Below, piece by piece: positions 1 through 64,000 of a DNA stretch of 64,000 nucleotides. Below the pieces are notes generated by a model. The model was not told the DNA's origin. It worked only from the letters and a program-made list of their open reading frames with translations, and ran no database searches. This DNA is from Chloroflexota bacterium (lineage in GTDB: Bacteria; Chloroflexota; Anaerolineae; Promineifilales; Promineifilaceae): positions 124,001 to 188,000 of the forward strand of contig JAGNBF010000001.1 of assembly GCA_018004935.1 (NCBI GenBank). The letters run 5' to 3'. Numbering within the stretch: the stretch's first letter is position 1; every line of letters begins with the position of its first letter. The translations under genes were made by a program, and so were the position numbers.

Positions 1-396
1 CCTGCCCAGTGTGGGGCAACAACAAGGGTTGCCCGTACCCCATGTAATCCCGAAAACCCAAAACAAATAGATGAGGACTTACGCGCTGTGGCCGGTGTCC
101 CCACCGTGCCACCTAACTTATTTCCGAACGATTACTAAGATGTTTCAGAGGCCGTCTTTAATCCGTTCCTTTCTAAATGCGTTGAAGTAACCAAAACGGC
201 CTAAAATCGTCTCTGAACTGAACGGTGACCTGCCAACCCTTGTGGTTGCCCGCGACGAGCGGGTACAAGGCCAGCCCCTCCATGTAGCCACACCCCGCAA
301 ATTCCCAAAGAACCAAATTAAGTTTCATCGAGAGTGTCTTCTCAATAATGCGGGGTAGCCGTAGGTTGAGCTTGTCACAACCAACGGCCTGCGACC
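1..396. repeat. Gene-free repeat-rich left edge
   Basis: No credible gene lies here. Positions 1-58 are the right part of a family B element (core GGGCAAC..AAGGGTTGCCC), cut by the window edge. Positions 72-110 resemble the left arm of family E (AGGACTTACGCGCTGTG). Positions 122-141 match the tail of the family G unit (GATTACTAAG, also near 24043 and 24220). Positions 150-212 resemble 52575-52640 (both carry CCTTTCTAAAT and AAAACGGCCTAAAA). Positions about 215-300 look like a decayed, inverted family B copy. Confidence 0.6.
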
Positions 397-1068
397 TTAT
401 CGGTTCCCCGCCGCCTTTGCTTCTTTCCGGCGGGCGCGGGGGCCAACAATGCGTTCGGAGCCGTCGAGGAGCCGTTTGATATTGGGACGGAGCGCCCAGG
501 AAACAATTACCAGGGTAATCAAACCACCGACCAGATAGGCGGGGGTTGTATCCTTTTCGGTGGCGTAACGAATGGCAAACACCAGAGGGATAATTGCGCC
601 CATTGAGAGAGAAGCGATGGAGGCCATGCCGACCGTTACAATAATACCCACAACAGTCAACACCCCAATGGGGAACATTGGCCACCAGATAGCCGTAGCC
701 CAGCCAATATTGGGGCCAGTACCAGCGCCCCCTTTAAAGCCCAGAAAAATAGACCAGTTATGTCCCATGATGGTGCCAATGCCACAAAGCATTTCGGCCC
801 AGGGTAGTAGCTCAACATTGAGTACACGGCTGAACAGGAGACGAGCGATCCAAATCGCCGATGCCCCTTTCAAAACGTCACTCAAGCCGGTGAGTGCGCC
901 CACTACAGGCCCGGCGGCACGCATGGAGTTTGTACCCCCGGTGCGGCCGCTACCCACATCACGCAAGTCTATGCGTTTGACCAGGCGCACAAAAAGAAAC
1001 CCAAAAGGAATAGAGCCGAAAACATAGCCGATCAACCCGGCCAGGATGAAAATCAGTGTATTTGACAT
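397..1068 (-). CDS. plsY: Glycerol-3-phosphate acyltransferase PlsY
   Basis: PlsY is a membrane enzyme that transfers an acyl group from acyl-phosphate to the sn-1 position of glycerol 3-phosphate, the first step of bacterial phospholipid synthesis. The 223-residue product shows the family hallmarks: an N-terminal hydrophobic helix followed by GYVFGSIPFGFL, the GSGRTGGTNSMRAAG loop, a K-G dipeptide after the next helix, and the glycine-rich loop FKGGAGTG. Several hydrophobic helices follow, and the C-terminus is short and basic. Length is normal for the family. It is the leftmost gene on the minus strand and has no operon partner in view. The ATG follows a TAGGAT box by only six bases and no Shine-Dalgarno sequence is visible, so the message may be leaderless. 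The call is firm. Confidence 0.95.
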   Translation of the reverse strand: MSNTLIFILAGLIGYVFGSIPFGFLFVRLVKRIDLRDVGSGRTGGTNSMRAAGPVVGALTGLSDVLKGASAIWIARLLFSRVLNVELLPWAEMLCGIGTIMGHNWSIFLGFKGGAGTGPNIGWATAIWWPMFPIGVLTVVGIIVTVGMASIASLSMGAIIPLVFAIRYATEKDTTPAYLVGGLITLVIVSWALRPNIKRLLDGSERIVGPRARRKEAKAAGNR

Positions 1069-1074
1069 AAATGT

Positions 1075-1080
1075 ATCCTA
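1075..1080 (-). promoter_or_regulatory. -10 box six bases before plsY ATG
   Basis: On the minus strand TAGGAT is followed by ACATTT and the plsY ATG. Transcription starting about seven bases after the box would begin at or next to the A of ATG. No clear -35 hexamer is seen. Confidence 0.4.
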
Positions 1081-1233
1081 TCGCTTGTGTGGCTAAAGCG
1101 GCCTTTTTTGCCCTGTTGGGGGATGAAAAGGGGTTTAGCGGGCAAGGATTTGAGGGATTGTCACCGTGGGTATTGGGTCACGGCGTAGTGCCTGCTGGCA
1201 GTCAAAATATTTAACCCTATTTGCCTCGATCCG

Positions 1234-1665
1234 TTACAGAATTTGGTATGCAATTTTTTGCACCAGCCCCTGAACAATGATGTAGGCGTTGCTTTGCGGC
1301 CGCGACCATTCCTGTAAAGACACAATAACCTGTGCCGCTTCTGGGTAATAAGCCAGAGCAATGTCGGTAGAAGAGGGCGCGGCCGCGGTTTGGGGGTGAG
1401 AATGGTAAATCGCTAAAAGGGATAATCCCTGAGCTTCGAGGCTGAGTAAGGCTTTGATCATGGCTGGAGGTGACATGAAAAAGGCATCTGTACGGGCGAG
1501 GGTATTGGGGATGGGGTACACCTGGGTGATCTGCCCTATCCGGTTAGCGCCAAAGTGTCCGGCCAGGAATCCACAGCCTTCCTGTGGATAACAGGATTGT
1601 AAATGTGAGAGGAGCGTTTCGTATTGCGGCCGCGGTATACGCAGACCAGCTAAAACTTGTTGCAT
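1234..1665 (-). CDS. JAMM/MPN-domain metalloprotease
   Basis: The 143-residue protein is a stand-alone JAB/MPN domain, a zinc peptidase fold whose bacterial members cleave C-terminal extensions from ubiquitin-like sulfur carriers or other substrates. The zinc signature is complete: Glu29 in PQEGCGF, then His88 and His90 in YHSHP, with Ser98 and Asp101 in PSSTD. This matches the E...HxH...SxxD JAMM pattern. Length fits the small bacterial Rri1/Mov34-like class. No ThiS/MoaD-type carrier or ThiF/MoeB enzyme is adjacent, so the substrate is unknown. A TATAAT box lies about 20 bases upstream of the ATG, with AAGGA just before it. Fold assignment is strong; role is not inferable. Confidence 0.88.
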   Translation of the reverse strand: MQQVLAGLRIPRPQYETLLSHLQSCYPQEGCGFLAGHFGANRIGQITQVYPIPNTLARTDAFFMSPPAMIKALLSLEAQGLSLLAIYHSHPQTAAAPSSTDIALAYYPEAAQVIVSLQEWSRPQSNAYIIVQGLVQKIAYQIL

Positions 1666-1683
1666 ATTCCTTATCTGGTGTTG

Positions 1684-1689
1684 ATTATA
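1684..1689 (-). promoter_or_regulatory. -10 box of the JAMM gene
   Basis: On the minus strand TATAAT occurs 18 bases before the ATG at 1665, giving a leader of roughly a dozen bases containing AAGGA. The -35 region is weak. Confidence 0.4.
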
Positions 1690-1734
1690 ACGAAACCTAG
1701 CCCCAGCGAAAATGACAAGATAGTAAGTACTCGT

Positions 1735-1905
1735 TCGTTTTTATACTTACCACGGTCATAAAGTGACATTTTGTTAGCGGCAACAGATTGGTAGGTTTGG
1801 ACTGAAGACCCATCCCCCTTCTATCCCAGAGGGAAGGGGGGGAGAAATCTACCGGCGCGGTTTGGCGAGCGTCCGCTCGCCAAACCGCGCCGAAAAAGGG
1901 GCAGG
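1735..1905. repeat. Family F repeat with variable-stem palindrome
   Basis: It begins with CACGGTCATAAAGTGACA and runs through ACTGAAGACCCATCCCCC; similar stretches occur at 24345 and 31380. Positions 1853-1892 form an almost loopless palindrome (18-bp arms, 4-base centre) starting CGGCGCGGTTTGGCGAGC. The same arm recurs at 31660-31699. Confidence 0.75.
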
Positions 1906-1920
1906 CTTTTCCCGAGTAAC

Positions 1921-1961
1921 AAAAAAAACCGCCAAAGCCGTACGGCTTTGGCGGTTTTTAT
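1921..1961. terminator. Bidirectional terminator hairpin
   Basis: An A8 run precedes ACCGCCAAAGCC-GTAC-GGCTTTGGCGGT, which is followed by a T run. The stem is perfect and U-tracts exist on both strands. It lies downstream of the minus-strand cupredoxin gene and probably ends that transcript. Confidence 0.85.
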
Positions 1962-1977
1962 CTGAATAAAAGTAACT

Positions 1978-2045
1978 ACGAAGGCTCTCGAGGGCTGAAC
2001 TTGTGGAAGCCTCGTGTTGCCTTCGACAAGCTCAGGCAACGGCTT
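1978..2045. repeat. Dispersed repeat, family J
   Basis: Contains CTCTCGAGGGCTGAACTTG and GCCTTCGACAAGCTCAGGC. A close relative occupies 50046-50113, and shorter parts occur in the 98-bp array and at 50543-50580. Confidence 0.7.
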
Positions 2046-2079
2046 AATCGTTACGAATAAAAGATGAATAAATTATCTG

Positions 2080-2496
2080 TTATTCAGTAACAGTAAATGT
2101 GCCCACCATACCACCTGCCGCATGTCCTGCTACCGTACACACATATTTGTACGTACCGGCGGCAGGCGCTACGAAGGTAAAGGTTTTCTCCGTTCCTCCT
2201 GTTACCATCCCGGCATTTGCCCCAGACAATGCATCGGCTTCGGTAACGGTGAGTACATCCGTATCATCAGTAACAAGAATCCAGTTGTGATCCAGGCCGC
2301 CAATATTTTTAAAGGTCACAGTTACCTCAGACCCGGTGGGGGCTGATAATGTTTTGGGATCATAAACAAACGCATCATCACCGGTCACGGTAAACGAAAC
2401 GGGGGCAGAGCCTTCAGATTCTTCACCACCACCGCCACAAGCTACCATGAGCATAGCCAGCAAAACAAGGGGTATAACTTTCACAATAGTTTTCAT
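2080..2496 (-). CDS. Cupredoxin (auracyanin/azurin-like) lipoprotein
   Basis: This is a predicted small blue-copper electron carrier anchored outside the membrane. The 138-residue product opens with a lipoprotein signal (MKTIVKVIPLVLLAMLMVAC), whose Cys would be lipidated, followed by a short Gly/Glu/Ser linker. The rest is one cupredoxin barrel. Type-1 copper ligands are visible: His in GLDHNW, then Cys, His and Met in CTVAGHAAGGM, with the usual C-x4-H-x4-M spacing. Chloroflexota auracyanins carry the same kind of site. The start was set at the ATG preceded by AAGGAG; an upstream in-frame start would precede the signal peptide without a ribosome site. No oxidase or complex III genes are adjacent, so its redox partners are unknown. 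Confidence 0.9.
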   Translation of the reverse strand: MKTIVKVIPLVLLAMLMVACGGGGEESEGSAPVSFTVTGDDAFVYDPKTLSAPTGSEVTVTFKNIGGLDHNWILVTDDTDVLTVTEADALSGANAGMVTGGTEKTFTFVAPAAGTYKYVCTVAGHAAGGMVGTFTVTE

Positions 2497-2520
2497 CGTT
2501 TTCTCCTTGAGACAAAATGT

Positions 2521-2556
2521 AGATTGGTTCCTTACCAATCTGGCTTGTGAATTATA
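2521..2556 (-). promoter_or_regulatory. Cupredoxin promoter and leader hairpin
   Basis: On the minus strand TATAAT (2551-2556) precedes the gene by about 55 bases. Between it and the ribosome site lies a perfect 8-bp inverted repeat, AGATTGGT-TCCTT-ACCAATCT (2521-2541). It could be a leader hairpin or an operator. Confidence 0.45.
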
Positions 2557-2589
2557 TCACAAAATTTAGACATAAAAAAAACCGAGAAC

Positions 2590-2872
2590 ACAATATAGGG
2601 CGATTGCCTACTCAGGTTTTCCCGTCCCAGAGGCGGGGAGTTTTTTAAGGCGGGCAAAAGCGGGGGCGATTGATGATTAAATGATTAATCGGGTAATGAG
2701 TTGATTCGCCCCTCCCCCGGTGATTTTCGACGGGAAGGGGGAAACAGCAGGAGTGCCGGTTATCGGGTGCGGCCGCGCCCGATAACCGGCACATGAGAAA
2801 GTTCCCGGCCCCTGGGTAGCACGGTCAGGAGACCGGCCACAGCAAAAAGAGTAGTTACTCTTAGACGGTTAC
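2590..2872. repeat. Composite of cassette palindrome and family D repeat
   Basis: No gene is seen. Positions 2753-2792 are a palindrome with 15-bp arms (GTGCCGGTTATCGGG) whose apex is exactly the octamer GCGGCCGC. Positions 2816-2846 are a family D unit (CGGTCAGGAGACCGGCCACA). The strand flips between conserved CCCGTCCC..GGCGGGGAG and CGGGAAGGGGG blocks seen in other cassettes. The TAA of the neighbouring minus-strand gene lies at the repeat border. Confidence 0.7.
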
Positions 2873-5800
2873 TTAGCGCCCACCGGTAACGGCATGAAGG
2901 GTATCACAGGCGGGGCATCCACCATCTGGGCGGATTATGGCATAACCAGCCTGAGGATCCCCATCGGGATCATAAAAGGTAAAGTCTACATTGAAGACAA
3001 TGAGCAAGCGGACTTTGCCACTATTACCGGCCAGACTGGTAGCTTCCGCTAACCAGGCCGCGTGTTCGGCCACGGATGTACTACCCGCCCAGGCAAATCC
3101 AGCCGGTATGCCCGGATAGCCATCACCAGAAAGGTAGCCTAACTCGGTAAAACAGAGTTTGCGGGAGCCACCAAAGGCATTGTAGTAAGCATTGACCATG
3201 CCCCAGAAGTAGCGGGTGTAATGTTCACTCCGAGGATCCCCACTGGTCTGGCTGGGGGATATGATGCCTTCGTTATAATGGATGCCGATGCAGTCCATAT
3301 AATTGGCCGCGCCCGCGGCCGCCATACCAGCCACATATTGATCGTCATTACAGCCCGCGCCACTACACCCACCATAGTATCCTGTGGGGGCAGGAGCGCC
3401 ACTGATGACGATAACGTTGCCGTTGGCGGCTTTAATAGCCTGATAAGCAGGAGCCAACATGCTGGTGGTGTAGGTGCTGGGACTGATCTGTCCGGCGGGC
3501 CATTCCCGGTCAATATTCATTTCGTTCCAGACTTCAATAGCATCTGGTCCCAGAGCGGCCACGCCTCCCAAGAAGGCGGCATATGCCCCGTAATCAATAT
3601 TGCTATGGTCTGACCCCGGGATGCTCAGCAGAACTTTGAAGCCATTGGCATGAGCGGATTGGATGCGCCCGGCGACGGCATCGGGTGTATCCCCGGCACC
3701 CCATTTATGTTGGAATTTTACCCAGGTCATACCGGCATAATTCATTTGTGCGGGATGGGCCAGGGAATGGGTTTGTCCGCCCAGTTCAAAACTACCAATA
3801 CTGACGGGAGGTGGTGTGGTGCCGCCCGTCGTGCCGCCGGTTGTACCACCGCTTGTCCCACCGGCGGTGGGAGGGGCACTGCCTTCTACCACTTCGATAC
3901 CGCTCATGTCTAGAGTGCTATCTGGGGTGACGAGTGTTGCGAATATCCAACCTTCCTCACCACCGGGCAGAATAACCTGATACCAGGCGGTATCCCCGGT
4001 ACGACCAATGATTGTGACACGGGTACCGGAAGAGGCCCCACCGGCAATGGATCCATAGCTGACGCCGGGTCCCAGACGCACATTGGCATCAGAGGAGACC
4101 GTGGCATTGGCGTTGGCGGTGCTGGCACCACTACTGCCGCCAGATGTGGGGCCTGAGGCATTGGGGGTGGGGTTTGTGGCGACGGCGGAACTGGTAGCTG
4201 TGGGTTCAGGGGTTGGTGTGGCGGGAGCCTGTACGTTGAGGGTAAGGGAACCCAGGCTGGCAATAGCCTGTCCCTGAGCAAAACCCGCTTCGATGGTATA
4301 TGCACCGGGTTGTTCTGTACCGTCCCAGGCATAGGTTAATTCCAGGCCACTTTGATTAGCCAGGATACTGCCTGCCGCATCTTTAACCGTCCAGATGATG
4401 GAAGCGGCACTTGCCAGGGAAGTGTCGTTGGTGGCGCTGAGGTAATTGTTAATGGCGGCTACATAACCATCCCCATTATCAATGGTGCCCAGTCCGCGCA
4501 CCGATGCGCCCCGTAAATTGTAACGGTTGGCGAGGAGAAGGCGCACATTGATGGCGGCTTCGTTGCCCAGCCAGACCGTGTGAATTTGTCCGGCCTGTTC
4601 GTAGGTATAGCGATAGGTCCAGGCTTCGCCATCCCAGGCGAGTTCTCCGGCGGTGCCGGTGAGAGCAACCCCTACGGAGGTTCCTGGGGCCAGTTCACTG
4701 TTGCCTTCGGTGAGAGTAACTTCGCCGAAGTTTGCCAGGGCCTGTTCGTTGGGCATTTCCAGGAAGGAGTCGCCGATAGCATCTACAGCGTAGGCGGTTA
4801 ATAGGATGGATAGTTTACGCCGATTGACCTGGTGGGTGGCGTAATCCAGGAGTTGTTCTGCTGAGCCGCTGGTGGTGTAAGCGGCGGGATTGACAGGCAT
4901 TTGGATGTAGACGATGTTGGCGATTTGGCCGATGGTTGCCCAATTCTGGCCCCCGGTGTTCCAACTGCCGTTGGCTTCTTGGGTTGGGGTGCTGAGAGTA
5001 ACGGCCAATTGTTTGTTTTGGGCCTGGAGCGCGGCCGCGAGGTCTGTCAAATATTGGTTGAATGCGTTTTGTTGTTCGGCTGGTACACCCTGGTAATCCA
5101 CATTGACGCCAGCATAGTTGCCACTGGTTACTTTGTCTACCAGGGTCTGTATTTGGGTACTTTGCAGGGTGGGGTCACTCAGTAGAGTGTTCAGGCTCTG
5201 GCTGTCTACAACGATGCCAGTATTGGTAACACGAATAAACTGTTGATACACCCCAGATGGAACGGTGGCAACATCACCCGCCAACGAGCCATCTGCACTC
5301 AGGGTTAGAGACCCTACAGTAATTTCAGAAAGCAGGGCCGCGGCCGCGGGGGGCAATTCATGAGTGGGCAGAATTTCTGCCCCCATGGCCCGGCTGGCGG
5401 GGGATCCCGTTTGCACCAGGGCCAGGATTTGGGGTAATTCACCCCCACTGGTCACGATTTGGTCCCCATTGATGGTGTTGGGGACAAAGACCCAGGCGTC
5501 GTTGTGCCAACCGAATACATCCAGCGTTTGGGGAATGGCTCCGGTGGGGGATTTCAGGCTGGCCTGACCTTTGGGAGCGGCTCCGTCATAGTTGACGGTA
5601 TAGATGTCGCCGATGAGGGTGGTGTTGGCGGGCAGGGCCGCGGCCGCGGTCTTCCAGGTATCGTTGGCCAGAAAATCGGCCTGGGGAACCTGGGCTACAG
5701 TGGCTGAACCGGTACTCAGATTTAATTCAATAATACCGGGGATGGTGGAAACACCTGGGGCTGGCTCATTATCTTCTGTGGTTGTTTCGGCTGTGTTGCT

Positions 5801-6016
5801 GGTGTTCTCATTCTCATTACCGCCTAATCCCAGGCGTGTGCCCAGGGAGATGGGGGGTAAAAAGAGACCCGCAACGATCAGGCCAACGACAGCCAGAATA
5901 CCAATTAACAACAGGGGCGAAAAACCACGCCCTGCACCTGATGGGGAAGTTCCCCCTGTAGAATCATTTTCTTGCATAGCGTCTCGTGCCTCTTTAAGTG
6001 GACGTTCCTCTTCCAT
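2873..6016 (-). CDS. Membrane-anchored two-domain glycosidase-like surface protein
   Basis: The 1047-residue product has a short acidic cytoplasmic tail, one transmembrane helix near residues 33-55 (LLIGILAVVGLIVAGL) and a long exterior part. Residues about 210-590 resemble a GH18/YaaH-type barrel; NYAGVNVDYQGV, around Asp307, sits where that family carries DxxDxDxE, but the final catalytic Glu is not evident. A Thr/Pro linker and an SH3b domain (residues about 642-705, NVRLGPGVSYG) follow, then a Gly/Thr linker. The C-terminal 290 residues look like a clan GH-A glycosidase, with candidate acid/base Glu832 in WNEMN and nucleophile Glu958 in FTELGY. Its substrate is likely envelope or environmental glycan. 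The ATG at 6016 was chosen because GGAGGAGG sits nine bases before it; a TTG nine bases upstream would abut the ribosome site. Confidence 0.75.
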   Translation of the reverse strand: MEEERPLKEARDAMQENDSTGGTSPSGAGRGFSPLLLIGILAVVGLIVAGLFLPPISLGTRLGLGGNENENTSNTAETTTEDNEPAPGVSTIPGIIELNLSTGSATVAQVPQADFLANDTWKTAAAALPANTTLIGDIYTVNYDGAAPKGQASLKSPTGAIPQTLDVFGWHNDAWVFVPNTINGDQIVTSGGELPQILALVQTGSPASRAMGAEILPTHELPPAAAALLSEITVGSLTLSADGSLAGDVATVPSGVYQQFIRVTNTGIVVDSQSLNTLLSDPTLQSTQIQTLVDKVTSGNYAGVNVDYQGVPAEQQNAFNQYLTDLAAALQAQNKQLAVTLSTPTQEANGSWNTGGQNWATIGQIANIVYIQMPVNPAAYTTSGSAEQLLDYATHQVNRRKLSILLTAYAVDAIGDSFLEMPNEQALANFGEVTLTEGNSELAPGTSVGVALTGTAGELAWDGEAWTYRYTYEQAGQIHTVWLGNEAAINVRLLLANRYNLRGASVRGLGTIDNGDGYVAAINNYLSATNDTSLASAASIIWTVKDAAGSILANQSGLELTYAWDGTEQPGAYTIEAGFAQGQAIASLGSLTLNVQAPATPTPEPTATSSAVATNPTPNASGPTSGGSSGASTANANATVSSDANVRLGPGVSYGSIAGGASSGTRVTIIGRTGDTAWYQVILPGGEEGWIFATLVTPDSTLDMSGIEVVEGSAPPTAGGTSGGTTGGTTGGTTPPPVSIGSFELGGQTHSLAHPAQMNYAGMTWVKFQHKWGAGDTPDAVAGRIQSAHANGFKVLLSIPGSDHSNIDYGAYAAFLGGVAALGPDAIEVWNEMNIDREWPAGQISPSTYTTSMLAPAYQAIKAANGNVIVISGAPAPTGYYGGCSGAGCNDDQYVAGMAAAGAANYMDCIGIHYNEGIISPSQTSGDPRSEHYTRYFWGMVNAYYNAFGGSRKLCFTELGYLSGDGYPGIPAGFAWAGSTSVAEHAAWLAEATSLAGNSGKVRLLIVFNVDFTFYDPDGDPQAGYAIIRPDGGCPACDTLHAVTGGR

Positions 6017-6225
6017 TAACTTCAACCTCCTCCAAACTCTGTGGGATTTTATAAGGATACAACGAGGATTGATGCGTGTATGAGCGTTTGGAGTAAGTGT
6101 AAGAGTGAGAGGAGAAATGGGTCTATTTTCCTTTCACTACTCAACTTATTTTGTCGGCCATCCTTAACGCATGTCCAAACAGGTAAAAATTCCTGATAAC
6201 CACCCAATGAGCCGGATTACATGAA

Positions 6226-6248
6226 CAAAATACCCCCACGAAGGGGGC
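6226..6248 (-). terminator. Terminator of the RlmI-like gene
   Basis: Read on the minus strand, GCCCCC-TTCGT-GGGGGT is followed by ATTTTGTT. It lies about 70 bases after the stop of the methyltransferase gene. The stem is short, so confidence is moderate. Confidence 0.5.
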
Positions 6249-6315
6249 AAACGTGGCGATTCTAGCACAGGGTTTAGACCCAAGACAAACAGGCGACCGT
6301 ATTAAAGGGCGAATA

Positions 6316-7521
6316 TTAATTTTGGGCCAAAAGGCCTTTGAGGTAGGTAGCTTCGGGGAAGGCGATGGGGTGATCGGTAGGATGGCCGGTGCGCTGGATT
6401 TCCTGCAAAGGTTGCCAGATGCGGCGTGCCGCTTTGTGGATGGTTTCGTAGAAAATGTCGCTCGAGAGCGCACGGGAACGGGAGGTGATGAAGAATGTGC
6501 CATGCGGCCGCAACAGGCGTAACCCTCGGCGTGTCAGTTTGGCATAGAGGGCCAGGGCATTTTCTACCGCATCAGGATGATGGGCCAGAGGAGGTGGGTT
6601 TAGGATAACGACATCGAATCGGCGCTGACTTTCATATAACTGGTTGAGGGTCATCGCCACATCGCCCACCAGGAGTTCATGATCTGCGGCCGCGATGCGG
6701 CGGTTATGTTGGTTATGCCCGAACTGGCGCAAAGCCGTGGCCAGAGTGGGCTGACTGGGGGCCAGACCGGTGATTTGTCTGGCGCCCCCATTGGCCGCAT
6801 AAAGGGAGAAACTACCGGTATGGGCATAACCGATCAGAACTTCCTTATTTTGAGTCAGTGTACCCATCAGGGCACGGTTATCTCGTTGATCCAGGTAAAA
6901 CCCGGTTCGGGGACCATGAAGTGTATCTGCTTCAAACCAAAGATCATTTTCTTGAAATAAGATTGGTTCATCCACTTCGTCTCCCCACACGGTCATACCG
7001 TCATGGAGGGGGTAAAGGAGTTCTGGGTGGGTCAGGACATGGGGGCTGAGGCGCAGAACTAACTGGGGTAGAGGAATGGTGGTACGGATGGCTGTCAGGA
7101 GATCCGGCAAATGGGAACCCCAGGCGGTGGTATATAGTTTGAGGAGTAAGGTGTGATGATAGCGATCTAACACGATGCCGGGCAGGCCATCATTTTCGCC
7201 ATGAACCAGGCGATATCCGGTGGTGCCGGGTTGGGCCAGGGAGGTTCTTTGTAGCATGGCGGCCGCGAGCCGTTCAGACAACCAGGCTTTATCAGGGAAG
7301 ATGGGTGTGTTGGCGGGAAACAGGCGTACGGTCAACCAGGAATAGGGATCATAAAGCCCTACAGCCAGAGGGCTGTGCCGCCTGTCCTCAATAATGACCC
7401 AATCGCCTGACTCACCGGGGCGATTTATCTTGCGGATGGCTTCTTGGGTGATCCAGAGAGAACCGGAGCGGAGTTGCCGTTCTGCGGCCGCGTGCAATTG
7501 TATAACCAGGGGGGTGTTCAT
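6316..7521 (-). CDS. Class I SAM-dependent rRNA methyltransferase, RlmI-like
   Basis: RlmI-family enzymes methylate a cytosine (C5) in 23S rRNA. The 401-residue product has the family plan. An N-terminal PUA-like region comes first (RQLRSGSLWITQEAI). A linker domain carries YRLVHGENDGLPGIVLDRY. A Rossmann methyltransferase domain follows with GPRTGFYLDQRDNR, VLIGYAHTGSFSLYAANGGA (SAM loop) and motif IV VVILNPPPLA. The usual motif IV is DPP; here it is NPP, a substitution worth noting. The start was placed at the ATG at 7521, where PLVIQLHAAAE begins; longer versions run into the divergent promoter. It is transcribed away from thrB. Confidence 0.85.
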   Translation of the reverse strand: MNTPLVIQLHAAAERQLRSGSLWITQEAIRKINRPGESGDWVIIEDRRHSPLAVGLYDPYSWLTVRLFPANTPIFPDKAWLSERLAAAMLQRTSLAQPGTTGYRLVHGENDGLPGIVLDRYHHTLLLKLYTTAWGSHLPDLLTAIRTTIPLPQLVLRLSPHVLTHPELLYPLHDGMTVWGDEVDEPILFQENDLWFEADTLHGPRTGFYLDQRDNRALMGTLTQNKEVLIGYAHTGSFSLYAANGGARQITGLAPSQPTLATALRQFGHNQHNRRIAAADHELLVGDVAMTLNQLYESQRRFDVVILNPPPLAHHPDAVENALALYAKLTRRGLRLLRPHGTFFITSRSRALSSDIFYETIHKAARRIWQPLQEIQRTGHPTDHPIAFPEATYLKGLLAQN

Positions 7522-7546
7522 TGTTTCGTGACCTGTATTTGTGACG

Positions 7547-7561
7547 ATTCTAGCGTAAAAT
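7547..7561. promoter_or_regulatory. Back-to-back -10 boxes between rlmI-like gene and thrB
   Basis: The plus strand has TAAAAT at 7556-7561, eight bases before the thrB ATG. The minus strand has TAGAAT at 7552-7547, serving the methyltransferase gene. The two boxes are four bases apart, so the two polymerases would compete. The thrB message would have almost no leader. Confidence 0.4.
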
Positions 7562-7569
7562 TGAGTTTC

Positions 7570-8469
7570 ATGTCTATTACTGTGCATGTTCCCGCCACGA
7601 GTGCCAATCTTGGCCCTGGGTTTGATTGTCTGGGCCTGTCTCTAACCCTCTCTAACCGGATTACCCTGAGTGAACAAGAAACCCCGTTGACTATTCAGAT
7701 TAGTGGGGAGGGGGCTGATTGGTTGCCCCGTGATACCCATAATTTGGTCTGGCAGGCGGCGTGTAAGGTGTTTGACCTTGTGGGGCGATGGCCTGTCGGG
7801 GTCATGATGCAGTTGGAGAACAGGATCCCAGCGGGTAGTGGGCTGGGGAGTAGCGCGGCCGCGGTTGTTGGTGGTTTGGTCGCGGCCAATGCTTTGGTAA
7901 AGGGAGGGCTGACCCCAGAGACATTGCTCCAACTGGCTACGGAAATGGAAGGTCACCCGGATAATGTCGCTCCGGCCTTGTTTGGCGGGTTGACTCTTAT
8001 TAACCAGACAGATACGGGTCTGCACCTGGAAAGGATTCCCCTACCGCCCTTGCAAGTGGTGATTGTTTTGCCCGCTTTTGATCTGCCTACCGTACAGGCG
8101 CGGGCGGCATTACCCCGGCAGATAGCCCGCCAGGATGCCATTTTTAATATTGGTCGGATGGGTTTGCTTTTGCGGGCGTTACCGGCAGGGGATTACGCTA
8201 AATTGCGCGTGGCAATGCAAGACCGGTTACATCAGCCGTACCGGTTACCGCTGGTGCCAGGGTTGGCGGCGGCGTTTGCGGCCGCGTATACGGCGGGAGC
8301 GGCGGCGGTGGCGTTGAGTGGGGCTGGGCCTAGCCTCATTGCCTTTGCCCCGGTTGGGCATGAACAAATTGGTATAGCTTGTGCGGCCGCGTTTGCCCAG
8401 GCTGGGCTAGACAGTCGCACCTGGGTTTTATATGTTGACACAGCAGGTACACAAATCTGCACCGAATAG
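7570..8469 (+). CDS. thrB: Homoserine kinase
   Basis: ThrB phosphorylates homoserine to O-phosphohomoserine, the committed step toward threonine. The 299-residue protein is a typical GHMP kinase. It opens with SITVHVPATSANLGPGFDCL, has the phosphate-binding loop PAGSGLGSSAAAVVGG near residues 85-100, then EGHPDNVAPALFGG and a C-terminal ALSGAGPSLIAF loop. Length is normal. The start ATG was preferred to an upstream frame because family members begin within a few residues of VxVPAT. There is no ribosome site; a TAAAAT box eight bases upstream suggests a near-leaderless message. Pyrophosphatase follows after 93 bases. Other threonine genes are not nearby. Confidence 0.95.
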   Translation: MSITVHVPATSANLGPGFDCLGLSLTLSNRITLSEQETPLTIQISGEGADWLPRDTHNLVWQAACKVFDLVGRWPVGVMMQLENRIPAGSGLGSSAAAVVGGLVAANALVKGGLTPETLLQLATEMEGHPDNVAPALFGGLTLINQTDTGLHLERIPLPPLQVVIVLPAFDLPTVQARAALPRQIARQDAIFNIGRMGLLLRALPAGDYAKLRVAMQDRLHQPYRLPLVPGLAAAFAAAYTAGAAAVALSGAGPSLIAFAPVGHEQIGIACAAAFAQAGLDSRTWVLYVDTAGTQICTE

Positions 8470-8562
8470 AGGGTTGAGGAATTCCGGGAATCCAGAGGCA
8501 CATAGAGAAATTCTGGGAACGCGCCAGCCTTCAGCCCATAGCACTCTTTAAAGGAGAACAGC

Positions 8563-9177
8563 ATGCCTTTTCCGCCTCCCTTTTACCGTTGGCGGCCGCA
8601 TCCCTGGCACGGTTTGAATATCGGTCCTAACCCGCCAGCTGTGGTTCATGCCTACATCGAAATTACCCCCTTTGACCTTATGAAATATGAGGTAGACAAA
8701 ATCACCGGTTATCTACGTGTAGACCGGCCCCAGCGTACTTCATCCCAACCGCCTAGCCTGTATGGATTTATTCCCCGGACTTATTGCGGCCGCAGAGTAG
8801 GCGAGCTTTCCCCTGGGGCGAAATACGGTGACGGCGACCCTCTGGATATCTGTGTTGTCAGTGAACGCCCCATCACTAAATCAGAAGTTATTCTGAATGT
8901 GCGGGTAGTAGGGTGTTTGCAGTTATTGGATGACGAAGAGGCAGATGACAAAATTGTGGCTGTGCTGGAAAACGACCCATTTTGGAGCAACGTCCAAGAT
9001 GTTCATGATATGCCGGAGACGGTCATGGAACGGTTACGCCATTACTTTGCCACCTATAAACTTTTGCCCGGTCAACCCAACCGCATTGTCATCAAGGGAA
9101 CCCTGGGTAAGGAACATGCCATGAAAGTGATAGATGCGGCCATACACGATTACGAAGAGGAATATGGGGGTGGGTAA
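8563..9177 (+). CDS. ppa: Inorganic pyrophosphatase (family I)
   Basis: This soluble enzyme hydrolyses pyrophosphate to two phosphates, pulling biosynthetic reactions forward. The 204-residue sequence has the family I core: [21 protein letters not shown] and the metal-binding signature [10 protein letters not shown] later Asp/Glu-rich stretch, [15 protein letters not shown], supplies more metal ligands, and the C-terminal helix contains HYFATYK. Length is slightly greater than the roughly 175-residue bacterial average because of about 25 extra N-terminal residues rich in Pro and Trp. AAAGGAG lies six bases before the ATG. A long-loop terminator follows about 75 bases after the stop. Confidence 0.95.
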
Positions 9178-9250
9178 GCGCTCATCTTGCACAATAGGCC
9201 CTGTTTTGAGAATCATTATTTGAGTCCACTGAAAAAAGGTCAAAACAGTT

Positions 9251-9311
9251 AAAAGCCCGGTTTCTTTTTCTCTGGAAGCGACGGTTAAATTAGTCAGAAA
9301 CCGGGCTTTTT
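9251..9311 (+). terminator. Terminator-like hairpin after ppa
   Basis: AAAAGCCCGGTTTCT pairs with AGAAACCGGGCTTTT across a 30-base loop, ending in T5. The 15-bp stem is perfect. The loop is longer than usual. Confidence 0.65.
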
Positions 9312-9344
9312 GCAGTAGACTCATTATTTTAGATGTTCACTTAG

Positions 9345-9660
9345 GAATGAGAACTAAATAACTTGTTCGCTAGGAGTGGCACGGTCAGGAGACCGGCCAC
9401 AGCAAATGTTCAAGTTATTTAATCGCCAATCCTTAGTAGCTACCAGTCGTATTAATTTATCCGTCAAGCGGGCCCGATTATAATTGAGATTGAACTAATT
9501 AATGCCGGTAATAGAGCTTCCTCCATCCCTAACCCCGCCCCTGGGGCGGGCATTGGATAAAGCGTCGTTTTTTGCGGGCGTACGCCCGCAAAAAACGACA
9601 CCAATAGGGTCCCCCATCCCCCGGGGGAATCGTTAGGGGGATGGGGGTTCTGATGAGCGA
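9345..9660. repeat. Repeats before gyrA: family D unit and palindrome cassette
   Basis: Family D occupies about 9375-9410. Positions 9520-9660 form a cassette: CCCTAACCCCGCCCC block, then a palindrome at 9564-9599 (17-bp arms GTCGTTTTTTGCGGGCG, 2-base centre), then CCCCCATCCCCC. No gene is seen between ppa and gyrA. Confidence 0.7.
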
Positions 9661-9730
9661 CATATCCAATTAACTTTGGAAAAGCTCTGATGCCTATAGC
9701 GTATAAGTCGTTTCATAGAGGAAAATAAGG

Positions 9731-9736
9731 TATAAT
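9731..9736 (+). promoter_or_regulatory. Candidate gyrA -10 box
   Basis: TATAAT preceded by AAGG, 160 bases upstream of the gyrA start. No good -35 hexamer is found 16-18 bases upstream, so this is tentative. Confidence 0.35.
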
Positions 9737-9895
9737 TTCTCTGTGTCTATCAGACATATTTTTGACGTAAGAAACCCTATCCCCAGGCAACAAACTGCCT
9801 GATTCCCCACCTGAAGTTTCCCCCTCATCCTGACTACTAACTTGACCGGGTGTCTCTTTGTGCAACAGGCTTTAGGTGTTTGTGTGGAGGCCATT

Positions 9896-12433
9896 TTGGA
9901 AATTGGTACGATTAATCAGGTTGATATTAATGAGCAAATGCGTAGTGCCTATCTGGATTACGCTATGAGCGTCATTGTCTCACGGGCCTTGCCGGATGCT
10001 CGTGATGGTTTAAAACCCGTTCACCGGCGTATTCTTTTTGCCATGCACGATATGGGGATTCGCCCGACTGGCCCTTTCCGCAAAAGTGCCCGTATCGTAG
10101 GTGAGGTTCTGGGTAAATATCATCCTCATGGTGATAGCTCCGTATATGATGCGATGGTGCGTATGGCGCAGAATTTTTCGATGCGTTATATGCTGGTGGA
10201 TGGTCAGGGAAACTTCGGTAGTATTGATGGTGACAGCGCGGCCGCGATGCGTTACACCGAAGCCCGTTTGGCCCGTATTGCGATGGAATTGCTGGAAGAT
10301 ATTGAGAAGAACACAATTGAATTTACCAGTAACTTCGATGACAGCCTTAAAGAGCCAACCGTTTTACCTGCTCGCCTGCCCAACCTGCTCCTTAACGGTT
10401 CAACCGGTATTGCCGTGGGCATGGCTACCAACATTCCTCCCCATAACCTGAGTGAATTGTGTGAAGCCATTGCTTACCTGATTGATCATTATGAGCAAAT
10501 GGATGATATTGCCCTGGAAGATTTGATGCGGTTTGTGAAAGGGCCAGACTTCCCCACCGGGGGCATCATTGTGGGGACGGAAGGGATAAAAAGTGCGTTG
10601 GCAACAGGCCGCGGCCGCATCATTGTGCGTGGTTTAGCAACAATTGAAGATATGCCCGGCAAACATGATCGGCAACGTATCAATATCACCGAACTCCCCT
10701 ATCAGGTCAATAAAGCCAACCTCATTGAGCGAATTGCCGAACTGGCTAACCAAGACATACTCCCCGACATCTCCGACCTGCGCGATGAAACCGGACGCCA
10801 GGGTTTATCCATCATCGTCGAGCTGAAGCGTAATACTCAGCCGATGAAGGTGCTGAATCAACTTTTTAAGCATACCCCTTTACAAACATCCTATAGCGTG
10901 CAGGTATTAGCGCTGGTGGATAAACAGCCGCGCCTGCTGGGGTTGAAGCGGGCTTTGCAGGTATATATCGATCACCGATTTGAGGTGATTACCCGGCGCA
11001 CGCAATTTGAACTGGATAAAGCTTTGCGTCGCCAGCATATTCTGGAAGGGTTACTCATTGCCCTATCCTACCTGGATGAGGTTATTGCTACCATTCGCCG
11101 CGCTTCTGATGTGGAAGAGGCACGCCATAACTTGATAACAGGGTTTGGCCTGTCGGAAGCGCAAGCGATTGCTATTTTGGATATGCAATTGCGCCGTTTG
11201 GCGGCGCTGGAACGGCAAAAGATCGAAGATGAACACAAGGAAATCTTGGTGCTGGCGGCTTATTTGCAGAGCCTTCTGGATGACCCAGAGAAAATTCGGG
11301 TTTTGATCAAAGCAGATGTATTGGAACTGAAGGAAAAATATGGTGATGCCCGCCGTACCCAAATTGCCCTGGATCAATCCGCTGACCTGAGTCTGGAAGA
11401 TTTGATTCAGGATGAAGAGATGTTGGTTTCTATTACTCGTCGTGGTTATGTTAAGCGTACCCCCATTTCGGCGTACCGGTTACAGGGGCGTGGCGGCCGC
11501 GGCCTCATTGGCATGGGGCGACGGGATGAGGATGAATTGGAACATCTCTTTGCCGCCGGAACATTGCACAACATTCTCTTTTTCTCTGACCGGGGCAAGG
11601 TATATGTAGAAAAAACCCATGTAATCCCGGAACTGGATCGCACTGCCCGGGGTACATCTCTGATGAACATTTTGCCCCTGCTTCCAGAGGAGCGGATTAC
11701 CGCCGCCCTGGTGGTAGATGATTTTGAGGCGGCCAAGTACCTGGTCATGGTGACGGAACGCGGCCGCATTAAACGTTGTGAAGTCAGTTCCTTCGCCAAT
11801 GTTCGTTCTACCGGTCTCATTGCCATCAGCCTGGATGAAGATGACAAACTCGGCTATGTGAAGATGACCAATGGGGGTCAGGATTTGATTCTGGTGAGTG
11901 AACAAGGCAAAGGGATTCGTTTTAGTGAGGAAGATGTGCGACCCATGGGGCGTGCGGCCGCGGGCGTTAATGCCATCCGCCTGGACACCTGGGATCACGT
12001 GGCCGGTTTTGATGTCGTCACCGTAGATGAAGATCTGCTCCTCCTTACCGAATATGGCTACGGTAAACGCACATCCCTGGATGAATATCGGACGCAGGGA
12101 CGTTTTGGTCAGGGGGTAAGGGCCATGCGTCTTCTTGATAAATCAGGCAAAATCGTGAGTGCCCGTGCCGTTTCGGATGAAGACGAATTAACCGTCATCT
12201 CTGTAAATGGGCTGGTTTTGCGTATACCCGTCAATACCATTTCGCGTCAGGGCCGAGATTCCCAAGGAGTGCGGGTAATGGACTTGAAAGATGATGATGC
12301 AGTGGCTTCAGTCGCCATTTTGCGAGAAGAGCGCCTGGCGCAGTTAAATGAACAAAATGGCGTTAGCCCCCGGCCGGTACCAGAGCAAATGATAGAGGCA
12401 AACGGTGCGGCCGCGAACGAATTAGACGAATAA
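9896..12433 (+). CDS. gyrA: DNA gyrase subunit A
   Basis: GyrA forms the cleavage-rejoining half of gyrase, the ATP-driven enzyme that introduces negative supercoils. The 845-residue product contains the classic opening [20 protein letters not shown], the catalytic tyrosine Tyr120 in AMRYTEARL, and the quinolone region [20 protein letters not shown]. That region has Ser81 and Asp85, equivalent to E. coli Ser83/Asp87, so it looks drug-sensitive. The C-terminal part is the six-bladed pinwheel, with a GyrA box reading QGRGGRG, close to the canonical QRRGGKG; this favours gyrase over topoisomerase IV. The start is the TTG at 9896, five bases after GGAGG; it gives the usual short lead before VDI. 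gyrB is not in view. A terminator follows. Confidence 0.95.
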
Positions 12434-12447
12434 ATAAACTGTGTGTT

Positions 12448-12487
12448 AAGAGACCGGGTTCCGTGCCAACGACTCGGTCTCTTTTTT
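12448..12487 (+). terminator. gyrA terminator
   Basis: AAGAGACCG pairs with CGGTCTCTT, followed by a T run, starting 15 bases after the gyrA stop. Confidence 0.85.
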
Positions 12488-12805
12488 AAGCCTCATTTTC
12501 CTATTGAGCATTACTGACATCAACCTATACTTACTGGGGTTTAGCGCCAGTCAAAACCAGAGAAGAAATAGCGTAACAATACAGGCGTAGCCCAGGCCAT
12601 ACCTGTACCGTTACCAATCAATTACATTTCCTCTCCCCACATGGCTAAACGCTAAACACAAGTTATTTAGGGCCAGTTACTATCACCGGTAACGATTCGC
12701 TATAGACCTTAAGATAATATTGTCGCGCCAGGAATTGTAACGCCAACGGCAACGCCAAAATTGTTATCTTGCCAGTCTAATTGCAGGCCATTGCAGGAGG
12801 AACCG
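12488..12805. other. Intergenic, no gene or recognised repeat
   Basis: About 320 bases between gyrA and the ATPase gene. I see no reading frame with codon character and no member of the repeat families. The only clear signal is GCAGGAGG at 12793-12800, the ribosome site of the next gene. Confidence 0.5.
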
Positions 12806-14146
12806 TTGTCTCCAGTATCTGATATTAAAGACCTGATCGCCATCCCTACTTCGGCAGAAGAACTGGGCATTCCTATCAGTCTCATCACCGATCTCGTTTA
12901 TCGTATGTTATTCAATGAAGGTGATGTTAGTGTTAGCCGTTTCACCGAAATTATTCGCATCCATCCCCAGGTTGTAGATGATATGTTAGCCCGGATGCAA
13001 CAAGAGCATTTAGTAGAAGTTGCCCGGACCGGCACATTAGGCCGTTTAAGTTACACCTATCGCCTCACTGAAGAAGGAGGTAAACGTGCCCGCGATGCCA
13101 TGGAAAAATCACTTTACGTAGGCGCGGCCCCGGTAGATGTTGAGGTATACAAAAAAGCCATTGTTGCCCAAACATCCTCTACCCTGAAAATCACCCCCAC
13201 CCAAGTCAAAAAAGCCCTGAGCCATCTCATCCTGCCCGAACGTTTTGATCGGCGTATTGGCCCGGCGGTGAATGCTGGTTCTTCCTTGTTCCTCTATGGA
13301 CCTCCCGGCAATGGCAAAACCACCGTCGCCGAAGCCATTGCCAAATTAATGTCCGGAGCCTCACCTATCTGGATTCCGTATGCTATCACCATCGGCGGAC
13401 AAATCATCCAAATTTTTGATCCCCTGATTCATAAGCCCGCAGGTGATCTGGCCTTCAAACAAGAAACAGCCAATCTTGGTAAATTGAAAACTGATAGACG
13501 ATGGGGATTGTTTGAACGACCGGCCGTTATGGTGGGGGGGGAGTTGCAAATGGAATCACTGGATTTACGGTATGAACCGTATGCCAAGTTCTATGAAGCA
13601 CCTCTGCAACTCAAGGCCAACGGAGGCATGTTCCTGATTGACGACTTTGGCCGACAGCAAATGAGTCCGCAACAACTCTTAAACCGTTGGATCGTGCCGC
13701 TAGAAAGCCGCATTGACTTCTTGCGTTTGCAGTCAGGCCAGACGATTGAAGCACCATTCCGCCAGCTTCTTGTGTTTTCTACTAATTTGGACCCGGAACA
13801 ACTGGTAGATGATGCTTTCCTGCGTCGTATTCAAATGAAGGTGGGTGTTTTCAGTCCAGATGAGAAAATGTTCTTCCAGATATTTAAGGTGATGAGCGAT
13901 TCCTTAAGAGTGCCACTGGATAAAAATGGCTTTTTATACCTCATCCAAAAATGGTATCGCGAGCCTGGGCGCACCATGCAAGCCGTCCACCCACGTGATA
14001 TTTTGAAAATCATCGTCTCTATTTGTACCTATGAAGGTGTGCCGCCAGTTCTCTCCCCAGAACTCATTGATGAAGCCTGTACCAGCTATTTTGTGGATAA
14101 AAAGGGTAAAGGTATGGGGGATTACAAAGCGATGACCAACATGTAG
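12806..14146 (+). CDS. AAA+ ATPase with N-terminal winged helix
   Basis: The 446-residue protein combines a DNA-binding-like winged helix (residues about 25-100; TEIIRIHPQVVDDML, then a YRLTEEG wing) with an AAA+ ATPase core. Walker A is GPPGNGKT near residue 170 and Walker B is MFLIDDFG. The sensor-1 region reads LLVFSTNLDP, and an arginine-finger-like DDAFLRRIQMKV follows. The C-terminal lid includes HPRDILKIIV. The start is the TTG six bases after GGAGG. It stands alone, with no obvious partner, so its client is unknown; the architecture would suit a remodelling ATPase whose winged helix senses DNA or protein. I cannot name a specific subfamily. Confidence 0.8.
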   Translation: MSPVSDIKDLIAIPTSAEELGIPISLITDLVYRMLFNEGDVSVSRFTEIIRIHPQVVDDMLARMQQEHLVEVARTGTLGRLSYTYRLTEEGGKRARDAMEKSLYVGAAPVDVEVYKKAIVAQTSSTLKITPTQVKKALSHLILPERFDRRIGPAVNAGSSLFLYGPPGNGKTTVAEAIAKLMSGASPIWIPYAITIGGQIIQIFDPLIHKPAGDLAFKQETANLGKLKTDRRWGLFERPAVMVGGELQMESLDLRYEPYAKFYEAPLQLKANGGMFLIDDFGRQQMSPQQLLNRWIVPLESRIDFLRLQSGQTIEAPFRQLLVFSTNLDPEQLVDDAFLRRIQMKVGVFSPDEKMFFQIFKVMSDSLRVPLDKNGFLYLIQKWYREPGRTMQAVHPRDILKIIVSICTYEGVPPVLSPELIDEACTSYFVDKKGKGMGDYKAMTNM

Positions 14147-14169
14147 AGTGAGGGTATCTTCTCAATAAT

Positions 14170-14240
14170 TGGGGGTGGAGCGGGCCGGTCTCCTGATGGT
14201 GACCGCTGGTGGCTCGGTCAGGAGACCGGCCATAGTTCTG
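14170..14240. repeat. Family D repeat, tandem-inverted copy
   Basis: GGGCCGGTCTCCTGA and GGTCAGGAGACCGGCC lie in opposite orientation within 60 bases, forming a long imperfect hairpin. Confidence 0.65.
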
Positions 14241-14285
14241 AAATATGGAGAAGTTACGAGCGGGGATAAAATAAGAGGGGTTTTT

Positions 14286-14335
14286 ATGACAGACCCTAAA
14301 GGTTGCTGAAAACCTTTAGGGTCTGGTGTGTTTTT
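14286..14335. terminator. Bidirectional terminator
   Basis: GACCCTAAAGGTT-GCTGA-AAACCTTTAGGGTC forms a strong stem with T5 on the plus side and U-rich sequence on the minus side. It lies just past the stop of the minus-strand AIM24 gene and after the AAA+ gene, so it can serve both. Confidence 0.75.
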
Positions 14336-14346
14336 AGCGAGGTGTT

Positions 14347-15132
14347 TTATTGTTGGAGCAGGTTGGTCAGGCCACGAATAGCGGAGCCTTCGTCGGAGCC
14401 GCGGCCGCCAGCCGTGGGCGCATTTTGCAAAATGCGGTCTGCCAGGCGAGAGAAGGGCAAAGATTGTAACCACACTCGCCCTGTCCCTTGCAATGTAGCC
14501 AGGAATAACCCCTCACCCCCGAAAATCATGGATTTCAGGTTGCCAGAGCGCTGAATGTCGTAACCAATTTGCGATTCAAAGGCGACAATACAGCCGGTAT
14601 CCACCAAGATTTTTTCGTTATTGAGTTGCTTCTCAATGACAGTTCCCCCGGCATGAATAAAGACCATGCCATCACCGCGCAGTCGTTGCAAAATAAACCC
14701 TTCACCACCAAATAAACCAGCGCCCAGTTTCTTATTGAAGGCAATGCTGACTTCTGTTCCCAGAGCCGCACAGAGGAAGGAATCTTTCTGGCATAACATT
14801 TCCCCCTTCACTTGATCCAGATCGAGGGGAACGATTTTGCCGGGATAGGAAGCGGCAAAGGAGACATGTTTTTTGCTGGAACCTTTGTTGGTGAAATGGG
14901 TGATAAAGATAGACTCGCCTGTTAGAGCACGTTTACCGGCGCTAAACAGCTTGCCCATAAAACCTTGTTCGGGCTGGGAACCATCACCCATTTTGGTTTC
15001 AAATGCAATACCATCTTCCATGTACATCATTGTACCGGCCTCGGCAATGACGGTTTCACCGGGGTCTAGTTCTACTTCAACAAATTGCAGATCATCACCA
15101 TAAATCTTGTAATCTACGACATGACTTTTCAT
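14347..15132 (-). CDS. AIM24 family protein (TIGR00266-like)
   Basis: The 261-residue protein belongs to the AIM24/DUF124 family, a beta-rich fold common in bacteria and related to a mitochondrial inner-membrane factor; no biochemical activity is established. Diagnostic stretches are the opening [23 protein letters not shown], read here as two parts ([12 protein letters not shown] and [11 protein letters not shown]), the segment [19 protein letters not shown], and [14 protein letters not shown]. Near the end [20 protein letters not shown] repeats the motif. The C-terminal tail ([15 protein letters not shown]) is low complexity. An upstream CTCCTTT complement provides an AAAGGAG ribosome site. 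It is monocistronic here. Confidence 0.88.
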
Positions 15133-15442
15133 TATGTGACTCCTTTGTGTGAATTGAGATAAGTGGCGGCGTTGGCATTGACAAAAGGGAGGGAAAATCT
15201 GTTACATATCTGGGCTACAGATAGCATCATGGAATTATTCCCCGCACGACGGTGATTCAGTGTAACACAGCCGATGATTCTGAAACGATCCGACTAGAAT
15301 TTTACGCCAAGGGCAGTACGAAGACACCTGCTATTGGTTGCATTTTTGGCAGGACATACAGGTAGGTTAATTCTGAAATCCCGGGTGGGTTGGGTTTGAT
15401 GACACATTCCAATGGGATAGGTGGTGAGTATTGTTGCCAGGA
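15133..15442. other. Intergenic, nothing recognised
   Basis: About 310 bases between the AIM24 gene start and the rlmH stop. On the minus strand TTGTCA (near 15178) could be a -35 element for the AIM24 gene, but the matching -10 is poor. No repeat family member and no gene are seen. Confidence 0.45.
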
Positions 15443-15919
15443 TTATTTGTGGTATTTTTCGCCGTTGAGGATGGTGAATGAGCGGTATAGTTGCTCTAGC
15501 AGAATGATGCGGGCCATTTCATGGGTGTAGGTTAGGGCTGAGAGGGAGATTTGTTGGGGGCAGGTAGCCAGGGTTTCAGGGGAAAAACCGAGGGGGCCAC
15601 CGATGAGGAAGGCCAAATGGTTATGCCGCTCGATCTGTTTTCGGAGAAAATCGGCCAGTTGGGGACTGGTCAGCGGTTGACCGGTGGGGGTGAGGGCGAT
15701 GCGGTAGGGGATGGCCGCGGCCGCGTGCAGTAACAACTCCCCTTCCTTCAGGACGGCTACATTATCGGGCAAACTCCCTACCATGTCCTTCAGTTCTACC
15801 AACTCCAAACGGGTGTAATAACCCAACCGCCCCAGGTATTCATCCTGAGCCAGCTTCCAATGCTTCGTCTTTAGTTTGCCAATGGCAATAATGGTGATCT
15901 GTCCAATTGGGCGGGGCAT
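15443..15919 (-). CDS. rlmH: 23S rRNA (pseudouridine1915-N3)-methyltransferase RlmH
   Basis: RlmH is a small SPOUT methyltransferase that methylates pseudouridine 1915 in helix 69 of 23S rRNA on assembled ribosomes. The 158-residue product shows the N-terminal strand ITIIAIGKLKTKHWKLAQDEY, the SAM-binding knot LIGGPLGFSPE and the conserved C-terminus EQLYRSFTILNGEKYHK. The family usually has RGEPYHK there; the small change is conservative. The start was taken at the ATG at 15919, directly after the mtaB stop and giving near-standard length; an upstream ATG would overlap mtaB by 26 bases. Translation is probably coupled to mtaB. Confidence 0.93.
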   Translation of the reverse strand: MPRPIGQITIIAIGKLKTKHWKLAQDEYLGRLGYYTRLELVELKDMVGSLPDNVAVLKEGELLLHAAAAIPYRIALTPTGQPLTSPQLADFLRKQIERHNHLAFLIGGPLGFSPETLATCPQQISLSALTYTHEMARIILLEQLYRSFTILNGEKYHK

Positions 15920-15920
15920 A

Positions 15921-17207
15921 TCAAAGAATTTCCCCAGATAAACCATCGGGGCGGGCGGAGTGGAGCCGGGTGGGCAATACCTTGTTGGTCAGGTCGGCGG
16001 GGCCGTTGGCCTGAACGCGGATGTAGTTATCGGTATAGCCTGCCCAGAGCAGACCCCCTTCGTTGGCCCCGATGTTGCTTTCCCATAAGACGTTTACGAC
16101 GTGCCCTTCATACGTTTGGTGAAAGGTATGGCTTAGGGCATGGCCTAGTTCGATAAGGCGATGGGTACGCTCTTTTTTGCTGTGTTCGGGTACATGGTGG
16201 GGCATGTGCGCGGCCGCGGTTCCTGGTCGCGCACTGTAGCTAAACACGTGCAAACGGGTGAAGTTCATCGCCGCGACAAAGCCCAGCGTCTCGGCAAACT
16301 CCTCATCTGTTTCTCCGGGAAAACCAACAATGAGGTCTGTGGTGAGGTTCAGGTCAGGAATGTGGGCACGGGCGGCATGTACCAAGGCGCTAAAGCTGGC
16401 CTGATTGGTGCGTCGGGCCATCCGTTTTAGCACCCGGTCACTGCCGGATTGTAGAGGCAGGTGCAAATGGGGTAACAAACGGGGGTTTTGCCACAGGGCG
16501 AAAAAATCCGGGGCGATGTCCCACGGCTCTAGTGATGACAGGCGCAGGCGAGGAATGGTGGTGTGGCGCAAAATGGCCTGGACGAGATCACGCAAGCCAG
16601 TCTTGTTGCCCAAATCATGACCGTAGCTACCCAGGTGCACCCCTGTGAGTACGGCTTCTTGATAGCCCGCGGCCGCGAGCGCCTGAATTTCTGCTACTAC
16701 ATCCCCAAGATGACGGCTTATCCCTTCCCCACGGGCTACCGTGGTCACACAAAAAGTACATTTGTTGTTACACCCATCCTGTACCTTGATGAAAGCGCGA
16801 GTGTGTCCTAGACTGCCAGCCATAAATTCGCGCACAAGCGGTTCTTGCTCAAAGAGTGGCAGGTCGAGGCGGGCCTGGGGGTCTAATAATTGGACAAGGT
16901 CGGCCTTCTTGCGGTTGGCAACCACCAGATTAACACCATCCAGCCCGGCCAGATCTTGGGGAGCGAGGGTGGCATAACAGCCGGTGAGGACGATATTGGC
17001 CGCAGGGTTGGCCCGGTGGAAGCGGCGAGTGAGTTTACGGGTATCACGGGTAGCTTCGTGGGTGACAGCACAGGTATTGAGGATGACGGTATCGGCCGCG
17101 GCCGCGTTATCTACCACTTCATGCCCATTTGCCAATAGCTGGCGTGCCATTGTTTCGATTTCACTCTGGTTAAGGCGACACCCAATCGTGTCCAGAAAAA
17201 CTTTCAT
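15921..17207 (-). CDS. mtaB: tRNA threonylcarbamoyladenosine methylthiotransferase MtaB
   Basis: MtaB adds a methylthio group to t6A37 of tRNAs decoding ANN codons, using two iron-sulfur clusters and radical SAM chemistry. The 428-residue protein has the UPF0004 N-terminal domain (MKVFLDTIGCRLNQSE, ILNTCAVTHEA, VLTGCYATLAP; one cluster cysteine in each). The radical SAM motif CNNKCTFC lies near residue 147, with LTGVHLGSYG and the C-terminal TRAM-like segment. The VSHEA-type and CRLNQ signatures favour MtaB over MiaB or RimO. The ATG at 17207 is the family start. A TTGCCT-16-TACAAT promoter ends six bases before it, so the message is probably leaderless. rlmH follows one base after the stop. 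Confidence 0.93.
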   Translation of the reverse strand: MKVFLDTIGCRLNQSEIETMARQLLANGHEVVDNAAAADTVILNTCAVTHEATRDTRKLTRRFHRANPAANIVLTGCYATLAPQDLAGLDGVNLVVANRKKADLVQLLDPQARLDLPLFEQEPLVREFMAGSLGHTRAFIKVQDGCNNKCTFCVTTVARGEGISRHLGDVVAEIQALAAAGYQEAVLTGVHLGSYGHDLGNKTGLRDLVQAILRHTTIPRLRLSSLEPWDIAPDFFALWQNPRLLPHLHLPLQSGSDRVLKRMARRTNQASFSALVHAARAHIPDLNLTTDLIVGFPGETDEEFAETLGFVAAMNFTRLHVFSYSARPGTAAAHMPHHVPEHSKKERTHRLIELGHALSHTFHQTYEGHVVNVLWESNIGANEGGLLWAGYTDNYIRVQANGPADLTNKVLPTRLHSARPDGLSGEIL

Positions 17208-17213
17208 GTTGAC

Positions 17214-17241
17214 ATTGTAGCCTGTCCAAACCGTCAGGCAA
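17214..17241 (-). promoter_or_regulatory. mtaB-rlmH promoter (leaderless)
   Basis: On the minus strand TTGCCT (17241-17236), a 16-base spacer, TACAAT (17219-17214), then GTCAAC and ATG. The predicted transcription start coincides with the start codon. Confidence 0.55.
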
Positions 17242-17526
17242 AGGTTATTAATAACATCTTTTTCTATGCGTTTTCCATGCCTCTCCCAGGACAAAAGGGA
17301 GAATATAGTTCTAAAGTCCCCTGCCTGTTTTCCTATTGTGTATTAACAGGGGCTGGCCGATACTACCCTCAGGTCAACCAGACCTGTTTTACCCTTTTTT
17401 GTTGGTTGAGTTTGGAGATTCGTGTTTGGAGTGAAGTGAGGCGCAATCGTACAGCTATCCTTCTCGCTCTGATCTCGCTCTACTCACAACCCTTATCAAC
17501 CAATCCTCAGAAGTAAGGAGGAAGCA
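17242..17526. other. Divergent intergenic region before the S8 protease
   Basis: About 285 bases without a recognisable gene. A weak family K-like stretch (GAGTTTGGAGATTCG) occurs at 17407. AAGGAGGAAGCA at 17516-17526 is a strong ribosome site for the protease gene. Confidence 0.45.
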
Positions 17527-19167
17527 ATGAAACGCTTCGCTGGCTTCATTATCACCTTTGTCGTTCTCCTGATTGCCCTCAGCTTGCCGGTGGAGCGCGG
17601 CCCGTTAGCCACGTACATTGTTCAAGCCGGTAACAGTGAGATTGCGGCCGCGGTTGTTCGTGAACACGGCGGTCTGGTACAAGAACATTTGCCCATCGTT
17701 CAGGGCGTTTCTGCGGATCTAACAACCGCGCAGTTCCAGGCTTTGCAGAAAGATAGCCGTATTACCTCACTGTTTGCCGACCAGGCAGTTCACACAACCG
17801 GCTGGGAAGCCCCCACTGTCTACTTCCCGCAAGTTGCTGGTGCCGATCAGGCCTGGGCGCAAGGGGTAGATGGGAATGGCATCACCGTGGCTGTGGTAGA
17901 CACCGGGATTGCCGCCTTTGATTGGAATGTACAACGTATCCGGGCACGTTATGATGCATTGGATAATGGCCCGAGCATGAATGATAAGAATGGGCATGGC
18001 ACATTCATTGCTGGCCTGATCGGCAGTAATCGTCAGGATCAGAATGGCTATGTGGGTATCGCCCCGAAAATTAAATTTGTGGATGTGCGGGTGTTGGGTG
18101 CCGATGGGTCAGGTACGTACACGGATGTGATTCAAGGTCTGAACTGGGTTCTGACACACAAAAATCAGTACAACATTCGGGTTGTAAACCTGTCGTTGGT
18201 AAGTGCTGTTCAAGGCCCCTATTGGGCAGACCCAATTAATCAGGCGGTAGAAGCGTTGTGGGGTGCAGGAATTGTGGTCGTTGCGGCCGCGGGCAATGAT
18301 GGCTCTGATCCCATGACTGTATCCGTACCCGGTAATGACCCCTTTGTGATTACGGTAGGCGCTTTTACCGACAACTATACCCCCTATGATGAGAGTGATG
18401 ATTATGTAACACCTTTCAGTGGGGCTGGCCCAACAGAAACCGGTTTTGTGAAACCGGATGTTATCGCCCCCGGTGCGCACATGATTTCAACCATGCGGGC
18501 TTTCCATACCTGGGCCGGAGAACATCCTGAACTACAGGTGGCCCCCCAATATTATCAGTCGGCTGGTACATCTGCGGCCGCGGCGGTCACTTCTGGTGTT
18601 GTCGCCCTCATGTTAGACCAAAACCCCAACCTCACCCCTAACCAGGTCAAATACAACCTGATGGCGTCGGCTCGGCCTGCCATTTACAACGACAATAGCC
18701 TGGTCTGGAGCCTCTTCCAGCAGGGTGCCGGGCGAGTATGGGTTCCCGAAGCCGTTTTTGGTGGTTATTCTGGCACTGCTAATGGCACAATGGTTCCCGG
18801 TCAAAAATATGTGGGGCCAGTGGTGTACAGAGATGGCGAATTCACCTTTGTGAATGCCAATGGAACGGAATGGACTAACATGTCTGGCTTCTCCTGGACG
18901 GGCGGCTTTTCCTGGACAGGCGGTTTCTCCTGGACAGGCGGCTTCTCCTGGACAGGTGGTTTCTCTTGGACAGGCGGTTTCTCCTGGACGGGTACAACCG
19001 AGTGGCAAGAAATGAACGAAGGCGATACCTGGCAGAGTGGCTTCTCCTGGACGGGAACGGAAGCCTGGCCTGGTGGTTTCTCGTGGACTGGTGGCTTCTC
19101 CTGGACAGGTGGTTACCCCTGGACAGGGGGGTTCTCTTGGACTGGTATTCTGGGTTCGGCAGATTAA
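17527..19167 (+). CDS. Secreted subtilisin-like serine protease (S8) with FSWTG repeats
   Basis: The 546-residue protein has a signal peptide (MKRFAGFIITFVVLLIALSL), an inhibitor-like propeptide (residues about 28-90) and an S8 catalytic domain. The triad is visible: Asp125 in AVVDTGIA, His157 in KNGHGTFIAG, Ser349 in SAGTSAAAAV; oxyanion Asn257 lies in VAAAGND. The usual GTSMAAP around the serine reads GTSAAAA, where the DNA is the overrepresented octamer GCGGCCGC (18574-18581). After residue 450 the chain becomes a hydrophobic repeat: ten FSWTG units plus one YPWTG, in a block of six and a block of three plus one. The tail is likely a surface or self-association module; this is inference. 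AAGGAGG precedes the ATG, and a hairpin terminator follows. Confidence 0.9.
   Translation: MKRFAGFIITFVVLLIALSLPVERGPLATYIVQAGNSEIAAAVVREHGGLVQEHLPIVQGVSADLTTAQFQALQKDSRITSLFADQAVHTTGWEAPTVYFPQVAGADQAWAQGVDGNGITVAVVDTGIAAFDWNVQRIRARYDALDNGPSMNDKNGHGTFIAGLIGSNRQDQNGYVGIAPKIKFVDVRVLGADGSGTYTDVIQGLNWVLTHKNQYNIRVVNLSLVSAVQGPYWADPINQAVEALWGAGIVVVAAAGNDGSDPMTVSVPGNDPFVITVGAFTDNYTPYDESDDYVTPFSGAGPTETGFVKPDVIAPGAHMISTMRAFHTWAGEHPELQVAPQYYQSAGTSAAAAVTSGVVALMLDQNPNLTPNQVKYNLMASARPAIYNDNSLVWSLFQQGAGRVWVPEAVFGGYSGTANGTMVPGQKYVGPVVYRDGEFTFVNANGTEWTNMSGFSWTGGFSWTGGFSWTGGFSWTGGFSWTGGFSWTGTTEWQEMNEGDTWQSGFSWTGTEAWPGGFSWTGGFSWTGGYPWTGGFSWTGILGSAD
18884..19148 (+). repeat. 18-bp tandem coding repeat (GGFSWT)
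   Basis: Units read approximately GGC GGC TTC TCC TGG ACA. Synonymous changes between units (TTT/TTC, TCT/TCC, ACG/ACA) show the peptide is conserved rather than freshly duplicated. A non-repeat spacer (TTEWQEMNEGDTW) divides the array. Confidence 0.9.
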
Positions 19168-19182
19168 GAGAGAGATGAGGAC

Positions 19183-19262
19183 ATACGCGCTGTGATCGGT
19201 CTCCCCACCAAAGCCCCCCGGTTACGATCAGAAGACCGGCTCGAGTAATCGCGTAAATCCTG
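19183..19262. repeat. Family E repeat
   Basis: Begins GAGGACATACGCGCTGTG and ends CGCGTAAATCCTGAGAT, enclosing CGGTCTCC and AGACCGGC. Relatives occur at 72, 38521 and 57929. Confidence 0.65.
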
Positions 19263-19330
19263 AGATATTCAGGCAAGGCGTACCCACTGCCTCTTGTTAA
19301 TACTCCGTTAAAAAAACGGTGTTATGTCTG

Positions 19331-19373
19331 GAATCCCCATGATCTCCTATGTGATCATGGGGATTCTTCGTTT
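19331..19373 (+). terminator. Terminator after the S8 protease
   Basis: GAATCCCCATGATC-TCCTATGT-GATCATGGGGATTC, followed by TTCGTTT. The 14-bp stem is perfect. Confidence 0.75.
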
Positions 19374-19402
19374 ATAGTGAACAATAATAGGCGACTTAAA
19401 TA

Positions 19403-20857
19403 ATGTCTAAATGGCGCACACCCTATCTCATCACCGTAAGTAGCATAGGGTTATTGTTTATTATTTACGGGATCTGGACGATTTTCGGGTATGACAGACC
19501 CGGTATTTTTGCTTTGCTATTTTTATTGGGGATTGTGGCCCAAATTACGGCTACCAATTTATTTACGGATGAGGTAACAGTAGGGGTGAGCAGTGCCGTG
19601 AGTATGGCAACGGTGCCGCTGTTTGGCCCTTTCGCGGCCGCTATTGTGGCGGCTTCTGCCGAAATTAGCGTCTCACTTATCAGTATTTACCGGCAAAATC
19701 CGGGGACACGCCGCTCCCTGGAGCGAATTGGCTTCAATGCGGGCATGGGTGGCCTTTCAATGGTGGTGGCTGGGTTTGCTTTTTTGGGGAGTCAGGCGGT
19801 TTTGGGGGCAGATACCTGGTTGGGGCAGACGTTGCCCTGGTTGGTGGCGGCCCTGATCAATGATCAAGTGAATATCTGGCTCCTCATAACCATGATCTAT
19901 TTACAGCATGGTGCGCGGCCGCGAGAAGTCTGGCGAGAACACCGCTGGGCCATGTCCATAGACATCCTTGTTACCAGTATTGGTGGTATTTTATTGGCCT
20001 TTGCCGTGAGCCAGTTTGATTGGTGGGGAGTGGCTATTTTCTTCCTGCCTATTCTCTTGTCTGCATACTCCTTTGGTCTGTATGTCAACCGTGCCCGCCA
20101 GCAAATGGCCCGGCTGGAAGAAATGGTCGAACAACGAACGCATGATCTGGCCGAAGCCAATAAAACCCTGGCTGATCTCCACCGGGAAAAAGATTCTTTT
20201 CTGGCTGTGCTCACCCACGATATGCGTACACCCCTTACCAGCATTCTGGGTTTTGCCGATCTGCTGGCCATGTATGATCACCTCCCCCGAGAAAAGATAC
20301 AGGAAATCATTAAAATTGTTTTGCGGAATGGGGAAACCTTACTGGAGTTGGTCAATAATATTCTGGAAATCGAAAAACTACAGTCTGGAGCACCTGTTTT
20401 ATTAGATCGGGAAGATTTTGATCTGAGCTTGTTAGTCCGCGAATCCGTTGAAGCGGTTAGTTCGCAGGCGATTGAAAAAGGGATTGAACTGACCTGTAAT
20501 GCCACATTGGAGACCACTATCAATGGTGACGCGCATAAAATCAAGCGGGTTATCCTTAACCTGGTTTCCAATGCCATTAAATATACGCCGGAACTGGGGA
20601 AGGTATCAGTGAGTGTTATTCAGAATGGCCGGTATACCCTATTTTCTGTGGCCGATACCGGGCATGGCATTCCGGCCGATGAATTGCCGTACATTTTTGA
20701 ACGGTTCCGCCGGGTGGGAAAGCACCGTAAATTAGCCGTCGGTACGGGTCTGGGGTTGGCGATTGTACAAAGCGTTGTTGAGGCCCACGCCGGTGAAATT
20801 ATCGTCCAGAGTGAAGAAGGGGTCGGGAGTACTTTTACGGTTAAGTTTCCCCTTTAG
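19403..20857 (+). CDS. Membrane sensor histidine kinase
   Basis: The 484-residue protein has about six hydrophobic segments in residues 5-230 (for example LLFIIYGIWTIFGY and GILLAFAVSQF), with no large extracellular loop. It therefore probably senses a membrane or intracellular cue. A coiled linker (QQMARLEEMVEQRTHDLAEA) leads to HisKA with phosphoacceptor His272 in THDMRTPLTSILGF. HATPase_c follows, with N-box NLVSNAIKYTP, G1 DTGHGIP, F-box YIFERFRR and G2 GTGLGLAIV. All kinase boxes are intact. No response regulator is adjacent, so it is an orphan here. There is no clear ribosome site before the ATG. Confidence 0.9.
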   Translation: MSKWRTPYLITVSSIGLLFIIYGIWTIFGYDRPGIFALLFLLGIVAQITATNLFTDEVTVGVSSAVSMATVPLFGPFAAAIVAASAEISVSLISIYRQNPGTRRSLERIGFNAGMGGLSMVVAGFAFLGSQAVLGADTWLGQTLPWLVAALINDQVNIWLLITMIYLQHGARPREVWREHRWAMSIDILVTSIGGILLAFAVSQFDWWGVAIFFLPILLSAYSFGLYVNRARQQMARLEEMVEQRTHDLAEANKTLADLHREKDSFLAVLTHDMRTPLTSILGFADLLAMYDHLPREKIQEIIKIVLRNGETLLELVNNILEIEKLQSGAPVLLDREDFDLSLLVRESVEAVSSQAIEKGIELTCNATLETTINGDAHKIKRVILNLVSNAIKYTPELGKVSVSVIQNGRYTLFSVADTGHGIPADELPYIFERFRRVGKHRKLAVGTGLGLAIVQSVVEAHAGEIIVQSEEGVGSTFTVKFPL

Positions 20858-20869
20858 GATGGTATTGAC

Positions 20870-21718
20870 TTATTGATAAGCCACAAGACCAGAGAACCCC
20901 ACGGCTTCGGCACCTACATGGGCACCGATGGCTGGGGCAATCAGAATGGGATCAATGTCGAGACAATCCTGAGGAATGAGATCCCGCACAGCCTGTTTGA
21001 GCGCGGCCGCGTCATTGGCCGCATGACTGTGGAGAATTACCAGCTTGTTAAAGGGAGCCAGTTCCCGAATCATCTGCTCAACCCGCACCAATGATTTTCC
21101 TCGTGTGCGCACCCGCTCCACCACTTCCACCTTGCCGTTTTGAATGCCAATAACCGGTTTGATCTGTAACAGAGTTCCCAGGCCAAATTGGGCCAGGCTA
21201 ACCCGCCCACTGCGGCGGAGTGAGTCCAGGGTATTGAGGGCGGCAAAGGTGCGAATATGAGGGTGCGCCGTTTGCAGTAATGCTAATATTTCGGGGACGG
21301 AGTGTCCGTTCGCGGCCGCGGCCGCGGCCAACCAGGCCAATAACCCCGTTCCCAAAGTCAATTGCCCCGAATCTACCACATGCACCGGAACCCGTGTGAA
21401 CGCCGAGGCTCCCAATTTAGCGGCCTGGTACACCAGGCTTAACGACGACGCGATATGTACCGAAATGATAGCGGTTGCCCCTTCATCGGCTAATTGTTCA
21501 TAGATGGCTGTAAACGCCGCTGGCGAGGGTGCGGCCGTCTTGGGGTGTTCTGGGTAACGGGACAGGTTTTGGTAAAACACCTGCCGATCCAACTCCACCC
21601 CATCCAGATACCCTTTGTCACCAATGTTGATATACACTGGCAAAATCGTGATGCCATATTGTTTTGCCACCGAGGGTGGCACATCTCCAGCACTGTCAAT
21701 TACCACTTTAATACTCAT
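20870..21718 (-). CDS. DegV family fatty-acid-binding protein
   Basis: DegV/FakB proteins bind a fatty acid; in Firmicutes they present it to the kinase FakA. The 282-residue protein has the expected start IKVVIDSAGDVP, LPVYINIGDKGYLDG, the lid motif TAAPSPAAF (usually TSxPS) and ISVHIASSLSLVYQAA. It ends with IGAHVGAEAVGFSGL, close to the family's HxGPGxxG-type closing loop but lacking that exact pattern. No fakA homologue is nearby, so its partner is unknown. It converges with the histidine kinase gene (12 bases between stops) and follows the VWA gene by 29 bases, possibly in one transcript. Confidence 0.9.
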   Translation of the reverse strand: MSIKVVIDSAGDVPPSVAKQYGITILPVYINIGDKGYLDGVELDRQVFYQNLSRYPEHPKTAAPSPAAFTAIYEQLADEGATAIISVHIASSLSLVYQAAKLGASAFTRVPVHVVDSGQLTLGTGLLAWLAAAAAANGHSVPEILALLQTAHPHIRTFAALNTLDSLRRSGRVSLAQFGLGTLLQIKPVIGIQNGKVEVVERVRTRGKSLVRVEQMIRELAPFNKLVILHSHAANDAAALKQAVRDLIPQDCLDIDPILIAPAIGAHVGAEAVGFSGLVAYQ

Positions 21719-21747
21719 TCCTTTTTCCTTTTAGCGGTAGCTTCTCA

Positions 21748-23016
21748 TTATGCTTTGCCAACAAAGGCCGCACCCCTGGTGATTAATCGGTTACGTCGTG
21801 GCCCTGGCCTGTCATCGGTCAATTGGGTCAGGTGATAGGCCAGATCTTCTAGACTGGCCAGATTATGCACCGGCAAAAAATCATTCACGAAGGGCAATGC
21901 GGCCACAATACCTCTGGTCAGTGGTTCATATTGTTCTGAGCCAAGAAGGGGGTTGAGCCAGATGAGGCGGTAACAACTTTTGTGCAACCGATCCATCTCT
22001 TTTTTAAGTAGCACCGGATCGCCCCGATCCCAACCATCGCTGATGATTAGAACAATCGGCCCACGCCCTAATACCCTTCGGCCCCACTGGAAATTGAACG
22101 TTTTAAGCGCATCGCCGATGCGTGTTCCCCCGGCCCAATCGTGCACTAGTTCGGCGACATTGTGCAGAGCACGGTCTATATCTTTGTCACGCAAGGGGCG
22201 GGAAATACAAGTGAGCCGGGTGCTGAAGACAAAGGCTTCCACCGATTGTTCTAATCCGGCCGTAAGGCTGTAAATGAAATGGAGCAGGAGGCGCGTGTAA
22301 CGTTCCATAGAGCCGCTAATATCAGCAATAACAATTAGCGGCCGCGGTTTATATTTTGCTTCTCGGTACGGCCAATCCAGTAGTTCCCCCCCATACCGTA
22401 AATTGCGCCGAATGAGTCGGCGCAAATCAGGTAGTGCCCCTCGCCCGGTTCGTTTGCGTCTCGTTCGCCGCTGTCCCAATTGCCAGACCATATCCGTCAT
22501 CATTCGGCGCACGGCATTCAACTCCTCTGCGCTCAAATCAGCAAAATCTTTCTGGCGCAGAATCTCCTGGACGCTATAAGTCTGTGTAACTTCAATAACC
22601 TCAATTGGCTCTTCATCATCCTCTGCCGCCGGTTGTTTCTCTTCATCCGGTGAGGCTACATTTTGCTGTAGATCCGGCGGTTTGATGATTGGGGCGTTAG
22701 GGCGGGGTGGCTCCCGGCGGAACAGATCCGCTAAGGAGAGTTCCTGAAGCGGTTTGCGCCAAAACAGGTCAAACGCCTGGGCAAACAAAGGAATATCCTC
22801 TTTATCATGAACTAGCAGGCTTTGTAGGGTGTAATAAAAATCGGAACGGTGGCCAATTGCCACATATTCCAGCGCATGGACCAGATCAATCACCCGTCCC
22901 GGGTTCACATCCAGACCTAATTCTCGTAGTAACCGCCCAAACAGAACCAAATTATGCAATAGATGACCAGATGCAGGATTCTGAGGTATTTCACTGTCTT
23001 TTTGTGGCGATAACAT
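21748..23016 (-). CDS. VWA domain protein, CoxE-like
   Basis: The 422-residue protein resembles CoxE/COG3552 proteins, which pair with MoxR-type AAA+ ATPases in maturation of metal enzymes such as CO dehydrogenase. The N-terminal half is helical (LVLFGRLLRELGLDVNPGR, then FRREPPRPNAP). A charged linker (EEKQPAAEDDEEPIEVIEV) leads to a basic segment and then a von Willebrand A domain with an intact metal-binding site, DISGSM, plus TRIGDAL and ISDGWDRGD. Neither a MoxR ATPase nor a dehydrogenase lies beside it, so its usual partner must be elsewhere. degV follows closely on the same strand. Confidence 0.85.
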   Translation of the reverse strand: MLSPQKDSEIPQNPASGHLLHNLVLFGRLLRELGLDVNPGRVIDLVHALEYVAIGHRSDFYYTLQSLLVHDKEDIPLFAQAFDLFWRKPLQELSLADLFRREPPRPNAPIIKPPDLQQNVASPDEEKQPAAEDDEEPIEVIEVTQTYSVQEILRQKDFADLSAEELNAVRRMMTDMVWQLGQRRTRRKRTGRGALPDLRRLIRRNLRYGGELLDWPYREAKYKPRPLIVIADISGSMERYTRLLLHFIYSLTAGLEQSVEAFVFSTRLTCISRPLRDKDIDRALHNVAELVHDWAGGTRIGDALKTFNFQWGRRVLGRGPIVLIISDGWDRGDPVLLKKEMDRLHKSCYRLIWLNPLLGSEQYEPLTRGIVAALPFVNDFLPVHNLASLEDLAYHLTQLTDDRPGPRRNRLITRGAAFVGKA

Positions 23017-23082
23017 ATTTTGTCTACCTGTGAGCTTTCATACAGCAATTCTCATTTTGAACGGTAAACGTTCCGTTAGTGA

Positions 23083-23482
23083 GTGTCTAAAAATAATCTG
23101 GGAGGTGCGGTCAGGAGACCGACCACAGTAAAAGGGAAGTTATTCTTAGACAGTTCCTTAGTCCGCCGGGCTATAAGTACCAAACCCTACAGGTTTAAAA
23201 CAGCAGGCCAATACCTTGATAGCTATAGCCCGGGCCGTTTTGCGGCTGAGCGGTCGCTATATTTTTTGAGGCTCAGACCAAATTGAGAATTGCTGGCCTC
23301 TTATGAGCTACAGACTCTGATTATATCATCACCTGTTTTAACTTCAGGGTAACTTACCAGAAGGTAGCAATTTTCAATTTAGCCAACGGTTAAAACCGTT
23401 GGACTCCAAGAGCACGCTCGAAAAATGGCCCAACCCGTAGAACAGCCTTTCAGTCTGTTCGCCATCCCGTGAAAACAAAAAA
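23083..23482. repeat. Mixed dispersed repeats
   Basis: A family D unit lies at 23100-23130 (GTGCGGTCAGGAGACCG). Inverted-repeat material at 23160-23255 (GCCGGGCTATAAGTACCAA, AGCCCGGGCCG) resembles 23876-23965 and the interior of family C. No gene is supported. Confidence 0.6.
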
Positions 23483-23872
23483 TGGGGGTAACGATACACG
23501 TCTGCGAGGGCTGAGCTTGCCGAAGCCCGGCTCCGCCTGTGTAGAGAGCGCACAGCCTGGAAAGGCTGTGCTACGCCCAATAGGGGTAACGATACACGTC
23601 CGCGAGGGCTGAGCTTGCCGAAGCCCGGCTCCGCCTGTGTAGAGAGCGCACAGCCTGGAAAGGCTGTGCTACGCCCAATGGGGGTAACGATACACGTCCG
23701 CGAGGGCTGAGCTTGCCGAAGCCCGGCTCCGCCTGTGTAGAGAGCGCACAGCCTGGAAAGGCTGTGCTACGCCCAATGGGGGTAACGATACACGTCTGCG
23801 AGGGCTGAGCTTGCCGAAGCCCGGCTCCGCCTGTGTAGAGAGCGCACAGCCTGGAAAGGCTGTGCTACGCCT
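23483..23872. repeat. Four tandem 98-bp units
   Basis: The marker GATACACGTC starts at 23493, 23591, 23689 and 23787, exactly 98 bases apart. Units are nearly identical, differing mainly in TCTGCG versus TCCGCG. Each includes GAGGGCTGAGCTTGCCGAAG (family J) and a hairpin GCACAGCC-TGGAAA-GGCTGTGC. No open frame with coding character crosses the array, and no spacers are present. Confidence 0.9.
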
Positions 23873-23980
23873 AGTTGGCCGTCGGGCTATCAATACCAAG
23901 CTCTACGGGCTAAAACAGCAGGCCAATGGCCTTCGTAACCATAGCCCGGTCTGTTTTATGGCTGGGCGGCCTCACCATTT

Positions 23981-24230
23981 CCCGATTTAGGCCTGACAGG
24001 TTTCCGAAAACCTGTCAGGTCTGCGCGGAACTTATGTTTGGACGATTACTAAGGGTTCGCTCAAGATTAAGTTGGGTGGTGCGGTTAGGAAACCGACCAC
24101 GGCAAATGTTCAAGTTATTTAATCGTTAATCCTAAGTGAACATCTAAAAATAACTTCCCGATTTAGACCTGACAGGTTTCCGAAAACCTGTCAGGTCTGT
24201 GCGGAACTTATTTTTGGACGATTACTAAGC
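23981..24230. repeat. Two family G units around a family D unit
   Basis: Units at 23981-24052 and 24157-24229 start CCCGATTTAG, contain the hairpin CCTGACAGG-TTTCCGAAAA-CCTGTCAGG, and end GGACGATTACTAAG. A family D copy lies between them at 24075-24105. The hairpin core recurs at 50835-50866. Confidence 0.8.
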
Positions 24231-24293
24231 AATGGGGTAGGTGACATTCTGTGCAGTGATTCGACGGATACTCTATATTATCGTTGCAAAATA

Positions 24294-24322
24294 TTGACAA
24301 ATTATGAACAATCATTTATGAT
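24294..24322 (+). promoter_or_regulatory. Strong promoter of the carotenoid operon
   Basis: TTGACA (24294-24299), 17-base spacer, TATGAT (24317-24322). The predicted start near 24329 leaves a leader of about 225 bases, which contains a family F repeat. No CarH-type operator is evident by eye. Confidence 0.75.
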
Positions 24323-24344
24323 ACTTACCATTGTTGCTGAAAAG

Positions 24345-24470
24345 GGTATCTACACTTACTACGGTCATAAAATGACATTTTGTTAGTGATAACAGATTGG
24401 GTAAGCCCAGGCTGAAGACCCATCCCCCAGCGATCCCACCGGGAAGGGGGAAACCCAACGGCACGGTAAG
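24345..24470. repeat. Family F repeat in the crtI leader
   Basis: CTACGGTCATAAAATGACAT through CTGAAGACCCATCCCCC and GGGAAGGGGGAAACCCAACG. It lies between the promoter and crtI and would be transcribed as part of the leader. Confidence 0.7.
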
Positions 24471-24553
24471 CGAAAGCGAGAACCAGAAGCAAAACCTACT
24501 ACACACCCTCTCGTTCTTTCTCAAGCGCAAAACTTTCTTTTTGGAGTATTTCC

Positions 24554-26092
24554 ATGAAAAAACAAAACATCATTGTCATCGGTAGCGGTTTTGGCGGGTT
24601 GGGCGCGGCGGTGCGGCTGGCGGCTCGCGGCCACAACGTTACTTTATTAGAAAAACGGGACAAACTCGGCGGCCGCGCCTATACCTACGAGCGCGATGGC
24701 TTCAAATTTGATGGTGGCCCCACCGTCATCACCGCCCCCTGGATGTTGGACGAACTGTGGGCGGTGGCCGGGAAAAACCGCGAGGATTACGTCAAACTTG
24801 TGCAATGCGAACCGTTCTACCGCATTTTCAACCATGAAGGCCGCTTCTTCGACTACAACAGTGATCACGAATTCACCCTCAAACAGATTGAACAGTGGAA
24901 CCCGGATGACAAAGAGGGGTATACCCGCTTTATCGCCAGCACCAAAGAGATTTTTGAGACGGGTATGGCCCTTATTGACAAACCATTCCTCAAAATCACC
25001 GACATGCTCAAAGTCGCCCCCGATCTCATCCGCCTGGAGTCGTACCGGAGTGTTTACAGTTACGTCTCCAAATACATCAAAAACGATTTCCTGCGCCGCT
25101 GTTTCTCCTTCCACCCCCTGCTCATCGGCGGCAACCCGTTCAACGCCGCTTCGCTTTATGTGCTGATTCATTACCTGGAGCGGGAATGGGGCATCCATTA
25201 CGCCCTGGGCGGCACGGGAGCCATTGTCGAAGGGTTGGGTCAGTTGTTTACCGACATGGGGGGCAAGGTGCAGTTCAACACCGAGGTGGACGAAATCCTG
25301 ATCGAGGGGCGTAAAGCGACCGGGGTGCGGTTGAAGGATGGTTCAACCCTCAAGGCGGATGTGGTCGTCTCTAATGCCGATGTGGCTTACACCTACCTGA
25401 ACATGATTCCGGCTCAGTACCGGCGCACCAACACCGATGCCGCCATCAAACGGAAGAAATACAGCATGTCTCTGTTTGTCATCTACTTCGGCACGAAGAA
25501 ACGGTATAACAACCTGGGCAAGCTGGCCCATCACAACATCATTTTGAGTGAACGGTACAAAGAGTTGCTGACGGAGATTTTCGGGAGCAAGGGGTTGCCG
25601 GAAGATTTTTCGCTCTATCTGCACATGCCCACCATGACCGACCCCTCGATGGCTCCTGAAGGGCATGAAACATTCTATGTGCTGTCGCCAGTGCCCCATT
25701 TGGGCGCGGAGATTGATTGGACGGTCATGGCGCCGAAATACCGGGATGCGATTATGAACTTCCTGGAAGAGAATTATCTGCCCGATTTACAGGCGAACAT
25801 CGTCACCGAGCATTTTATTGACCCGCTTCACTTCCAAAATACATTGAATAGCCATCTGGGTTCCGCCTTTTCGGTACAACCCACATTGACTCAATCGGCC
25901 TGGTTTCGGCCGCATAACCGCTCTGAGGATTTTGATAACTTGTACTTTGTAGGTGCGGGTACTCATCCGGGGGCGGGTGTGCCGGGGGTGTTGGCCTCGG
26001 CCAAGATTGTGGATGAGTTAATTGGTGGCCCGGCTTATGCGGCGGAGATGGTGGAGGGGCAGGAAGTATACCGGATCGCGGCCGCGTACTGA
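24554..26092 (+). CDS. crtI: Phytoene desaturase CrtI
   Basis: CrtI is an FAD-dependent membrane-associated desaturase that converts phytoene to lycopene. The 512-residue protein begins with the dinucleotide fold [21 protein letters not shown], read as [14 protein letters not shown] plus VRLAARG, then [14 protein letters not shown] and FDGGPTVIT. The C-terminal FAD signature is [19 protein letters not shown] substrate-site segment [12 protein letters not shown] is present. Length is typical. GGAG lies nine bases before the ATG. It opens the crtI-crtB-crtYcd operon, which makes phytoene, desaturates it and cyclises lycopene. Upstream synthesis of geranylgeranyl diphosphate is not encoded here. 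The octamer GCGGCCGC occurs near both ends of the gene (24669, 26078). Confidence 0.95.
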
Positions 26093-26095
26093 ATC

Positions 26096-26130
26096 AGTCA
26101 GCAGTGAGCAGTAAACAGTAAACAGTGAAC
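26096..26130 (+). repeat. Heptanucleotide repeat before crtB
   Basis: Five 7-mers: AGTCAGC AGTGAGC AGTAAAC AGTAAAC AGTGAAC (shown with breaks). AGAGGAG, the crtB ribosome site, follows directly and keeps the 7-base phase. Confidence 0.8.
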
Positions 26131-26143
26131 AGAGGAGAACCCC

Positions 26144-27103
26144 ATGACCGTCAGCCAGCCCCATTGGGAACATAATTTACTTGCCCTGGCTTTACCCAAT
26201 TCCGCCAGCCTGTCGGCTCATGCTCACAGCCACCGCCCTGCCGACAATCCGCTGTTGGCCCAGGCTTATGCCTACTGTGCGGCTCTGACGGCGTATCACA
26301 GCCGCTCTTTCTACCTCTCATCCGGGCTGATGCCAGAAGGGCAACGGCTGGCGGCGCGGGCGTTGTATGCCTTTTGCCGCATCAGCGATGATATTGTGGA
26401 TAATCCGCACGGCAACACCCTGGAAGCATTGGAACGGTGGCGGGGACAGGCGTTCAACCCCTTTCCCGGTAGCCGCGACCCGATTGTGCTGGCCTGGCAT
26501 GATGCCCGCCGCCGTTTCCACATCCCGGATCATTACGCCCATCAATTGCTGGATGGGGTGGCGCGGGATTTGGAGCAGGGGCGTTATCAGACTTTCAGTG
26601 AGTTGACGACCTATTGTTATGGGGTTGCCTCAACGGTGGGGCTGATGAGTATGCACATTACCGGTTTCTCCGGCCCGGAAGCCATTCCTTATGCTATTAA
26701 GCTGGGGGTAGCGTTGCAGATGACCAATATTTTGCGTGATGTGGCCGAAGATTTTCGCAATGGGCGGGTATATCTGCCGCAGGAAGAGCTGTCCGAGTTT
26801 GGGCTGACGGATTTGGATTTACGGCGGGGAGTGGTGACGGATAATTGGCGGGCGTTTATGCGTTTTCAGATTGAGCGGACAAACCAACTGTATGCTGAGG
26901 CGTGGCCGGGTATTGGCCTGTTGGGTAATGGGGGGCGGCTGGCGATTGCGGCCGCGGCCGAGCTATATCGCGGCATCCTCACCGACATCGAGCGGCACGA
27001 TTATGATGTCTTCACCCGCCGTGCCCATGTCTCCACCACCGGGAAGTTGAGCAAGTTACCCGGCATCTGGTGGCGCAGTCGCCAGATTGAAAATAGTAAG
27101 TAG
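26144..27103 (+). CDS. crtB: Phytoene synthase CrtB
   Basis: CrtB condenses two geranylgeranyl diphosphates to 15-cis-phytoene. The 319-residue protein has the squalene/phytoene synthase signatures YHSRSFYLSSGLMP, the first Asp-rich motif ARALYAFCRISDDIVDNP and the second LRDVAEDFRNGRVYLPQEEL, both intact for magnesium-diphosphate binding. YCYGVASTVGLM supplies the YxxxVAGxVG-like segment. It lies 51 bases after crtI with a good AGAGGAG site embedded at the end of a heptanucleotide repeat. The stop codon overlaps the next heptad repeat. Operon position supports phytoene rather than squalene as product. Confidence 0.93.
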   Translation: MTVSQPHWEHNLLALALPNSASLSAHAHSHRPADNPLLAQAYAYCAALTAYHSRSFYLSSGLMPEGQRLAARALYAFCRISDDIVDNPHGNTLEALERWRGQAFNPFPGSRDPIVLAWHDARRRFHIPDHYAHQLLDGVARDLEQGRYQTFSELTTYCYGVASTVGLMSMHITGFSGPEAIPYAIKLGVALQMTNILRDVAEDFRNGRVYLPQEELSEFGLTDLDLRRGVVTDNWRAFMRFQIERTNQLYAEAWPGIGLLGNGGRLAIAAAAELYRGILTDIERHDYDVFTRRAHVSTTGKLSKLPGIWWRSRQIENSK

Positions 27104-27158
27104 TAAACAGTAAACAGTGAACAGTGGGATAACCTCTGTTCACTGTTTACTGTTTACT
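27102..27158 (+). repeat. Heptad-repeat hairpin between crtB and crtYcd
   Basis: Direct 7-mers (AGTAAAC, AGTAAAC, AGTGAAC) are followed after 11 bases by their exact complement, giving a 23-bp stem. It sits in the message 12 bases before the crtYcd start and could affect translation or RNA decay. Confidence 0.8.
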
Positions 27159-27169
27159 GTTCACTTCTT

Positions 27170-27979
27170 ATGACTTACTTCGGCTTCTTACTCCGGTTCC
27201 TGGTTGTTCCCATCCTGCTATTACTGATAGTGGCGTGGTGGGATGGGCGTCGCGGCCGCGGACTCGCCCCAGCCCTACGCGGCCAATCATTTTGGTGGGG
27301 GCTGGCTATCCTGCCGGTTGTGGCCCTACTCTACACCACTCCCTGGGACAACTATCTGGTAGCCACCCATGTCTGGTGGTATAAACCAGATTTGGTAACG
27401 GGGTTTGTCATCGGTTGGGTTCCGCTTGAGGAATATACTTTTTTCATTCTGCAACCCATCTTCACCGGGTTATTTCTCTTAGCCCTTCTTCGCCGTTTAC
27501 CCCACGATCCCCAACCCGCCCATGACCCTCGCTGGCGTTATCTACCCGCCTTAGCCACCAGCTTATTGTGGCTGGTGATGCTAATCCTCTTTTTCCTCGA
27601 CTATGGCCCCACCCTTTATCTGAGCCTGACACTGGGTTGGGCCTTACCCCCCATCATTTTCCAACTGTTTTTTGGCGGCGACATGCTCTGGCGACATCGG
27701 CGGGCGGTCATCACGGCCATCGTGCTTCCCACCCTCTACTTGAGCGTCGCCGATGCCATCGCCATTGACGGCGGAACCTGGACGATTAACCCGGAGCAGT
27801 CGCTCAACATCTTTTTGGGCGGCGTTCTTCCCATTGAAGAGGCGGTTTTCTTTCTGCTGACCAATGTTTTGGTGGTATTAGGGTTGACGCTCTTTTGTGC
27901 AGAGGAGAGCCAGGGCCGCGTACCTGTAGGTCTACGCCAGCATTTACAACGGTTGCCCTCCTCATCCTCTGGTGACTAA
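27170..27979 (+). CDS. crtYcd: Lycopene cyclase, fused CrtYc-CrtYd type
   Basis: This integral membrane cyclase closes beta or epsilon rings on lycopene. The 269-residue protein contains two copies of the lycopene-cyclase domain, which are separate polypeptides in many Actinobacteria. The first half has the family motif TTPWDNYLVATHVWWY and GWVPLEEYTFFILQP. The second has WTINPEQSLNIFLGGVLPIEEAVFF, read here as GGVLPIEEAVFFLLTN. Paired acidic residues (LEEY and IEEA) are conserved and essential in the family. Six or seven transmembrane helices are apparent. There is no ribosome site; translation likely depends on coupling or on the preceding hairpin. A strong terminator closes the operon. Confidence 0.88.
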   Translation: MTYFGFLLRFLVVPILLLLIVAWWDGRRGRGLAPALRGQSFWWGLAILPVVALLYTTPWDNYLVATHVWWYKPDLVTGFVIGWVPLEEYTFFILQPIFTGLFLLALLRRLPHDPQPAHDPRWRYLPALATSLLWLVMLILFFLDYGPTLYLSLTLGWALPPIIFQLFFGGDMLWRHRRAVITAIVLPTLYLSVADAIAIDGGTWTINPEQSLNIFLGGVLPIEEAVFFLLTNVLVVLGLTLFCAEESQGRVPVGLRQHLQRLPSSSSGD

Positions 27980-28101
27980 TCTGCATCTCTTGCCAGCGCA
28001 TTAAAAGAGGCTTTACGGGTTGTAGGAGGATGAGTTCCTTTGGTGGCGTAGAGCAGTACCCTGGTAGTCTGAACTTGTGGACGACTATACCAATATAGAT
28101 A

Positions 28102-28132
28102 CAAAAAAAGACCGGCTGGGCCGGTCTTTTTT
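28102..28132. terminator. Carotenoid operon terminator
   Basis: A7-GACCGGC-TGG-GCCGGTC-T7. U-tracts exist on both strands, so it may also stop the minus-strand YkvA transcript. Confidence 0.9.
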
Positions 28133-28149
28133 TGGGGAATCCATGACAG

Positions 28150-28235
28150 ACTGGAGTTTAGAGCGAGAGGAGAGAGCAAGAGGAAATTACTCTGGAAAAC
28201 CCTCTAGCTCTGGCTCTGAACTCTAAACTCAAGTG
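28150..28235. repeat. Family K inverted repeat
   Basis: GAGTTTAGAGCGAGAGGAG on one side is roughly mirrored by CTCTGAACTCTAAACTC on the other. Relatives occur at 33305-33378 and 35200-35420. Each copy lies between minus-strand genes. Confidence 0.65.
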
Positions 28236-28252
28236 ACAGATCGTAAGCCGTC

Positions 28253-28672
28253 TTAATCCTTTTTCTGATACTCCCCTTCAATGATAATTTTGTCCGTTAT
28301 TTCTTCTGGATGCCGTTCTTTGAAACTCAGCCCGGTCATTTCCGCTTCTAGCTCTTCCGTATGTCGGGCGACAATGTGCAGGGGGACAAATTCAATAAAC
28401 ATCTTGGCCCCGACTAACACGGCGGTCAGGTCATCCAAAGCCCCGATTCCTGGTAATGCCAGCCCAGGCAGAAAGTCTATGGGGGAAATGAAATAGATGG
28501 CGGCCAGGGCCGGGAGTAGTTTCAGATAAAAAGGTACTTCCGGGTCTCGCAGTAGTCGCCAAACCAGGCGAGCCTGTAAAATCAATTCTTTCAAAAAACC
28601 TAAATCCGCACGGGTCACTTCAATTGCCTTGTCCATTTTGGTTTCACTCTCCATTGGTTCTTGGGTATTCAT
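28253..28672 (-). CDS. YkvA/DUF1232 family membrane protein
   Basis: The 139-residue protein carries the DUF1232 core, YLKLLPALAAIYFISPIDFLPG, read as LLPALAAIYFISPIDFLPG, whose YxxSPxDxxPD-type motif defines the family. Next comes GIGALDDLTAVLVGAKMFIEF. Most residues before and after are charged, with a C-terminal KERHPEEITDKIIIEGEYQ tail. The family's function is unknown; it is usually a small membrane-associated protein. The start was moved to the ATG preceded by AAAGGAG, 51 bases inside the longest frame. It is monocistronic between repeats. Confidence 0.82.
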   Translation of the reverse strand: MNTQEPMESETKMDKAIEVTRADLGFLKELILQARLVWRLLRDPEVPFYLKLLPALAAIYFISPIDFLPGLALPGIGALDDLTAVLVGAKMFIEFVPLHIVARHTEELEAEMTGLSFKERHPEEITDKIIIEGEYQKKD

Positions 28673-28739
28673 CGTTACTCCTTTTACGTGGACAGAGGTA
28701 TTTGGTTGCAGTCTCATCCGCAAATTTAGAACCTGCCCT

Positions 28740-28922
28740 CAGGATAGAGTCACATGCGGGTGGTCTTTGTTGTTTAAAAAAATAGTCAGGTAATAGGGTT
28801 TCTCCCACCCCTAACCCCGCCCGCAGGGGTGGGGGGGGATTCCATTACCTGATTAATTTTTTAAACTACAATTACGACCGGGCGAGTCTGGCGGATGGAT
28901 TTATATGACTGAATGCTTACCT
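28740..28922 (-). mobile_element. Family C element interrupted by family A
   Basis: Read on the minus strand from 28922 it starts TAAGCATTCAGTCATATAAA and continues CCGCCAGACTCGCCCGGTC, matching 37709. At the loop of its CGGTCGTAA..GACC hairpin it is split by a family A element. The distal end is decayed. Confidence 0.65.
28767..28871. mobile_element. Family A element, minimal 105-bp copy
   Basis: Ends are TTGTTGTTTAAAAAAATAGT and, as complement of the right end, TTGTAGTTTAAAAAATTAAT. Terminal inverted repeats match at about 21 of 24 positions. The centre has only CCCTAACCCCGCCC and a G run, without the palindrome found in longer copies. No coding capacity, so any movement needs a transposase supplied elsewhere. 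Confidence 0.75.
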
Positions 28923-29036
28923 TTGATTATAACAAACTCTGATCATTCTCTCAGCAATTCTCATTTAGAGGCTCAGGCCAACTTGAGAATTGTTGTATTC
29001 TTATTTTCGTTTTCTCTACTCTAAACGCCAGTGAAG

Positions 29037-29042
29037 TATAAT
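29037..29042 (+). promoter_or_regulatory. -10 box six bases before atl ATG
   Basis: TATAAT followed by GGTGTT and ATG at 29049, with no ribosome site. This fits a leaderless transcript for the atl-merR pair. Confidence 0.5.
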
Positions 29043-29048
29043 GGTGTT

Positions 29049-29405
29049 ATGAAAAACTTCTATGAACAAGTCTATGAAGTTGTACGGCGGATTCCTCGGG
29101 GTCAAGTGACCAGTTATGGCCGGGTTGCCAGCATGTTAGGGCGACCGAATGCCGCTCGTGCTGTCGGATATGCGCTCAGTGCTCTAAAAGACAAGGTGGA
29201 TCATGGGGTTCCCTGGCAACGAGTAATCAATAGCCAGGGGCGCATTAGTATCATTAATCAGGAGCATAGTGTGAACGAGCAGGCAGAACTCTTACGAACT
29301 GAAGGGGTGGCGGTTAACGACAAGTTGCAAGTGGATTTTGAGCGTTATTTGTGGGCAGGTCTGCATTTTGTGGATGTGGATGATATTGTGGGTCGGAATG
29401 AATGA
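29049..29405 (+). CDS. atl: Alkyltransferase-like (ATL) DNA-binding protein
   Basis: ATL proteins resemble O6-alkylguanine-DNA alkyltransferase but cannot accept the alkyl group; they flip the damaged base and flag it for nucleotide excision repair. The 118-residue protein shows IPRGQVTSYGRVASMLGRPNAARAVGYAL, read as IPRGQVTSYGRVASMLG then ARAVGYAL, with the Tyr and Arg used for base flipping. The active-site PCHRV of MGMT is PWQRVI here, so Trp replaces Cys. This is the ATL hallmark. The ATG at 29049 was chosen over a GTG 18 bases upstream, because a TATAAT box overlaps that GTG region. Its stop overlaps the merR start (ATGA), indicating translational coupling. Confidence 0.9.
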   Translation: MKNFYEQVYEVVRRIPRGQVTSYGRVASMLGRPNAARAVGYALSALKDKVDHGVPWQRVINSQGRISIINQEHSVNEQAELLRTEGVAVNDKLQVDFERYLWAGLHFVDVDDIVGRNE

Positions 29406-30178
29406 GAGATATAAGAGACGAGGCCACCTTAACGATAGGGCAACTGGCTAAGCGTACAGGGATGCGCCCCTCGGCTTTGCGTTATTATGAAGCGGAAGGG
29501 TTGCTCCAGCCCCGCGGCCGCACCGACTCCGGTTATCGTCTCTACACTCCCGACGCCGAACAGACTATTCACTTCATCCAACGGGCGCAACGGTTGGGGT
29601 TCTCCCTCACCGACATTGCTGTTTTGCTCAAAGGTTGGCAGTGGGAACGGTTGAGTGATGAAAAGGTGATTGCCATTACAGAGGCCCGCTACCTGGCGTT
29701 GGAGAAACAGATCACTGACCTGCTGATCTTACAACATGAGATGGAGCAGTTTGTTCATGATTTGTGGCAAGAAGCAGGGAAACAGCATGGACGCGCGGCC
29801 GCGTACCTGTTCCGTCATTTTGTAGACCGTATCTGTGCGAATCCTACCCCGCACCCCGAACCCACCACCATTTTGGATTGGTTCATGCGCTATACCAAAT
29901 GTGTCCTTTCTGGGGATAAAGGGCAGAATATCCTCACCCGGTTACGCGGTCAGCATGTGCACATCTGGCAAGAAGAAGCAGACTATCACATCTTGATTGT
30001 CAGTCACGATCCGGCTATTGGTGCCGCGTTACAAGAATTAGCTACCCTGGAAGCAGGTTGTCAGGTTCATCAAACCCCCACATTGGCCCCCTCTCAAGAA
30101 GGTTACCTTTTTGTGGCTTCTGGCCCCAATGCGTTCTTTTTTGCCCGTCTGTTTTTAGCGTTAGAACAAGAACTGTAG
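29402..30178 (+). CDS. MerR-type regulator with an unassigned C-terminal domain
   Basis: The 258-residue protein opens with a MerR winged helix-turn-helix: LTIGQLAKRTGMRPSALRYYE, read as TIGQLAKRTGMRPSALRYYE, then GLLQPRGRTDSGYRLY and FIQRAQRLGFSLTDIAVLL. A dimerisation coiled coil follows (EKQITDLLILQHEMEQFVHDL). Unlike metal sensors it lacks the usual Cys cluster. Residues about 165-258 form a separate domain (HVHIWQEEADYHILIVSHD, ALQELATLEAGCQV) that I do not recognise; it may be the effector-binding part. The four-base overlap with atl suggests it responds to, or controls, DNA alkylation damage functions, which is inference. Dyad operators were not located. Confidence 0.82.
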   Translation: MRDIRDEATLTIGQLAKRTGMRPSALRYYEAEGLLQPRGRTDSGYRLYTPDAEQTIHFIQRAQRLGFSLTDIAVLLKGWQWERLSDEKVIAITEARYLALEKQITDLLILQHEMEQFVHDLWQEAGKQHGRAAAYLFRHFVDRICANPTPHPEPTTILDWFMRYTKCVLSGDKGQNILTRLRGQHVHIWQEEADYHILIVSHDPAIGAALQELATLEAGCQVHQTPTLAPSQEGYLFVASGPNAFFFARLFLALEQEL

Positions 30179-30191
30179 GCATTTACTTTTG

Positions 30192-30302
30192 TGAGTCTTT
30201 GGGAATTCAGGGGGTTGACAACAGATGTAGAGGCTGGCCTTGTGCCTGCCCCGTGTGGGGCAACCACAAGGGTTGCCCGTACCGCACGAAACCCCAAAGA
30301 AC
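30192..30302. mobile_element. Family B element, 111 bp, with 8-bp target duplication
   Basis: Flanked by TACTTTTG at 30184-30191 and 30303-30310. Ends are TGAGTCTTTGGGAATTCAGG and, as complement of the right end, GTTCTTTGGGGTTTCG. The core is the GGGCAACCACAAGGGTTGCCC-type hairpin. It encodes nothing. Same length and duplication size as the copy at 46998. Confidence 0.85.
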
Positions 30303-30508
30303 TACTTTTGTTTTGGCTGACTACTCCACTCCTGGCCTTCTACTTTCCAGGAAATCATTGGTTCTGGTGCGGCCGCGGGTGGTTTGAACATCATTCGCAA
30401 ATGGCTCAGCCATTTATATGGTAGAAAAGATTCTGTATTTGTGGATGGGGTCATGGGGGCTGAGGTTGGTTCTGGTGTGGATGGGAGGATGCGGCGGTAG
30501 AGTTGCAT
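30302..30508 (-). CDS. Possible small basic Pro-rich protein
   Basis: A 68-residue frame beginning MQLYRRILPSTPEP and ending EGQEWSSQPKQK. I do not recognise a family. Support comes from context rather than sequence: TTGACA-18-TAAAAT lies upstream, AAGGA precedes the ATG by nine bases, and the leader is about 38 bases. The frame ends where a family B element inserted; without the element the same stop position would read TAA instead of TAG, so the product is not truncated. The internal PPAAAPEP comes from a GCGGCCGC octamer. It could still be non-coding. Confidence 0.35.
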   Translation of the reverse strand: MQLYRRILPSTPEPTSAPMTPSTNTESFLPYKWLSHLRMMFKPPAAAPEPMISWKVEGQEWSSQPKQK

Positions 30509-30552
30509 AGACAGGTTTCCTTGTTGGGGCTTTTGGGTGGCAATTCAGTGGC

Positions 30553-30582
30553 ATTTTACCGCCTTTTCGGGGTGCGTGTCAA
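30553..30582 (-). promoter_or_regulatory. Near-consensus minus-strand promoter
   Basis: TTGACA (30582-30577), 18-base spacer, TAAAAT (30558-30553). It points toward the 68-residue frame. Predicted start is near 30546. Confidence 0.55.
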
Positions 30583-30644
30583 GATTTTGCGCTAGAATTC
30601 TCTCTATTCTTTCCTGACTGTTTCCCCATTCATTTATCCCACGT

Positions 30645-30650
30645 TATACT
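30645..30650 (+). promoter_or_regulatory. -10 box before the 191-residue gene
   Basis: TATACT followed by CCCACATT and ATG at 30659. No ribosome site is seen, again suggesting a leaderless message. Confidence 0.35.
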
Positions 30651-30658
30651 CCCACATT

Positions 30659-31234
30659 ATGAATTACGGCATTGCTCGGGTAAATAAGACACAAAATTGT
30701 GCCCAATACCACCTATTTGATCACCGACAACAACTAATCCTGGTGGCTGATTATGGTTCCCCCTGGGTACCTCCCCATCAGGTTAGATTGGCTCGTCCGG
30801 ATGGGCAACCGGTGGCTTCCTTGACCTTGCCTCGCCCTGCTCTAACCCGATTTCGGCGGCAGACAAGCAATTTGGCCAGTTATGCATTGGTTATTGAAAA
30901 TGCTGTGCATGCGGTGATCAATCGTCTGCAACCTTCAACGGTTAATCAAAGTGAAAAACCGTATTACATTATTGAAGTGGAAAGTCAAAAATGGCTGGCC
31001 CTGGGTGAACCGGAAGGAGCAGAACGTTTTGCGCTTTATAGTACGGTTCCCCCCCGGTTGGCATTTATCCCGTTACGCCAGGTTCCTCTCCCCGCGGCCG
31101 TTGGTACTATCAACCCCATGCCACCGGATACCCTTCCTTATGATTTTGCGATTACGGTTGAACCGGGGCGACTCAAACAATTGCCGTTGCTTCTCCTTTG
31201 CCTGGTTTTCCTGATGGAACACAATCCAGCTTAA
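30659..31234 (+). CDS. Hypothetical protein
   Basis: I do not recognise this 191-residue protein. It starts MNYGIARVNKTQNCAQYHLFDHRQ and is predicted mostly beta, with alternating hydrophobic strands (QLILVADYGSPWVPP, YYIIEVESQKWLAL). It ends in a hydrophobic stretch LPLLLLCLVFLMEHN that could be one membrane helix or a buried helix. The strand pattern with a closing hydrophobic helix recalls tubby/LURP-type phospholipid-binding barrels, but that is only a shape resemblance. Codon use matches neighbours, and a strong terminator follows 90 bases later, so it is probably a real single-gene unit. Confidence 0.65.
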   Translation: MNYGIARVNKTQNCAQYHLFDHRQQLILVADYGSPWVPPHQVRLARPDGQPVASLTLPRPALTRFRRQTSNLASYALVIENAVHAVINRLQPSTVNQSEKPYYIIEVESQKWLALGEPEGAERFALYSTVPPRLAFIPLRQVPLPAAVGTINPMPPDTLPYDFAITVEPGRLKQLPLLLLCLVFLMEHNPA

Positions 31235-31325
31235 GGCCATGGGGTTTCCTCCTTTCCCTCTGGGATCGCTGGGGGATGGGTCTTCAGCCTGGGCTTAACC
31301 CACCTGTTACCACTAACCAAAACTA

Positions 31326-31365
31326 AAAAGGTCTTGATGGCTGGGTTTAGCCATCAAGACCTTTT
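31326..31365. terminator. Terminator after the hypothetical gene
   Basis: AAAAAGGTCTTGATGGCT-GGGTTT-AGCCATCAAGACCTTTT. The 16-bp stem is perfect with A/T runs on both sides. Confidence 0.85.
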
Positions 31366-31379
31366 GTGTATTACGGGGT

Positions 31380-31830
31380 TATACGTACCACGGTCATAAA
31401 GTGACATTTTGTTAGCGGCAACAGATTGGTAGGTTTGGACTGAAGACCCATCCCCCTTCCCCTTCCCAGTTGTAGTCTAAAAAATTAATCAGGTAATGGA
31501 ATCCCCCCCCACCCCTAACCCCGCCCCCAGGGGCGGGGAACTTTTCTAAGGGGCATTGGAATTCCCCCCTTCCCTCGGGAATCGGCAGGGGGGATGGGAT
31601 CAATGAATGCGTTACCCGATTAAAAATTTAATGAACAAGAGGGAAGGGGGGAAACCCAACGGCGCGGTTTGGCGAGCGTCCGCTCGTCAAACCGCGCCGA
31701 AAATAGTTACCCGTCCCTGGGGCGGGGTTAGGGGTGGGAGTGGCCTTGGATAAACCCAACACGACGATAAAGTGAGACGGCGACAGGGCGAAAAAATATC
31801 AGATTATGCCCTTTGACAGTATAATTTGTC
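31380..31830. repeat. Family F repeat split by a family A element
   Basis: Left part 31380-31469 matches 1740-1820. Right part 31639-31700 continues with GAGGGAAGGGG and a palindrome (31660-31699, one mismatch) matching 1853-1892. Then a GACGATAAAGTGAGACGGCG stretch resembles 38462 and 47719. The family A insert lies between. No gene is present. Confidence 0.75.
31470..31638. mobile_element. Family A element, 169 bp
   Basis: Starts TTGTAGTCTAAAAAATTAAT and ends TAATGAACAA. Flanks are ..TTCCCAG and GAGGGAAG; the unoccupied relative at 1811-1846 reads TCCCAGAGGGAAG. The insertion lies within the loop of a CCCTT..AAGGG hairpin. Confidence 0.85.
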
Positions 31831-31884
31831 GAAGCGGCTAATTCTGAAAGGAATGCCAAAGTCGATCAGATTTTGTTTTGTGGT

Positions 31885-33084
31885 TTATTCGCCACCGGCA
31901 ACGAGTTCTACTTCGATCTTGGTGAACCCTTCACCCATTGTGTCTTCTTCAATACCGGCCAGAGCCGCTTCGGCAAGGTCGGTACGATAAGCTCCATCAG
32001 CCGGTTCGGCGGTGATGACGCCTCCTTCAATGGCGACGCGCACCGTTTGCTCAAACAGAGCCGGGTCCATTACGCCGATGCCATTGGGAGAAGGCCAGAT
32101 CAGGCCGTTGACTTCGTTCATCATCCAACGCATGTGGCTTTCGCCCAGGGTGGGGCCAGCATCCAGCACATGGGCGACACAGGCATCCAGGTTGTCACGG
32201 CAGAACATCCAGCCCCGGAAGGTGGCCCGCAGGAATCGTTCGGTGATGTCGTCACTTCCTTCTTGCGCCAGCCAATCTTGGGTAGACCACAAGGCATCTT
32301 GTAACATGGCCGTACCTACTTCGTTGAAGTTGATGACGTTTAGATCATCGGCGGTGTACAGTTCGCCGGTGGCGGGGTTGACGGATTCTAAGACCATGGC
32401 GTACTCGTTGTAAATCATGGCTTCGGCGGCGTCAATTTCGCCGGTCAGGAGCAGGGTCATGTCAAAGGGCTGAATCTGGATAGTGACATCGTCTGGATTT
32501 TCCGGGTCAATGCCAGCGGCACGCAGGCCAGCGAACACTTCATGTTCGTTGCCGAAATCCCAGACACCGACGCGTTTGCCGCGCAAATCTTCGACGCTGT
32601 TAATGCCGGTCGCTTTGAAGGAGACTTCCATTGTGCCACTGCGTTGGAAAATCTGGGCGACGTTGACCAAATTGGCTCCGGCTTCGTTGGCTTCCAGCAC
32701 TTTGGGAACCCAGGCGATACAGAATTCGGCCCCGCCGTTGACACAAACCTGTTGGGGTACGATGTCGGGTGCACCTTCGAGGATGGTGACATCTAACCCT
32801 TCTTCCTCGTAGTAGCCTTCAGCCAGGGCGGCGTAGTAACCAGCGAATTGGGATTGGGCGACCCATTGCAGTTGGACGCGGACGGGGGTGAGTTCGGCGG
32901 GGGCTTCTGCGGCCGCGTTGTCACCTTCGTTCATGGCTTCGTTTTCGGTGGCTGTTTCATTGGTGGTGTTGTTTGCGGCCGCGTTTTCTTCCGTGGGTTC
33001 CTCTTCATTGCCGCCATTACAGGCTACCAGCACCAGGGCGCAAATCGCCAGCAAAGTAATCAACCATTTCCATTGATGTTTCAT
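31885..33084 (-). CDS. ABC transporter substrate-binding lipoprotein, NMT1/ThiY-like
   Basis: This is the extracytoplasmic receptor of the importer encoded to its right. The 399-residue protein has a lipoprotein signal (LLAICALVLVACNGG) and a long Asn/Glu/Thr tether. An NMT1/THI5-like periplasmic-binding fold starts at VRVQLQWVAQSQFAGYYAAL. FCIAWVPKVLEA, GKRVGVWDFGNEHEVF and RATFRGWMFCRDNLDAC follow. Family members bind pyrimidine thiamin precursors or, in some Chloroflexota, riboflavin-type ligands; the ligand cannot be fixed from sequence. The ATG follows GAGGAGAACGGAAG. Two GCGGCCGC octamers lie in the tether, where they encode Ala-rich stretches. It is the last gene of the transporter set, 312 bases from the preceding permease. 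Confidence 0.88.
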   Translation of the reverse strand: MKHQWKWLITLLAICALVLVACNGGNEEEPTEENAAANNTTNETATENEAMNEGDNAAAEAPAELTPVRVQLQWVAQSQFAGYYAALAEGYYEEEGLDVTILEGAPDIVPQQVCVNGGAEFCIAWVPKVLEANEAGANLVNVAQIFQRSGTMEVSFKATGINSVEDLRGKRVGVWDFGNEHEVFAGLRAAGIDPENPDDVTIQIQPFDMTLLLTGEIDAAEAMIYNEYAMVLESVNPATGELYTADDLNVINFNEVGTAMLQDALWSTQDWLAQEGSDDITERFLRATFRGWMFCRDNLDACVAHVLDAGPTLGESHMRWMMNEVNGLIWPSPNGIGVMDPALFEQTVRVAIEGGVITAEPADGAYRTDLAEAALAGIEEDTMGEGFTKIEVELVAGGE

Positions 33085-33132
33085 CTTCCGTTCTCCTCGT
33101 AACTTGACAATTGATAAGTGGCTTAAGGGGGG

Positions 33133-33173
33133 ATTGGTTATTCGTTATTGGCTTATGGGTTATCACCTCCTTT
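33133..33173 (-). repeat. Heptad repeat plus extended anti-SD complement
   Basis: Five loose 7-mers (ATTGGTT ATTCGTT ATTGGCT TATGGGT TATCACC, spaced here) end in ATCACCTCCTTT. On the minus (message) strand this gives AAAGGAGGTGAT, a 12-base complement of the 16S 3' end, about 80 bases before the lipoprotein ATG and without a start codon at normal distance. Confidence 0.55.
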
Positions 33174-33304
33174 GTAAATAGGTTTGAGACTGGAAAATAA
33201 TTGAGGGTAGGTACCGGGCTTTATGCTGACCCCCTTTCCCTTTCCTGAGGGGGCAGGCCCAAGGCCAACCCCTACCCTCTATCATTATCTTGAGGTTTAT
33301 AGTT

Positions 33305-33378
33305 TTTGAGTTTGGAGTTTAGAGCGAGGGCTAGAGTGATTTTCTCTTGCTTTCTCCTCTCGCTCTAAGCTCCAGTTC
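33305..33378. repeat. Family K repeat
   Basis: GAGTTTGGAGTTTAGAGCG with a partial mirror CTCCTCTCGCTCTAAGCTC. Lies between permease and binding-protein genes. Confidence 0.6.
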
Positions 33379-33396
33379 GTTGCGGTGTACTGATTA

Positions 33397-34185
33397 CTAC
33401 TCCCTGCTCCCTTTTGCGGCCGCCCATGGTGTAATCTGCCGCTCTATCCAGACTACCAGCGTATAAAAAAGGATGCCAATAAGACTGGCAATCAGCACAG
33501 CGGCCCAGGTGTTATCAAAACGGAGACTTGCCGCTTCCTGAGTGACATATTTACCCACTGTGTTTCGTTCTGCCCCAAAAAAATCGGCCACAATAGCGCC
33601 TATCATGCTCAAAACGCTGGCGACACGCAGGGCACTGAAGAGGAAGGGCAGGGCATTCGGCACACGTAAGGCAAACAAGATTTTGAGGTCGCTGGCGGCA
33701 TAAGAGTGCATGAGTTCCAAAGCTTCCGGTTTTACTTCGGTGAGGCCGCGTACGGTGTTGATAAGGACGGGAAAGAAGACCATGATGGCGACGATCATCA
33801 TCCAGGATAGGGGATTGGTTGGGCCAAACCAGTTAAACATGATGGGAGAGAGCGCGATAATGGGCACAGAGTTGGCCGCGATAGCGAAGGGCATCATGGC
33901 TTCACGTAAAGCGGTAAATCGGGCGGTCACGAAGGCCATACCCACACCAATCATGGTGCCGATGGTGAAACCGCCTATGGCTCCACGGGTGGTGCTGAGT
34001 ACCCGAGGGCTGATGAGTGACCATTGATCAAACAGGGAAGCCACAATCGCCGAAGGACGCGGCAGGAGAAATTGTTTGATGCCCAGCAGGCGTGTGGCGA
34101 GTTCCCAGACCAGGAGAACAGCTACTGCCACCAGAATGGTGGGCAAGTAATAACGCAAACGAGCTTTTCCGATAGTTAGAGGCAT
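33397..34185 (-). CDS. ABC transporter permease, SsuC/ThiX-like
   Basis: The 262-residue permease has about six membrane helices and the binding-protein-dependent transport signature. Its coupling helix region reads MHSYAASDLKILFALRVPNALPFLFSALRVA, read as LRVPNALPFLFSALRVA. Upstream segments FVTARFTALREAMMPF and NSVPIIALSPIMFNWFG are typical of the TauC/SsuC/ThiX group that pairs with NMT1-like receptors. It begins three bases after the stop of the Rpn-like gene, so it is co-transcribed with it. The second permease of the set lies further upstream; heterodimeric permeases are plausible. The C-terminus contains a GCGGCCGC octamer (33416). Confidence 0.9.
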   Translation of the reverse strand: MPLTIGKARLRYYLPTILVAVAVLLVWELATRLLGIKQFLLPRPSAIVASLFDQWSLISPRVLSTTRGAIGGFTIGTMIGVGMAFVTARFTALREAMMPFAIAANSVPIIALSPIMFNWFGPTNPLSWMMIVAIMVFFPVLINTVRGLTEVKPEALELMHSYAASDLKILFALRVPNALPFLFSALRVASVLSMIGAIVADFFGAERNTVGKYVTQEAASLRFDNTWAAVLIASLIGILFYTLVVWIERQITPWAAAKGSRE

Positions 34186-34188
34186 AGG

Positions 34189-35193
34189 CTAGTTGACCCG
34201 AAATTCACCCAGGGAAGGGACAAGGACCGCCTGGCGGAGAAGTTGCTGGAGGTAATCAAGGTCGTTAATTGGTTGGAGCGCGGCCGCGAAATCCTCTCCC
34301 CCTTCACCAAAACGAGTTCGCAACACAGCCAAAACGGCCCTTTTTTGCGCCTGAAGCAGGCCCTCCTGCAATCCCTCTTGCCGACCCTCTTGCCGACCCT
34401 CTTCTAATCCCTTTGCTCGTCCCTCCTCTAGCCATTCCCGTACCAACGTACCCATAATTACATCTCCTTTGTCAGGCAAAGCCTTGCGTAATGCCTGGCG
34501 TATATCTTCCCTTGAGACACTATCACTGGCGTAGGCCATATAACGCAAAACTGTATCGAGAAATTCTAAAGCCGTTTGTCGGGGCATTACCCGCATGATC
34601 AAAGCAAACATTTCTGGCAATTGGGGCACCAGCTTTTTGTTATTGATCAAACGCATGGTAAACAAAACAACGCGCAAAAGCAATTCTTCTTTGATGTCTG
34701 TTTCATTGTACCGGGAAAGATCGGTCAATTCGAAGGTGAAGTTGGGCCAGTAACGTTTGAGTGATTCCGGTCCGGCAAACAGAAAGGCGAAATCAGGGGC
34801 CATTGTCCACTTTACCCGTCCCTGGTAAATAACCAGGGGGATGATGATAGGTAAATCTTCATCTGGTTGATCGCGGTGTGCCTGCTCCCAAATCCGCATC
34901 ATATAACGCAATAATTGAAAAGCCAGCCAACGATCGGGGTAACTTTTGTGTTCAAATAAGAGATAAATGAACCCCAGTTTGTGGTTATGGATATTGACTT
35001 GAAAGAGTAAATCGGTGAAATGTTCCTGAAGGGCGGGATCGACGAAGCTGTCTTTTTGCAGTTGCAAGGTGTTAAGATCTACCTGAGCCAATACATCGGG
35101 CGGCAGACGGCGAGACAAAAAATCACGAACAACCTCTGGACGGGCAAAGGCTTCTTTGAAAAACTTATCGTGGGGATTTTGGATGTCAGGCAT
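34189..35193 (-). CDS. Rpn family recombination-promoting nuclease (YhgA-like)
   Basis: Rpn/YhgA proteins are PD-(D/E)XK-type nucleases, once called putative transposases, that stimulate RecA-independent recombination in E. coli. The 334-residue protein opens with the family start NPHDKFFKEAFARPEVVRDFL. It has the catalytic-core pattern HFTDLLFQV followed by YLLFEHKSYPDRW (Asp, then Glu-x-Lys). The C-terminus carries a charged repeat, GLEEGRQEGRQEGLQEG. It sits between the ATPase and permease genes of an importer, three bases from the permease, in the same direction. No flanking target duplication was found. It is probably a selfish or regulatory passenger rather than a transport component. 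Confidence 0.85.
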   Translation of the reverse strand: MPDIQNPHDKFFKEAFARPEVVRDFLSRRLPPDVLAQVDLNTLQLQKDSFVDPALQEHFTDLLFQVNIHNHKLGFIYLLFEHKSYPDRWLAFQLLRYMMRIWEQAHRDQPDEDLPIIIPLVIYQGRVKWTMAPDFAFLFAGPESLKRYWPNFTFELTDLSRYNETDIKEELLLRVVLFTMRLINNKKLVPQLPEMFALIMRVMPRQTALEFLDTVLRYMAYASDSVSREDIRQALRKALPDKGDVIMGTLVREWLEEGRAKGLEEGRQEGRQEGLQEGLLQAQKRAVLAVLRTRFGEGGEDFAAALQPINDLDYLQQLLRQAVLVPSLGEFRVN

Positions 35194-35199
35194 GGTTAC

Positions 35200-35422
35200 T
35201 TGAGTTTAGAGCTAGTAGTGCGACAGACAAGATTTGTCGGTTGGAAGGTGGTGGCACGGTCAGGAGACCGGCCACAGCTATTCGACGGAATAAGTTTGTT
35301 GAACTGCTAGAGTTTAGAGCTAGAGTTAGAGTTAGGGCTAGAGGGATTTCCAGAGTAATTCCTCTCGCTCCTCTAGCTCCATCCTCTCGCTCTAGCTCCA
35401 TCCTCGCTCTTAACTTCCTTGG
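35200..35422. repeat. Family K and family D repeats inside the transporter operon
   Basis: Family D at 35250-35282 lies between two family K arms (GAGTTTAGAGCTAGTAG and AGAGTTTAGAGCTAGAG). The second arm continues as a hexamer repeat (TAGAGT TAGAGT TAGGGC TAGAGG, spaced here). Confidence 0.65.
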
Positions 35423-36205
35423 TTAGCGGGCTTGTTGGAAGGCGTCCCGTAGACTTTCCCGTACCTGGGTGATGTAGTTGTAATAAGCTGGCTCTTCACG
35501 CGTTTCAAATACACGGGGTTGGGGCAGGTCTATGGCGATCACGTCTTTGATGCGGCCAGGGCGAGCGGACATGACAACGACCCGGTTGGATAAAAAGACC
35601 GCTTCGGAAATGCTGTGGGTCACAAAAACAATGGTGATGTTGGTTTGTTGCCAAATGCGTAATAATTCCATGTTCATTCGGTCGCGCGTGAACTCATCAA
35701 GTGCTCCAAAGGGTTCGTCCATGAGTAGGAGTTTGGGTTCAAAGGCGAGGGCGCGGGCAATTGAGGCGCGTTGTTGCATTCCCCCTGAAAGTTGCCAGGG
35801 GTAGTGGTTAGCAAATTTGCCTAATTCCACCATCTCTAACATTTTCTGGGTTCGTTTGTCCCGCTCTTCACTGGAGTAGCCCATGATTTCCAGGGGGAGT
35901 TGCACGTTTTTCTGGATGGTGCGCCATTCGTAGAGGGTGGCCGCCTGGAAGACAAAACCGTATTCGCGGCCGCGCCTCGCCTCGCCCGGTGTTTTGCCAT
36001 TCACAGTCAGCGTGCCACCTGTGGGCTGGCCCAGATCAGCGATGAGACGGAGCAAGGTAGATTTGCCGCACCCCGATGGCCCAATGAGGGAGACAAACTC
36101 ACCCGGTTGAATTTCCAGGTTAATGTCCTTCAGCGCGATGACTTCCTCAGCACTGCCCTGGTTAAAAACTTTGTTGACGTTTTGGATGGAGATGACAGAT
36201 GGCAT
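35423..36205 (-). CDS. ABC transporter ATPase, SsuB/TauB/ThiZ-like
   Basis: This is the cytoplasmic motor of the NMT1-type importer. The 260-residue protein has all ATPase motifs: Walker A GPSGCGKST, Q-loop FVFQAATLYEW, signature LSGGMQQR, Walker B LLLMDEPFGALDE and the switch His in VFVTHSISEAVFLS. The start was set at ATG 36205; the longer open frame upstream is encoded by a family B element and a heptad repeat and is not a protein extension. The upstream permease stop is 173 bases away, with the mobile element filling most of the gap. Confidence 0.93.
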   Translation of the reverse strand: MPSVISIQNVNKVFNQGSAEEVIALKDINLEIQPGEFVSLIGPSGCGKSTLLRLIADLGQPTGGTLTVNGKTPGEARRGREYGFVFQAATLYEWRTIQKNVQLPLEIMGYSSEERDKRTQKMLEMVELGKFANHYPWQLSGGMQQRASIARALAFEPKLLLMDEPFGALDEFTRDRMNMELLRIWQQTNITIVFVTHSISEAVFLSNRVVVMSARPGRIKDVIAIDLPQPRVFETREEPAYYNYITQVRESLRDAFQQAR

Positions 36206-36210
36206 AAGGG

Positions 36211-36238
36211 TTATTAGTTGTTGGTTATTGGTTATTGG
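36211..36238 (-). repeat. Heptad repeat before the ATPase start
   Basis: Four 7-mers on the plus strand: TTATTAG TTGTTGG TTATTGG TTATTGG (spaced here). They end five bases before the ATG on the message strand and replace any ribosome site. Confidence 0.65.
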
Positions 36239-36269
36239 CCGTACAGGAAACCCATAACGAATAAAACTG

Positions 36270-36380
36270 GGTCTTTGGGGGTTTCGTGGGGTAGGGGCAA
36301 CCCTTGTGGTTGCCCCACACGGGGTAGGCACAAGGCCAACCCCTACATCTGGTGTCAATCCCCTGAATTCCCAAAGAACT
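36270..36380. mobile_element. Family B element, 111 bp, inverted copy
   Basis: Starts GGTCTTTGGGGGTTTCG and ends AATTCCCAAAGAACT, with the GGTTGCCC core. Its edge falls in the stop codon of the upstream permease, so the element may have supplied that stop. No target duplication is visible here. Confidence 0.75.
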
Positions 36381-37689
36381 ACGCTGGCTCAACATTGCCG
36401 ACAACCAGCCGTTCGGCCAGACTGACCAGGCTGAAGAACAGGATGCCGACCAGGGATGCCATAATGATGACAGCCCACAAATCTTCCGGTTCGGCGGCGT
36501 AATTTCCACTGGCACGCAGGATCGCGGCCGCAAGCCCATCACTGCTACTCGACGGTAACTCGCCCACGATGGCCCCTACCACGCAAGCGGTGGATGCCAC
36601 CTTCAGGGCCGAAAACAGGTACGGCAGTGCCGAAGGCACGCGTAACTTAAACAAAATGGTTGTGGCTGAAGCGGCATAGGAGTGCAATAAATCTAGCTTC
36701 ATCGCCTCCGGGGAGAGTAGGCCCCGTAAGGTGTTGATCGTTACCGGGAAGAAGGCTAGATAGGCGGAGATGACGGCAATAGGAGCCGTACCTTGCCCCA
36801 GCCAGGCCACAATCATCGGTGCAATGGCAATGATGGGGACGGTCTGTGAGGCGACGACATAGGGCAAAAGCCCACGTTCTAACAAGCGACTATGAGCAAA
36901 CAGCACTCCCAAACCAAACCCCAACACACTGCCGACCACAAAGCCCAAAAATGCTTCTGTCCAGGTTATCCAGGCCGCCTCAGCCAGGATACGCAACAGC
37001 AGAAAAGGCCCATTACGCCGTGCTGGTTCTAGAAGTTCGGCGGCAATGGCCTGCCAGTGAGGGAGTTTCCAGGGAAAGTCGGTGAGGGGTAGGGTGTTGC
37101 CGGTAGCTGTGCCTAACAGTTTGTATAACTCCCAACCCACCAGAATCGTGGAGATGATAACGAAGAAACCTAACCGGGGAGATACGTGCCCCGGTGCCAT
37201 TAAGGCGGCCAACAGGCAAATAACTATCCCTGCTAAAACAAGGGCAAAATAAGGTTCATCGGTAAGAGGAGGGACGTTGAGGAGTAGAATGTCATAACTG
37301 AGCAGAAGATAGACGATGGCTGTGCGGCCGCGTTCCGGTTTCCTTGCCAAACAAAACAATGCATACCCGGCCAGCACCACCGTCACCAGACTCAACACCC
37401 CTAACGTACCCCGCGCCCGGGCCAGCGCCGTTTCTTCATCTAAGATACCATCTGGAACCGTGGGTCGTGTCCAGCGTACCAAAATCGCTTCTGCATTCTC
37501 ATCTTCTGTCTGAGCGGCTACCCACAGACTAAGCCGTCCGGGAGTAGATGCACGCAGAGCCGGGTCGTTCAACGGTAAACGCCACTGTGCTACCGTTAGC
37601 ACCAGTCCATTTACCAATGCTACCAATACCACTCCCACAAGTAGCCAGAAGGAAAGCGATTTATGGCGAGTAGCCAGAATTGCCGACAA
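36379..37689 (-). CDS. ABC transporter permease with an extra N-terminal membrane domain
   Basis: The 436-residue protein is much longer than the usual 250-270-residue permease. Residues about 185-430 form a standard SsuC/ThiX permease, with LLHSYAASATTILFKLRVPSALPYLF, read as LLHSYAASATTILFKLRVP, and SQTVPIIAIAPMIVAWLG. Residues 1-180 add about five helices and an exterior loop (SLWVAAQTEDENAEAILVRW); this part is unassigned. Similar motifs in both permeases of the cluster suggest they form a heterodimer. It is the first gene of the transporter set. The family C element upstream separates it from the promoter region. The final codons abut a family B element. Confidence 0.85.
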   Translation of the reverse strand: MSAILATRHKSLSFWLLVGVVLVALVNGLVLTVAQWRLPLNDPALRASTPGRLSLWVAAQTEDENAEAILVRWTRPTVPDGILDEETALARARGTLGVLSLVTVVLAGYALFCLARKPERGRTAIVYLLLSYDILLLNVPPLTDEPYFALVLAGIVICLLAALMAPGHVSPRLGFFVIISTILVGWELYKLLGTATGNTLPLTDFPWKLPHWQAIAAELLEPARRNGPFLLLRILAEAAWITWTEAFLGFVVGSVLGFGLGVLFAHSRLLERGLLPYVVASQTVPIIAIAPMIVAWLGQGTAPIAVISAYLAFFPVTINTLRGLLSPEAMKLDLLHSYAASATTILFKLRVPSALPYLFSALKVASTACVVGAIVGELPSSSSDGLAAAILRASGNYAAEPEDLWAVIIMASLVGILFFSLVSLAERLVVGNVEPA

Positions 37690-37708
37690 AGATTCACCTC
37701 TTGAATGT

Positions 37709-37863
37709 TAAGCGTTCAGTCATATATATTCATCCGCCAGACCCGCTCGCTCGTAAACGACCGGGCTATGGCTACAAAAGCCGTTGGCCTGGGCGTTTAG
37801 CCCGCAAGGCTTCGTATGTTTAGCCCGGTGGTTTGACCGCCGGGCGGGGTAACTGAACGCTTA
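37709..37863. mobile_element. Family C element, intact 155-bp copy
   Basis: Perfect 12-bp terminal inverted repeats TAAGCGTTCAGT / ACTGAACGCTTA. The interior holds hairpins built on CCCGGTCG..CGACCGGG and GCCCGGTGG-TTTGA-CCGCCGGGC. No coding capacity. It lies just upstream of the transporter operon. Confidence 0.85.
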
Positions 37864-38058
37864 CCTTGAATGTGCCAAGATACCAAAAATCAGGGGGAAT
37901 ATGCACAGAATCATTGTCTATCATACTGAAAGTTATCCTATTCGCCCAATCAGACGACACGGCTTTTCCAAAAAGGGTTGCCCCAACAGATGGTGTCAAC
38001 CCCCTGAAATCCTGAAGACCCCGGCTAATCTCTGGGAAGGCTTTTATTGTAATTTTGT

Positions 38059-38098
38059 TATAATTAAAAAGGCGTGAGGAGATATGAACGGTTTTCCT
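38059..38098 (+). other. Orphan promoter, ribosome site and 5-codon frame
   Basis: TATAAT (38059-38064), GTGAGGAG, ATG at 38084 and then only Asn-Gly-Phe-Pro-stop. A family C element starts 12 bases later. It may be a remnant of a displaced gene or a leader peptide. The rest of 37864-38109 holds only a family B fragment (near 37977-38020). Confidence 0.4.
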
Positions 38099-38109
38099 TA
38101 GGAACGAGG

Positions 38110-38234
38110 TAAGCGTTCAGTCATATATATTCATCCACCAGACCCGCCCAGTCGTAAACGACCGGGCTATGGTTACAAAGGACGCTGGCCGGGGGTTTTA
38201 GCCCGGAGGGCTTTGTAAATTTACCCGGTGGTTT
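38110..38234 (+). mobile_element. Family C element truncated by family A
   Basis: Matches 37709 from TAAGCGTTCAGTCATATATA to CCCGGTGGTTT, then stops in the loop of the CCCGGTGG..CCGCCGGG hairpin where family A begins. The right end is missing. Confidence 0.75.
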
Positions 38235-38395
38235 TTGTTCATTAAATTTTTAATCGGGTAACGCATTCATTGACCCCATCCCCCCTGCCGATTTCCTCGG
38301 GAAGGGGAGAATTCCAATGGGGCATTTTTCGGGGCATTCGCCCCGAAAAATGCCCCTTAGAAAAGTTCCCCGCCCCTAGGGGCAGGGTTAGGTGT
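38235..38395. mobile_element. Family A element, one end lost
   Basis: Starts TTGTTCATTAAATTTTTAAT with the 38319-38356 palindrome GGGGCATTTTTCGGGG / CCCCGAAAAATGCCCC. After the CGCCCCTAGGGGC block it joins a different repeat (resembling 31715-31830), so the TTAATCAGG end is gone. Confidence 0.7.
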
Positions 38396-38520
38396 CTTGG
38401 CCGATGACCCACGCCAGGGAGCCAATCTCCCCGCTCCTGGGGGTGGCCCCAGGTAAATCCGACGCGGCGATAAAGCGACACGGCGAAAAATGGCAGATTA
38501 GGCTCTTTGGCCGTATAAGA

Positions 38521-38612
38521 TCAGGACTTACGCGATTGCTCGAACCGGTCTCCTGACTGTGCGCGTTAGGCTTCGGTAGGGGCATCGGTCATAGCGCGTA
38601 AATTCTAAGATA
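38521..38612. repeat. Family E repeat carrying a -10 box
   Basis: Starts TCAGGACTTACGCG and ends GCGCGTAAATTCTAAGATAA. The terminal TAAGAT (38606-38611) is eight bases before the ATG of the cyclase gene, so the repeat edge may provide its promoter. Confidence 0.6.
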
Positions 38613-38619
38613 ACTCATT

Positions 38620-41600
38620 ATGGAATTCATCAACACTTACATCCCCATTGATCGTCGTTATGCCCTGATACATAACCAACCTTTGCCGGATCGGGCACAG
38701 GGTGTGGTTTTATTTGCTGATATTTCGGGGTTTACGCCGTTGACGGCCGCTCTGGCGAAGGGGTTAGGCCCGTTCCGGGGCGCTGAAGAGATGACTCGTT
38801 ATCTTAACCAGGTGTATGGGGCCTTGATTGCTGAGGTGCATCGGTATCAGGGGAGTGTGATTGGTTTTAGTGGGGATGCGGTTACTTGCTGGTTTGATGA
38901 ACATGAGGAATTCGGTGCGGTGAAAGTTGCGGAGGATCGTTTTGCGGTCCCGTATGCTTTTCAACGGGCGGCGCGGCGTGCGGCCGCGGCCGCACTGGCT
39001 ATGCAAGCCGCCATCCAACAAATGGGAGCGATCACCACACCGCAAGGCACAGCCGTGACTTTGGGCATCAAGGTGGCGCTGGCGGGGGGTACGGTGCGCC
39101 GGTTTTTGGCTGGGCGGCCAGATATTCAGGTGATTGAGGTGTTGGCGGGCAACATTTTGGACCGCATGGCGCTGGCCGAAAATCAGGCGGAACGTGGGGA
39201 AACGGTTGTGGCGGCAGAGATCGCGGCCGCATTGTCGGATAGTGCCATTATCAAAACCTGGCGACTTTCCCCAGAAGGGCAACGTTTTGCTGTCATTACT
39301 GGGTTGACTCAACCCATTGCCATGTCCCCCTGGCCTGCCTTGCCCCCCTTGTCTAATGAGCAGGCGCGTCCCTGGTTGTTATCTCCGGTTTATCAAAAAT
39401 TACAACGGGGTGAAGCGGCTTATCTGGCCGAATTACGCCAGGTGGTTTCCTTGTTCCTTAAATTCAGCGGGATTGATTATGAAGCGGATGATGCCGCCGG
39501 TGATAAACTCAACGAATACATTAGTTGGGTGCAAACCGTTTTGTCCCGGTATGGGGGATTTCTTTTGCAATTGACGATGGGTGACAAGGGGAGTTACCTG
39601 TATGGGGTGTTTGGGGCGTTGCAGGCTCATGAAGATGATGCGTTACGGGCGGTCGCGGCCGCAATCGAACTCAACACACCCCCAGCCCCTCTCAGCTTCA
39701 TCAGTCAGACGCACATTGGTCTTAGCCGGGGGCAGGCTTACACTGGGGGTTATGGGGGACCAACCCGCCAGACCTATGGGGTGATGAGCAATCAGGTCAA
39801 TATCGCCGCCCGCCTCATGGCCAAAGCCCACCCAGGGCAAATATTGGTTACGGCCTTCATCATGCAGGCTACCATTCAGGAATATGAGTATGAGGAATTA
39901 GGGGCTGTCCCTCTAAAAGGGTTAACCAGTCCCCTGTTGGTGTTTACGGTTTTGGGAAAGCGGTTTAAGAATGAAGCGGATACGCTGAAGGGGCGTGCCC
40001 TGGCCCCTATGGTGGGGCGGGAAGAGCAACGGGCTGTTTTGCTGGAAGGGTTAAGGGCTTTGCAGGAACAAGGGCAAAGTGGTTGCATTGTCATTGAGGG
40101 GGAAGCCGGTATTGGCAAGTCTCGCCTGGTAGTAGAACTATTGGATCAGGCGCACGCCAATGGTATTAGCAGTTTGTTAGGAGCAGGGGATGCGATTGAG
40201 AACGCGGCCGCGTACCATGCCTGGCGGCCCTTATTCCGGCAATTCTTTCATCTGGATGTCCCGCATCAGGAGATGGACATCGCCCCTATTGAAGAATGGC
40301 AGGCCATTGTGTTAGAGCAACTGACCAACCTACCCCCCCCTCTTGTCAACCTCATCCCTCTGCTCAATGTGGTTTTACCCCTGGACTTGCCCGAAAATGA
40401 TCTGACATCTCAACTTACGGGTGAGGTGCGAGCCAACAATACTCTGGAACTCCTTATTGGCCTGATTCAGACCCGCGTCCAAACAAAACCCTTGATCATC
40501 GTTCTGGACGATACCCAATGGTTTGACTCTGCTTCTTGGGGGCTGGCCCGATTGGTTAGCCGTGACATTCAGCCCTTACTGTTAGTCTTATTAACGCGGC
40601 CGCTGGATAGCCCCTTGCCCACTGACTATACTGCCCTGTTGGAATTATCCACCACCCACCACCTGCGCCTCGAGACGCTGAGTACCCAACAGATTGAAAG
40701 CCTGGTGTGCCAACGCTTAGAGGTGAAACAGTTACCGGCTCGTGTGGCCAAGCTTATTCATGAAAAAGCCGCCGGACATCCTTTTTTCAGTGAAGAACTG
40801 GCGTATGCCTTACGGGATGCAGGCCTGATTCAAATCGTTAGTGGCGAATGTCTGGTGACACCCCAGGCGGGTGCCCTCCGAGGGATGGACTTCCCCAATA
40901 CCATTCAAGGCGTCATTACCAGCCGTATTGACCGCCTCAGCCCCCAGCACCAGCTAACGCTTAAAGTCGCCAGCGTCATTGGCCGCACGTTCTGGCTCAA
41001 TGCATTGAATTATATTTACCCCCTGGAAGTAGATAAACCCACGCTACCCCATTATTTGCATGATCTGGAAAAAGCATCTATCACGGCGGCGGTAGTCGGT
41101 GATCCTGACCTATCGTACATTTTTAAACACGTCATTACCCAGGAAGTGGCTTATGGGCTGTTGTTATATGCCCAACGCCAATCTCTGCACCAGGGGGTGG
41201 CGGAGTGGTATGAACGTGCTTATGACAAAGATTTGTCTGGATCTTACCCCCTGTTGGCCTATCACTGGCGCAATGCCGGGAATTCCGGCAAAACAGTAGA
41301 GTATTTAGAAAAGGCGGCGGAGGAAGCATTACGAAATAATACCAACCAGGAAGCCATTCGTTTTCTGAACGAAGCCCTTACCCTGTACACCGAGATTGAA
41401 GTCCAACCGGATCAGTTGCGGGTAGCCCGGTGGCATCGGCAGTTGGGTGAGGCCCACATGGGGCTGGGTCTTATGCTGGATGGGCAGAGATATTATGAGC
41501 AGGCGTTGGCTCTGACGGGTTTCCCGGTGCCGCAAAAACCAGCCCAAACTGCCACCCGTATTTTGGGGCAAATTGCGCGACAGGTGGGGCATCGCCTGCG

Positions 41601-42813
41601 GCCGCAGACCTTCCTTGGTCGTGTGCACGGAGAAGCGGGCCGTTTCCACACCGAGGCCGCCCGTGCTTACCAGGAACTCATCCTCATCTACTATCTACAA
41701 AACAACCTGACCGCCTTTCTCCACGCCATCCTGGCTTCCCTAAACCTGGCTGAACAAGCCAACTCCCCTCGGGAACTGGCTGAAGGGTATGCTACCATGT
41801 GTGTAGTAGCCGGAGCCGTGCCGCAACTCAATCTGGCTCCTGTCTACGAACCAAGAGCAATGGAAGCGGCCCAACGACTCAATACCGCCTCTTTGTGGGG
41901 GTTTGTGTTGCTCCGCATCGGCACATACAAAGCCAGTGCCGGTTTGTGGGCCGGGGCACATGAGGCCACCGAGCAGGCGATTGCCCATTATGAACACATC
42001 AACGACCCCCGGGGGATGGGTGATGCGGTCAATGTGCTGGGGATTTTGTTGGAATTAGAAGGGCGGTTTGAGGAAGCGTATAAAGCGTTTGACGATTTGT
42101 ATTTGCTGGGGCAAAAACATGGCAATGTCCAGCATGAGGGATGGGGCATTGGCGGTCAGGCGTCGGGGTTGTTGCTTTTAGGCCAGACAGAAGCGGCACT
42201 GGCGAAAGCGGAACAGGCCTTAGAGAAAATGGAAGTGGGCAGTGTTCAGGAAGTGAACGATATTGCCGTGAAAGCGCAGGCGTTGTCGCGCCTGGGCCGG
42301 ATGTCGGAAGCCGTCGCGGCCGCAGACCGGGCCTTGACGCTGATGAAAGGGGCCACGCCGACCGCCTTTACGGTCATCGCCTTCCTGCAACTGGCGACGA
42401 CTTACCTGATGGTCTGGGAAGGGGTGGGGAAAGGAACTCAGCACTCAGCACTCAATCCTCAGTCCTCAGTCCTCAACCCTCAGCACTTACAAAAACAAAC
42501 CCGCCAGGCCGTCAAGGCGTTGCACCGGTTTAATATTGGCAAACCGGCGGGGTGGATGTGCCAGGGGTGGGTGGAGCAGTTGCAGGGGCGGCCGGGTAAG
42601 GCGATAAAATTGTGGCAGAAGGGGTTGGACGCGGCCGCGCTCCTGCAAACCCCCTACGAAGAAGGCTGGCTTCATTACCAACTGGGCCGACATCTCCCCC
42701 CCACCGACCCGGCCCGCCAACACCACCTCCAGCAGGCTCAGGACATTTTCACCCGTTTGAAGAATGGATATGAACTGTCGTTGGTGCAGGAACTCAGGAA
42801 AGCCCCGATGTAG
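38620..42813 (+). CDS. Double nucleotide cyclase - AAA ATPase - TPR signalling protein
   Basis: The 1397-residue protein joins three modules. Residues about 25-210 and 265-450 are class III cyclase homology domains. The first has VVLFADISGFTPLT and VIGFSGDAVTCWF, and so keeps the metal-binding Asp pair; the second (SLFLKFSGIDYEADDAA, IGLSRGQAYTGGYG, VNIAARLMAKA) lacks the first metal Asp. They could form one active site as an internal dimer. Residues about 490-750 form a STAND/AAA_16-type ATPase with Walker A EGEAGIGKSRL and Walker B LIIVLDDTQW. The remaining 600 residues are TPR-like helices. This plan is known from large bacterial signalling proteins. Nine GCGGCCGC octamers fall in the gene, two of them overlapping. 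Near residue 1275 a heptanucleotide repeat encodes HSALNPQSSVLNPQH. No ribosome site is present; a -10 box lies eight bases before the ATG. Confidence 0.88.
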   Translation: MEFINTYIPIDRRYALIHNQPLPDRAQGVVLFADISGFTPLTAALAKGLGPFRGAEEMTRYLNQVYGALIAEVHRYQGSVIGFSGDAVTCWFDEHEEFGAVKVAEDRFAVPYAFQRAARRAAAAALAMQAAIQQMGAITTPQGTAVTLGIKVALAGGTVRRFLAGRPDIQVIEVLAGNILDRMALAENQAERGETVVAAEIAAALSDSAIIKTWRLSPEGQRFAVITGLTQPIAMSPWPALPPLSNEQARPWLLSPVYQKLQRGEAAYLAELRQVVSLFLKFSGIDYEADDAAGDKLNEYISWVQTVLSRYGGFLLQLTMGDKGSYLYGVFGALQAHEDDALRAVAAAIELNTPPAPLSFISQTHIGLSRGQAYTGGYGGPTRQTYGVMSNQVNIAARLMAKAHPGQILVTAFIMQATIQEYEYEELGAVPLKGLTSPLLVFTVLGKRFKNEADTLKGRALAPMVGREEQRAVLLEGLRALQEQGQSGCIVIEGEAGIGKSRLVVELLDQAHANGISSLLGAGDAIENAAAYHAWRPLFRQFFHLDVPHQEMDIAPIEEWQAIVLEQLTNLPPPLVNLIPLLNVVLPLDLPENDLTSQLTGEVRANNTLELLIGLIQTRVQTKPLIIVLDDTQWFDSASWGLARLVSRDIQPLLLVLLTRPLDSPLPTDYTALLELSTTHHLRLETLSTQQIESLVCQRLEVKQLPARVAKLIHEKAAGHPFFSEELAYALRDAGLIQIVSGECLVTPQAGALRGMDFPNTIQGVITSRIDRLSPQHQLTLKVASVIGRTFWLNALNYIYPLEVDKPTLPHYLHDLEKASITAAVVGDPDLSYIFKHVITQEVAYGLLLYAQRQSLHQGVAEWYERAYDKDLSGSYPLLAYHWRNAGNSGKTVEYLEKAAEEALRNNTNQEAIRFLNEALTLYTEIEVQPDQLRVARWHRQLGEAHMGLGLMLDGQRYYEQALALTGFPVPQKPAQTATRILGQIARQVGHRLRPQTFLGRVHGEAGRFHTEAARAYQELILIYYLQNNLTAFLHAILASLNLAEQANSPRELAEGYATMCVVAGAVPQLNLAPVYEPRAMEAAQRLNTASLWGFVLLRIGTYKASAGLWAGAHEATEQAIAHYEHINDPRGMGDAVNVLGILLELEGRFEEAYKAFDDLYLLGQKHGNVQHEGWGIGGQASGLLLLGQTEAALAKAEQALEKMEVGSVQEVNDIAVKAQALSRLGRMSEAVAAADRALTLMKGATPTAFTVIAFLQLATTYLMVWEGVGKGTQHSALNPQSSVLNPQHLQKQTRQAVKALHRFNIGKPAGWMCQGWVEQLQGRPGKAIKLWQKGLDAAALLQTPYEEGWLHYQLGRHLPPTDPARQHHLQQAQDIFTRLKNGYELSLVQELRKAPM
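42436..42484 (+). repeat. In-frame heptanucleotide repeat in the cyclase gene
   Basis: Seven 7-mers: ACTCAGC twice, ACTCAAT, CCTCAGT twice, CCTCAAC, CCTCAGC. The array sits between two TPR-like helices and adds about 16 polar residues. Confidence 0.8.
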
Positions 42814-44564
42814 ATGTCAGGGCAGGAAAATGATCCAATAAAAGTTACCAAATCTGTATCCACGCCAGGTACATCGCTTAGACCGTAAGTTGTCCCGTTC
42901 AGATAAAGTTCAAAACTCCCTGCTGTGGCCTGCCCGGTAGATGTGGGTACAAAACGGACAATATCCGAATCATCCACACCTTCCAGATCCCCCAGTTTTT
43001 CCACCGGTTCATCTAGGCTCAACAGGATGGAACCGTCAGCCAACAGGGTGAACGCATCTACATTGATCCCCAATAGACCCACATCTGAACCATCAAAATA
43101 CATATCCCAGATGCCATTCAGAGCATCGTAAATCACAATGTCCTCTTTACTATAATAGGTGTCATCAATGATTACATCGCTGGTCCAGGAGAAGTAGAGT
43201 ATTTCGGCGGGAAGTTGGTACGTTTGAGCGGGTACCAACTTGATGGCATCGGCCAGGACGATACGACCTTCGTTAGCACCATCTTCAAAAGCACCATCAT
43301 CGTTATCTACTTGCACATATTCAGTAATGTTACCATCCAGGGCAAAATCATAGCGGCCGATGTAGGCCCAGGCGGAATGCTCGTTATTGGGATAAACGAG
43401 TTGCACAACATGGGCTATGCTGGTTTCTTCGTTATGCTCGATCGTATAGATAGCGTTTAAGGTTGCATCTTCGTGATCGGGGATATGGACGTAAATGTCG
43501 TATTCACCGGGGGGAGCATAGGCATCTGGTTCGATATTCCATTGGGCACAACATCCTTCCTTTGCATTGACATAGGTATAACGATAGGAGTTATTATAGC
43601 TTTGTGAACCGGTATCATCCTCAAAACAATCTCCCTCTATTGAAAAATCAGATGAGGTGTCGTCAATCAACAGGCTGATTTCGTCTACTTCTGGTTCTGG
43701 CAAACCAACATCACCTGCACCCGGATATTGGTCGGCTCCCGAAATAAGGGCTGGTCGGGTTGCCCATAGGTTGTAACTAATTTCTCCTGATGGATGTCCC
43801 GCCCAAGGATCTGGTGTTGTTGTTCCAATCCAACCATAAGGATTCACAACAACGTCTGCTAAGGTACGAACTTCGAGATGAAGATGTTGTCCACAAGTTG
43901 ATGTCTCTGGTTGCCCTGTAATTGGGCCGCATCCCAGGCCACCAATACCAAAAACGTGCCCGGTATTTCCACTAATCCCGATGATTCTATTTCTATCTCC
44001 AGGATTTTCCGGGTCAATTGTTATGGTTTGACCTGTTTCGGCAACTAAGGCACTTAGGTGTCCATACCAGATTTCATAATTTTCATTGGCTGTGTAAGTC
44101 ATACGCACATGTAATCCATAACCCAGCCGATGATTGGCGGGATAGGACCACCCTGCTTCGATAACTTCGCCATTGGCGGCCGCAAGAACTGGTTCATACT
44201 CCAGGCTATAATCTATTCCTAGATGGCTTGTGTATCCATACCCACCGGGAATATAAGCCGCCGTTGGACCGGGCGTAGGGGTTGTACCTGCAAGTGGAGT
44301 AAGGGTTATGGGGGTATGGATAGTTCCGTCGTGGTGGACAACATAGTTGTTGTTATCACTGGAGCCAGGGAACGGATGATCAAAAACTTGCCAAACGTCT
44401 TCCTGACCGTAGTAAATGGAACCCAGAAAAGGTTGCGGTGTCTCAGTTTGTAATAGAGGGGCACTGGCATAAAGAGCCAGAGCATTGAATTGCATAGTAG
44501 CCGCCAAAATGAACAACCCAATTAACTGTATGGCTAATATTGACACCAGAAGTGACTTTCTCAT
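42738..44564 (-). CDS. Secreted M23-type peptidoglycan endopeptidase with C-terminal beta domains
   Basis: The 608-residue protein has a signal peptide (MRKSLLVSILAIQLIGLFIL). A LytM/M23 domain follows: SHLGIDYSLEYEPVLAAANG gives the first His and the Asp ligand, YGHLSALV the loop, and CGQHLHLEV the final His-x-His. This class cuts peptide cross-links in the cell wall. Residues about 310-470 resemble golvesin/xylan-lyase-like carbohydrate-binding domains (CAQWNIEPDAYAPPGEYDIY, ADAIKLVP). The last 130 residues repeat DVGLLGINVDAFTLLADG, then end in an unrelated-looking tail. The tail overlaps the cyclase gene on the other strand by 76 bases, suggesting the last domain is truncated. The ATG after AAGGTG was chosen; the longer frame has no ribosome site. 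Confidence 0.85.
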   Translation of the reverse strand: MRKSLLVSILAIQLIGLFILAATMQFNALALYASAPLLQTETPQPFLGSIYYGQEDVWQVFDHPFPGSSDNNNYVVHHDGTIHTPITLTPLAGTTPTPGPTAAYIPGGYGYTSHLGIDYSLEYEPVLAAANGEVIEAGWSYPANHRLGYGLHVRMTYTANENYEIWYGHLSALVAETGQTITIDPENPGDRNRIIGISGNTGHVFGIGGLGCGPITGQPETSTCGQHLHLEVRTLADVVVNPYGWIGTTTPDPWAGHPSGEISYNLWATRPALISGADQYPGAGDVGLPEPEVDEISLLIDDTSSDFSIEGDCFEDDTGSQSYNNSYRYTYVNAKEGCCAQWNIEPDAYAPPGEYDIYVHIPDHEDATLNAIYTIEHNEETSIAHVVQLVYPNNEHSAWAYIGRYDFALDGNITEYVQVDNDDGAFEDGANEGRIVLADAIKLVPAQTYQLPAEILYFSWTSDVIIDDTYYSKEDIVIYDALNGIWDMYFDGSDVGLLGINVDAFTLLADGSILLSLDEPVEKLGDLEGVDDSDIVRFVPTSTGQATAGSFELYLNGTTYGLSDVPGVDTDLVTFIGSFSCPDIYIGAFLSSCTNDSSYPFFKRVKMS

Positions 44565-44586
44565 ATTTTCACCTTTATGTAAACAT

Positions 44587-45965
44587 TTAATTGGATAACC
44601 AAAAAATGCCATAGGGTACGTATGTGTCAGTAGTATCAAGCAATTGAAAGACTTGCCCTCCTGTCCGATGAATAAGACTCAAACTAGAACCATTACTGTC
44701 TTTACTATGAAACACCAGCCATTGCCCATCAGGAGACCAAGCCAGAGGGCGCAACTCAGCACTCCCAGGTATATCTAGCAAGATTGTCGGTGTGTTATTT
44801 GTTATATCTAGCACCATCAACTGACCATGTTCTTCATGCAAAAATCCGAGTACTATGTTTTGACCATCTGGTAACCATAATGCGTAAAGATTAGAATAAG
44901 CTTCTGTGAGGGGATGACTCTCTCCACTTTCAGTATCCCATAAAGTCAAAGACGAGGACAAAGGTAATCCTATACCAACCCTGAACCCTTCGGTAAACGC
45001 CAGATAAGGACTATTCGGTGACCAGAGAGGCACACTAAAAAATCAGCCCCAACAAGATTTATTGTGCTTAATGAGGCCATATCAAGCGCATATAACCCAA
45101 CCCCAATATATTCATTTGAGACTAAATATTGGCTATCAGGTGACCAAGTTAAGTTCGATGCCTGCTTCTCAATATCCAACATGGTTATTGAAGAAGTTAT
45201 GGTATCCAGTAAATAAATCTCACCCCCATAAATACCTATTGCCAAATAGTTACCATTTGGTGACCAAGCGAGTTCTTGTACTTCACCAGGAAAAGAGTGT
45301 AGCAATTCCGGTGACCCTGTGATGGGGTGAGTGGCAACGTATACATCCGTACCGCTTTGATAAGCCAGCCGTTGACTATCATTTGACCAGGTTAGATTAC
45401 GTGCCCAGGGGTAATTATCTGTAATTCGCTCAAGTTCGTTGTTAGTCAGGGAATAAACGAAAACGTTAGGAATATCAAGATAGTGAGCCGCTCCTTGGAA
45501 ACTGACACTGCCATCACCGTTCGCATCTTCTAGCGCGGTGAAGGCCAGCTTTGTCTTATCGGGCGAAAGGGCAATAACAGGAATGCCTACCAAGCTCGTT
45601 AATACTGCTTCAACACGCCAATCGTCTGGTGTTTCACCTGGCACTGCCATATACAAATTATGAACGGGATCGGGCAAATCATCGGGGCGGGAAAGCGGGT
45701 CCCACATAAAGTAGATACGACCGGTGGGGGGAGAAATCGGTTCAGGTGTTTGTGTAGGTTCTGGTGTATGAGTCGGTGTTATTGTCGCAGTTGCCGCTAT
45801 CGTTGTCGGTGTGTCAGGGTTCACCGGTTCGGTGGTAGGAGTTAAGCTAGGCGTTGCCGAAAGTGTCAGGGTTGTTCCCTGGGCTATAGGCGTAGAAGTA
45901 GTAGATTCGCCCGTTGTGCAAGCACCCAGAAACAGGCAAAGCAGGAGCCAAAACCATTGTTTCAT
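44587..45965 (-). pseudogene. TolB-like (PD40) propeller lipoprotein with a frameshift
   Basis: Two overlapping frames belong to one gene. The upstream frame (44970-45965) begins with a lipoprotein signal (WLLLCLFLGAC), a Thr/Pro spacer and PD40-type blades (LTWSNDSQRLAYQS, LAWSPNGNYLAIG, LTWSPDSQYLVSN). It derails after NLVGADF. The downstream frame (44587-45033) resumes with PLWSPNSPYLAF and LAWSPDGQWLVFH. One additional T in the message T6 run (A6 at 45037-45042) would join them as GADFFSVPLWSPN. The whole would be about 460 residues. It could be a real mutation, a sequencing error in a homopolymer, or slippage-controlled expression. It sits among an M23 peptidase and another propeller gene, so a role in envelope biology is likely but unproven. 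Confidence 0.75.
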
Positions 45966-46031
45966 AACGCACCTCAGTTATTACTTTGACTTCTTTCTGT
46001 TTTAAAGCAGGGCAAAGAAAAAAGAAGCAAC

Positions 46032-47329
46032 TCATTCTTGATCGCTGACAAGCCAGGCCGGATAACGGACAATACCGGGATACGTCACCGGTTGGGCCGT
46101 TTGACCGGGCGTAAGAAGCCAGATGGCATCATCGGCGGTAAAGGCCAGTTGCTTCCCATCTGGCGACCAGATCGGATCGTAAACCAGATTGCCCGTAAAT
46201 TGGGTCAGGGGCGTGATGGTGCCGGTGGCAATATCAGCCCGGTACAGATTGCTTTGCAAGGCGTTCGGCCACTCATCCGCCTTGACATCATCAGGGTTTT
46301 CGCGGTGGACGTAGGTAATGGTTTGCCCATCAGGATGCCAGACCGGGGGATACCCATGCCCGGCATCGGCTGGAGCTAACAAGGTCAACGGTTGGCCGCT
46401 GGTATCAGCCAGCCATAACTCACCGACGGTGTAGGGAATGTTGCTATCGGGCATGAGGATGTAGGCCATCTGTTGGCCGTCAGGCGACCAACGGGGGTAG
46501 GCAATGATATGCCGAGGTTGCTGTTGTAGGACGGTGCGTTCTCCATTGACCAGATTGAGCAGTCCCATTTCACTGCCAAAGCCAAGCCCTCGACTGGCAA
46601 CGTAAATCACCTGTTGACCATCAGGAGTAAAAGTAGCGTCATACGTCCCGAAAGGCAAGTCGAGCAGGGTTTGGTAGAGCGTCGCGGCTTCCACAAGGTA
46701 AATCTGGTGGTTATCGGCGTTACGGAAAAGGAACCAACCGCCATCGGGTGACCAGTTCAGGAAATAGCCGCGAGGAAACGTTACCGTAGCGGCGTTGGGT
46801 GGGGTTGTGGGGACAAGACGGGCGAAGTAATCCGCGTGGCAAAAGGTTTGCAAGATCAGGTATTGGCTGTTGGGTGACATGATCACCTGATCGACAATAC
46901 AGGTGGGGGAATGGCTTTGTAGATTGAGGGTAAGTGGCTGGTTGGTTGTTACCAAACTGGTTAAGGGATCGAAGGGTAGGGCAATGGTAGTCGTTTGGGC
47001 TCTTTGGGTATTTAGGGGGTTGACACCATATGTACGGGCTGGCCTTGTGCCTGCCCAGTGTGGGGCAACCACAAGGGTTGCCCGTACCCCACGAAATCCC
47101 GAAGACCCGTCGTTTGTTCAGCCAGAGAAAGTGCCGGGCCATTGGTGACGTTGGCGGGATAGTTAACAAAAACGAGATGTGTCGGCGGCCGCGCCATAGG
47201 CGCGGCCGCACCTGGTTGTATTTTAGGATACTGAGCTTTACCGGTCGGGGTGGGCAGCTTGCTGAAGAGGATAACGGCAGTACATAAAGCGATAAGCACG
47301 TTAAGCAGGAATAAGTACCGGTTTTTCAT
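46032..47329 (-). pseudogene. TolB-like (PD40) propeller gene split by a family B element
   Basis: The start (from 47329) encodes MKNRYLFLLNVLIALC, a signal anchor, then a Pro/Ala-rich spacer ending ALSLAEQTT. The body (to 46032) encodes blades such as FLNWSPDGGWFLF, YPRWSPDGQQMAYI and DPIWSPDGKQLAFTADD. Between them lies a 111-bp element flanked by GTCGTTTG repeats. Removing the element and one repeat restores a continuous frame, ALSLAEQTTTIALPFDPL. The net 119-base gain shifts the frame, so the intact product (about 390 residues) is not made. An ATG inside the element opens the downstream frame, but that product would lack a signal. Confidence 0.85.
46998..47108. mobile_element. Family B element, 111 bp, inside a gene
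   Basis: Target duplication GTCGTTTG at 46990-46997 and 47109-47116. Ends are GGCTCTTTGGGTATTTAG and, as complement of the right end, GGGTCTTCGGGATTTCGT. The core is the GGGCAACCACAAGGGTTGCC hairpin. Confidence 0.92.
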
Positions 47330-47766
47330 AACAATAACCTTTTAGTGAGAACAAATATAATGTAGCAAATTGCAGATGATAAGGGGTCAAACAAACAATA
47401 TACACTTAAAGATTAGCCATAAAAGAGGATCTGGTAAATGATTAAAAAGGGTGAAATGGCCCTGTATTCAATCGTTACAGAGGCAAAGAAACAACACCCT
47501 TCACGTTCTCGTTCCACGCTCTGCGTGGAATGAGTTCCGACACCTGAATAGATTGGTTCAATTCACCCTCATCCCCCCTAACCCTCTCCCCAGGGAGAGG
47601 GAACTCACTCCCCTCTCCGTCACGGGAGAGGGGCCAGGGGTGAGGGTTTGTATTTACTTCTTTCGGCGTCAAAATCAGGTAGAGTATTGCCTTGATGTGG
47701 CCTGGAGGGAGTTATACCCGATGCGGCGGTAAAGCGAGAGGGCGACAGGCGTAAACAGGGACGAGG
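47330..47766. repeat. Intergenic with hairpin repeats
   Basis: About 435 bases with no gene. Positions 47570-47645 form a long imperfect hairpin of CCCTCTCCC-type blocks (CCCCTAACCCTCTCCCCAGG against GGGAGAGGGGCCAGGGGTGA). Positions 47512-47532 are a short inverted repeat (TTCCACGCTC-TGCGTGGAA). Positions 47719-47755 (GATGCGGCGGTAAAGCGAGA) match 31760 and 38462. Confidence 0.6.
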
Positions 47767-50019
47767 TTAGGGCTGAGGTGAATCAGGCCAGCAGATGATT
47801 TCTTGGGGATAACGGTGTCCCAGCAACTTTTTCGTAATCGTTTGTGAGGTGAGCAAGCCGGAAATCACCGCCGACTCCACAAAACCAGCGTTCGCGCCAT
47901 TAAAAATCCAATCCCCAGTCAAATACAGATTATCGCACCCCGTTTCATCCGTTTTAAGACGGTATTTTGTACTTCCCTTCACCGATAGCACATACCGCTC
48001 CGAAGGGTCAATATTGGCTCGCCAGAACTGACTATTGAACCGTTCTTCCCCCTCCCGCTCCTCCATATCCACCAGCAAATCCCAGTCCAGGCAGTTAGGA
48101 AACTCCTTGTACGGCTTTACTGCCCCCGGCCACACCGGTAACAGATGCTGGCGTAAGAAGTCCAGACTGTTTTGCTTCCCCTGACGGAATTGTTCACTGG
48201 CAAACTTGGGATCATCAGGGTCAGGCAACTCGTCTAATTTAGGGCCACGCATGGCACTACAAAAATAGGAAATATTGTACGGGTAATGGTCATCTGGCCA
48301 GCTTTCCCGTTTGATGACATGGCTCATATCAGCCCAGGCATCTACCGTGTCGGTTGTAAATGTGCTACCCGGCATACGTTCCACATCATAACTGCTGACA
48401 ATGGTCTGACCGTTACGCCAATACGGTTGTTGCAGTCCGGCCACATCCCGCTTGAGCCAGAGTTGGAAGGCTTGTGTCTGCACAGTTTTAACGTGGGTCA
48501 ACATGTGACGCCATTTGTCCCATTTGGGAGCCGGGTTTTCCAACAATTCCTGACAAAGCCAACGCAACGGTCCCAACGATGTGCCCAAAATCACTACATC
48601 GAAGTCGGTGCCCTTTTTCAATTTCAGTGTGCCCGCATTTTTCCAACCGGTCCAGAATGATTCCAGGTTGTATTTAGGCTGTTTGTACCCAGCCACAACG
48701 GTGCGTTGACGCAACCGTTGCCCTTCCACAATCTGTTCGTAGAGAGGTTCGTTGGGCCAGGCGGGTAGCCCTTTGGGGTAAATGAGCGGTTGGTATTCCT
48801 GGTCGTTTTTGAGCGTGACCTGGCGGGTGATGGTGATACCATCAATTGAGTGCCCATCGGGAGAAAGATGAAGTTTTTCGGCCCGGTGGAAGAATTTGAT
48901 TTTGACGCCACGCTGTTGCAAAACTTCGTACACAGGGGCGAAGATGGTATCGCCCATGCCCGATTCCATATGCCAGATGAAGGGACCACGGGTGTCCAGG
49001 CTCATACGCAGGATGGTGCGTAGAGCGGTACCGGCTTCCAGGCTGGGGGTTACGCCGTCTTCGTAAGCAAAAACCATATCGTAGATGGCGCGGACAGTGG
49101 CTGATTGTTGAGTGAGCGGTTGCGCTCCCCCACGTTGTCCCAACCAGTCACGGTAATCCCATTCGTTGACGCTGTCGTATCCTTTATTGATGACATCATC
49201 TTTGATGATGCCGCGCACCATGGAACAGGCGGTGTCGGTGTCTACGAAGGCGTTGTAGAGGGTGAAGTCGGTGGTTATTTTGTCTTTGAGTTCGGCCCAC
49301 AGGGATGTGATGAAGGCGGCGATGAGCAGGTCTATGATTTTGTACCGTATCGCGGCCGCGATGCCGTGTGGATTATCGTCCGACATGGCTGAGAGCCGGT
49401 AAGCAATAGTCAATAAAGCAATGGCCGTAAACTCCCCCACACTGGTAGTGATGTCACCTAAAACCTGTTTCCACCAGGGCAGGCTCATAAAAACCCGTAC
49501 CGAGGCGGGCAGTTGGACAGGGAGAGTAGCATGAGCTGATGCCTCTACCCCGGCTAATAGTGTCTGTAAAATCTGGCTTATATATTCGGCAACGGTTGTC
49601 GGGGGATCCGGGTCTATGGCGGGCGTCCATTCATTGATGGGGGTAGCCGTGAAACGAGGCGTCCATTTACCATTGAAGAAATACATATCTACGTCATACC
49701 CCATTGGCCGGAATGCTTCTTGCCAGGTAGCCATCGGCGTTCCGGCGGGGCGCTTTAGCTCGCCATACGCTTCCTGCATCCAACGGAAGGCGTTATCGTA
49801 GAATCCCCACCAAAAGTGGAAACCATGCTCTTCAATGCGATTGGCGACGCGCTGATTGCGGCCGCTGGCCCCTTTACCTCCCAATCGCCACCCGAGCTGG
49901 TAAATGGTGATCTCATAATGGTCTTGCCAGTCCGGAGCATGGCTAAGATACCACGCGGCCGCCATTGATGAGACACCACCACCGATAATGGTAATTTTAG
50001 TTTTCTGGGGTATAGACAT
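47767..50019 (-). CDS. FAD-dependent amine-oxidase/carotenoid-desaturase-like oxidoreductase
   Basis: The 750-residue protein has an N-terminal FAD fold, TKITIIGGGVSSMAAAWYLS, with GxGxxS in place of GxGxxG. ITIYQLGWRLGGKGASGRN and EEHGFHFWWGFYDNAFRWM follow. The last motif resembles the H-x-F-x-G-x-Y-N-x stretch of plant-type phytoene/zeta-carotene desaturases. The C-terminus has the FAD signature NLYLTGDWIFNGANAGFVES. It is longer than CrtI or PDS because of a 150-residue helical insertion (residues about 120-280). Substrate is unknown; carotenoid or sterol-like isoprenoids are reasonable guesses. The ATG follows GGAGGAACCACC; the longer frame is derived from a family J repeat. Transcribed alone. 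Confidence 0.82.
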   Translation of the reverse strand: MSIPQKTKITIIGGGVSSMAAAWYLSHAPDWQDHYEITIYQLGWRLGGKGASGRNQRVANRIEEHGFHFWWGFYDNAFRWMQEAYGELKRPAGTPMATWQEAFRPMGYDVDMYFFNGKWTPRFTATPINEWTPAIDPDPPTTVAEYISQILQTLLAGVEASAHATLPVQLPASVRVFMSLPWWKQVLGDITTSVGEFTAIALLTIAYRLSAMSDDNPHGIAAAIRYKIIDLLIAAFITSLWAELKDKITTDFTLYNAFVDTDTACSMVRGIIKDDVINKGYDSVNEWDYRDWLGQRGGAQPLTQQSATVRAIYDMVFAYEDGVTPSLEAGTALRTILRMSLDTRGPFIWHMESGMGDTIFAPVYEVLQQRGVKIKFFHRAEKLHLSPDGHSIDGITITRQVTLKNDQEYQPLIYPKGLPAWPNEPLYEQIVEGQRLRQRTVVAGYKQPKYNLESFWTGWKNAGTLKLKKGTDFDVVILGTSLGPLRWLCQELLENPAPKWDKWRHMLTHVKTVQTQAFQLWLKRDVAGLQQPYWRNGQTIVSSYDVERMPGSTFTTDTVDAWADMSHVIKRESWPDDHYPYNISYFCSAMRGPKLDELPDPDDPKFASEQFRQGKQNSLDFLRQHLLPVWPGAVKPYKEFPNCLDWDLLVDMEEREGEERFNSQFWRANIDPSERYVLSVKGSTKYRLKTDETGCDNLYLTGDWIFNGANAGFVESAVISGLLTSQTITKKLLGHRYPQEIICWPDSPQP

Positions 50020-51063
50020 GGTGGTTCCTCCTGGGATCATAATGACTAACGCTCTCGAGGGCTGAGCTTGTTGAAGTCCCGTGTTGCCTTCGACTAGCTC
50101 AGGCAACCGGCTTAGGAATTGTCTAAAAATAAGCTCCACTGATGGGAACTACGACGAGAGTGAAAATGCAATACAATTCTAACATGAGTTTGTGGAGATA
50201 CACAGAAGACACCAATGAGTAGGGCTATTCTCAATTTGTTCTGAGTCTCTAAAAATGGCGCGGCCGCCTGGCTGTAAAACGAGCCGGGCTATACTTACGA
50301 AGGCCGTTGGCCTGGGGTCTTAGCCCGTAGGGCTTGGTATTGATAGCCCGGCGGTTTGACCGCCGGGCGGATTAACTCGGATTTCCCCCACCCCTAACCC
50401 CGCCCCCAGGGGCGGGGAATTTTTTCTCGTGTCATTTTTCGCGGGCGTCCGCCCGCGAAAAATGACACGAATGGGGTTTCCCTCTACCTGCTGGGATCGC
50501 AGATAGGGAGGAACTGTACCCTTACCAGAGGGGACGGTTTCCCTGACAAGCTCAGCCCTCGAGAGTCTTCGTAATCGTTCGCAATTAACTTAGGGTTCGC
50601 TCAAGATTAAGTTGGGTGGTGCGGTCAGGAGACCGGCCACAGCAAACTCAAAAGTCAGGTTCATTCGGAATTCGCGGGGTGTGGCTACATGTGGGGGTTG
50701 GCCTTGTGCCTGCCCCGTCGAGGGCAACCACAAGGGTTGCCCCTACAGATGGGGTCAATCCCCTGAAATCCCCAAGATCCAAAAGTTATTGGCGAACGAA
50801 CCTTTAGAGCCTGCAAAAGATTATGTTCCGTCAAGACCTGACAGGTTTCCGAAAACCTGTCAGGTCTAAACTGAGAAGTTATATTTTTACGGAACCCCAC
50901 ACCGTATAGATATACGCAGACCAGGGCCGTTAGTGAAAAAGTCGGTTGCGTCAGATAGAATACAGGCATCCCAGAAGCTCGTGGGAACGTTGAAAACGGT
51001 AATACTTCAGTTCCCCTGAGTTCCGCCCGTCCCCATGAGTTCCCATTGTGTGAAGGAGATCCT
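50020..51063. repeat. 1-kb repeat field before rocD
   Basis: No gene is supported. In order: family J (50046-50113); a NotI-type octamer at 50260; a family C-like interior (50268-50372, CCCGGCGG-TTTGA-CCGCCGGG); a palindrome cassette (50385-50520) with 19-bp arms at 50429-50468, GTGTCATTTTTCGCGGGCG; a partial family J (50543-50580); family D (50615-50648); a diverged family B (50660-50790); and a family G hairpin (50835-50866). The last 200 bases show nothing clear until the AAGGAG before rocD. Confidence 0.7.
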
Positions 51064-52263
51064 ATGAACAGTCAACATTTTGTTGAATTAGAAGAGACTT
51101 ACAGTGCCCATAACTACCATCCTTTGGATGTTGTGATTGAACGAGGTGAAGGTGCGTGGGTTTACGATGTAGAGGGTAAAAAATATCTAGATTGCCTGGC
51201 CGCTTATTCTGCTGTTAATCAGGGTCATTGTCACCCCAAAATCAAAGCCGCTATGCTGGCCCAATTAGACAAAATTACGCTTACCTCGCGTGCGTTCCGT
51301 AATGATCAGATGGGGCCATTCCTTAAAGAGTTGTGTGAACTGACTAACTATGAAATGGCGTTGCCGATGAATACCGGTGCGGAAGCGGTCGAAACGGCCA
51401 TCAAAGCCGCCCGCAAATGGGGGTACCGGGTTAAGGGGGTGAAGCATAACAAGGCGGAGATTATTGTGTGTAGCGGCAATTTTCATGGCCGGACTACCAC
51501 GATTGTGGGTTTTTCTTCGGAAGCACAATACAAAGAAGATTTTGGCCCCTTTACCCCGGGGTTTGTGATGGTTCCTTATGGGGATCTGGAAGCCCTGCGC
51601 CAGGCGATCACCCCGAACACGGTCGCTTTTTTGGTGGAACCGATTCAGGGTGAGGGGGGAGTCGTTGTGCCCCCAACCGGTTATCTGAAAGCGGCCGCGG
51701 ATTTGTGTTATGAAGAAAATATTCTTTTCGTCGCCGATGAAATCCAGACGGGGTTGGGGCGTACCGGTAAACTGTTTGCCAGTGAACATGAAGGGGTGCG
51801 CCCGGATGTTGTCATCATTGGCAAAGCGCTTAGTGGGGGGTATTACCCCGTTTCTGCTGTCTTGGCGGATGAACCTGTCCTGGGGTTATTCCGCCCTGGC
51901 GATCATGGTAGTACCTTTGGGGGTAATCCCTTGGGGGCGGCGGTAGCCCGGGCCGCCTTGCAAGTCCTTAAAGACGAGCAATTGGTTAACCGCTCGCACG
52001 AATTAGGGGCTTATTTTAAAGGCCGCTTAGAGCGCATTGAAAGTGAACACATCAAACAAGTGCGCGGTAAGGGGCTGTTTATTGGGGTAGAACTGAATAC
52101 TCGTGCCCGTCGCTTCTGTGAGGCGCTACGTGATCGGGGTATCTTGTGTAAAGAGACGCACGAGACGGTCATTCGTTTCGCCCCGCCTCTGGTCATCAGC
52201 AAAGAGGAAATTGATTGGGCCTTAACCCATATTGAGCCGGTATTGATGAGTAATGGGGCGTAG
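51064..52263 (+). CDS. rocD: Ornithine aminotransferase
   Basis: RocD transfers the delta-amino group of ornithine to 2-oxoglutarate, linking arginine catabolism to proline and glutamate. The 399-residue protein is a class III PLP enzyme. It has [21 protein letters not shown] at its start, read as [18 protein letters not shown], then [26 protein letters not shown] and [25 protein letters not shown] carries the PLP Asp, [15 protein letters not shown] the Schiff-base Lys, and [10 protein letters not shown] follows. These match ornithine rather than acetylornithine aminotransferases. AAGGAG lies six bases before the ATG. No arginase or proline genes are near. Confidence 0.93.
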
Positions 52264-52682
52264 GGCAATGGGTTCGCTCAAGATTAAGTTGGGTAGCGCT
52301 GTCAGGAAATCGGTCACAGCAAGCTTAAAAGTAGGGCGATTGTACACTCGGAGTTTCCCCGCCCCCCGGGGCGGGGAGTTTTTTAAGGCGGGCAAAATCG
52401 GGGAGCGAAGCCCCCGATTTTGCCCGCCGACTGGGTTCTCCCTTCCCGATTTCAGGAAGGGTCAGGGGGATGGGTTTATTCTGGTGCGAAGGCAATCGCC
52501 CTGTACTCAAACGTTAGTAAGCGTTCAGTTGGGTTGCATCAACCGATTAAGAAACAAACGGATTTTCCAGAACTCGCCTTTAATCCGGCCCTTTCTAAAT
52601 CCGCTGATGTCATCCAAAACGGCCTAAAACCGTATGCCAGGAGCAAACCCAATTGAGGATTATTGGTCTGGTAATGACCCGC
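52264..52682. repeat. Repeats after rocD
   Basis: Family D at 52288-52322 (decayed). A cassette at 52330-52505 is enclosed by GTAGGGCGATTG and CAATCGCCCTGTA, so the insertion again splits an inverted repeat. Its palindrome (52387-52428) has 17-bp arms, GGCGGGCAAAATCGGGG. A stretch at 52575-52640 matches 150-212. There is no gene. Confidence 0.7.
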
Positions 52683-55232
52683 TCAAAAACGTGTTTCTCG
52701 TACGATGCGGGTGAGGGTGAGGACTAACATTTCGCCAAATGATTGTAACTTTTCCTGGTCAATTGTTGCCAGGGTGTCGGCGGTGGGGGCGGGGTAAGGG
52801 CCAGCCCATTTAAAAAGAAGCCAATAGGGGATACGCCGGGAAAGCATATCGCTATCAAATTCGTAGGTGTCGGCGGCCAGGACAATGGGGATACCAACTT
52901 CACTGCTGGTGTTTTGTACCAATTCGCGTAACTGGCTATTGATGTCTGGTTGAACCAGGAGAAGGTTATCGCCGCTGGCTCCCACATAATCGAGTTGCAC
53001 GACAATGGCTGGTTGCACATTAGAGCTCATCCGTTGGGTGCGTAAGTGGCGGAAATTGAAGCGGTCGGACAGCCACGCGGCCGCGCCCGAATCATCCAGT
53101 GCCCCCCCACCCCAGGCTACAAACAGGGTTGAACGTCGCCCGTCTAACCCTTGTTCTTGCCAGAGGCGAGCTACTTCCAGCATCAACCCCACTCCGGCCG
53201 CATTGTTATTGGCTCCGGGATACACCGTGCCGTCTGGGTCCATCCCCAGGCCATCATAACTGACAAAAACCACGACCAACTCTTCGGCCAGGTCGGCATC
53301 ATTGCCCATCATGTATCCCAGCACATGGGGCACATTGACCGTTTCCGGTTCGCCCAGTTGCAGTGCCATCTCTACCTGACTCTCCAGATTGACGGTAAAC
53401 CAGCCCGTACCCATCTGTGTGTAGTCTGCCTGTCCCCCTACCACCTCAGCCCATGTCCAACCCCCGGCGGCCAGGATGGCTTCGCTTACGGAGGGTCGTA
53501 CCCGGAAAATGGGCAGTTGAGGCAAGCTGAGGTATTCCCCCTCGGGGTTGGGCAGTTGTACCTGGGAGCGAATGTCGTCACGGCCATTTCCGGCTACCCA
53601 GATAACCCCCACCGCCCCCCGGATGAGGGCTTCGTGGGCAAAATCGGATGGCGCATTGTCGGTGCGGACGAGGGCAATGCGGCCGCGTAAATCCAACCCG
53701 GCATAATCGCCCCATTCTGGCCGTTCTCCGGTAAAAGCGATAAGGGTGAGGGGGGCCATTACCTCACCGCTACCCCCATGTCCGGCAATCATATAACCAA
53801 AATCGAGTTGATGTTGATAAGTGGCGACCACCTGCCCGGCGCTATCAAGCAGGCGTAGGCTGGGCTGAGTGGTGGGCCGGACGATGCGGGTTTCGGTGGT
53901 GAAGAGGTAGCTATTATTGCGCCAGCCCGGTTCTAGCCCATAAGCGGTGAACTGTTCAGTGATGTACGCGGCCGCGGCATCACCTCCCGCCTGCCCAATA
54001 CCGCGCCCTTCCATCGTTGTCAGGGTGGTGACATGTTCATACACCGTCTGCCCATCAAAAGATTGGGCCACCTGGGCAAACCAGGGAGCGGCCCCGGTGT
54101 TATTCATAATAAAGACAGTAGCCAATGTCACCGCCGCTACCACCAGGAGCATCCGTTTGCGCAGGAGGAAGGCGGTGTTAATGCGCCCTTTTTCTAATAA
54201 ACGGCGCAACCCTTCACCCAACGCATTGAACCCCATGACGGCGATAAAAAAGGCGGTTGCCGGGTAAAACACCATAAATGGTTTGGAGCGTAACCAGCGG
54301 AACCCCTCCGCGATCATCGCTCCCCACTCCGGCACTTCGGCAACGGTGAACAGTTGAGAGGCGCCAATATCTTCCACGGCGAAGCGACTGCCCCCGCCAA
54401 TGAAGATGCCCACAAAACCCAGTTCGCCCAAAAGCATTAATACTGCCCCCATCTCCAGGAACGAGATGATGAGTAGTTGGGGCAAAATGTTGGGGATGAC
54501 ATGGCGTACGGCAATTTCTAGCCCGTTCAGACCGGTAGCTTGTGCCCCTTCGATATAGGGTTGTTTGCGTAAGACCAAAAACTCACTGCGAATATATTGG
54601 GCTATTTCGGTCCAACCCAGTACTGAGAGGGCGATGATAAACACCAGCAGACCGCGCCGGATGTCCAGGGCTAAAATGAGGATGATGCTACTGATAAGAA
54701 TGGGTAGGGAAGTGAGGAGGCCAATGGTTCCCATGATGAACCGGTCTGAGGTTGACCCTTCATTCCAGCCCGCGGCCGCGCCCAGGGCCAGCCCCAACAA
54801 AACCCGCATCATGGTGATAAAGGCGCAGGCGATGAGTGTATTCCGTGCCCCGTGCATGATGAGGCTCAGGATATCCGTACCCCATTGGTTTGTGCCCAAA
54901 GGGTATTCGGGGGAAGGGTCTAGAGGGGGGCGAATGAATACGCCCTGTTCTGCATCGTAATGGGGCAAAATGCGCTGGCCGGAGAGATAGGGGTTTTGTG
55001 GTGCCCACACTGGCCCCAAAACGGCTACCAGGAAGAGGGCAATGATGATGAAGGTTCCCAACATGAAAGGCATATTGAGAAACACATCCTGCCAACGGAT
55101 ACGGTTACGTGCTCCCCCAGGAACTTCACCGGCGGCCGCCTGCCCGTGCGCGGCCGCGACCGAAGCCGCCATGCCGGGTATGTCCGTATACTGGGCGCGA
55201 GGGTTGAGGAGACGACGAAAGAGATTAGCCAT
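52683..55232 (-). CDS. DppC-like ABC permease fused to a degenerate M28 peptidase domain
   Basis: The 849-residue protein is a fusion. Residues 1-365 are an oligopeptide-type permease (DppC/OppC): LGTNQWGTDILSLIMHGARN, the coupling loop EGAQATGLNGLEIAVRHVIPN, and about six helices. A further membrane helix (MLLVVAAVTLATVFIM) leads to an exterior M28 aminopeptidase-like fold with a protease-associated domain insert (RGRIALVRTDNAPSDF). The M28 zinc sites are altered: SYDG replaces xHYD, GANNNAAG replaces GAxDNxSG, and AWGGGALDDSG replaces the FxxxEExG motif. The domain is therefore probably non-catalytic and may bind peptides for the permease. Its start overlaps the dppB-like gene by eight bases. 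Confidence 0.88.
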   Translation of the reverse strand: MANLFRRLLNPRAQYTDIPGMAASVAAAHGQAAAGEVPGGARNRIRWQDVFLNMPFMLGTFIIIALFLVAVLGPVWAPQNPYLSGQRILPHYDAEQGVFIRPPLDPSPEYPLGTNQWGTDILSLIMHGARNTLIACAFITMMRVLLGLALGAAAGWNEGSTSDRFIMGTIGLLTSLPILISSIILILALDIRRGLLVFIIALSVLGWTEIAQYIRSEFLVLRKQPYIEGAQATGLNGLEIAVRHVIPNILPQLLIISFLEMGAVLMLLGELGFVGIFIGGGSRFAVEDIGASQLFTVAEVPEWGAMIAEGFRWLRSKPFMVFYPATAFFIAVMGFNALGEGLRRLLEKGRINTAFLLRKRMLLVVAAVTLATVFIMNNTGAAPWFAQVAQSFDGQTVYEHVTTLTTMEGRGIGQAGGDAAAAYITEQFTAYGLEPGWRNNSYLFTTETRIVRPTTQPSLRLLDSAGQVVATYQHQLDFGYMIAGHGGSGEVMAPLTLIAFTGERPEWGDYAGLDLRGRIALVRTDNAPSDFAHEALIRGAVGVIWVAGNGRDDIRSQVQLPNPEGEYLSLPQLPIFRVRPSVSEAILAAGGWTWAEVVGGQADYTQMGTGWFTVNLESQVEMALQLGEPETVNVPHVLGYMMGNDADLAEELVVVFVSYDGLGMDPDGTVYPGANNNAAGVGLMLEVARLWQEQGLDGRRSTLFVAWGGGALDDSGAAAWLSDRFNFRHLRTQRMSSNVQPAIVVQLDYVGASGDNLLLVQPDINSQLRELVQNTSSEVGIPIVLAADTYEFDSDMLSRRIPYWLLFKWAGPYPAPTADTLATIDQEKLQSFGEMLVLTLTRIVRETRF

Positions 55233-56145
55233 TTTGGGTTTCTAAGCGGGGGTCTACCAGGCGGTACAACACATCCAGAATTAAATTGACAAGTAACAGG
55301 GTCAGCCCCAGGGCCAGCGCCAGGGTGACAACCACGACCGTTTGTCGGCTGTTGATGGCTTCTAGCAGACGCAGGCCAATTCCCGGCCAGGCAAAGAAAA
55401 ACTCGACTACCGGCAAGGTGGTTAATGAAAAGCGCAACGAGACGCCCACGGCGGTTAAGACAGGGACGGCAATATTCCGTAGGGCGTGAATGTTGACAAC
55501 CATGCGCAATGGCCGCAACCCTTTGGCATAAGCGGTGCGAATGAAATCGGCTTCCATAACGCGGTTGAGGGCCAGGAAGGATGTGCGCGTGAGATAGGCC
55601 AGCGGCCGCGCTCCCAGTACCAGCACCGGAAAGAGCATGTGGTCCAAATCCCAGCCCAATCCGGCTACACTGACCAGATGACGGCCCGTCTCGCGCAGGT
55701 AAACAATGGCCATATTTTGCAGGAGCATTCCGGCAAAGAAGGAGGGAATAGAGACGCCAATGACGGTAATGGTTAGGAGGGGGAGGGCGAGGGGGATTTT
55801 TTTGCTGAGCGCGGCCGCACCACCAAGAAAGAAACCGATTGCGGCCGCGATACTCAAAGAAACAAGGAGCAACCCCAGGCTATTACGATACGCTTCACCC
55901 AAAATCGCCCGCACTTCCATCGGGGGACCACTGTCTGGCTGTAACAGCCCCAGATCACCAGCGGTAACTCCTTGTAAATAGCGTGTTGTGTTATCCCAGG
56001 CCGTGCTTGTCCGGCTGGCAACATCATAACTCGGGGTTAAAACATCAGAATTGCTCACCATGTCCATGCCCAAAAAAATGGCAAAGATGATGAAAATGCA
56101 AGTGAGTGCAATGGTGAGTAAGCGTTGGCCGATGAAGCGAAACAT
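55225..56145 (-). CDS. DppB-like ABC permease
   Basis: The 306-residue permease matches DppB/OppB in layout. An N-terminal helix (RLLTIALTCIFIIFAIFLGM) precedes a large exterior loop. Five more helices follow, with the coupling-region signature DFIRTAYAKGLRPLRMVVNIHALRN, read as DFIRTAYAKGLRPLRMVV, and PGIGLRLLEAINSRQ. It forms a pair with the permease-M28 fusion and overlaps it by eight bases. No binding protein or ATPase gene is nearby, so the pair either uses shared subunits encoded elsewhere or a modified mechanism in which the fused M28 domain replaces the receptor (inference). Heptads (GTTCACT, GTTTACT on the message strand) immediately precede the ATG instead of a ribosome site. Confidence 0.9.
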   Translation of the reverse strand: MFRFIGQRLLTIALTCIFIIFAIFLGMDMVSNSDVLTPSYDVASRTSTAWDNTTRYLQGVTAGDLGLLQPDSGPPMEVRAILGEAYRNSLGLLLVSLSIAAAIGFFLGGAAALSKKIPLALPLLTITVIGVSIPSFFAGMLLQNMAIVYLRETGRHLVSVAGLGWDLDHMLFPVLVLGARPLAYLTRTSFLALNRVMEADFIRTAYAKGLRPLRMVVNIHALRNIAVPVLTAVGVSLRFSLTTLPVVEFFFAWPGIGLRLLEAINSRQTVVVVTLALALGLTLLLVNLILDVLYRLVDPRLETQNG

Positions 56146-56201
56146 GATAGTAAACAGTGAACAGGAGGCCGTAAATATAGACCGGCAAAGGGCAATGTAG
56201 G

Positions 56202-56700
56202 ACGATTGGGTAAATCGTCCACTTGTCGTTTTAAAAATTAATCAGGTAATGGAATCCCCCCCACCCCTAACCCCGCCCCCAGGGCGGGGAACTTTTCTAA
56301 GGGGCATTTTTCGGGGCATTCGCCCCGAAAAATGCCCCATTGGAATTCCCCCCTTCCCTCGGGAATCAGCAGGGGAGATGGGGTCAATGAAGGCGTTACC
56401 CGATTAAAAATTTAATGAACAACTGGACGATTTACCCAATCGTCCTCTAAAGCTTCATCCCACCTGGTGTGCCCCACTCATGGGGAACTCCTACGAAAAT
56501 AACCACTGATTAAAAAACACGGATGGGAAGGAACACGGATAGGAATGAAAAATGGTGGCGTTATTTTCATTCCTCCTGGTGCGCCGTAGACCCATGGGGA
56601 ACTCCTGCGAAAATGTAGGGCGATTTGGCAAATCGCCCAGTGGACGATTTACCAAATCGTCCTACAAATTTTCATCCCTCTTGGTGCGCCAAAGGCCCAT
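56202..56700. repeat. GTAGG-CGATT hairpin repeats, one occupied and one empty
   Basis: Positions 56613-56670 hold an empty target: GTAGGGCGATTTGGCAAATC then GCCCAGTGGACGATTTACC. Positions 56202-56222 and 56423-56445 are the two halves of a similar target split by family A. Related text (CCCATGGGGAACTCCT) repeats at 56470, 56592 and 56697. No gene is seen. Confidence 0.75.
56223..56422. mobile_element. Family A element, full 200-bp copy
   Basis: Begins TTGTCGTTTTAAAAATTAAT and ends TAATGAACAA. Palindrome at 56301-56338 (GGGGCATTTTTCGGGG arms). It splits the hairpin target GTCCA-C-TGGAC at its centre; one base (C) appears on both sides. Confidence 0.88.
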
Positions 56701-56772
56701 GGGGAACTCCTAAGATAATGGTCAAATTGTACTGGTATAGGGTAGCTGTGTCAATCAGGGGTCAAAAGGGGG

Positions 56773-57846
56773 TCAAAAAGGTGTTTCTAGAAATTTTCCC
56801 AATGCACCAAAGGTAGCACGTACAGAATCAGGGCGGGCGGCATATTGACGACCTTGTTCACCAATACGTAATTGCACCAATTGGGCGAGACGCAAAATAT
56901 GCAAATGATGGATGACCGTTGGCGGCCGCAGGCGCAAACGGCGTGCCAATTCGGCTGGTGTCAGGGGGGATTCCATCAGATAACGCAAAATACGCAGGCG
57001 TGTGGGGTCGGCCAGGGCTTTTAAAGCCTGAAACAATGCATCAGGAATCATTTCGCCCGGCACAATCGAAGCGGTAACGGGGCGACCCCCATAAGCAATA
57101 ACCGTCCGTGTGGTAGTCACATCGGAGATATGCAGTAACGGGCTACCCCAGAAAGTCGGTGTCAGGACAACTTCTTCGGCCTGCCAGATGCGTTCCAGGT
57201 GTACCCCTTGGGATAACTCTTCTAGCAAATCAGGAAACGGAAGCGAATGCGCCAATTCTTGAGCCCGCGCCTGGGCTTCCTGCAAAGTCTGTTCAATACG
57301 TGCTTCATCTTCAGCAAAGAAGACTTCATAATAGGCCTGAGCGGCGGCCAGAAACTTTTCCCCGAACTCCTCGGCACGGGTCCACCAGGTTAGCTCACGC
57401 TGTACAGAGAGAGTACGCTTCTTTTTTTCCTGGGTAGAGAGGCGATTACCCAATGTTTTTTCAATGATGGTTGTAATGGCTTTGTAATCCGCCTGGGACC
57501 AACTGCCCTGTTCACGTACCTTTTGGAAAATGGTGTTATAGCCGTGGCGATCTGTGGGGTTTAGATCGATGGTAGCTAACCTTTCCGCGGGTGGAATCGC
57601 GGCTAAGGTTAGCAGGAGGTTTTGCGCATTTTTAGGTTCGGGTAGTTGATGGATCCAGCCGAGAGGGGAAAAAAGGAATTCCATTACATCTTGGAGGAAT
57701 TCTCTTTCGGTGTGGGGTAAGCGGGATCGAACCCCGGCGGCCCAGGCGCCCCGCAATCCCACGCGATCAGGGTTATGTAAGACAACCAGACTGATGAAGA
57801 AGTCGTAAGCGGTGCCAATATCCCAGATGATGGTTGGTTGGGGCAT
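56773..57846 (-). CDS. ArsR-type helix-turn-helix regulator with large N-terminal domain
   Basis: The 357-residue protein ends in an ArsR winged helix: DALFQALKALADPTRLRILR, LTPAELARRLRLRPPTVIHH and HLHILRLAQLVQLR. The N-terminal 250 residues (TAYDFFISLVVLHNPDRVGL, WWTRAEEFGEKFLAAAQAYY) form an alpha-helical domain that I cannot assign; similar large ArsR-like proteins occur in Chloroflexota and Firmicutes. It has no cysteine metal site of classic ArsR/SmtB sensors. The start was placed at ATG 57846, before which the sequence becomes a repeat. The next gene upstream, encoding a DinB protein, is on the same strand 229 bases away. Confidence 0.82.
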   Translation of the reverse strand: MPQPTIIWDIGTAYDFFISLVVLHNPDRVGLRGAWAAGVRSRLPHTEREFLQDVMEFLFSPLGWIHQLPEPKNAQNLLLTLAAIPPAERLATIDLNPTDRHGYNTIFQKVREQGSWSQADYKAITTIIEKTLGNRLSTQEKKKRTLSVQRELTWWTRAEEFGEKFLAAAQAYYEVFFAEDEARIEQTLQEAQARAQELAHSLPFPDLLEELSQGVHLERIWQAEEVVLTPTFWGSPLLHISDVTTTRTVIAYGGRPVTASIVPGEMIPDALFQALKALADPTRLRILRYLMESPLTPAELARRLRLRPPTVIHHLHILRLAQLVQLRIGEQGRQYAARPDSVRATFGALGKFLETPF

Positions 57847-57928
57847 AAGAAGTTCTCTTTGGGCAACAACAGAAACGTAAGGTAAGGTGTATTTATAGAT
57901 GAGGTTGCGGCCGCGTGCAATGTTCCTG

Positions 57929-58018
57929 TGTTTAGGACTTACATGCTGTAACCGGTGTCCCCACCGAGCCACAACGAGCACGGTCAGGAGACCGGCTACA
58001 GCATCTCCGTAAGTCCTA
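57929..58018. repeat. Family E repeat, complete
   Basis: TTAGGACTTAC at the left and GTAAGTCCTA at the right are inverted ends. Inside are CCGGTGTCCCCACCG and the family D core CGGTCAGGAGACCGG. Confidence 0.75.
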
Positions 58019-58075
58019 TGTTGTCAGATCCCATCCCCCAAAAAACGAATCTACCCATAAATACACCCGGCACAC

Positions 58076-58705
58076 TTACGACTGGGCAAAATGGCTGGGT
58101 GTCATCCCTTCTTTGGCAAACAGAACCATTTTTTCCTCTCGTGCTTTTTTGGCCTGACGTACAATCTCCTCGATCTGCGCCAGATGACCATCTTCATGGC
58201 GCAACCCGAAAAGAAAATAAGCCACGGGCGTAATCTTCGTTGAGGATTCATCGCGTTGGTACATATTGTCCAGATACGGCTTATCTGGCCATAGCTCTAA
58301 CGTGGCCAGGCGCATCCGGCGACTTTCCTCTAATCGCTGGCGGCATTGGGCAATGGTCGTGACTGTTTCCCAGGGCAGTTCAGAACGAGAACGGCCATGA
58401 AATGGGACACCACGGGCCAATTCAGCGGCAATAAATGCGGTTTCTTCCGACGAAGCGGTGACATGAACAATCACATGCCCTAATGTCCAGGCAACAGTAG
58501 TCTCGTCTGTATTAACAGCATACTGATCGTGTGCTTCCGGATCATAAGGGACGAAAGTAACATCTTCATCCAGGCAATCTTCAATCAGGTCTAGAACCTT
58601 ATCAATCATTTCATGGGTAGATTGGCGCAAGTCGTTGCGTGTTAATCCTTCACTTAACTCATTCAAAGTCATTTGTTTGTTACGGACAGGAGTGAAATCT
58701 AGCAT
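58076..58705 (-). CDS. DinB-like four-helix-bundle protein
   Basis: DinB/YfiT-type proteins are metal-binding four-helix bundles, some acting as thiol transferases; most are uncharacterised. The 209-residue protein shows the typical metal His spacing: His in [15 protein letters not shown], His in [11 protein letters not shown] and His in [16 protein letters not shown]. The third motif (HEDGHLAQ) is the strongest signature. The start at ATG 58705 removes a 29-residue leader without a ribosome site. It is transcribed alone, between repeats. The substrate is unknown. Confidence 0.8.
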
Positions 58706-58859
58706 TGTTAAAATAACCTCAGTGGAAATGGTGTAGACTGGTATGTAGTATATATTTGATGTCAGGCGGCGAACAAGCAAACACGACCACAATTAAACCA
58801 GTTTGGGGCGTGGTTCAAAAGTCGGCAAACAGTGCTTAACATTTTGTAGGACGATTTAC

Positions 58860-59047
58860 TTGTTCACTAAATTTTTATGGGTAACGCATTCATTGACCCC
58901 ATCCCCCCTGCCGATTCCCGAGGGAAGGGGGGGAATTCCAATGGGGCATTTTTCGGGGTATTCGCCCCGAAAAATGCCCCTTAGAAAAGTTCCCCGCCCC
59001 TGGGGGCGGGGGGGATTCCATTACCTGATTAATTTTTTAAACTACAA
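58860..59047. mobile_element. Family A element, 188 bp, inverted copy
   Basis: Begins TTGTTCACTAAATTTTTATG and ends AATTTTTTAAACTACAA. It splits GTAGGACGATTTAC / CCAAATCGTCCTAC at the hairpin centre; one C is shared. Palindrome at 58943-58980. Confidence 0.88.
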
Positions 59048-59110
59048 CCAAATCGTCCTACGAATTTGTAAAGCTGACCTGAACCATGCCCAGTTTGGTA
59101 AGTTGTTGAT

Positions 59111-59209
59111 GTGCCAGTGATTGACCCTTGATAAGCGTAAGAATGACGAATTTGTATTCGTGGCAACGATGACATTCTCATGAACGAAAGGGCTGTGAGG
59201 CACTGGCAC
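59111..59209. ncRNA. Candidate structured RNA (nested helices)
   Basis: Four nested pairings: GTGCCAGTG (59111-59119) with CACTGGCAC (59201-59209); CCCTT (59125) with AAGGG (59188); AGAATG (59140) with CATTCT (59173); ACGAA (59146) with TTCGT (59157). It matches no RNA family I know and could equally be a small DNA element. Strand is undetermined. Confidence 0.35.
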
Positions 59210-59292
59210 GCTACTCTTATTAGAGCTAACAACAATTGGAAAGTGACGCTAATTATCTTGCGCTTCATCAGTTTAAGCCAAGTTTATTTTTC

Positions 59293-59321
59293 TTGACGGG
59301 GGGTAGGGGCAATGCTATAGT
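59293..59321 (+). promoter_or_regulatory. Promoter of the TPR gene
   Basis: TTGACG (59293-59298), 17-base spacer, TATAGT (59316-59321). Predicted start near 59328, 53 bases before the ATG. Confidence 0.7.
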
Positions 59322-59333
59322 CGCCTTGATTTT

Positions 59334-59363
59334 AGCCGACGTGCCTGCCCGTCGGCTTTTTTT
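59334..59363 (+). terminator. Terminator-like hairpin in the TPR gene leader
   Basis: AGCCGAC-GTGCCTGCCC-GTCGGCT followed by T6-7. It begins only about six bases after the predicted transcript start and ends 17 bases before the ATG. There is no upstream plus-strand gene for it to terminate. Confidence 0.6.
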
Positions 59364-59380
59364 GTCATAAGGGAGCATGT

Positions 59381-60616
59381 ATGGTTATCAGTAACCGACC
59401 GAAAGTTCGTTATCCACGTCAGGGACCATCTTGTATGTTAGTATTGGTGGTTATTTTTTTTGTCGTGGCTGGGGTGACTGTTATCGTCAATGCCGATGAG
59501 GTGCGTCAGGCGATTATTCCGACAGCGACACCAGAGCCAACCCGTAATGCGGTAGACTTGGCGGCTCGCGCCGACCGTTTGCATCGAGATGGGCAGATTG
59601 AGGAAGCAATTAGTTTATATCAGGCGGCTGTTACTCAGGATGGTAATAATGTGCGGTTTTATCCGCCATTGATTGCCTTGCTGGTTTTGTTGGAAGAGGG
59701 TGAAGAGGCGGTGGCCATGGCGGAACAGGCTAATGAATTGTTGCCTGGTGATGAACAGGTGCTATTGGCCATGGCTTCAGCTTATCTGGCGCAGGGGAAT
59801 CGGCTGGATGAAACGGGTTTTCTTACGGAGTCGTTGCAGAGTTATGACCTGGCGGACCGGGCGGCACGGGATGTAATTGCCATTAATGCGGACAACGCGG
59901 CCGCGTACAGTTATCACGCTCAGGCCCTTCTCTTTCAAAATGCTGATAACCTCATTGAAGCGGAAGAAATGATTAACTCCGCCGTTGAACGGGGGCCGGG
60001 CAACTCTGTCGTCATGCGTGGGCAGGCCGTGTTGTTAGAGTATCAGGGAGAGTACGAGGCGGCCGGTCGTATTTATCAGGATTTGCTTAGTCAGGTTAAT
60101 AATGATTTGGAACGGGCACAATTGAATATCGCCATCGCCTATACTAATTTTGCCTTACAAAATACGCCCGGAGCCATTAACTACTTTAATGACGCCCTGG
60201 CCTATGATCCCAATAACGCGGATGCCTTCGATGGGCTGTCTTATATGTATTTCCTGATTGGTGCATACCCTCAGGCAGAAACCAATGGCCGGGAAGCTGT
60301 GGCCCTGGACCCAGATATGGTACGGGCGAAGGCCCATTTGGGTGCGGCCTTGTTCCGACAGAATTTTTATGACCGGCAAACGGGGGCTATCCCTTACCTG
60401 GAGTTTGCAGTAGCTAAATATGACACGCCCAGTTTTAGTAGTGGGATTTATTTTAATATGTTAGGACTGGCGTATGTTTATACAGACAATAAATGTGATC
60501 AGGCGCGGCCGCTGTTTGAACAAGTAATGGCAAATTTACCAGAGGAGACTTCCTTCTACCTGGATGCGGAATATGGATTGGAACTGTGCCGGGAGATTGA
60601 ATTACAACAGAACTGA
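59381..60616 (+). CDS. Membrane-anchored TPR protein
   Basis: The 411-residue protein has a basic N-terminus, one transmembrane helix (MLVLVVIFFVVAGVTVIV, residues about 19-36) and an exterior or lumenal tail of TPR units. Examples are DRLHRDGQIEEAISLYQAAV, EEGEEAVAMAEQANELLPGD, GEYEAAGRIYQDLLS, GAINYFNDALAYDPNNADAF and YPQAETNGREAVALDPDMV. About eight to nine repeats are visible. TPR arrays scaffold protein complexes; the partner is unknown. GGGAG precedes the ATG by six bases. The strong promoter and leader hairpin suggest regulated expression. It converges on pcrA with 21 bases between stops. Confidence 0.85.
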   Translation: MVISNRPKVRYPRQGPSCMLVLVVIFFVVAGVTVIVNADEVRQAIIPTATPEPTRNAVDLAARADRLHRDGQIEEAISLYQAAVTQDGNNVRFYPPLIALLVLLEEGEEAVAMAEQANELLPGDEQVLLAMASAYLAQGNRLDETGFLTESLQSYDLADRAARDVIAINADNAAAYSYHAQALLFQNADNLIEAEEMINSAVERGPGNSVVMRGQAVLLEYQGEYEAAGRIYQDLLSQVNNDLERAQLNIAIAYTNFALQNTPGAINYFNDALAYDPNNADAFDGLSYMYFLIGAYPQAETNGREAVALDPDMVRAKAHLGAALFRQNFYDRQTGAIPYLEFAVAKYDTPSFSSGIYFNMLGLAYVYTDNKCDQARPLFEQVMANLPEETSFYLDAEYGLELCREIELQQN

Positions 60617-60637
60617 GCCGGTCGGCGAAGAAGCTTG

Positions 60638-63001
60638 TCAGCTTCCAATAATCTCCAACTTGGCAAAGCTGGCGGCTAATTTTTTAACCCCCTGCCCCGG
60701 AAAAGCCACACTCACTTCCTCATCACTCCCCGTGAGTTTACTTTCGATGACCATCCCTTCGCCAAATTTGGCGTGGCGCACCTTTTGCCCACTCCGATAT
60801 TTGGCTACGGTGCGGGTTGGGCGTTCTGGTTCGTCATCCTCATCGTTGGGGGTAGGGAGAGGCCGTTGGCGACTGGCCGTTGGCGGCTGGCTGTTGGCTG
60901 TTGGCCGCTGGCTGTTGGCCGTGGGTCGGTGGCTACTGGCGGCTGGTTTGCTCTCTCGCCCGGCGGACTCCGCCCAATTGTATGATTTGGGCGTGGTGGT
61001 GGTGCGGGAGCCATATGTAGACTGGGTATTGCCCGTCCAGTTCCAGGTTGTGGCACTGGCGATGGTCTGTTTGCGACGCAGGGAGCTATTGCCACCACTG
61101 GTTAGCTCATCGGGAATGTCATTGAGGAAGCGGGAAGGATTATTGGCTTCCGATTCGCCAAAGGATGAGCGGCGGAAGGCGTAGTAAAGGTAAAGCCGGT
61201 CTTTGGCCCGGGTAATGCCGACGTAGAAGAGGCGGCGCTCTTCGTCCAGGTCGCCGTCTTCGATAGAGCGGTTATGGGGCAGGATGCCTTCTTCTAACCC
61301 GGTGATGAAGACGACAGGGAATTCTAACCCTTTGGCGGCGTGGAGGGTGAGCAGGGTGGGGGCACTGGTGGTTTCTTCCAGGTTGTCTACATCGGCGACG
61401 AGGGCCACCTGTTCCAAAAATTGGGTGAGGGAGAGGGTTGGGTCCGCGGCCGCGACGTTTCTTAACTCTTGGACGTTAGCCCAGCGATCTCGCCCTTCAT
61501 CCGTATCATCATCAATGTACCCTTTATAATTCACATCATTCAGCATCTTTTCCAACAACTCACCCACAGCGACCTGTTCCCGCAGGGCTACCCATTCCGC
61601 CAGTTTGCGGCCAAACGGCAACAACGCATTGAGCGAGCGACCATTAAATGGATGCTGAATGTCCCGTTCCGTTGCCAGGTGGAGCAAAGCTTCGCCGGGT
61701 TGCCAGCCCTGTTTCTCGCCCCACAGCCGCAACTCTTGCGCTGTTTTATCGCCGATGCCCCGTGTGGGCACATTGATGATGCGGGCAAAGCTGATGGAGT
61801 CAGCCAGATTGTTGATGAGGCGCAGGTAAGCGATGACATCTTTGACCTCTTTGCGGCCATAGAAGCGCAAAGCCCCCACCAGCCGGTAGGGTAGGTTGCG
61901 GCGTAAAAACGCCTCTTCCAGGGCGCGGGATTGGGCGTTAGTGCGATACATGATGGCAAAATCGCCTGGCCCGTACCCTTTGAGAAGCATTTCTTGAATG
62001 GTGCTGATGACCATCTCCGCTTCTTCGGTGTCGTTGTACGCTTCGCTGATCTGGATTTTGGCCCCGCCACTGCGCTCGGTGAACAAATCTTTGTCTATGC
62101 GGTTTTTATCCTGGCGGATGACGGCTTTGGCGGCGTCTAAGATGAGTTGGGTGGAGCGGTAATTTTGCTCCAGTAGAATCATTTGGGCGGTGGGGTATTG
62201 TTCGCGGAACCGCTGAATGTTGCGGATGTCGGCCCCGCGCCATTTGTAGATGGACTGGTCGGCATCACCGACGACGAAGATGTTTTGGTGCGCGGCCGCG
62301 AGCCGGTGCAGTAACGCGTATTGGGTCGTGTTCGTGTCCTGAAACTCATCTACCAGCACATACTGATACTGCTGTTGATATTTATGTAAAATGTCTGGTC
62401 GTTCATCCCAGAGCAAAACCACATTCATCAACAAATCGTCAAAATCCATCGCATTATTGGCCCGCAAGAGGGCCTGGTACTGCGTGTAGACTCGTTTCGT
62501 TACTTCGCTGACATAGTTCGTGGCCGCATACAGCTCCGGCGTGATCATCTCATTCTTGGCCGAGCCAATCCCGGCCAACATTTTGCCTGGCGGGAACCGT
62601 TTTTCATCCAGGTTCAGGTCGGCCAACGCTTTTTTGATCACCTGTTTCTGATCGTCGGTGTCAAAAATGACAAAATCGCGGCTGTATTGGGTTAGATTCT
62701 CCGCTTCTCGGCGCAGGATGCGGGCACAGGTGGAGTGGAATGTGCCCATCATCAGCCCATTGGGGCGGCCATCCAGCATCTTCTCAATGCGATGGAGCAT
62801 CTCTTTGGCCGCTTTGTTGGTGAAGGTGACGGCGAGAATGTGCCAGGGAGCCAGCCCCGCTTCCTGGATCAGGTAAACGATGCGATTGGTGAGGACGCGG
62901 GTTTTGCCGCTCCCCGGCCCGGCCAGGACCAAAATCGGCCCCGGCCCGGCGGTGACGGCATCTTGTTGTGGTTGGTTTAATCCGTGTAAGAGTGAGGTCA
63001 T
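60638..63001 (-). CDS. pcrA: ATP-dependent DNA helicase PcrA/UvrD
   Basis: PcrA is a 3'-5' SF1A helicase for nucleotide excision repair and plasmid or replication-fork processing. The 787-residue protein contains all motifs: I AGPGSGKTRVL, Ia AVTFTNKAA, II LVDEFQDTN, III VVGDADQSIYKWRGA, IV LEQNYRST, V TLHAAKGLEFPVVF and VI LFYVGITRAK. The C-terminal Tudor-like segment YRSGQKVRHAKFGEGMVI is the RNA-polymerase-binding module typical of PcrA. Before it lies a linker made of heptanucleotide repeats (RPTANSQRPTANSQPPTAS). The start was set at ATG 63001, 11 bases after the Rpn-like gene; longer frames read into that gene. Translation may be coupled to it. Confidence 0.95.
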   Translation of the reverse strand: MTSLLHGLNQPQQDAVTAGPGPILVLAGPGSGKTRVLTNRIVYLIQEAGLAPWHILAVTFTNKAAKEMLHRIEKMLDGRPNGLMMGTFHSTCARILRREAENLTQYSRDFVIFDTDDQKQVIKKALADLNLDEKRFPPGKMLAGIGSAKNEMITPELYAATNYVSEVTKRVYTQYQALLRANNAMDFDDLLMNVVLLWDERPDILHKYQQQYQYVLVDEFQDTNTTQYALLHRLAAAHQNIFVVGDADQSIYKWRGADIRNIQRFREQYPTAQMILLEQNYRSTQLILDAAKAVIRQDKNRIDKDLFTERSGGAKIQISEAYNDTEEAEMVISTIQEMLLKGYGPGDFAIMYRTNAQSRALEEAFLRRNLPYRLVGALRFYGRKEVKDVIAYLRLINNLADSISFARIINVPTRGIGDKTAQELRLWGEKQGWQPGEALLHLATERDIQHPFNGRSLNALLPFGRKLAEWVALREQVAVGELLEKMLNDVNYKGYIDDDTDEGRDRWANVQELRNVAAADPTLSLTQFLEQVALVADVDNLEETTSAPTLLTLHAAKGLEFPVVFITGLEEGILPHNRSIEDGDLDEERRLFYVGITRAKDRLYLYYAFRRSSFGESEANNPSRFLNDIPDELTSGGNSSLRRKQTIASATTWNWTGNTQSTYGSRTTTTPKSYNWAESAGRESKPAASSHRPTANSQRPTANSQPPTASRQRPLPTPNDEDDEPERPTRTVAKYRSGQKVRHAKFGEGMVIESKLTGSDEEVSVAFPGQGVKKLAASFAKLEIIGS
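60863..60946 (-). repeat. In-frame heptanucleotide repeat in pcrA
   Basis: Twelve 7-mers of consensus CYGYTGG on the plus strand (CCGTTGG, CGACTGG, CTGTTGG and so on). Seven-base periodicity with three-base codons yields a seven-residue peptide period, seen as PTANSQR, PTANSQP. Confidence 0.85.
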
Positions 63002-63011
63002 AAGGAGTGGA

Positions 63012-64000
63012 TCAATGCACTGGTTTTGACGATCCAGGCCGTTTGCTGATGTATTGCTTAAAGGCCAGCAATGTTTCAATCGTTGCGGCGCGAATCGTCC
63101 AGTTCTGTAAGGTAGGCACATCGGTTGTTTGTCCGACCAGAGCCACAATTTCTTCCGCAACAGAACCAAAACGATCCTCTAAGATCGCCAACAAAGTTTC
63201 CTGTGCCATCTGGCGCATACCTTGTTGCATGCCCTGTTGCATGCCTTGTTGCATGCCTTGTTGCATGCCTTGTTGCATACCTTTTTCTATCGCCATTTGT
63301 TCGATACTGGTCACATAACGCATGTTGACCTCCGTTTCTATTGCCTCTAAACGATGTTGAAACTGTTGCTTTAATTCTACAGGTAAATCCATCAGCCAAT
63401 CAATGAAGCGGAACAGTTCCAATATGTCTTTTTTGCGATAACCCCGTTTGTACAAAAGGCGGCAGAGAGTGAGTTTGGCGTCGAGCCGGGCCAGGGGATT
63501 ATGGCGGGTGGCCTGAGTCTGCAAATGAGCCAGGGCAACGATGGCGAATGGGTTGTTGTTGGTTTCCAGATTGGCCCAATCGCGCCCGTAGTCGAGTAAT
63601 TTGGTGATGGGAAAGCGCAGACTGACTTCACAACCGAGCGTTTCGTAACGGAACTGTTGCGGCCGCCAAGTAGGGCTATCATCGGTCAAAACGGCAAAAC
63701 TGGCAACCGGATGGCCGTATTTGTCGTAGATGCGGTAGTTGTAGATGTACATACGCCGGGCAAAATCAGCCTCGGGTTCGTTTTGCACCTCGATGTGAAT
63801 GAGAATCCAGATTTCGCCGCCGGTGAGCAGGTAAACACGCACCAGTTTGTCTACACGGCGCGACCCCGTCTCGGCATCACGGACGACCTGTTGAAGCTCT
63901 TTGTCGAGAAAGGTGTAACCCCGTGACCAATCAATTTGCTGAAAGGCGGACGAGAAGAAAAAGGCCATGAACTCTGGGAAGTATAGTTCGATGGCTTCCT
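63012..64000 (-). CDS. Rpn-like PD-(D/E)XK nuclease family protein, 5' end outside the window
   Basis: The frame is open to the right edge: codons for EAIELYFPEFMAFFF precede the first internal Met, so the true start lies beyond 64000. Visible text includes FLDKELQQVVRDAETGSRRV, KLVRVYLLTGGEIWILIHIEVQNEPE (read as WILIHIEVQNEPE; the Glu-x-Gln at the nuclease core) and FARRMYIYNYRIYDKYGHPV. This matches the Chloroflexota/cyanobacterial group of Rpn-like putative transposases. The C-terminal part contains KGMQQGMQQGMQQGMQQGM, a 12-bp tandem repeat at 63222-63281. pcrA follows 11 bases later. It is the second such gene in the window and again precedes a housekeeping gene very closely. Confidence 0.8.
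   Translation of the reverse strand, partial: EAIELYFPEFMAFFFSSAFQQIDWSRGYTFLDKELQQVVRDAETGSRRVDKLVRVYLLTGGEIWILIHIEVQNEPEADFARRMYIYNYRIYDKYGHPVASFAVLTDDSPTWRPQQFRYETLGCEVSLRFPITKLLDYGRDWANLETNNNPFAIVALAHLQTQATRHNPLARLDAKLTLCRLLYKRGYRKKDILELFRFIDWLMDLPVELKQQFQHRLEAIETEVNMRYVTSIEQMAIEKGMQQGMQQGMQQGMQQGMQQGMRQMAQETLLAILEDRFGSVAEEIVALVGQTTDVPTLQNWTIRAATIETLLAFKQYISKRPGSSKPVH
63222..63281 (-). repeat. 12-bp tandem coding repeat (GMQQ)
   Basis: Five near-identical units TTGCATGCCTTG on the plus strand, encoding Met-Gln-Gln-Gly. Likely to vary in number among strains. Confidence 0.85.

What the first reader, a model, noticed from the sequence alone, without database searches (positions are those of the whole stretch)
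1..64000. GCGGCCGC is a highly iterated palindrome in this genome
I counted about 85 copies of the octamer GCGGCCGC in 64 kb by hand, one every 750 bases; about one is expected at random. Examples: 943, 1296, 1379, 5340, 5640, 8278, 8383, 10238, 11493, 17644, 18283, 21312/21318 (overlapping), 38980/38986 (overlapping), 55811, 55841. Nearly all lie in genes; only a few fall in the roughly one-fifth of the window that is non-coding. All reading phases are used (Ala-Ala-Ala, Gly-Arg, Arg-Pro), so protein selection does not explain it. Cyanobacteria have the analogous HIP1 palindrome, GCGATCGC. A different sequence in a different phylum suggests an independent system, perhaps a methylation, repair or segregation mark.
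Basis: partly seen in the sequence, partly recalled or inferred. Interest (0 to 1): 0.88.

Follow-up and report, generated by a model that had tools for sequence, protein, structure and literature searches.

The report
NotI octamer repeated 12,000 times genome-wide
An uncultured Chloroflexota bacterium carries the eight-letter palindrome GCGGCCGC about every 660 bases across its genome, and its relatives carry the same core with other outer letters, which looks like a counterpart of the cyanobacterial HIP1 system, probably tied to a DNA methyltransferase of the NotI restriction lineage.

Summary
The window holds 85 GCGGCCGC; the 7.98 Mb genome holds 12,040, against 2 of the reversed control CGCCGGCG. 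Synonymous-codon shuffles give 70 where 690 are seen.

It is a highly iterated palindrome (HIP) outside cyanobacteria, with dialects. In the family that holds Promineifilum (Chloroflexota), 26 sampled genomes iterate ACGGCCGT, two TCGGCCGA, and of those classified only this one GCGGCCGC; six enrich bare CGGCCG. In same-genus pairs 84% of ACGGCCGT sites are kept against 31% of matched octamers.

The best candidate writer is a 676-aa DNA methyltransferase: 27 of 29 octamer genomes have it, 0 of 6 bare-core genomes. Elsewhere its orthologues often sit beside a NotI-family restriction enzyme, without HIPs. Here a NotI-like gene plus methyltransferase, of foreign composition, lies in the family's locus behind a fragment of a second copy.

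Methylation, its target and the maintaining force are inferred. Against a simple link: orthologues elsewhere lack HIPs, and two HIP genomes lack the gene. Whether the cassette caused the switch to GCGGCCGC is open.

The parts
1..64000 (.). 85 GCGGCCGC sites (8 bases each) starting at 943, 1296, 1379, 1626, 2769, 3315, 5031, 5340, 5640, 6504, 6686, 7259, 7484, 7855, 8278, 8383, 8592, 8786, 10238, 10611, 11493, 11760, 11954, 12407, 14401, 15717, 16210, 16669, 17098, 17644, 18283, 18574, 19634, 19915, 21003, 21312, 21318, 22338, 24669, 26078, 26948, 27252, 29514, 29795, 30369, 32909, 32975, 33416, 34280, 35966, 36524, 37324, 38980, 38986, 39223, 39655, 40204, 40596, 41598, 42316, 42631, 44176, 47185, 47202, 49352, 49858, 49955, 50260, 51691, 53077, 53679, 53968, 54772, 55132, 55150, 55602, 55811, 55841, 56922, 57907, 59897, 60505, 61446, 62292, 63659
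21312..21325 (.). two overlapping sites (GCGGCCGCGGCCGC)
38980..38993 (.). two overlapping sites
44184..47184 (.). largest site-free stretch of the window (3.0 kb between successive sites)
1..64000 (.). Not in the window, same genome: the candidate enzymes lie on contig G000:C49 (locus L174, same coordinates): methyltransferase 10794-12824 (-), NotI-like endonuclease 12860-13663 (-), fragment of a second methyltransferase copy 13755-13988 (-), NurA-domain nuclease 9575-10780 (-)

Best explanation
GCGGCCGC is this genome's dialect of a HIP system in the family that holds Promineifilum. Proposed working: (1) a methyltransferase of the NotI restriction lineage, in most of the family a solitary enzyme, reads an 8-base site N-CGGCCG-N' and methylates a cytosine in it (inferred; the octamer GCGGCCGC has no A or T to methylate otherwise); (2) the resulting hemimethylated sites behind the replication fork are used as strand or position marks by a DNA process, most likely strand choice in mismatch repair, perhaps recombination, so that a density of roughly 1.3 to 1.7 sites per kb is selected and sites are kept (density and retention shown, cause inferred); (3) when the enzyme or its specificity changes, the outer bases of the iterated octamer follow, giving the A, T and G dialects (dialects shown, causation inferred). 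In this genome the locus now carries a NotI-like endonuclease with its methyltransferase, so the genome would be densely self-targeted and dependent on its methylase if the pair reads GCGGCCGC.
For: Over-representation is genome-wide and not due to composition or protein. The core CGGCCG is constant while the outer base pair changes by lineage: ACGGCCGT in 26, TCGGCCGA in 2, GCGGCCGC in 1 of 52 family genomes (7 of 52 had too little or no sequence sampled and 3 only 3.3 to 4.5 kb). Density is alike in all dialects: 1.51 per kb here, 1.67 in the pooled A-type and 1.26 in the pooled T-type samples. Same-genus comparisons: 520 of 617 ACGGCCGT occurrences kept, 490 of 1576 matched octamers; in the distant pair G040/G044 20 of 29 against 4 of 90. 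The methyltransferase is in 27 of 29 octamer genomes and 0 of 6 bare-core genomes. Its NotI-side relatives recognise an 8-base site by name (Pfam PF12183), and in 35 of 67 orthologue loci a NotI-like gene is found in the locus, which makes them a likely restriction-modification pair. C5 methyltransferases (PF00145) cannot be the general writer: 12 of 29 octamer genomes have no match. Elhai 2015 (PMC4390886, sections read) reports a matching methyltransferase for every cyanobacterial HIP.
Against: The methyltransferase is not sufficient: 14 of 14 sampled genomes of other families with an orthologue show no octamer HIP (CGGCCG O/E 0.4 to 2.2). It is not strictly necessary: G012 (95% complete) and G002 (78%) iterate ACGGCCGT without a match. 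Four genomes of genus g4 have it with only weak, unflanked CGGCCG enrichment. The 0-of-6 contrast rests on two lineages (five genomes of one genus, and G016), so it is few independent events. The specificity of the enzyme is not known from any call, and its motif DPPY is more usual for adenine methylation; M.CbeI is a read precedent for DPPY with N4-cytosine (PMC3425538, passages). The cassette here is of foreign composition, so it may be younger than the 12,040 sites. Site-by-site inheritance between this genome and A-type relatives is not above background: 6 of 43 sites against 12.5%.
Confidence: 0.5

Rival explanations
1. Neutral mutational ratchet: methylation or repair at the core biases mutations towards the octamer and the sites have no use (the by-product reading of Elhai's G-meC-dependent mismatch-repair model).
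For: Elhai 2015 sections 3.4 and 3.5 show how biased repair could raise HIPs with no selection. In A-type genomes, near misses at the outer base are enriched (A1>G 196 against 53, A1>T 177 against 32), like the first/last-base bias he reports.
Against: His ratchet needs a G before the methylated C; here the outer base is A, T or G over the same core. In this genome near misses at the outer base are at background (26, 24, 24 against 22, 32, 22). Similar densities in all dialects look like a set point, though his ratchet also predicts a saturation density.
Confidence: 0.25
2. DNA uptake or recombination signal (like DUS/USS or Chi), spread by biased transformation or exchange, with species dialects.
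For: Density, conservation and dialects resemble uptake sequences (recalled knowledge; Elhai 2015 section 1, read, lists Chi and uptake signals as the other two classes of iterated oligomers). In G001 the methyltransferase gene is followed by NurA and HerA DNA-end-processing genes.
Against: Chi and the well-known uptake sequences are not palindromic (recalled). No uptake receptor was sought. Fit with the methyltransferase distribution would be a coincidence.
Confidence: 0.1
3. The NotI-like cassette of this genome is a late arrival that settled because GCGGCCGC sites were already protected by a resident enzyme of that specificity; it did not cause the dialect.
For: Cassette GC 0.40 to 0.43 against 0.54 for the rest of the locus, and 1 site in 2.87 kb where about 4 are expected; in 7 of 7 solitary-type genes compared (G001, G017, G024, G031, G036, G040, G044) gene GC is within 0.04 of its locus. 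The fragment beside it has GC 0.56 and a GCGGCCGC site.
Against: G000 is the only octamer genome with this NotI-like subtype: NotI-like hits in 9 other family genomes are weak (29 to 38% identity), and it is the only G-type; the coincidence would need explaining.
Confidence: 0.45
4. Compositional or protein artefact (GC-rich octamer, alanine runs).
For: Phase 0, Ala-Ala-Ala, holds 422 of 690 sites.
Against: Synonymous shuffles give a tenth of the count; matched palindromes are rare or absent; sites also lie outside ORFs (0.91 per kb).
Confidence: 0.01

Closest known systems
Cyanobacterial HIP1 (GCGATCGC) and alternate HIPs (Elhai 2015, PMC4390886; sections 2, 3, 7, 12, 18 and 19 and passages read)
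   Same: GC-rich palindrome, commonest octamer of the genome, density within his 500 to 2500 per million, lineage-specific variants of one core (he lists GCGATCGC and TCGATCGA), candidate cognate methyltransferase.
   Different: Core CGGCCG instead of CGATCG; phylum Chloroflexota; GCGATCGC occurs 0 times in 464 kb here; outer base A in most of the family; enzyme candidate of the NotI restriction lineage. His text holds neither GCGGCCGC nor CGGCCG.
NotI restriction-modification (Pfam PF12183; PDB 3bvq, 3c25)
   Same: The 267-aa neighbour matches PF12183 (E 5.5e-11), its family profile hits only NotI in the PDB (E 1.4e-6), and its predicted fold has NotI as its four best matches; NotI's own site, by recall, is GCGGCCGC.
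   Different: Restriction sites are usually avoided in the host genome; here the octamer is iterated 12,040 times. Identity to NotI is low (15 to 17% in the fold alignment), and a single-sequence search found nothing.
Orphan methyltransferases with over-represented targets in Halobacteria (PMC6471742, abstract and one table passage seen)
   Same: GATC is over-represented in most haloarchaeal genomes, more so with the cognate orphan enzyme.
   Different: A 4-base site and, by the passages seen, no iterated octamer; the table lists CGGCCG as the top predicted site of a dcm-type group, relevant only to the bare-core genomes here.
Dam/MutH/SeqA of E. coli (recalled)
   Same: Would be the model of how hemimethylated, regularly occurring sites serve mismatch repair.
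   Different: No MutH or SeqA analogue was sought; the site is 8 bases long and C-methylated if methylated at all.

Membership tests
HIP (highly iterated palindrome) | Palindrome that is the most over-represented octamer, at about 0.5 to 2.5 per kb | tested here: met
   commonest 8-mer of the window, 1.51 per kb genome-wide, O/E 58 at order 1
HIP (highly iterated palindrome) | Not explained by protein content, present in and outside genes | tested here: met
   690 against 70 after synonymous shuffling; 1.72 per kb in ORFs, 0.91 outside
HIP (highly iterated palindrome) | Cognate methyltransferase in the same genomes | tested here: inconclusive
   candidate in 27 of 29 octamer and 0 of 6 bare-core genomes, but also in 14 of 14 sampled HIP-less genomes of other families chosen for having it; specificity unknown
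HIP (highly iterated palindrome) | One-base deviants concentrated at first and last base (Elhai's observation for HIP1) | tested here: inconclusive
   seen in pooled A-type genomes, not in this genome; T-type numbers small
HIP1 proper | Sequence GCGATCGC | tested here: not met
   0 in 464 kb
NotI-family restriction endonuclease (neighbour of the candidate methyltransferase) | PF12183 profile and NotI fold | tested here: met
   against: no hit by single-sequence phmmer
NotI-family restriction endonuclease (neighbour of the candidate methyltransferase) | Cleaves GCGGCCGC | not testable with these tools
   needs protein
N4/N6 DNA methyltransferase (PF01555) | Profile match with SAM motif and catalytic DPPY | tested here: met
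   (E 4.7e-16, two stretches); T494 D495 P496 P497 Y498 invariant in 22 sequences; fold search gave only weak matches to SAM methyltransferases, none at E 0.001 or better
N4/N6 DNA methyltransferase (PF01555) | Methylates cytosine in GCGGCCGC | not testable with these tools
   needs methylome or protein
Chi / KOPS / uptake sequence | Non-palindromic, polar signal (recalled) | tested here: not met
   same count on both strands because the site is a perfect palindrome
Very-short-patch repair signature | C-to-T near misses of the methylated site depleted | tested here: inconclusive
   C2>T enriched 2.0-fold, G3>A (C6>T) depleted to 0.23; in A-type genomes 1.15 and 1.39

The most novel reading that the evidence does not exclude
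A restriction-modification methyltransferase of the NotI lineage was domesticated in one bacterial family into a genome-wide marking system: its 8-base recognition site was driven up to one copy per 600 to 800 bases and is now held by strong constraint. Changing the enzyme's specificity rewrites thousands of sites (A, T and G dialects over one core). In this genome a NotI-like endonuclease has returned beside the methylase, making it the most densely self-targeted restriction system that I know of, an addiction of the whole chromosome to one methylase.
Probability: 0.35. Interest if true: 0.92.

Novelty: new variant of a known kind. Interest (0 to 1): 0.82.

Why it matters
HIP1 has been a puzzle since 1995 and, in the papers seen here, is treated as cyanobacterial. 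A second phylum with its own core and with dialects that differ only in the outer bases gives a natural experiment: it separates models in which the outer base follows from a G-meC rule from models in which it follows from the methyltransferase's recognition site. It also offers a possible case of a restriction enzyme's methylase turned into a genome-wide mark. Papers on a HIP in Chloroflexota or on iterated GCGGCCGC or CGGCCG were not found in searches of the held open-access library, which lacks most subscription journals.

Tried and rejected
L012-type methyltransferase (PF01555, contig C67) as the family writer: rejected, strong orthologues (60% identity or more) in only 4 other family genomes (G014, G028, G041, G049).

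C5 methyltransferases (PF00145): rejected as the general writer, no match in 28 of 52 family genomes, 12 of them octamer genomes. A group of four (G016, G037, G046, G023; 65 to 76% identical) falls in three bare-core genomes and one weakly enriched one and is a lead for CGGCCG; G005 has no PF00145 match, G043 only fragments, and of G025's six hits only two were fetched, neither in the group, so it is inconclusive.

D12 (Dam-like) enzyme: 42 of 52 family genomes have some match; it resembles E. coli Dam by recall, so GATC is the likely site; G006 (none) and G049 (E 2.7e-4 only) iterate ACGGCCGT without a clear one. Rejected as writer.

NotI-like nuclease as a general MutH-like enzyme: rejected for the family, 10 of 52 genomes have any hit, most weak.

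In-place switching of outer bases: a first count, 29 of 85 comparisons with the core in place against 5 of 501 at shifted positions, and the larger one were inflated by repeated genes, above all the methyltransferase itself, fetched from many genomes. With each site counted once and that gene left out it is 6 of 43 against 131 of 1049 background 6-mers; gene-matched resampling reaches it in 729 of 2000 runs. Five of the six read ACGGCCGT in a relative, too few to build on.

The NotI-present/HIP-absent contrast (of 67 loci 3 NotI+HIP+, 32 NotI+HIP-, 18 NotI-HIP+, 14 NotI-HIP-; Fisher 4e-5) used cut-offs set, overlaps with the family genomes and is confounded by descent; one of the three NotI+HIP+ (L300) shows no octamer. 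Read as a tendency.

The tree is a quick one; the grouping of the two T-type enzymes (support 82) is flagged there as long branches meeting.

One search failed (file name) and was rerun; loci L214 to L225 were labelled G000 by default, mended from then on.
Full report
WHAT IS THERE. The window holds exactly 85 GCGGCCGC, all 17 positions tested from the finding are right, and the whole genome, 7,977,649 bases in 229 contigs, holds 12,040, one per 663 bases, against 2 of the reversed control CGCCGGCG. In a 464-kb sample the site is 58-fold over an order-1 and 6.9-fold over an order-4 Markov expectation; at orders 5 and 6 the ratio falls to 2.2 and 1.04, because the contained 6- and 7-mers hardly occur outside the site. 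Of 16 all-G/C palindromic octamers in 484 kb it has 764 copies, the next 73, the rest at most 9 each. Shuffling synonymous codons leaves 70 of 690. Sites are twice as dense in ORFs as outside, nearly randomly spaced, with a slight lack of gaps under 100 bases (84 against 111).

DIALECTS. No other genome of the same genus was among those searched. In the same family (52 genomes with this one), stretches were taken of most: 26 iterate ACGGCCGT, two (G007, G031) TCGGCCGA, this one GCGGCCGC; six (G005, G016, G025, G037, G043, G046) enrich CGGCCG 6.6- to 13-fold with no strong outer base (G043 on 3.3 kb only); four of genus g4 (G003, G023, G035, G041) enrich it 2.5- to 3.6-fold without outer preference; G009 (2.0) and G027 (1.4) show little; G011 avoids CGGCCG (1 against 15) and has TGCCGGCA instead (20 against 1.2). 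G004, G020 and G030 had under 5 kb, and seven genomes too little or nothing. Octamer density is alike: 1.51 per kb here over the whole genome, 1.67 in pooled A-type and 1.26 in pooled T-type samples; the samples are biased towards methyltransferase loci. Preference reaches one base further out: C (1029) or T (403) of 1624 here, T or A in 306 of 318 for the T type, A in 1194 of 2682 for the A type. GCGGCCGC counted in 118 whole genomes of family, order and class shows nothing like this genome elsewhere. Same-genus comparisons show strong constraint: 520 of 617 ACGGCCGT occurrences are kept against 490 of 1576 octamers of the same A/T-outside, G/C-inside make-up; between G040 and G044 (mean 72% amino-acid identity) 20 of 29 against 4 of 90 (21 genome pairs, both directions counted, genes shared between pairs).

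NAME. NCBI places Promineifilum in Chloroflexota, Promineifilales, Promineifilaceae.

CANDIDATE ENZYME. Three Pfam families of DNA methyltransferase were searched. PF00145 has no match in 28 of 52 family genomes, among them 12 of 29 octamer genomes. PF02086 (Dam-like) is widespread but not universal. Weak PF01555 hits led to a protein of about 676 aa, with orthologues of about 47 to 64% identity. It is found at E 1e-20 or better in 40 of 52 family genomes: 27 of 29 octamer genomes (missing in G002 and G012), 4 of 4 of g4, 0 of 6 bare-core genomes (Fisher 1.7e-5, but only two independent lineages lack it). In G007 it is split over two frames and in G024 it has one stop; some others are in pieces. 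It has an invariant DPPY and a SAM motif. A predicted structure is confident (pLDDT 83) but resembles solved methyltransferases only weakly.

NOTI LINK. In this genome the gene is followed upstream, 36 bases away, by a 267-aa protein that matches PF12183, restriction endonuclease NotI (E 5.5e-11). The profile of 20 relatives hits only NotI in the PDB (E 1.4e-6), and its model (pLDDT 89) has NotI as its four best fold matches, though single-sequence search found nothing. Across phyla, 35 of 67 orthologue loci hold such a NotI-like gene, so the two are probably a restriction-modification pair. Of these 35 loci, 32 show no CGGCCG enrichment by my cut-offs; 18 of 32 loci without it do. Of the three with both, two are the family members G028 and G029. 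In the class sample, 14 of 14 other-family genomes with an orthologue and sequence at hand lack the HIP. So the gene is older and wider than the HIP; what is special to the family is that the enzyme is mostly solitary and the octamer iterated. The same table shows HIP1 GCGATCGC as top octamer in two cyanobacterial loci (L372, L375), a check that the counting finds known HIPs.

THE LOCUS HERE. Reading along the minus strand of contig C49: an N-terminal fragment of a second methyltransferase copy (77 aa, 68% identical to the full copy over 71 aa, a little closer to G128, G032, G001 and G022), the NotI-like gene, the full methyltransferase, a NurA nuclease, a 224-aa protein. NurA follows the orthologue also in G001, G007, G013 and G031, the 224-aa protein in G001, G007 and G031, and HerA in G001; G036 has other neighbours. 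NotI-like and methyltransferase have GC 0.40 and 0.43, the fragment and the two downstream genes 0.56 to 0.57, and the 2.87-kb pair has one GCGGCCGC where about 4 are expected. This looks like a NotI-type cassette that replaced the resident gene. Either it brought the GCGGCCGC dialect, or it could settle because the dialect was already there and protected. Its unadapted composition favours the second slightly; the uniqueness of both cassette and dialect in the family favours the first. I leave it open.

MECHANISM. Shown: iteration, dialects, conservation, distribution of the gene. Inferred: that the enzyme methylates cytosine in the octamer (M.CbeI, with DPPY and N4-cytosine methylation of GGCC, is a precedent; passages of PMC3425538), and that hemimethylated sites guide a DNA process. 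I think strand choice in mismatch repair most likely, as Elhai proposed for cyanobacteria (PMC4390886, sections read). His specific rule, that the outer base must be G so that G-meC arises, does not fit outer A and T over the same core here; an 8-base recognition site fits better. Near misses: in A-type genomes the outer base shows a halo (A1>G 196 against 53, A1>T 177 against 32), in this genome none.

NOVELTY. Searches of the held papers list nothing on HIPs outside cyanobacteria or on iterated CGGCCG octamers; listings only, apart from PMC4390886, PMC3425538 and PMC6471742, of which I saw sections or passages (for the last: orphan methylases and over-represented GATC in Halobacteria). I file it as a new variant of a known kind.

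Noticed in passing
G000, 464-kb sample (window and L019-L038): Most other GC-rich 6-base palindromes are strongly avoided: GCCGGC 1 against 292, GGGCCC 4 against 336, CTGCAG 2 against 96, CAGCTG 5 against 130 (order-2 expectation).
   Followed up: no
L206, L064, L139 (genome G011): CGGCCG is avoided (1 against 15) and TGCCGGCA iterated (20 against 1.2) in 22 kb, perhaps another HIP dialect or core in the same family; G011 is 62% complete.
   Followed up: no
L057 (genome G083) and L342: GCCGGC is strongly enriched (134 against 25 in 20 kb; 117 against 29 in 22 kb), a possible further iterated palindrome in the class.
   Followed up: no
L001:393-2604 (G000 contig C180): A second, diverged NotI-like protein (421 aa, 28% over 109 aa, E 8e-5) lies next to a C5 methyltransferase: another probable restriction-modification pair in this genome.
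   Followed up: partly
L175, L176, L177, L178, L180, L269: The solitary methyltransferase gene of six A-type genomes holds 5 to 8 ACGGCCGT in about 2 kb, denser than the pooled average of 1.67 per kb; perhaps self-regulation.
   Followed up: no
G000, pooled sample: The base 5' of GCGGCCGC is C or T in 1432 of 1624, and of TCGGCCGA T or A in 306 of 318: preference beyond the octamer.
   Followed up: partly
L006 and relatives: A Dam-like D12 methyltransferase is widespread in the family (some D12 match in 42 of 52) but has no match in G005, G037, G043 and G046, all bare-core genomes.
   Followed up: partly
L174:14153-14593: Intergenic stretch upstream of the cassette with a directly repeated segment (two identical 53-aa frames, 14191-14352 and 14368-14529).
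   Followed up: no

Follow-up and report, generated by a model that had tools for sequence, protein, structure and literature searches.

A gene pair in the 64,000-nucleotide stretch of Chloroflexota DNA analysed here (the window) encodes two permease subunits of the dppB and dppC type, the second of which continues into a complete M28 peptidase fold that has lost its catalytic site. The best reading, which we hold tentatively and at somewhat under an even chance, is that this domain may be a tethered peptide-capture module working in lieu of a binding protein, with the ATPase supplied in trans. No report of M28–permease fusions was found in the open-access literature searched.

The fused permease and its M28 domain

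The two genes overlap by 8 bp, and the coordinates given for both in a first-pass annotation of this DNA are right (Table 1). Pfam detects BPD_transp_1 in both genes and Peptidase_M28 in dppC-M28 (37.8 bits; cut-off 21.3), and finds no SBP domain in either. The BPD_transp_1 permease pair carries conserved EAA-type coupling loops, that of DppB reading FIRTAYAKGL...HALRN. Two BPD_transp_1 permeases with conserved coupling loops are what the pair shares with the Dpp/Opp ABC importers (DppBC, OppBC); it differs from these in having no linked SBP or DppD/F and in adding a seventh helix and a 467-residue putative ectodomain, and all NCBIfam Dpp/Opp models score far under their equivalog cut-offs on it. 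A chance fusion or an assembly artefact is ruled out by recurrence, with strong fusion matches in 70 of 396 searched genomes of the class, spread over 54 of 222 genera. The genome of the window contains a second, unlinked pair (G000:C180) that is 42% identical to the pair in the window and whose site is still more degraded.

Table 1 Features of the gene pair in the window (M28 site numbering after the Aeromonas aminopeptidase)
Feature	Coordinates	Strand	Basis
dppB-type permease, 306 aa	55225..56145	(-)	BPD_transp_1, 87.6 bits
dppC-type permease fused to inactive M28 domain, 849 aa	52683..55232	(-)	ORF, Pfam, survey of relatives
DppC half, residues 1-349, six predicted helices	54186..55232	(-)	BPD_transp_1 at 147-349; phmmer to solved OppC/DppC
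DppC-half coupling loop, YIEGAQATGLNGLEIAVRHVIPN	54489-54557	(-)	
Seventh hydrophobic segment, RKR ahead of it	54093..54161	(-)	Hydropathy and charge
Inactive PA+M28 domain (predicted ectodomain), residues 383-849	52686..54086	(-)	AF2 model; VIA matches 6hc6, 2ek8
SYDGLG, residues 658-663, former HxD motif; zinc ligand H97>S658, Asp of HxD kept as D660	53244..53261	(-)	
PGANNNAAG, residues 672-680; bridging Asp D117>N676	53193..53219	(-)	
WGGGALDDSG, residues 707-716, former EE pair; general base E151>G710, ligand E152>A711	53085..53114	(-)	
VVQLDYVG, residues 744-751; zinc ligand D179 kept as D748	52980..53003	(-)	
ADTYEFDSDMLSRRIP, residues 787-802, former SDH motif; last His ligand H256>D793, alignment less certain	52827..52874	(-)	

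The C-terminal 467 residues (383–849) were modelled by AF2 with a pLDDT of 84.3 and a pTM of 0.87 as a complete M28 domain with a PA insertion. The nearest solved structure (VIA) is the B. subtilis aminopeptidase BSAP (6hc6; Z 28.2, rmsd 4.2, 368 residues), followed by the Aneurinibacillus (AM-1) aminopeptidase (2ek8; Z 27.9, rmsd 4.5, 381 residues), and a residue-level HMM alignment against both structures yields the same motif placement. The likeness to these PA-bearing M28 aminopeptidases covers the whole domain (Z 28 over 368–381 residues), whereas the window domain has neither a zinc site nor a general base and is tethered to the membrane by a permease. An AF2 model of the full 849-residue protein (7 sequences) was poor, with a pLDDT of 47, and was left out of all statements on the fold. 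Hydropathy and charge lead us to expect that the seventh helix takes the M28 domain to the outside. The pattern appears general across the family, though not strict: mean hydropathy of the segment is at least 1.6 in 61 of 88 members, with a minimum of 1.14, and the mean number of positive residues drops from 2.2 ahead of it to 1.1 behind it.

Alignment to live M28 domains shows that D748 is the only zinc ligand of the five (H, D, E, D, H) left in the window protein; the other four are replaced, the last of them less certainly, and the general-base Glu is absent, with G710 in its stead. The first-pass annotation, which had claimed the loss of the zinc motifs, quoted the altered motifs exactly as we read them and missed the retained D748 and D660. 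As judged from sequence, a catalytically dead peptidase is strongly supported. Alternative metal ligands, which that annotation had named as a possible counter-argument, look excluded by the sequence of the window protein but not in every relative: some keep H97, D117, E152 and D179, and one (L022) has H97/H117/D179 at the ligand positions.

Distribution, inactivation and repeated tethering

A phylum-wide draw of 400 genomes placed the fusion in two more families outside the class; the class of G405 comprised a single genome when checked. Three architectures account for most of the 91 rows, namely split dppB plus dppC-M28 (33), single-chain B-C-M28 (42, plus two in tandem in L175) and ATPase-B-C-M28 (6), while the remaining rows are cut or have no detected dppB. 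One locus (L217:1862-10112, (+)) consists of one dppB followed by three tandem dppC-pseudoM28 genes, all of which keep four zinc-ligand positions and lack the catalytic Glu. In another (L126:6693-9227, also L024), an in-frame stop splits the pseudoM28 half into ORFs of 488 and 340 aa, indicating either a pseudogene or an assembly error.

Trees obtained by quick searches place the dead M28 domains in one clade. DppC-half trees set the family apart from ordinary OppC with an SH-aLRT of 100 (against 7 OppC), and a tree that joins the family with the sister-class and propeller fusions described below separates all of them from 39 ordinary OppC with an SH-aLRT of 99. On these trees, the family is monophyletic.

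Inactivation is general in this family, as the survey of homologous fusions proposed in the first-pass annotation revealed. A complete zinc site occurs in none of the 82 alignable members, a count from which the live sister-class fusion was left out. The general-base Glu is lost in 80 of the 82, and the two members that retain it (L155 and L157) are both without D117 and D179. Parsimony assigns H97, D99, D117, E152 and D179 to the family root and leaves a choice of E or G for position 151; this suggests an early loss of the base and, subsequently, repeated losses of the ligands. Several members retain four ligands in the absence of the general base, so that metal binding by some relatives is possible. 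The former zinc-ligand positions belong to the variable part of the domain; position 97, for example, is H, Q, Y, N, P, S, K, T, R, C or A across the family. In close pairs, dN/dS of the dead M28 domain amounts to 0.09–0.35 as compared with 0.03–0.21 for the DppC half, and in most pairs it exceeds the permease-half value by a factor of two to three. Values in this range show that the dead domain is maintained by purifying selection; it is kept and is not a decaying wreck.

The same DppC lineage carries an M28 domain with an intact site (motifs GGHLDG, AANDNASG, AGEEEGL, NLDMDG and SDHFTF) in another class of the phylum (G615, G840, G839, G848), where the live fusion is followed in at least three of these genomes by a second, stand-alone M28 gene. 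In the M28 tree, the live fused domain groups with the free-standing M28 of its class, and the possibility that it represents the direct ancestor of the dead domain was rejected (joint clade, AU p 4e-40). M28 domains thus joined this permease lineage, or replaced one another on it, at least two times. At a further locus (L220:7000-10193, (+)), dppB is accompanied by a dppC of the same permease lineage that is fused to a BamB/PQQ-like propeller in place of M28. That tethering recurred is the strongest indication of the outer domain being important to the permease, and the separate attachment of a live M28 domain in another class argues that an M28-type domain at that spot is useful.

Binding proteins, ATPases and a neighbouring giant peptidase

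Neither an SBP nor an oligopeptide ATPase adjoins the pair in the window, in agreement with the first-pass annotation; the nearest ABC ATPase lies 16 kb off among SsuBC/NMT1-type genes. A consistently linked dppA-like gene was likewise not found in relatives. Of 37 split-type loci, two have an SBP-like gene within 5 kb, in one case a marginal match of 29 bits, and one has an ABC ATPase; at fused-type loci the corresponding numbers are 5 and 3 of 50, and several of the SBPs close to fused-type members are part of an ordinary opp operon that has dppBC genes of its own. Since the survey genomes are largely fragmented, these counts give a minimum for linkage. Neighbour genes are plain ORF calls. 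All 30 positive genomes tested encode elsewhere both OppD/F-type ATPases and SBP_bac_5 proteins, the latter with 3–30 matches per genome and, in the genome of the window, with nine matches on seven contigs. The coupling loops are conserved in both permease halves across the family, which leads us to expect docking of an ATPase. The description of the pair as an orphan holds only in part: the relatives have a conserved operon, and the tested genomes possess SBPs and OppD/F that could act in trans.

In six members (L149, L150, L155, L157, L158 and L159), an ATPase, DppB, DppC and pseudoM28 form a single chain, the ATPase domain being MacB/LolD-like, and most of these members adjoin MacB/FtsX-like and HlyD-like genes. 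Walker A is gone in 3 of the 6, where the ATPase and peptidase parts are both degenerate; some members may therefore be no ordinary powered transporters.

Downstream of 19 split-type pairs, no more than 2.2 kb away and in the same orientation, lies the gene for a giant peptidase of the composition [DUF418]-M28-peptidase MA-M28 (1600–2050 aa where the contig end does not cut it); among the 27 loci whose downstream flank reaches 4.5 kb or more, 17 have it. A PD40 propeller gene is often sited between dppC-M28 and the giant peptidase. The first M28 domain of the giant has canonical motifs in 15 loci, so a dead permease-bound M28 accompanied by a separate, apparently live M28 is a recurrent pair. 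In L018, L019 and L020, the giant's own first M28 domain is degenerate. No giant adjoins the pair in the window or those in L130, L131, L216 and L217, and none was seen with the triple fusions. The genome of the window encodes its giant (2069 aa, DUF418-M28-peptidase MA-M28) on contig C145 (L213:8654-14863, (-)), unlinked to the pair in the window; its first M28 domain is canonical, and Gln occupies the general-base position of the second.

Two PD40-type beta-propeller genes (46032-47072 and 44970-45965, (-)) lie in the window on the strand of the pair, at least 5.6 kb downstream of it, and the former clusters with the PD40 gene sited between dppC-M28 and the giant in relatives. The window further contains a subtilisin-like protease gene (17527-19167, (+)) whose product ends in a long C-terminal run of GGFSWTG repeats.

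Possible roles of the tethered domain

If the tethered domain captures peptides, DppB and the DppC half would form a peptide-type ABC permease, and the ectodomain derived from an M28 aminopeptidase would replace the ordinary soluble binding protein, the seventh helix placing it on the outer face. With the zinc centre dismantled, the domain would no longer cut, and the retained fold would offer the permease pore its substrates, peptides or amino acids, which for most split-type relatives may be products of the neighbouring M28/MA peptidase. OppD/OppF-type ATPases that the same genome encodes in ordinary operons would probably contribute ATP hydrolysis in trans, the few relatives with a fused ATPase excepted. 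The proposal of the first-pass annotation that the dead peptidase is a built-in substrate receptor is plausible. Importers of the Dpp/Opp class are thought to require a bilobed binding protein to start transport, and permease–receptor fusions are found in GlnPQ and OpuA. EgtUBC, in which a receptor domain is covalently joined to the permease chain, is a precedent for such a fusion, but there the receptor is a true solute-binding domain and the ATPase gene is adjacent (PMC9732360), whereas the tether in the window is a dead M28 fold from end to end, with no SBP Pfam match and no adjacent ATPase.

Peptide capture is favoured by the completeness of the M28 fold despite the dead site, the charge pattern around the seventh helix, purifying selection on the dead domain, its single clade and that of its permeases, the conserved coupling loops, the lack of consistently linked SBPs, the OppD/F ATPases elsewhere in the 30 genomes, the giant peptidase beside many split-type pairs, the separately attached live M28 and the EgtUBC precedent. 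The analysis establishes fusion, fold, family-wide loss of the catalytic site, purifying selection, missing SBP linkage and conserved ATPase-docking loops, whereas the outer location, peptide binding, import and ATPase supply in trans are inferred. Several observations speak against peptide capture: the variable former ligand positions appear ill-suited to a receptor for one fixed ligand, the numerous SBP_bac_5 proteins could serve in trans, the loss of Walker A in three of the six fused ATPases casts doubt on ordinary powered transport in some members, and the pair in the window is not beside its genome's giant peptidase. The main rival, unlikely overall and still deserving real weight, is that the dead M28 domain would be a docking platform: by holding the secreted giant M28/MA peptidase, or some other partner, next to the permease opening, it would let products be taken up at their place of origin and would itself bind no substrate. 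The recurrent adjacency of the giant at split-type loci and the variability of the former active site fit docking, as do the transferrin receptor and nicalin, inactive animal M28 relatives that act via protein–protein contacts; against it count the loci without an adjacent giant, including the window and the triple fusions. The transferrin receptor and nicalin resemble the window protein as membrane-anchored M28 folds without a working site (by sequence matches and, for the transferrin receptor, also by fold), but they are eukaryotic, unfused to a transporter and regarded as inactivated separately. The data do not separate capture from docking, because former catalytic positions that differ from subclade to subclade suit docking and shifting ligand specificity alike.

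Rather improbable is a third arrangement, in which the permease receives its peptides in trans from an ordinary SBP of another locus and the dead M28 domain acts as gate, sensor or structural cap; it would account for the SBP_bac_5 matches in every tested genome and for the conserved coupling loops, but no SBP is consistently linked, and the bulky tethered domain probably fills the side at which an SBP would dock. We see only a small chance that the pair is a non-importer, that is, an exporter or part of a MacAB-like envelope complex built on a DppBC frame. The MacB/LolD-like ATPase fusions, most of them beside MacB/FtsX and HlyD-like genes, and the loss of Walker A in half of them point in this direction; these features are, however, confined to 6 of the 91 rows, the split-type pairs are without such genes, and the permease halves belong to the Dpp/Opp importer class. 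A functionless, drifting remnant is very hard to credit: the loss of the site, the elevated dN/dS relative to the permease half and the in-frame stop in L126 would agree with decay, but dN/dS lies well below 1, the frames are open across 70 genomes and the fold is intact.

Should peptide capture be true, a dead-peptidase outer domain on a permease would represent a different solution to substrate capture. It is possible, though on balance doubtful, that the family constitutes an ABC importer class, widespread in one phylum, whose receptor evolved from a permease-fused aminopeptidase and which combines a separate live peptidase with borrowed ATPases. Beyond the content of the first-pass annotation, sequence comparison reveals the range of architectures from split to single chain, the dead domain beside a live giant peptidase, and, on the same DppC lineage, a live M28 of separate origin. 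The phylum shows the stages side by side, with a live fused peptidase in one class, a dead one in another, and permease halves and ATPase merging step by step into single chains. Annotation of such genes as M28 peptidases predicts the wrong activity, and the system offers concrete constructs for studying the conversion of an enzyme into a receptor and for testing whether ATPases can be shared among ABC permeases.
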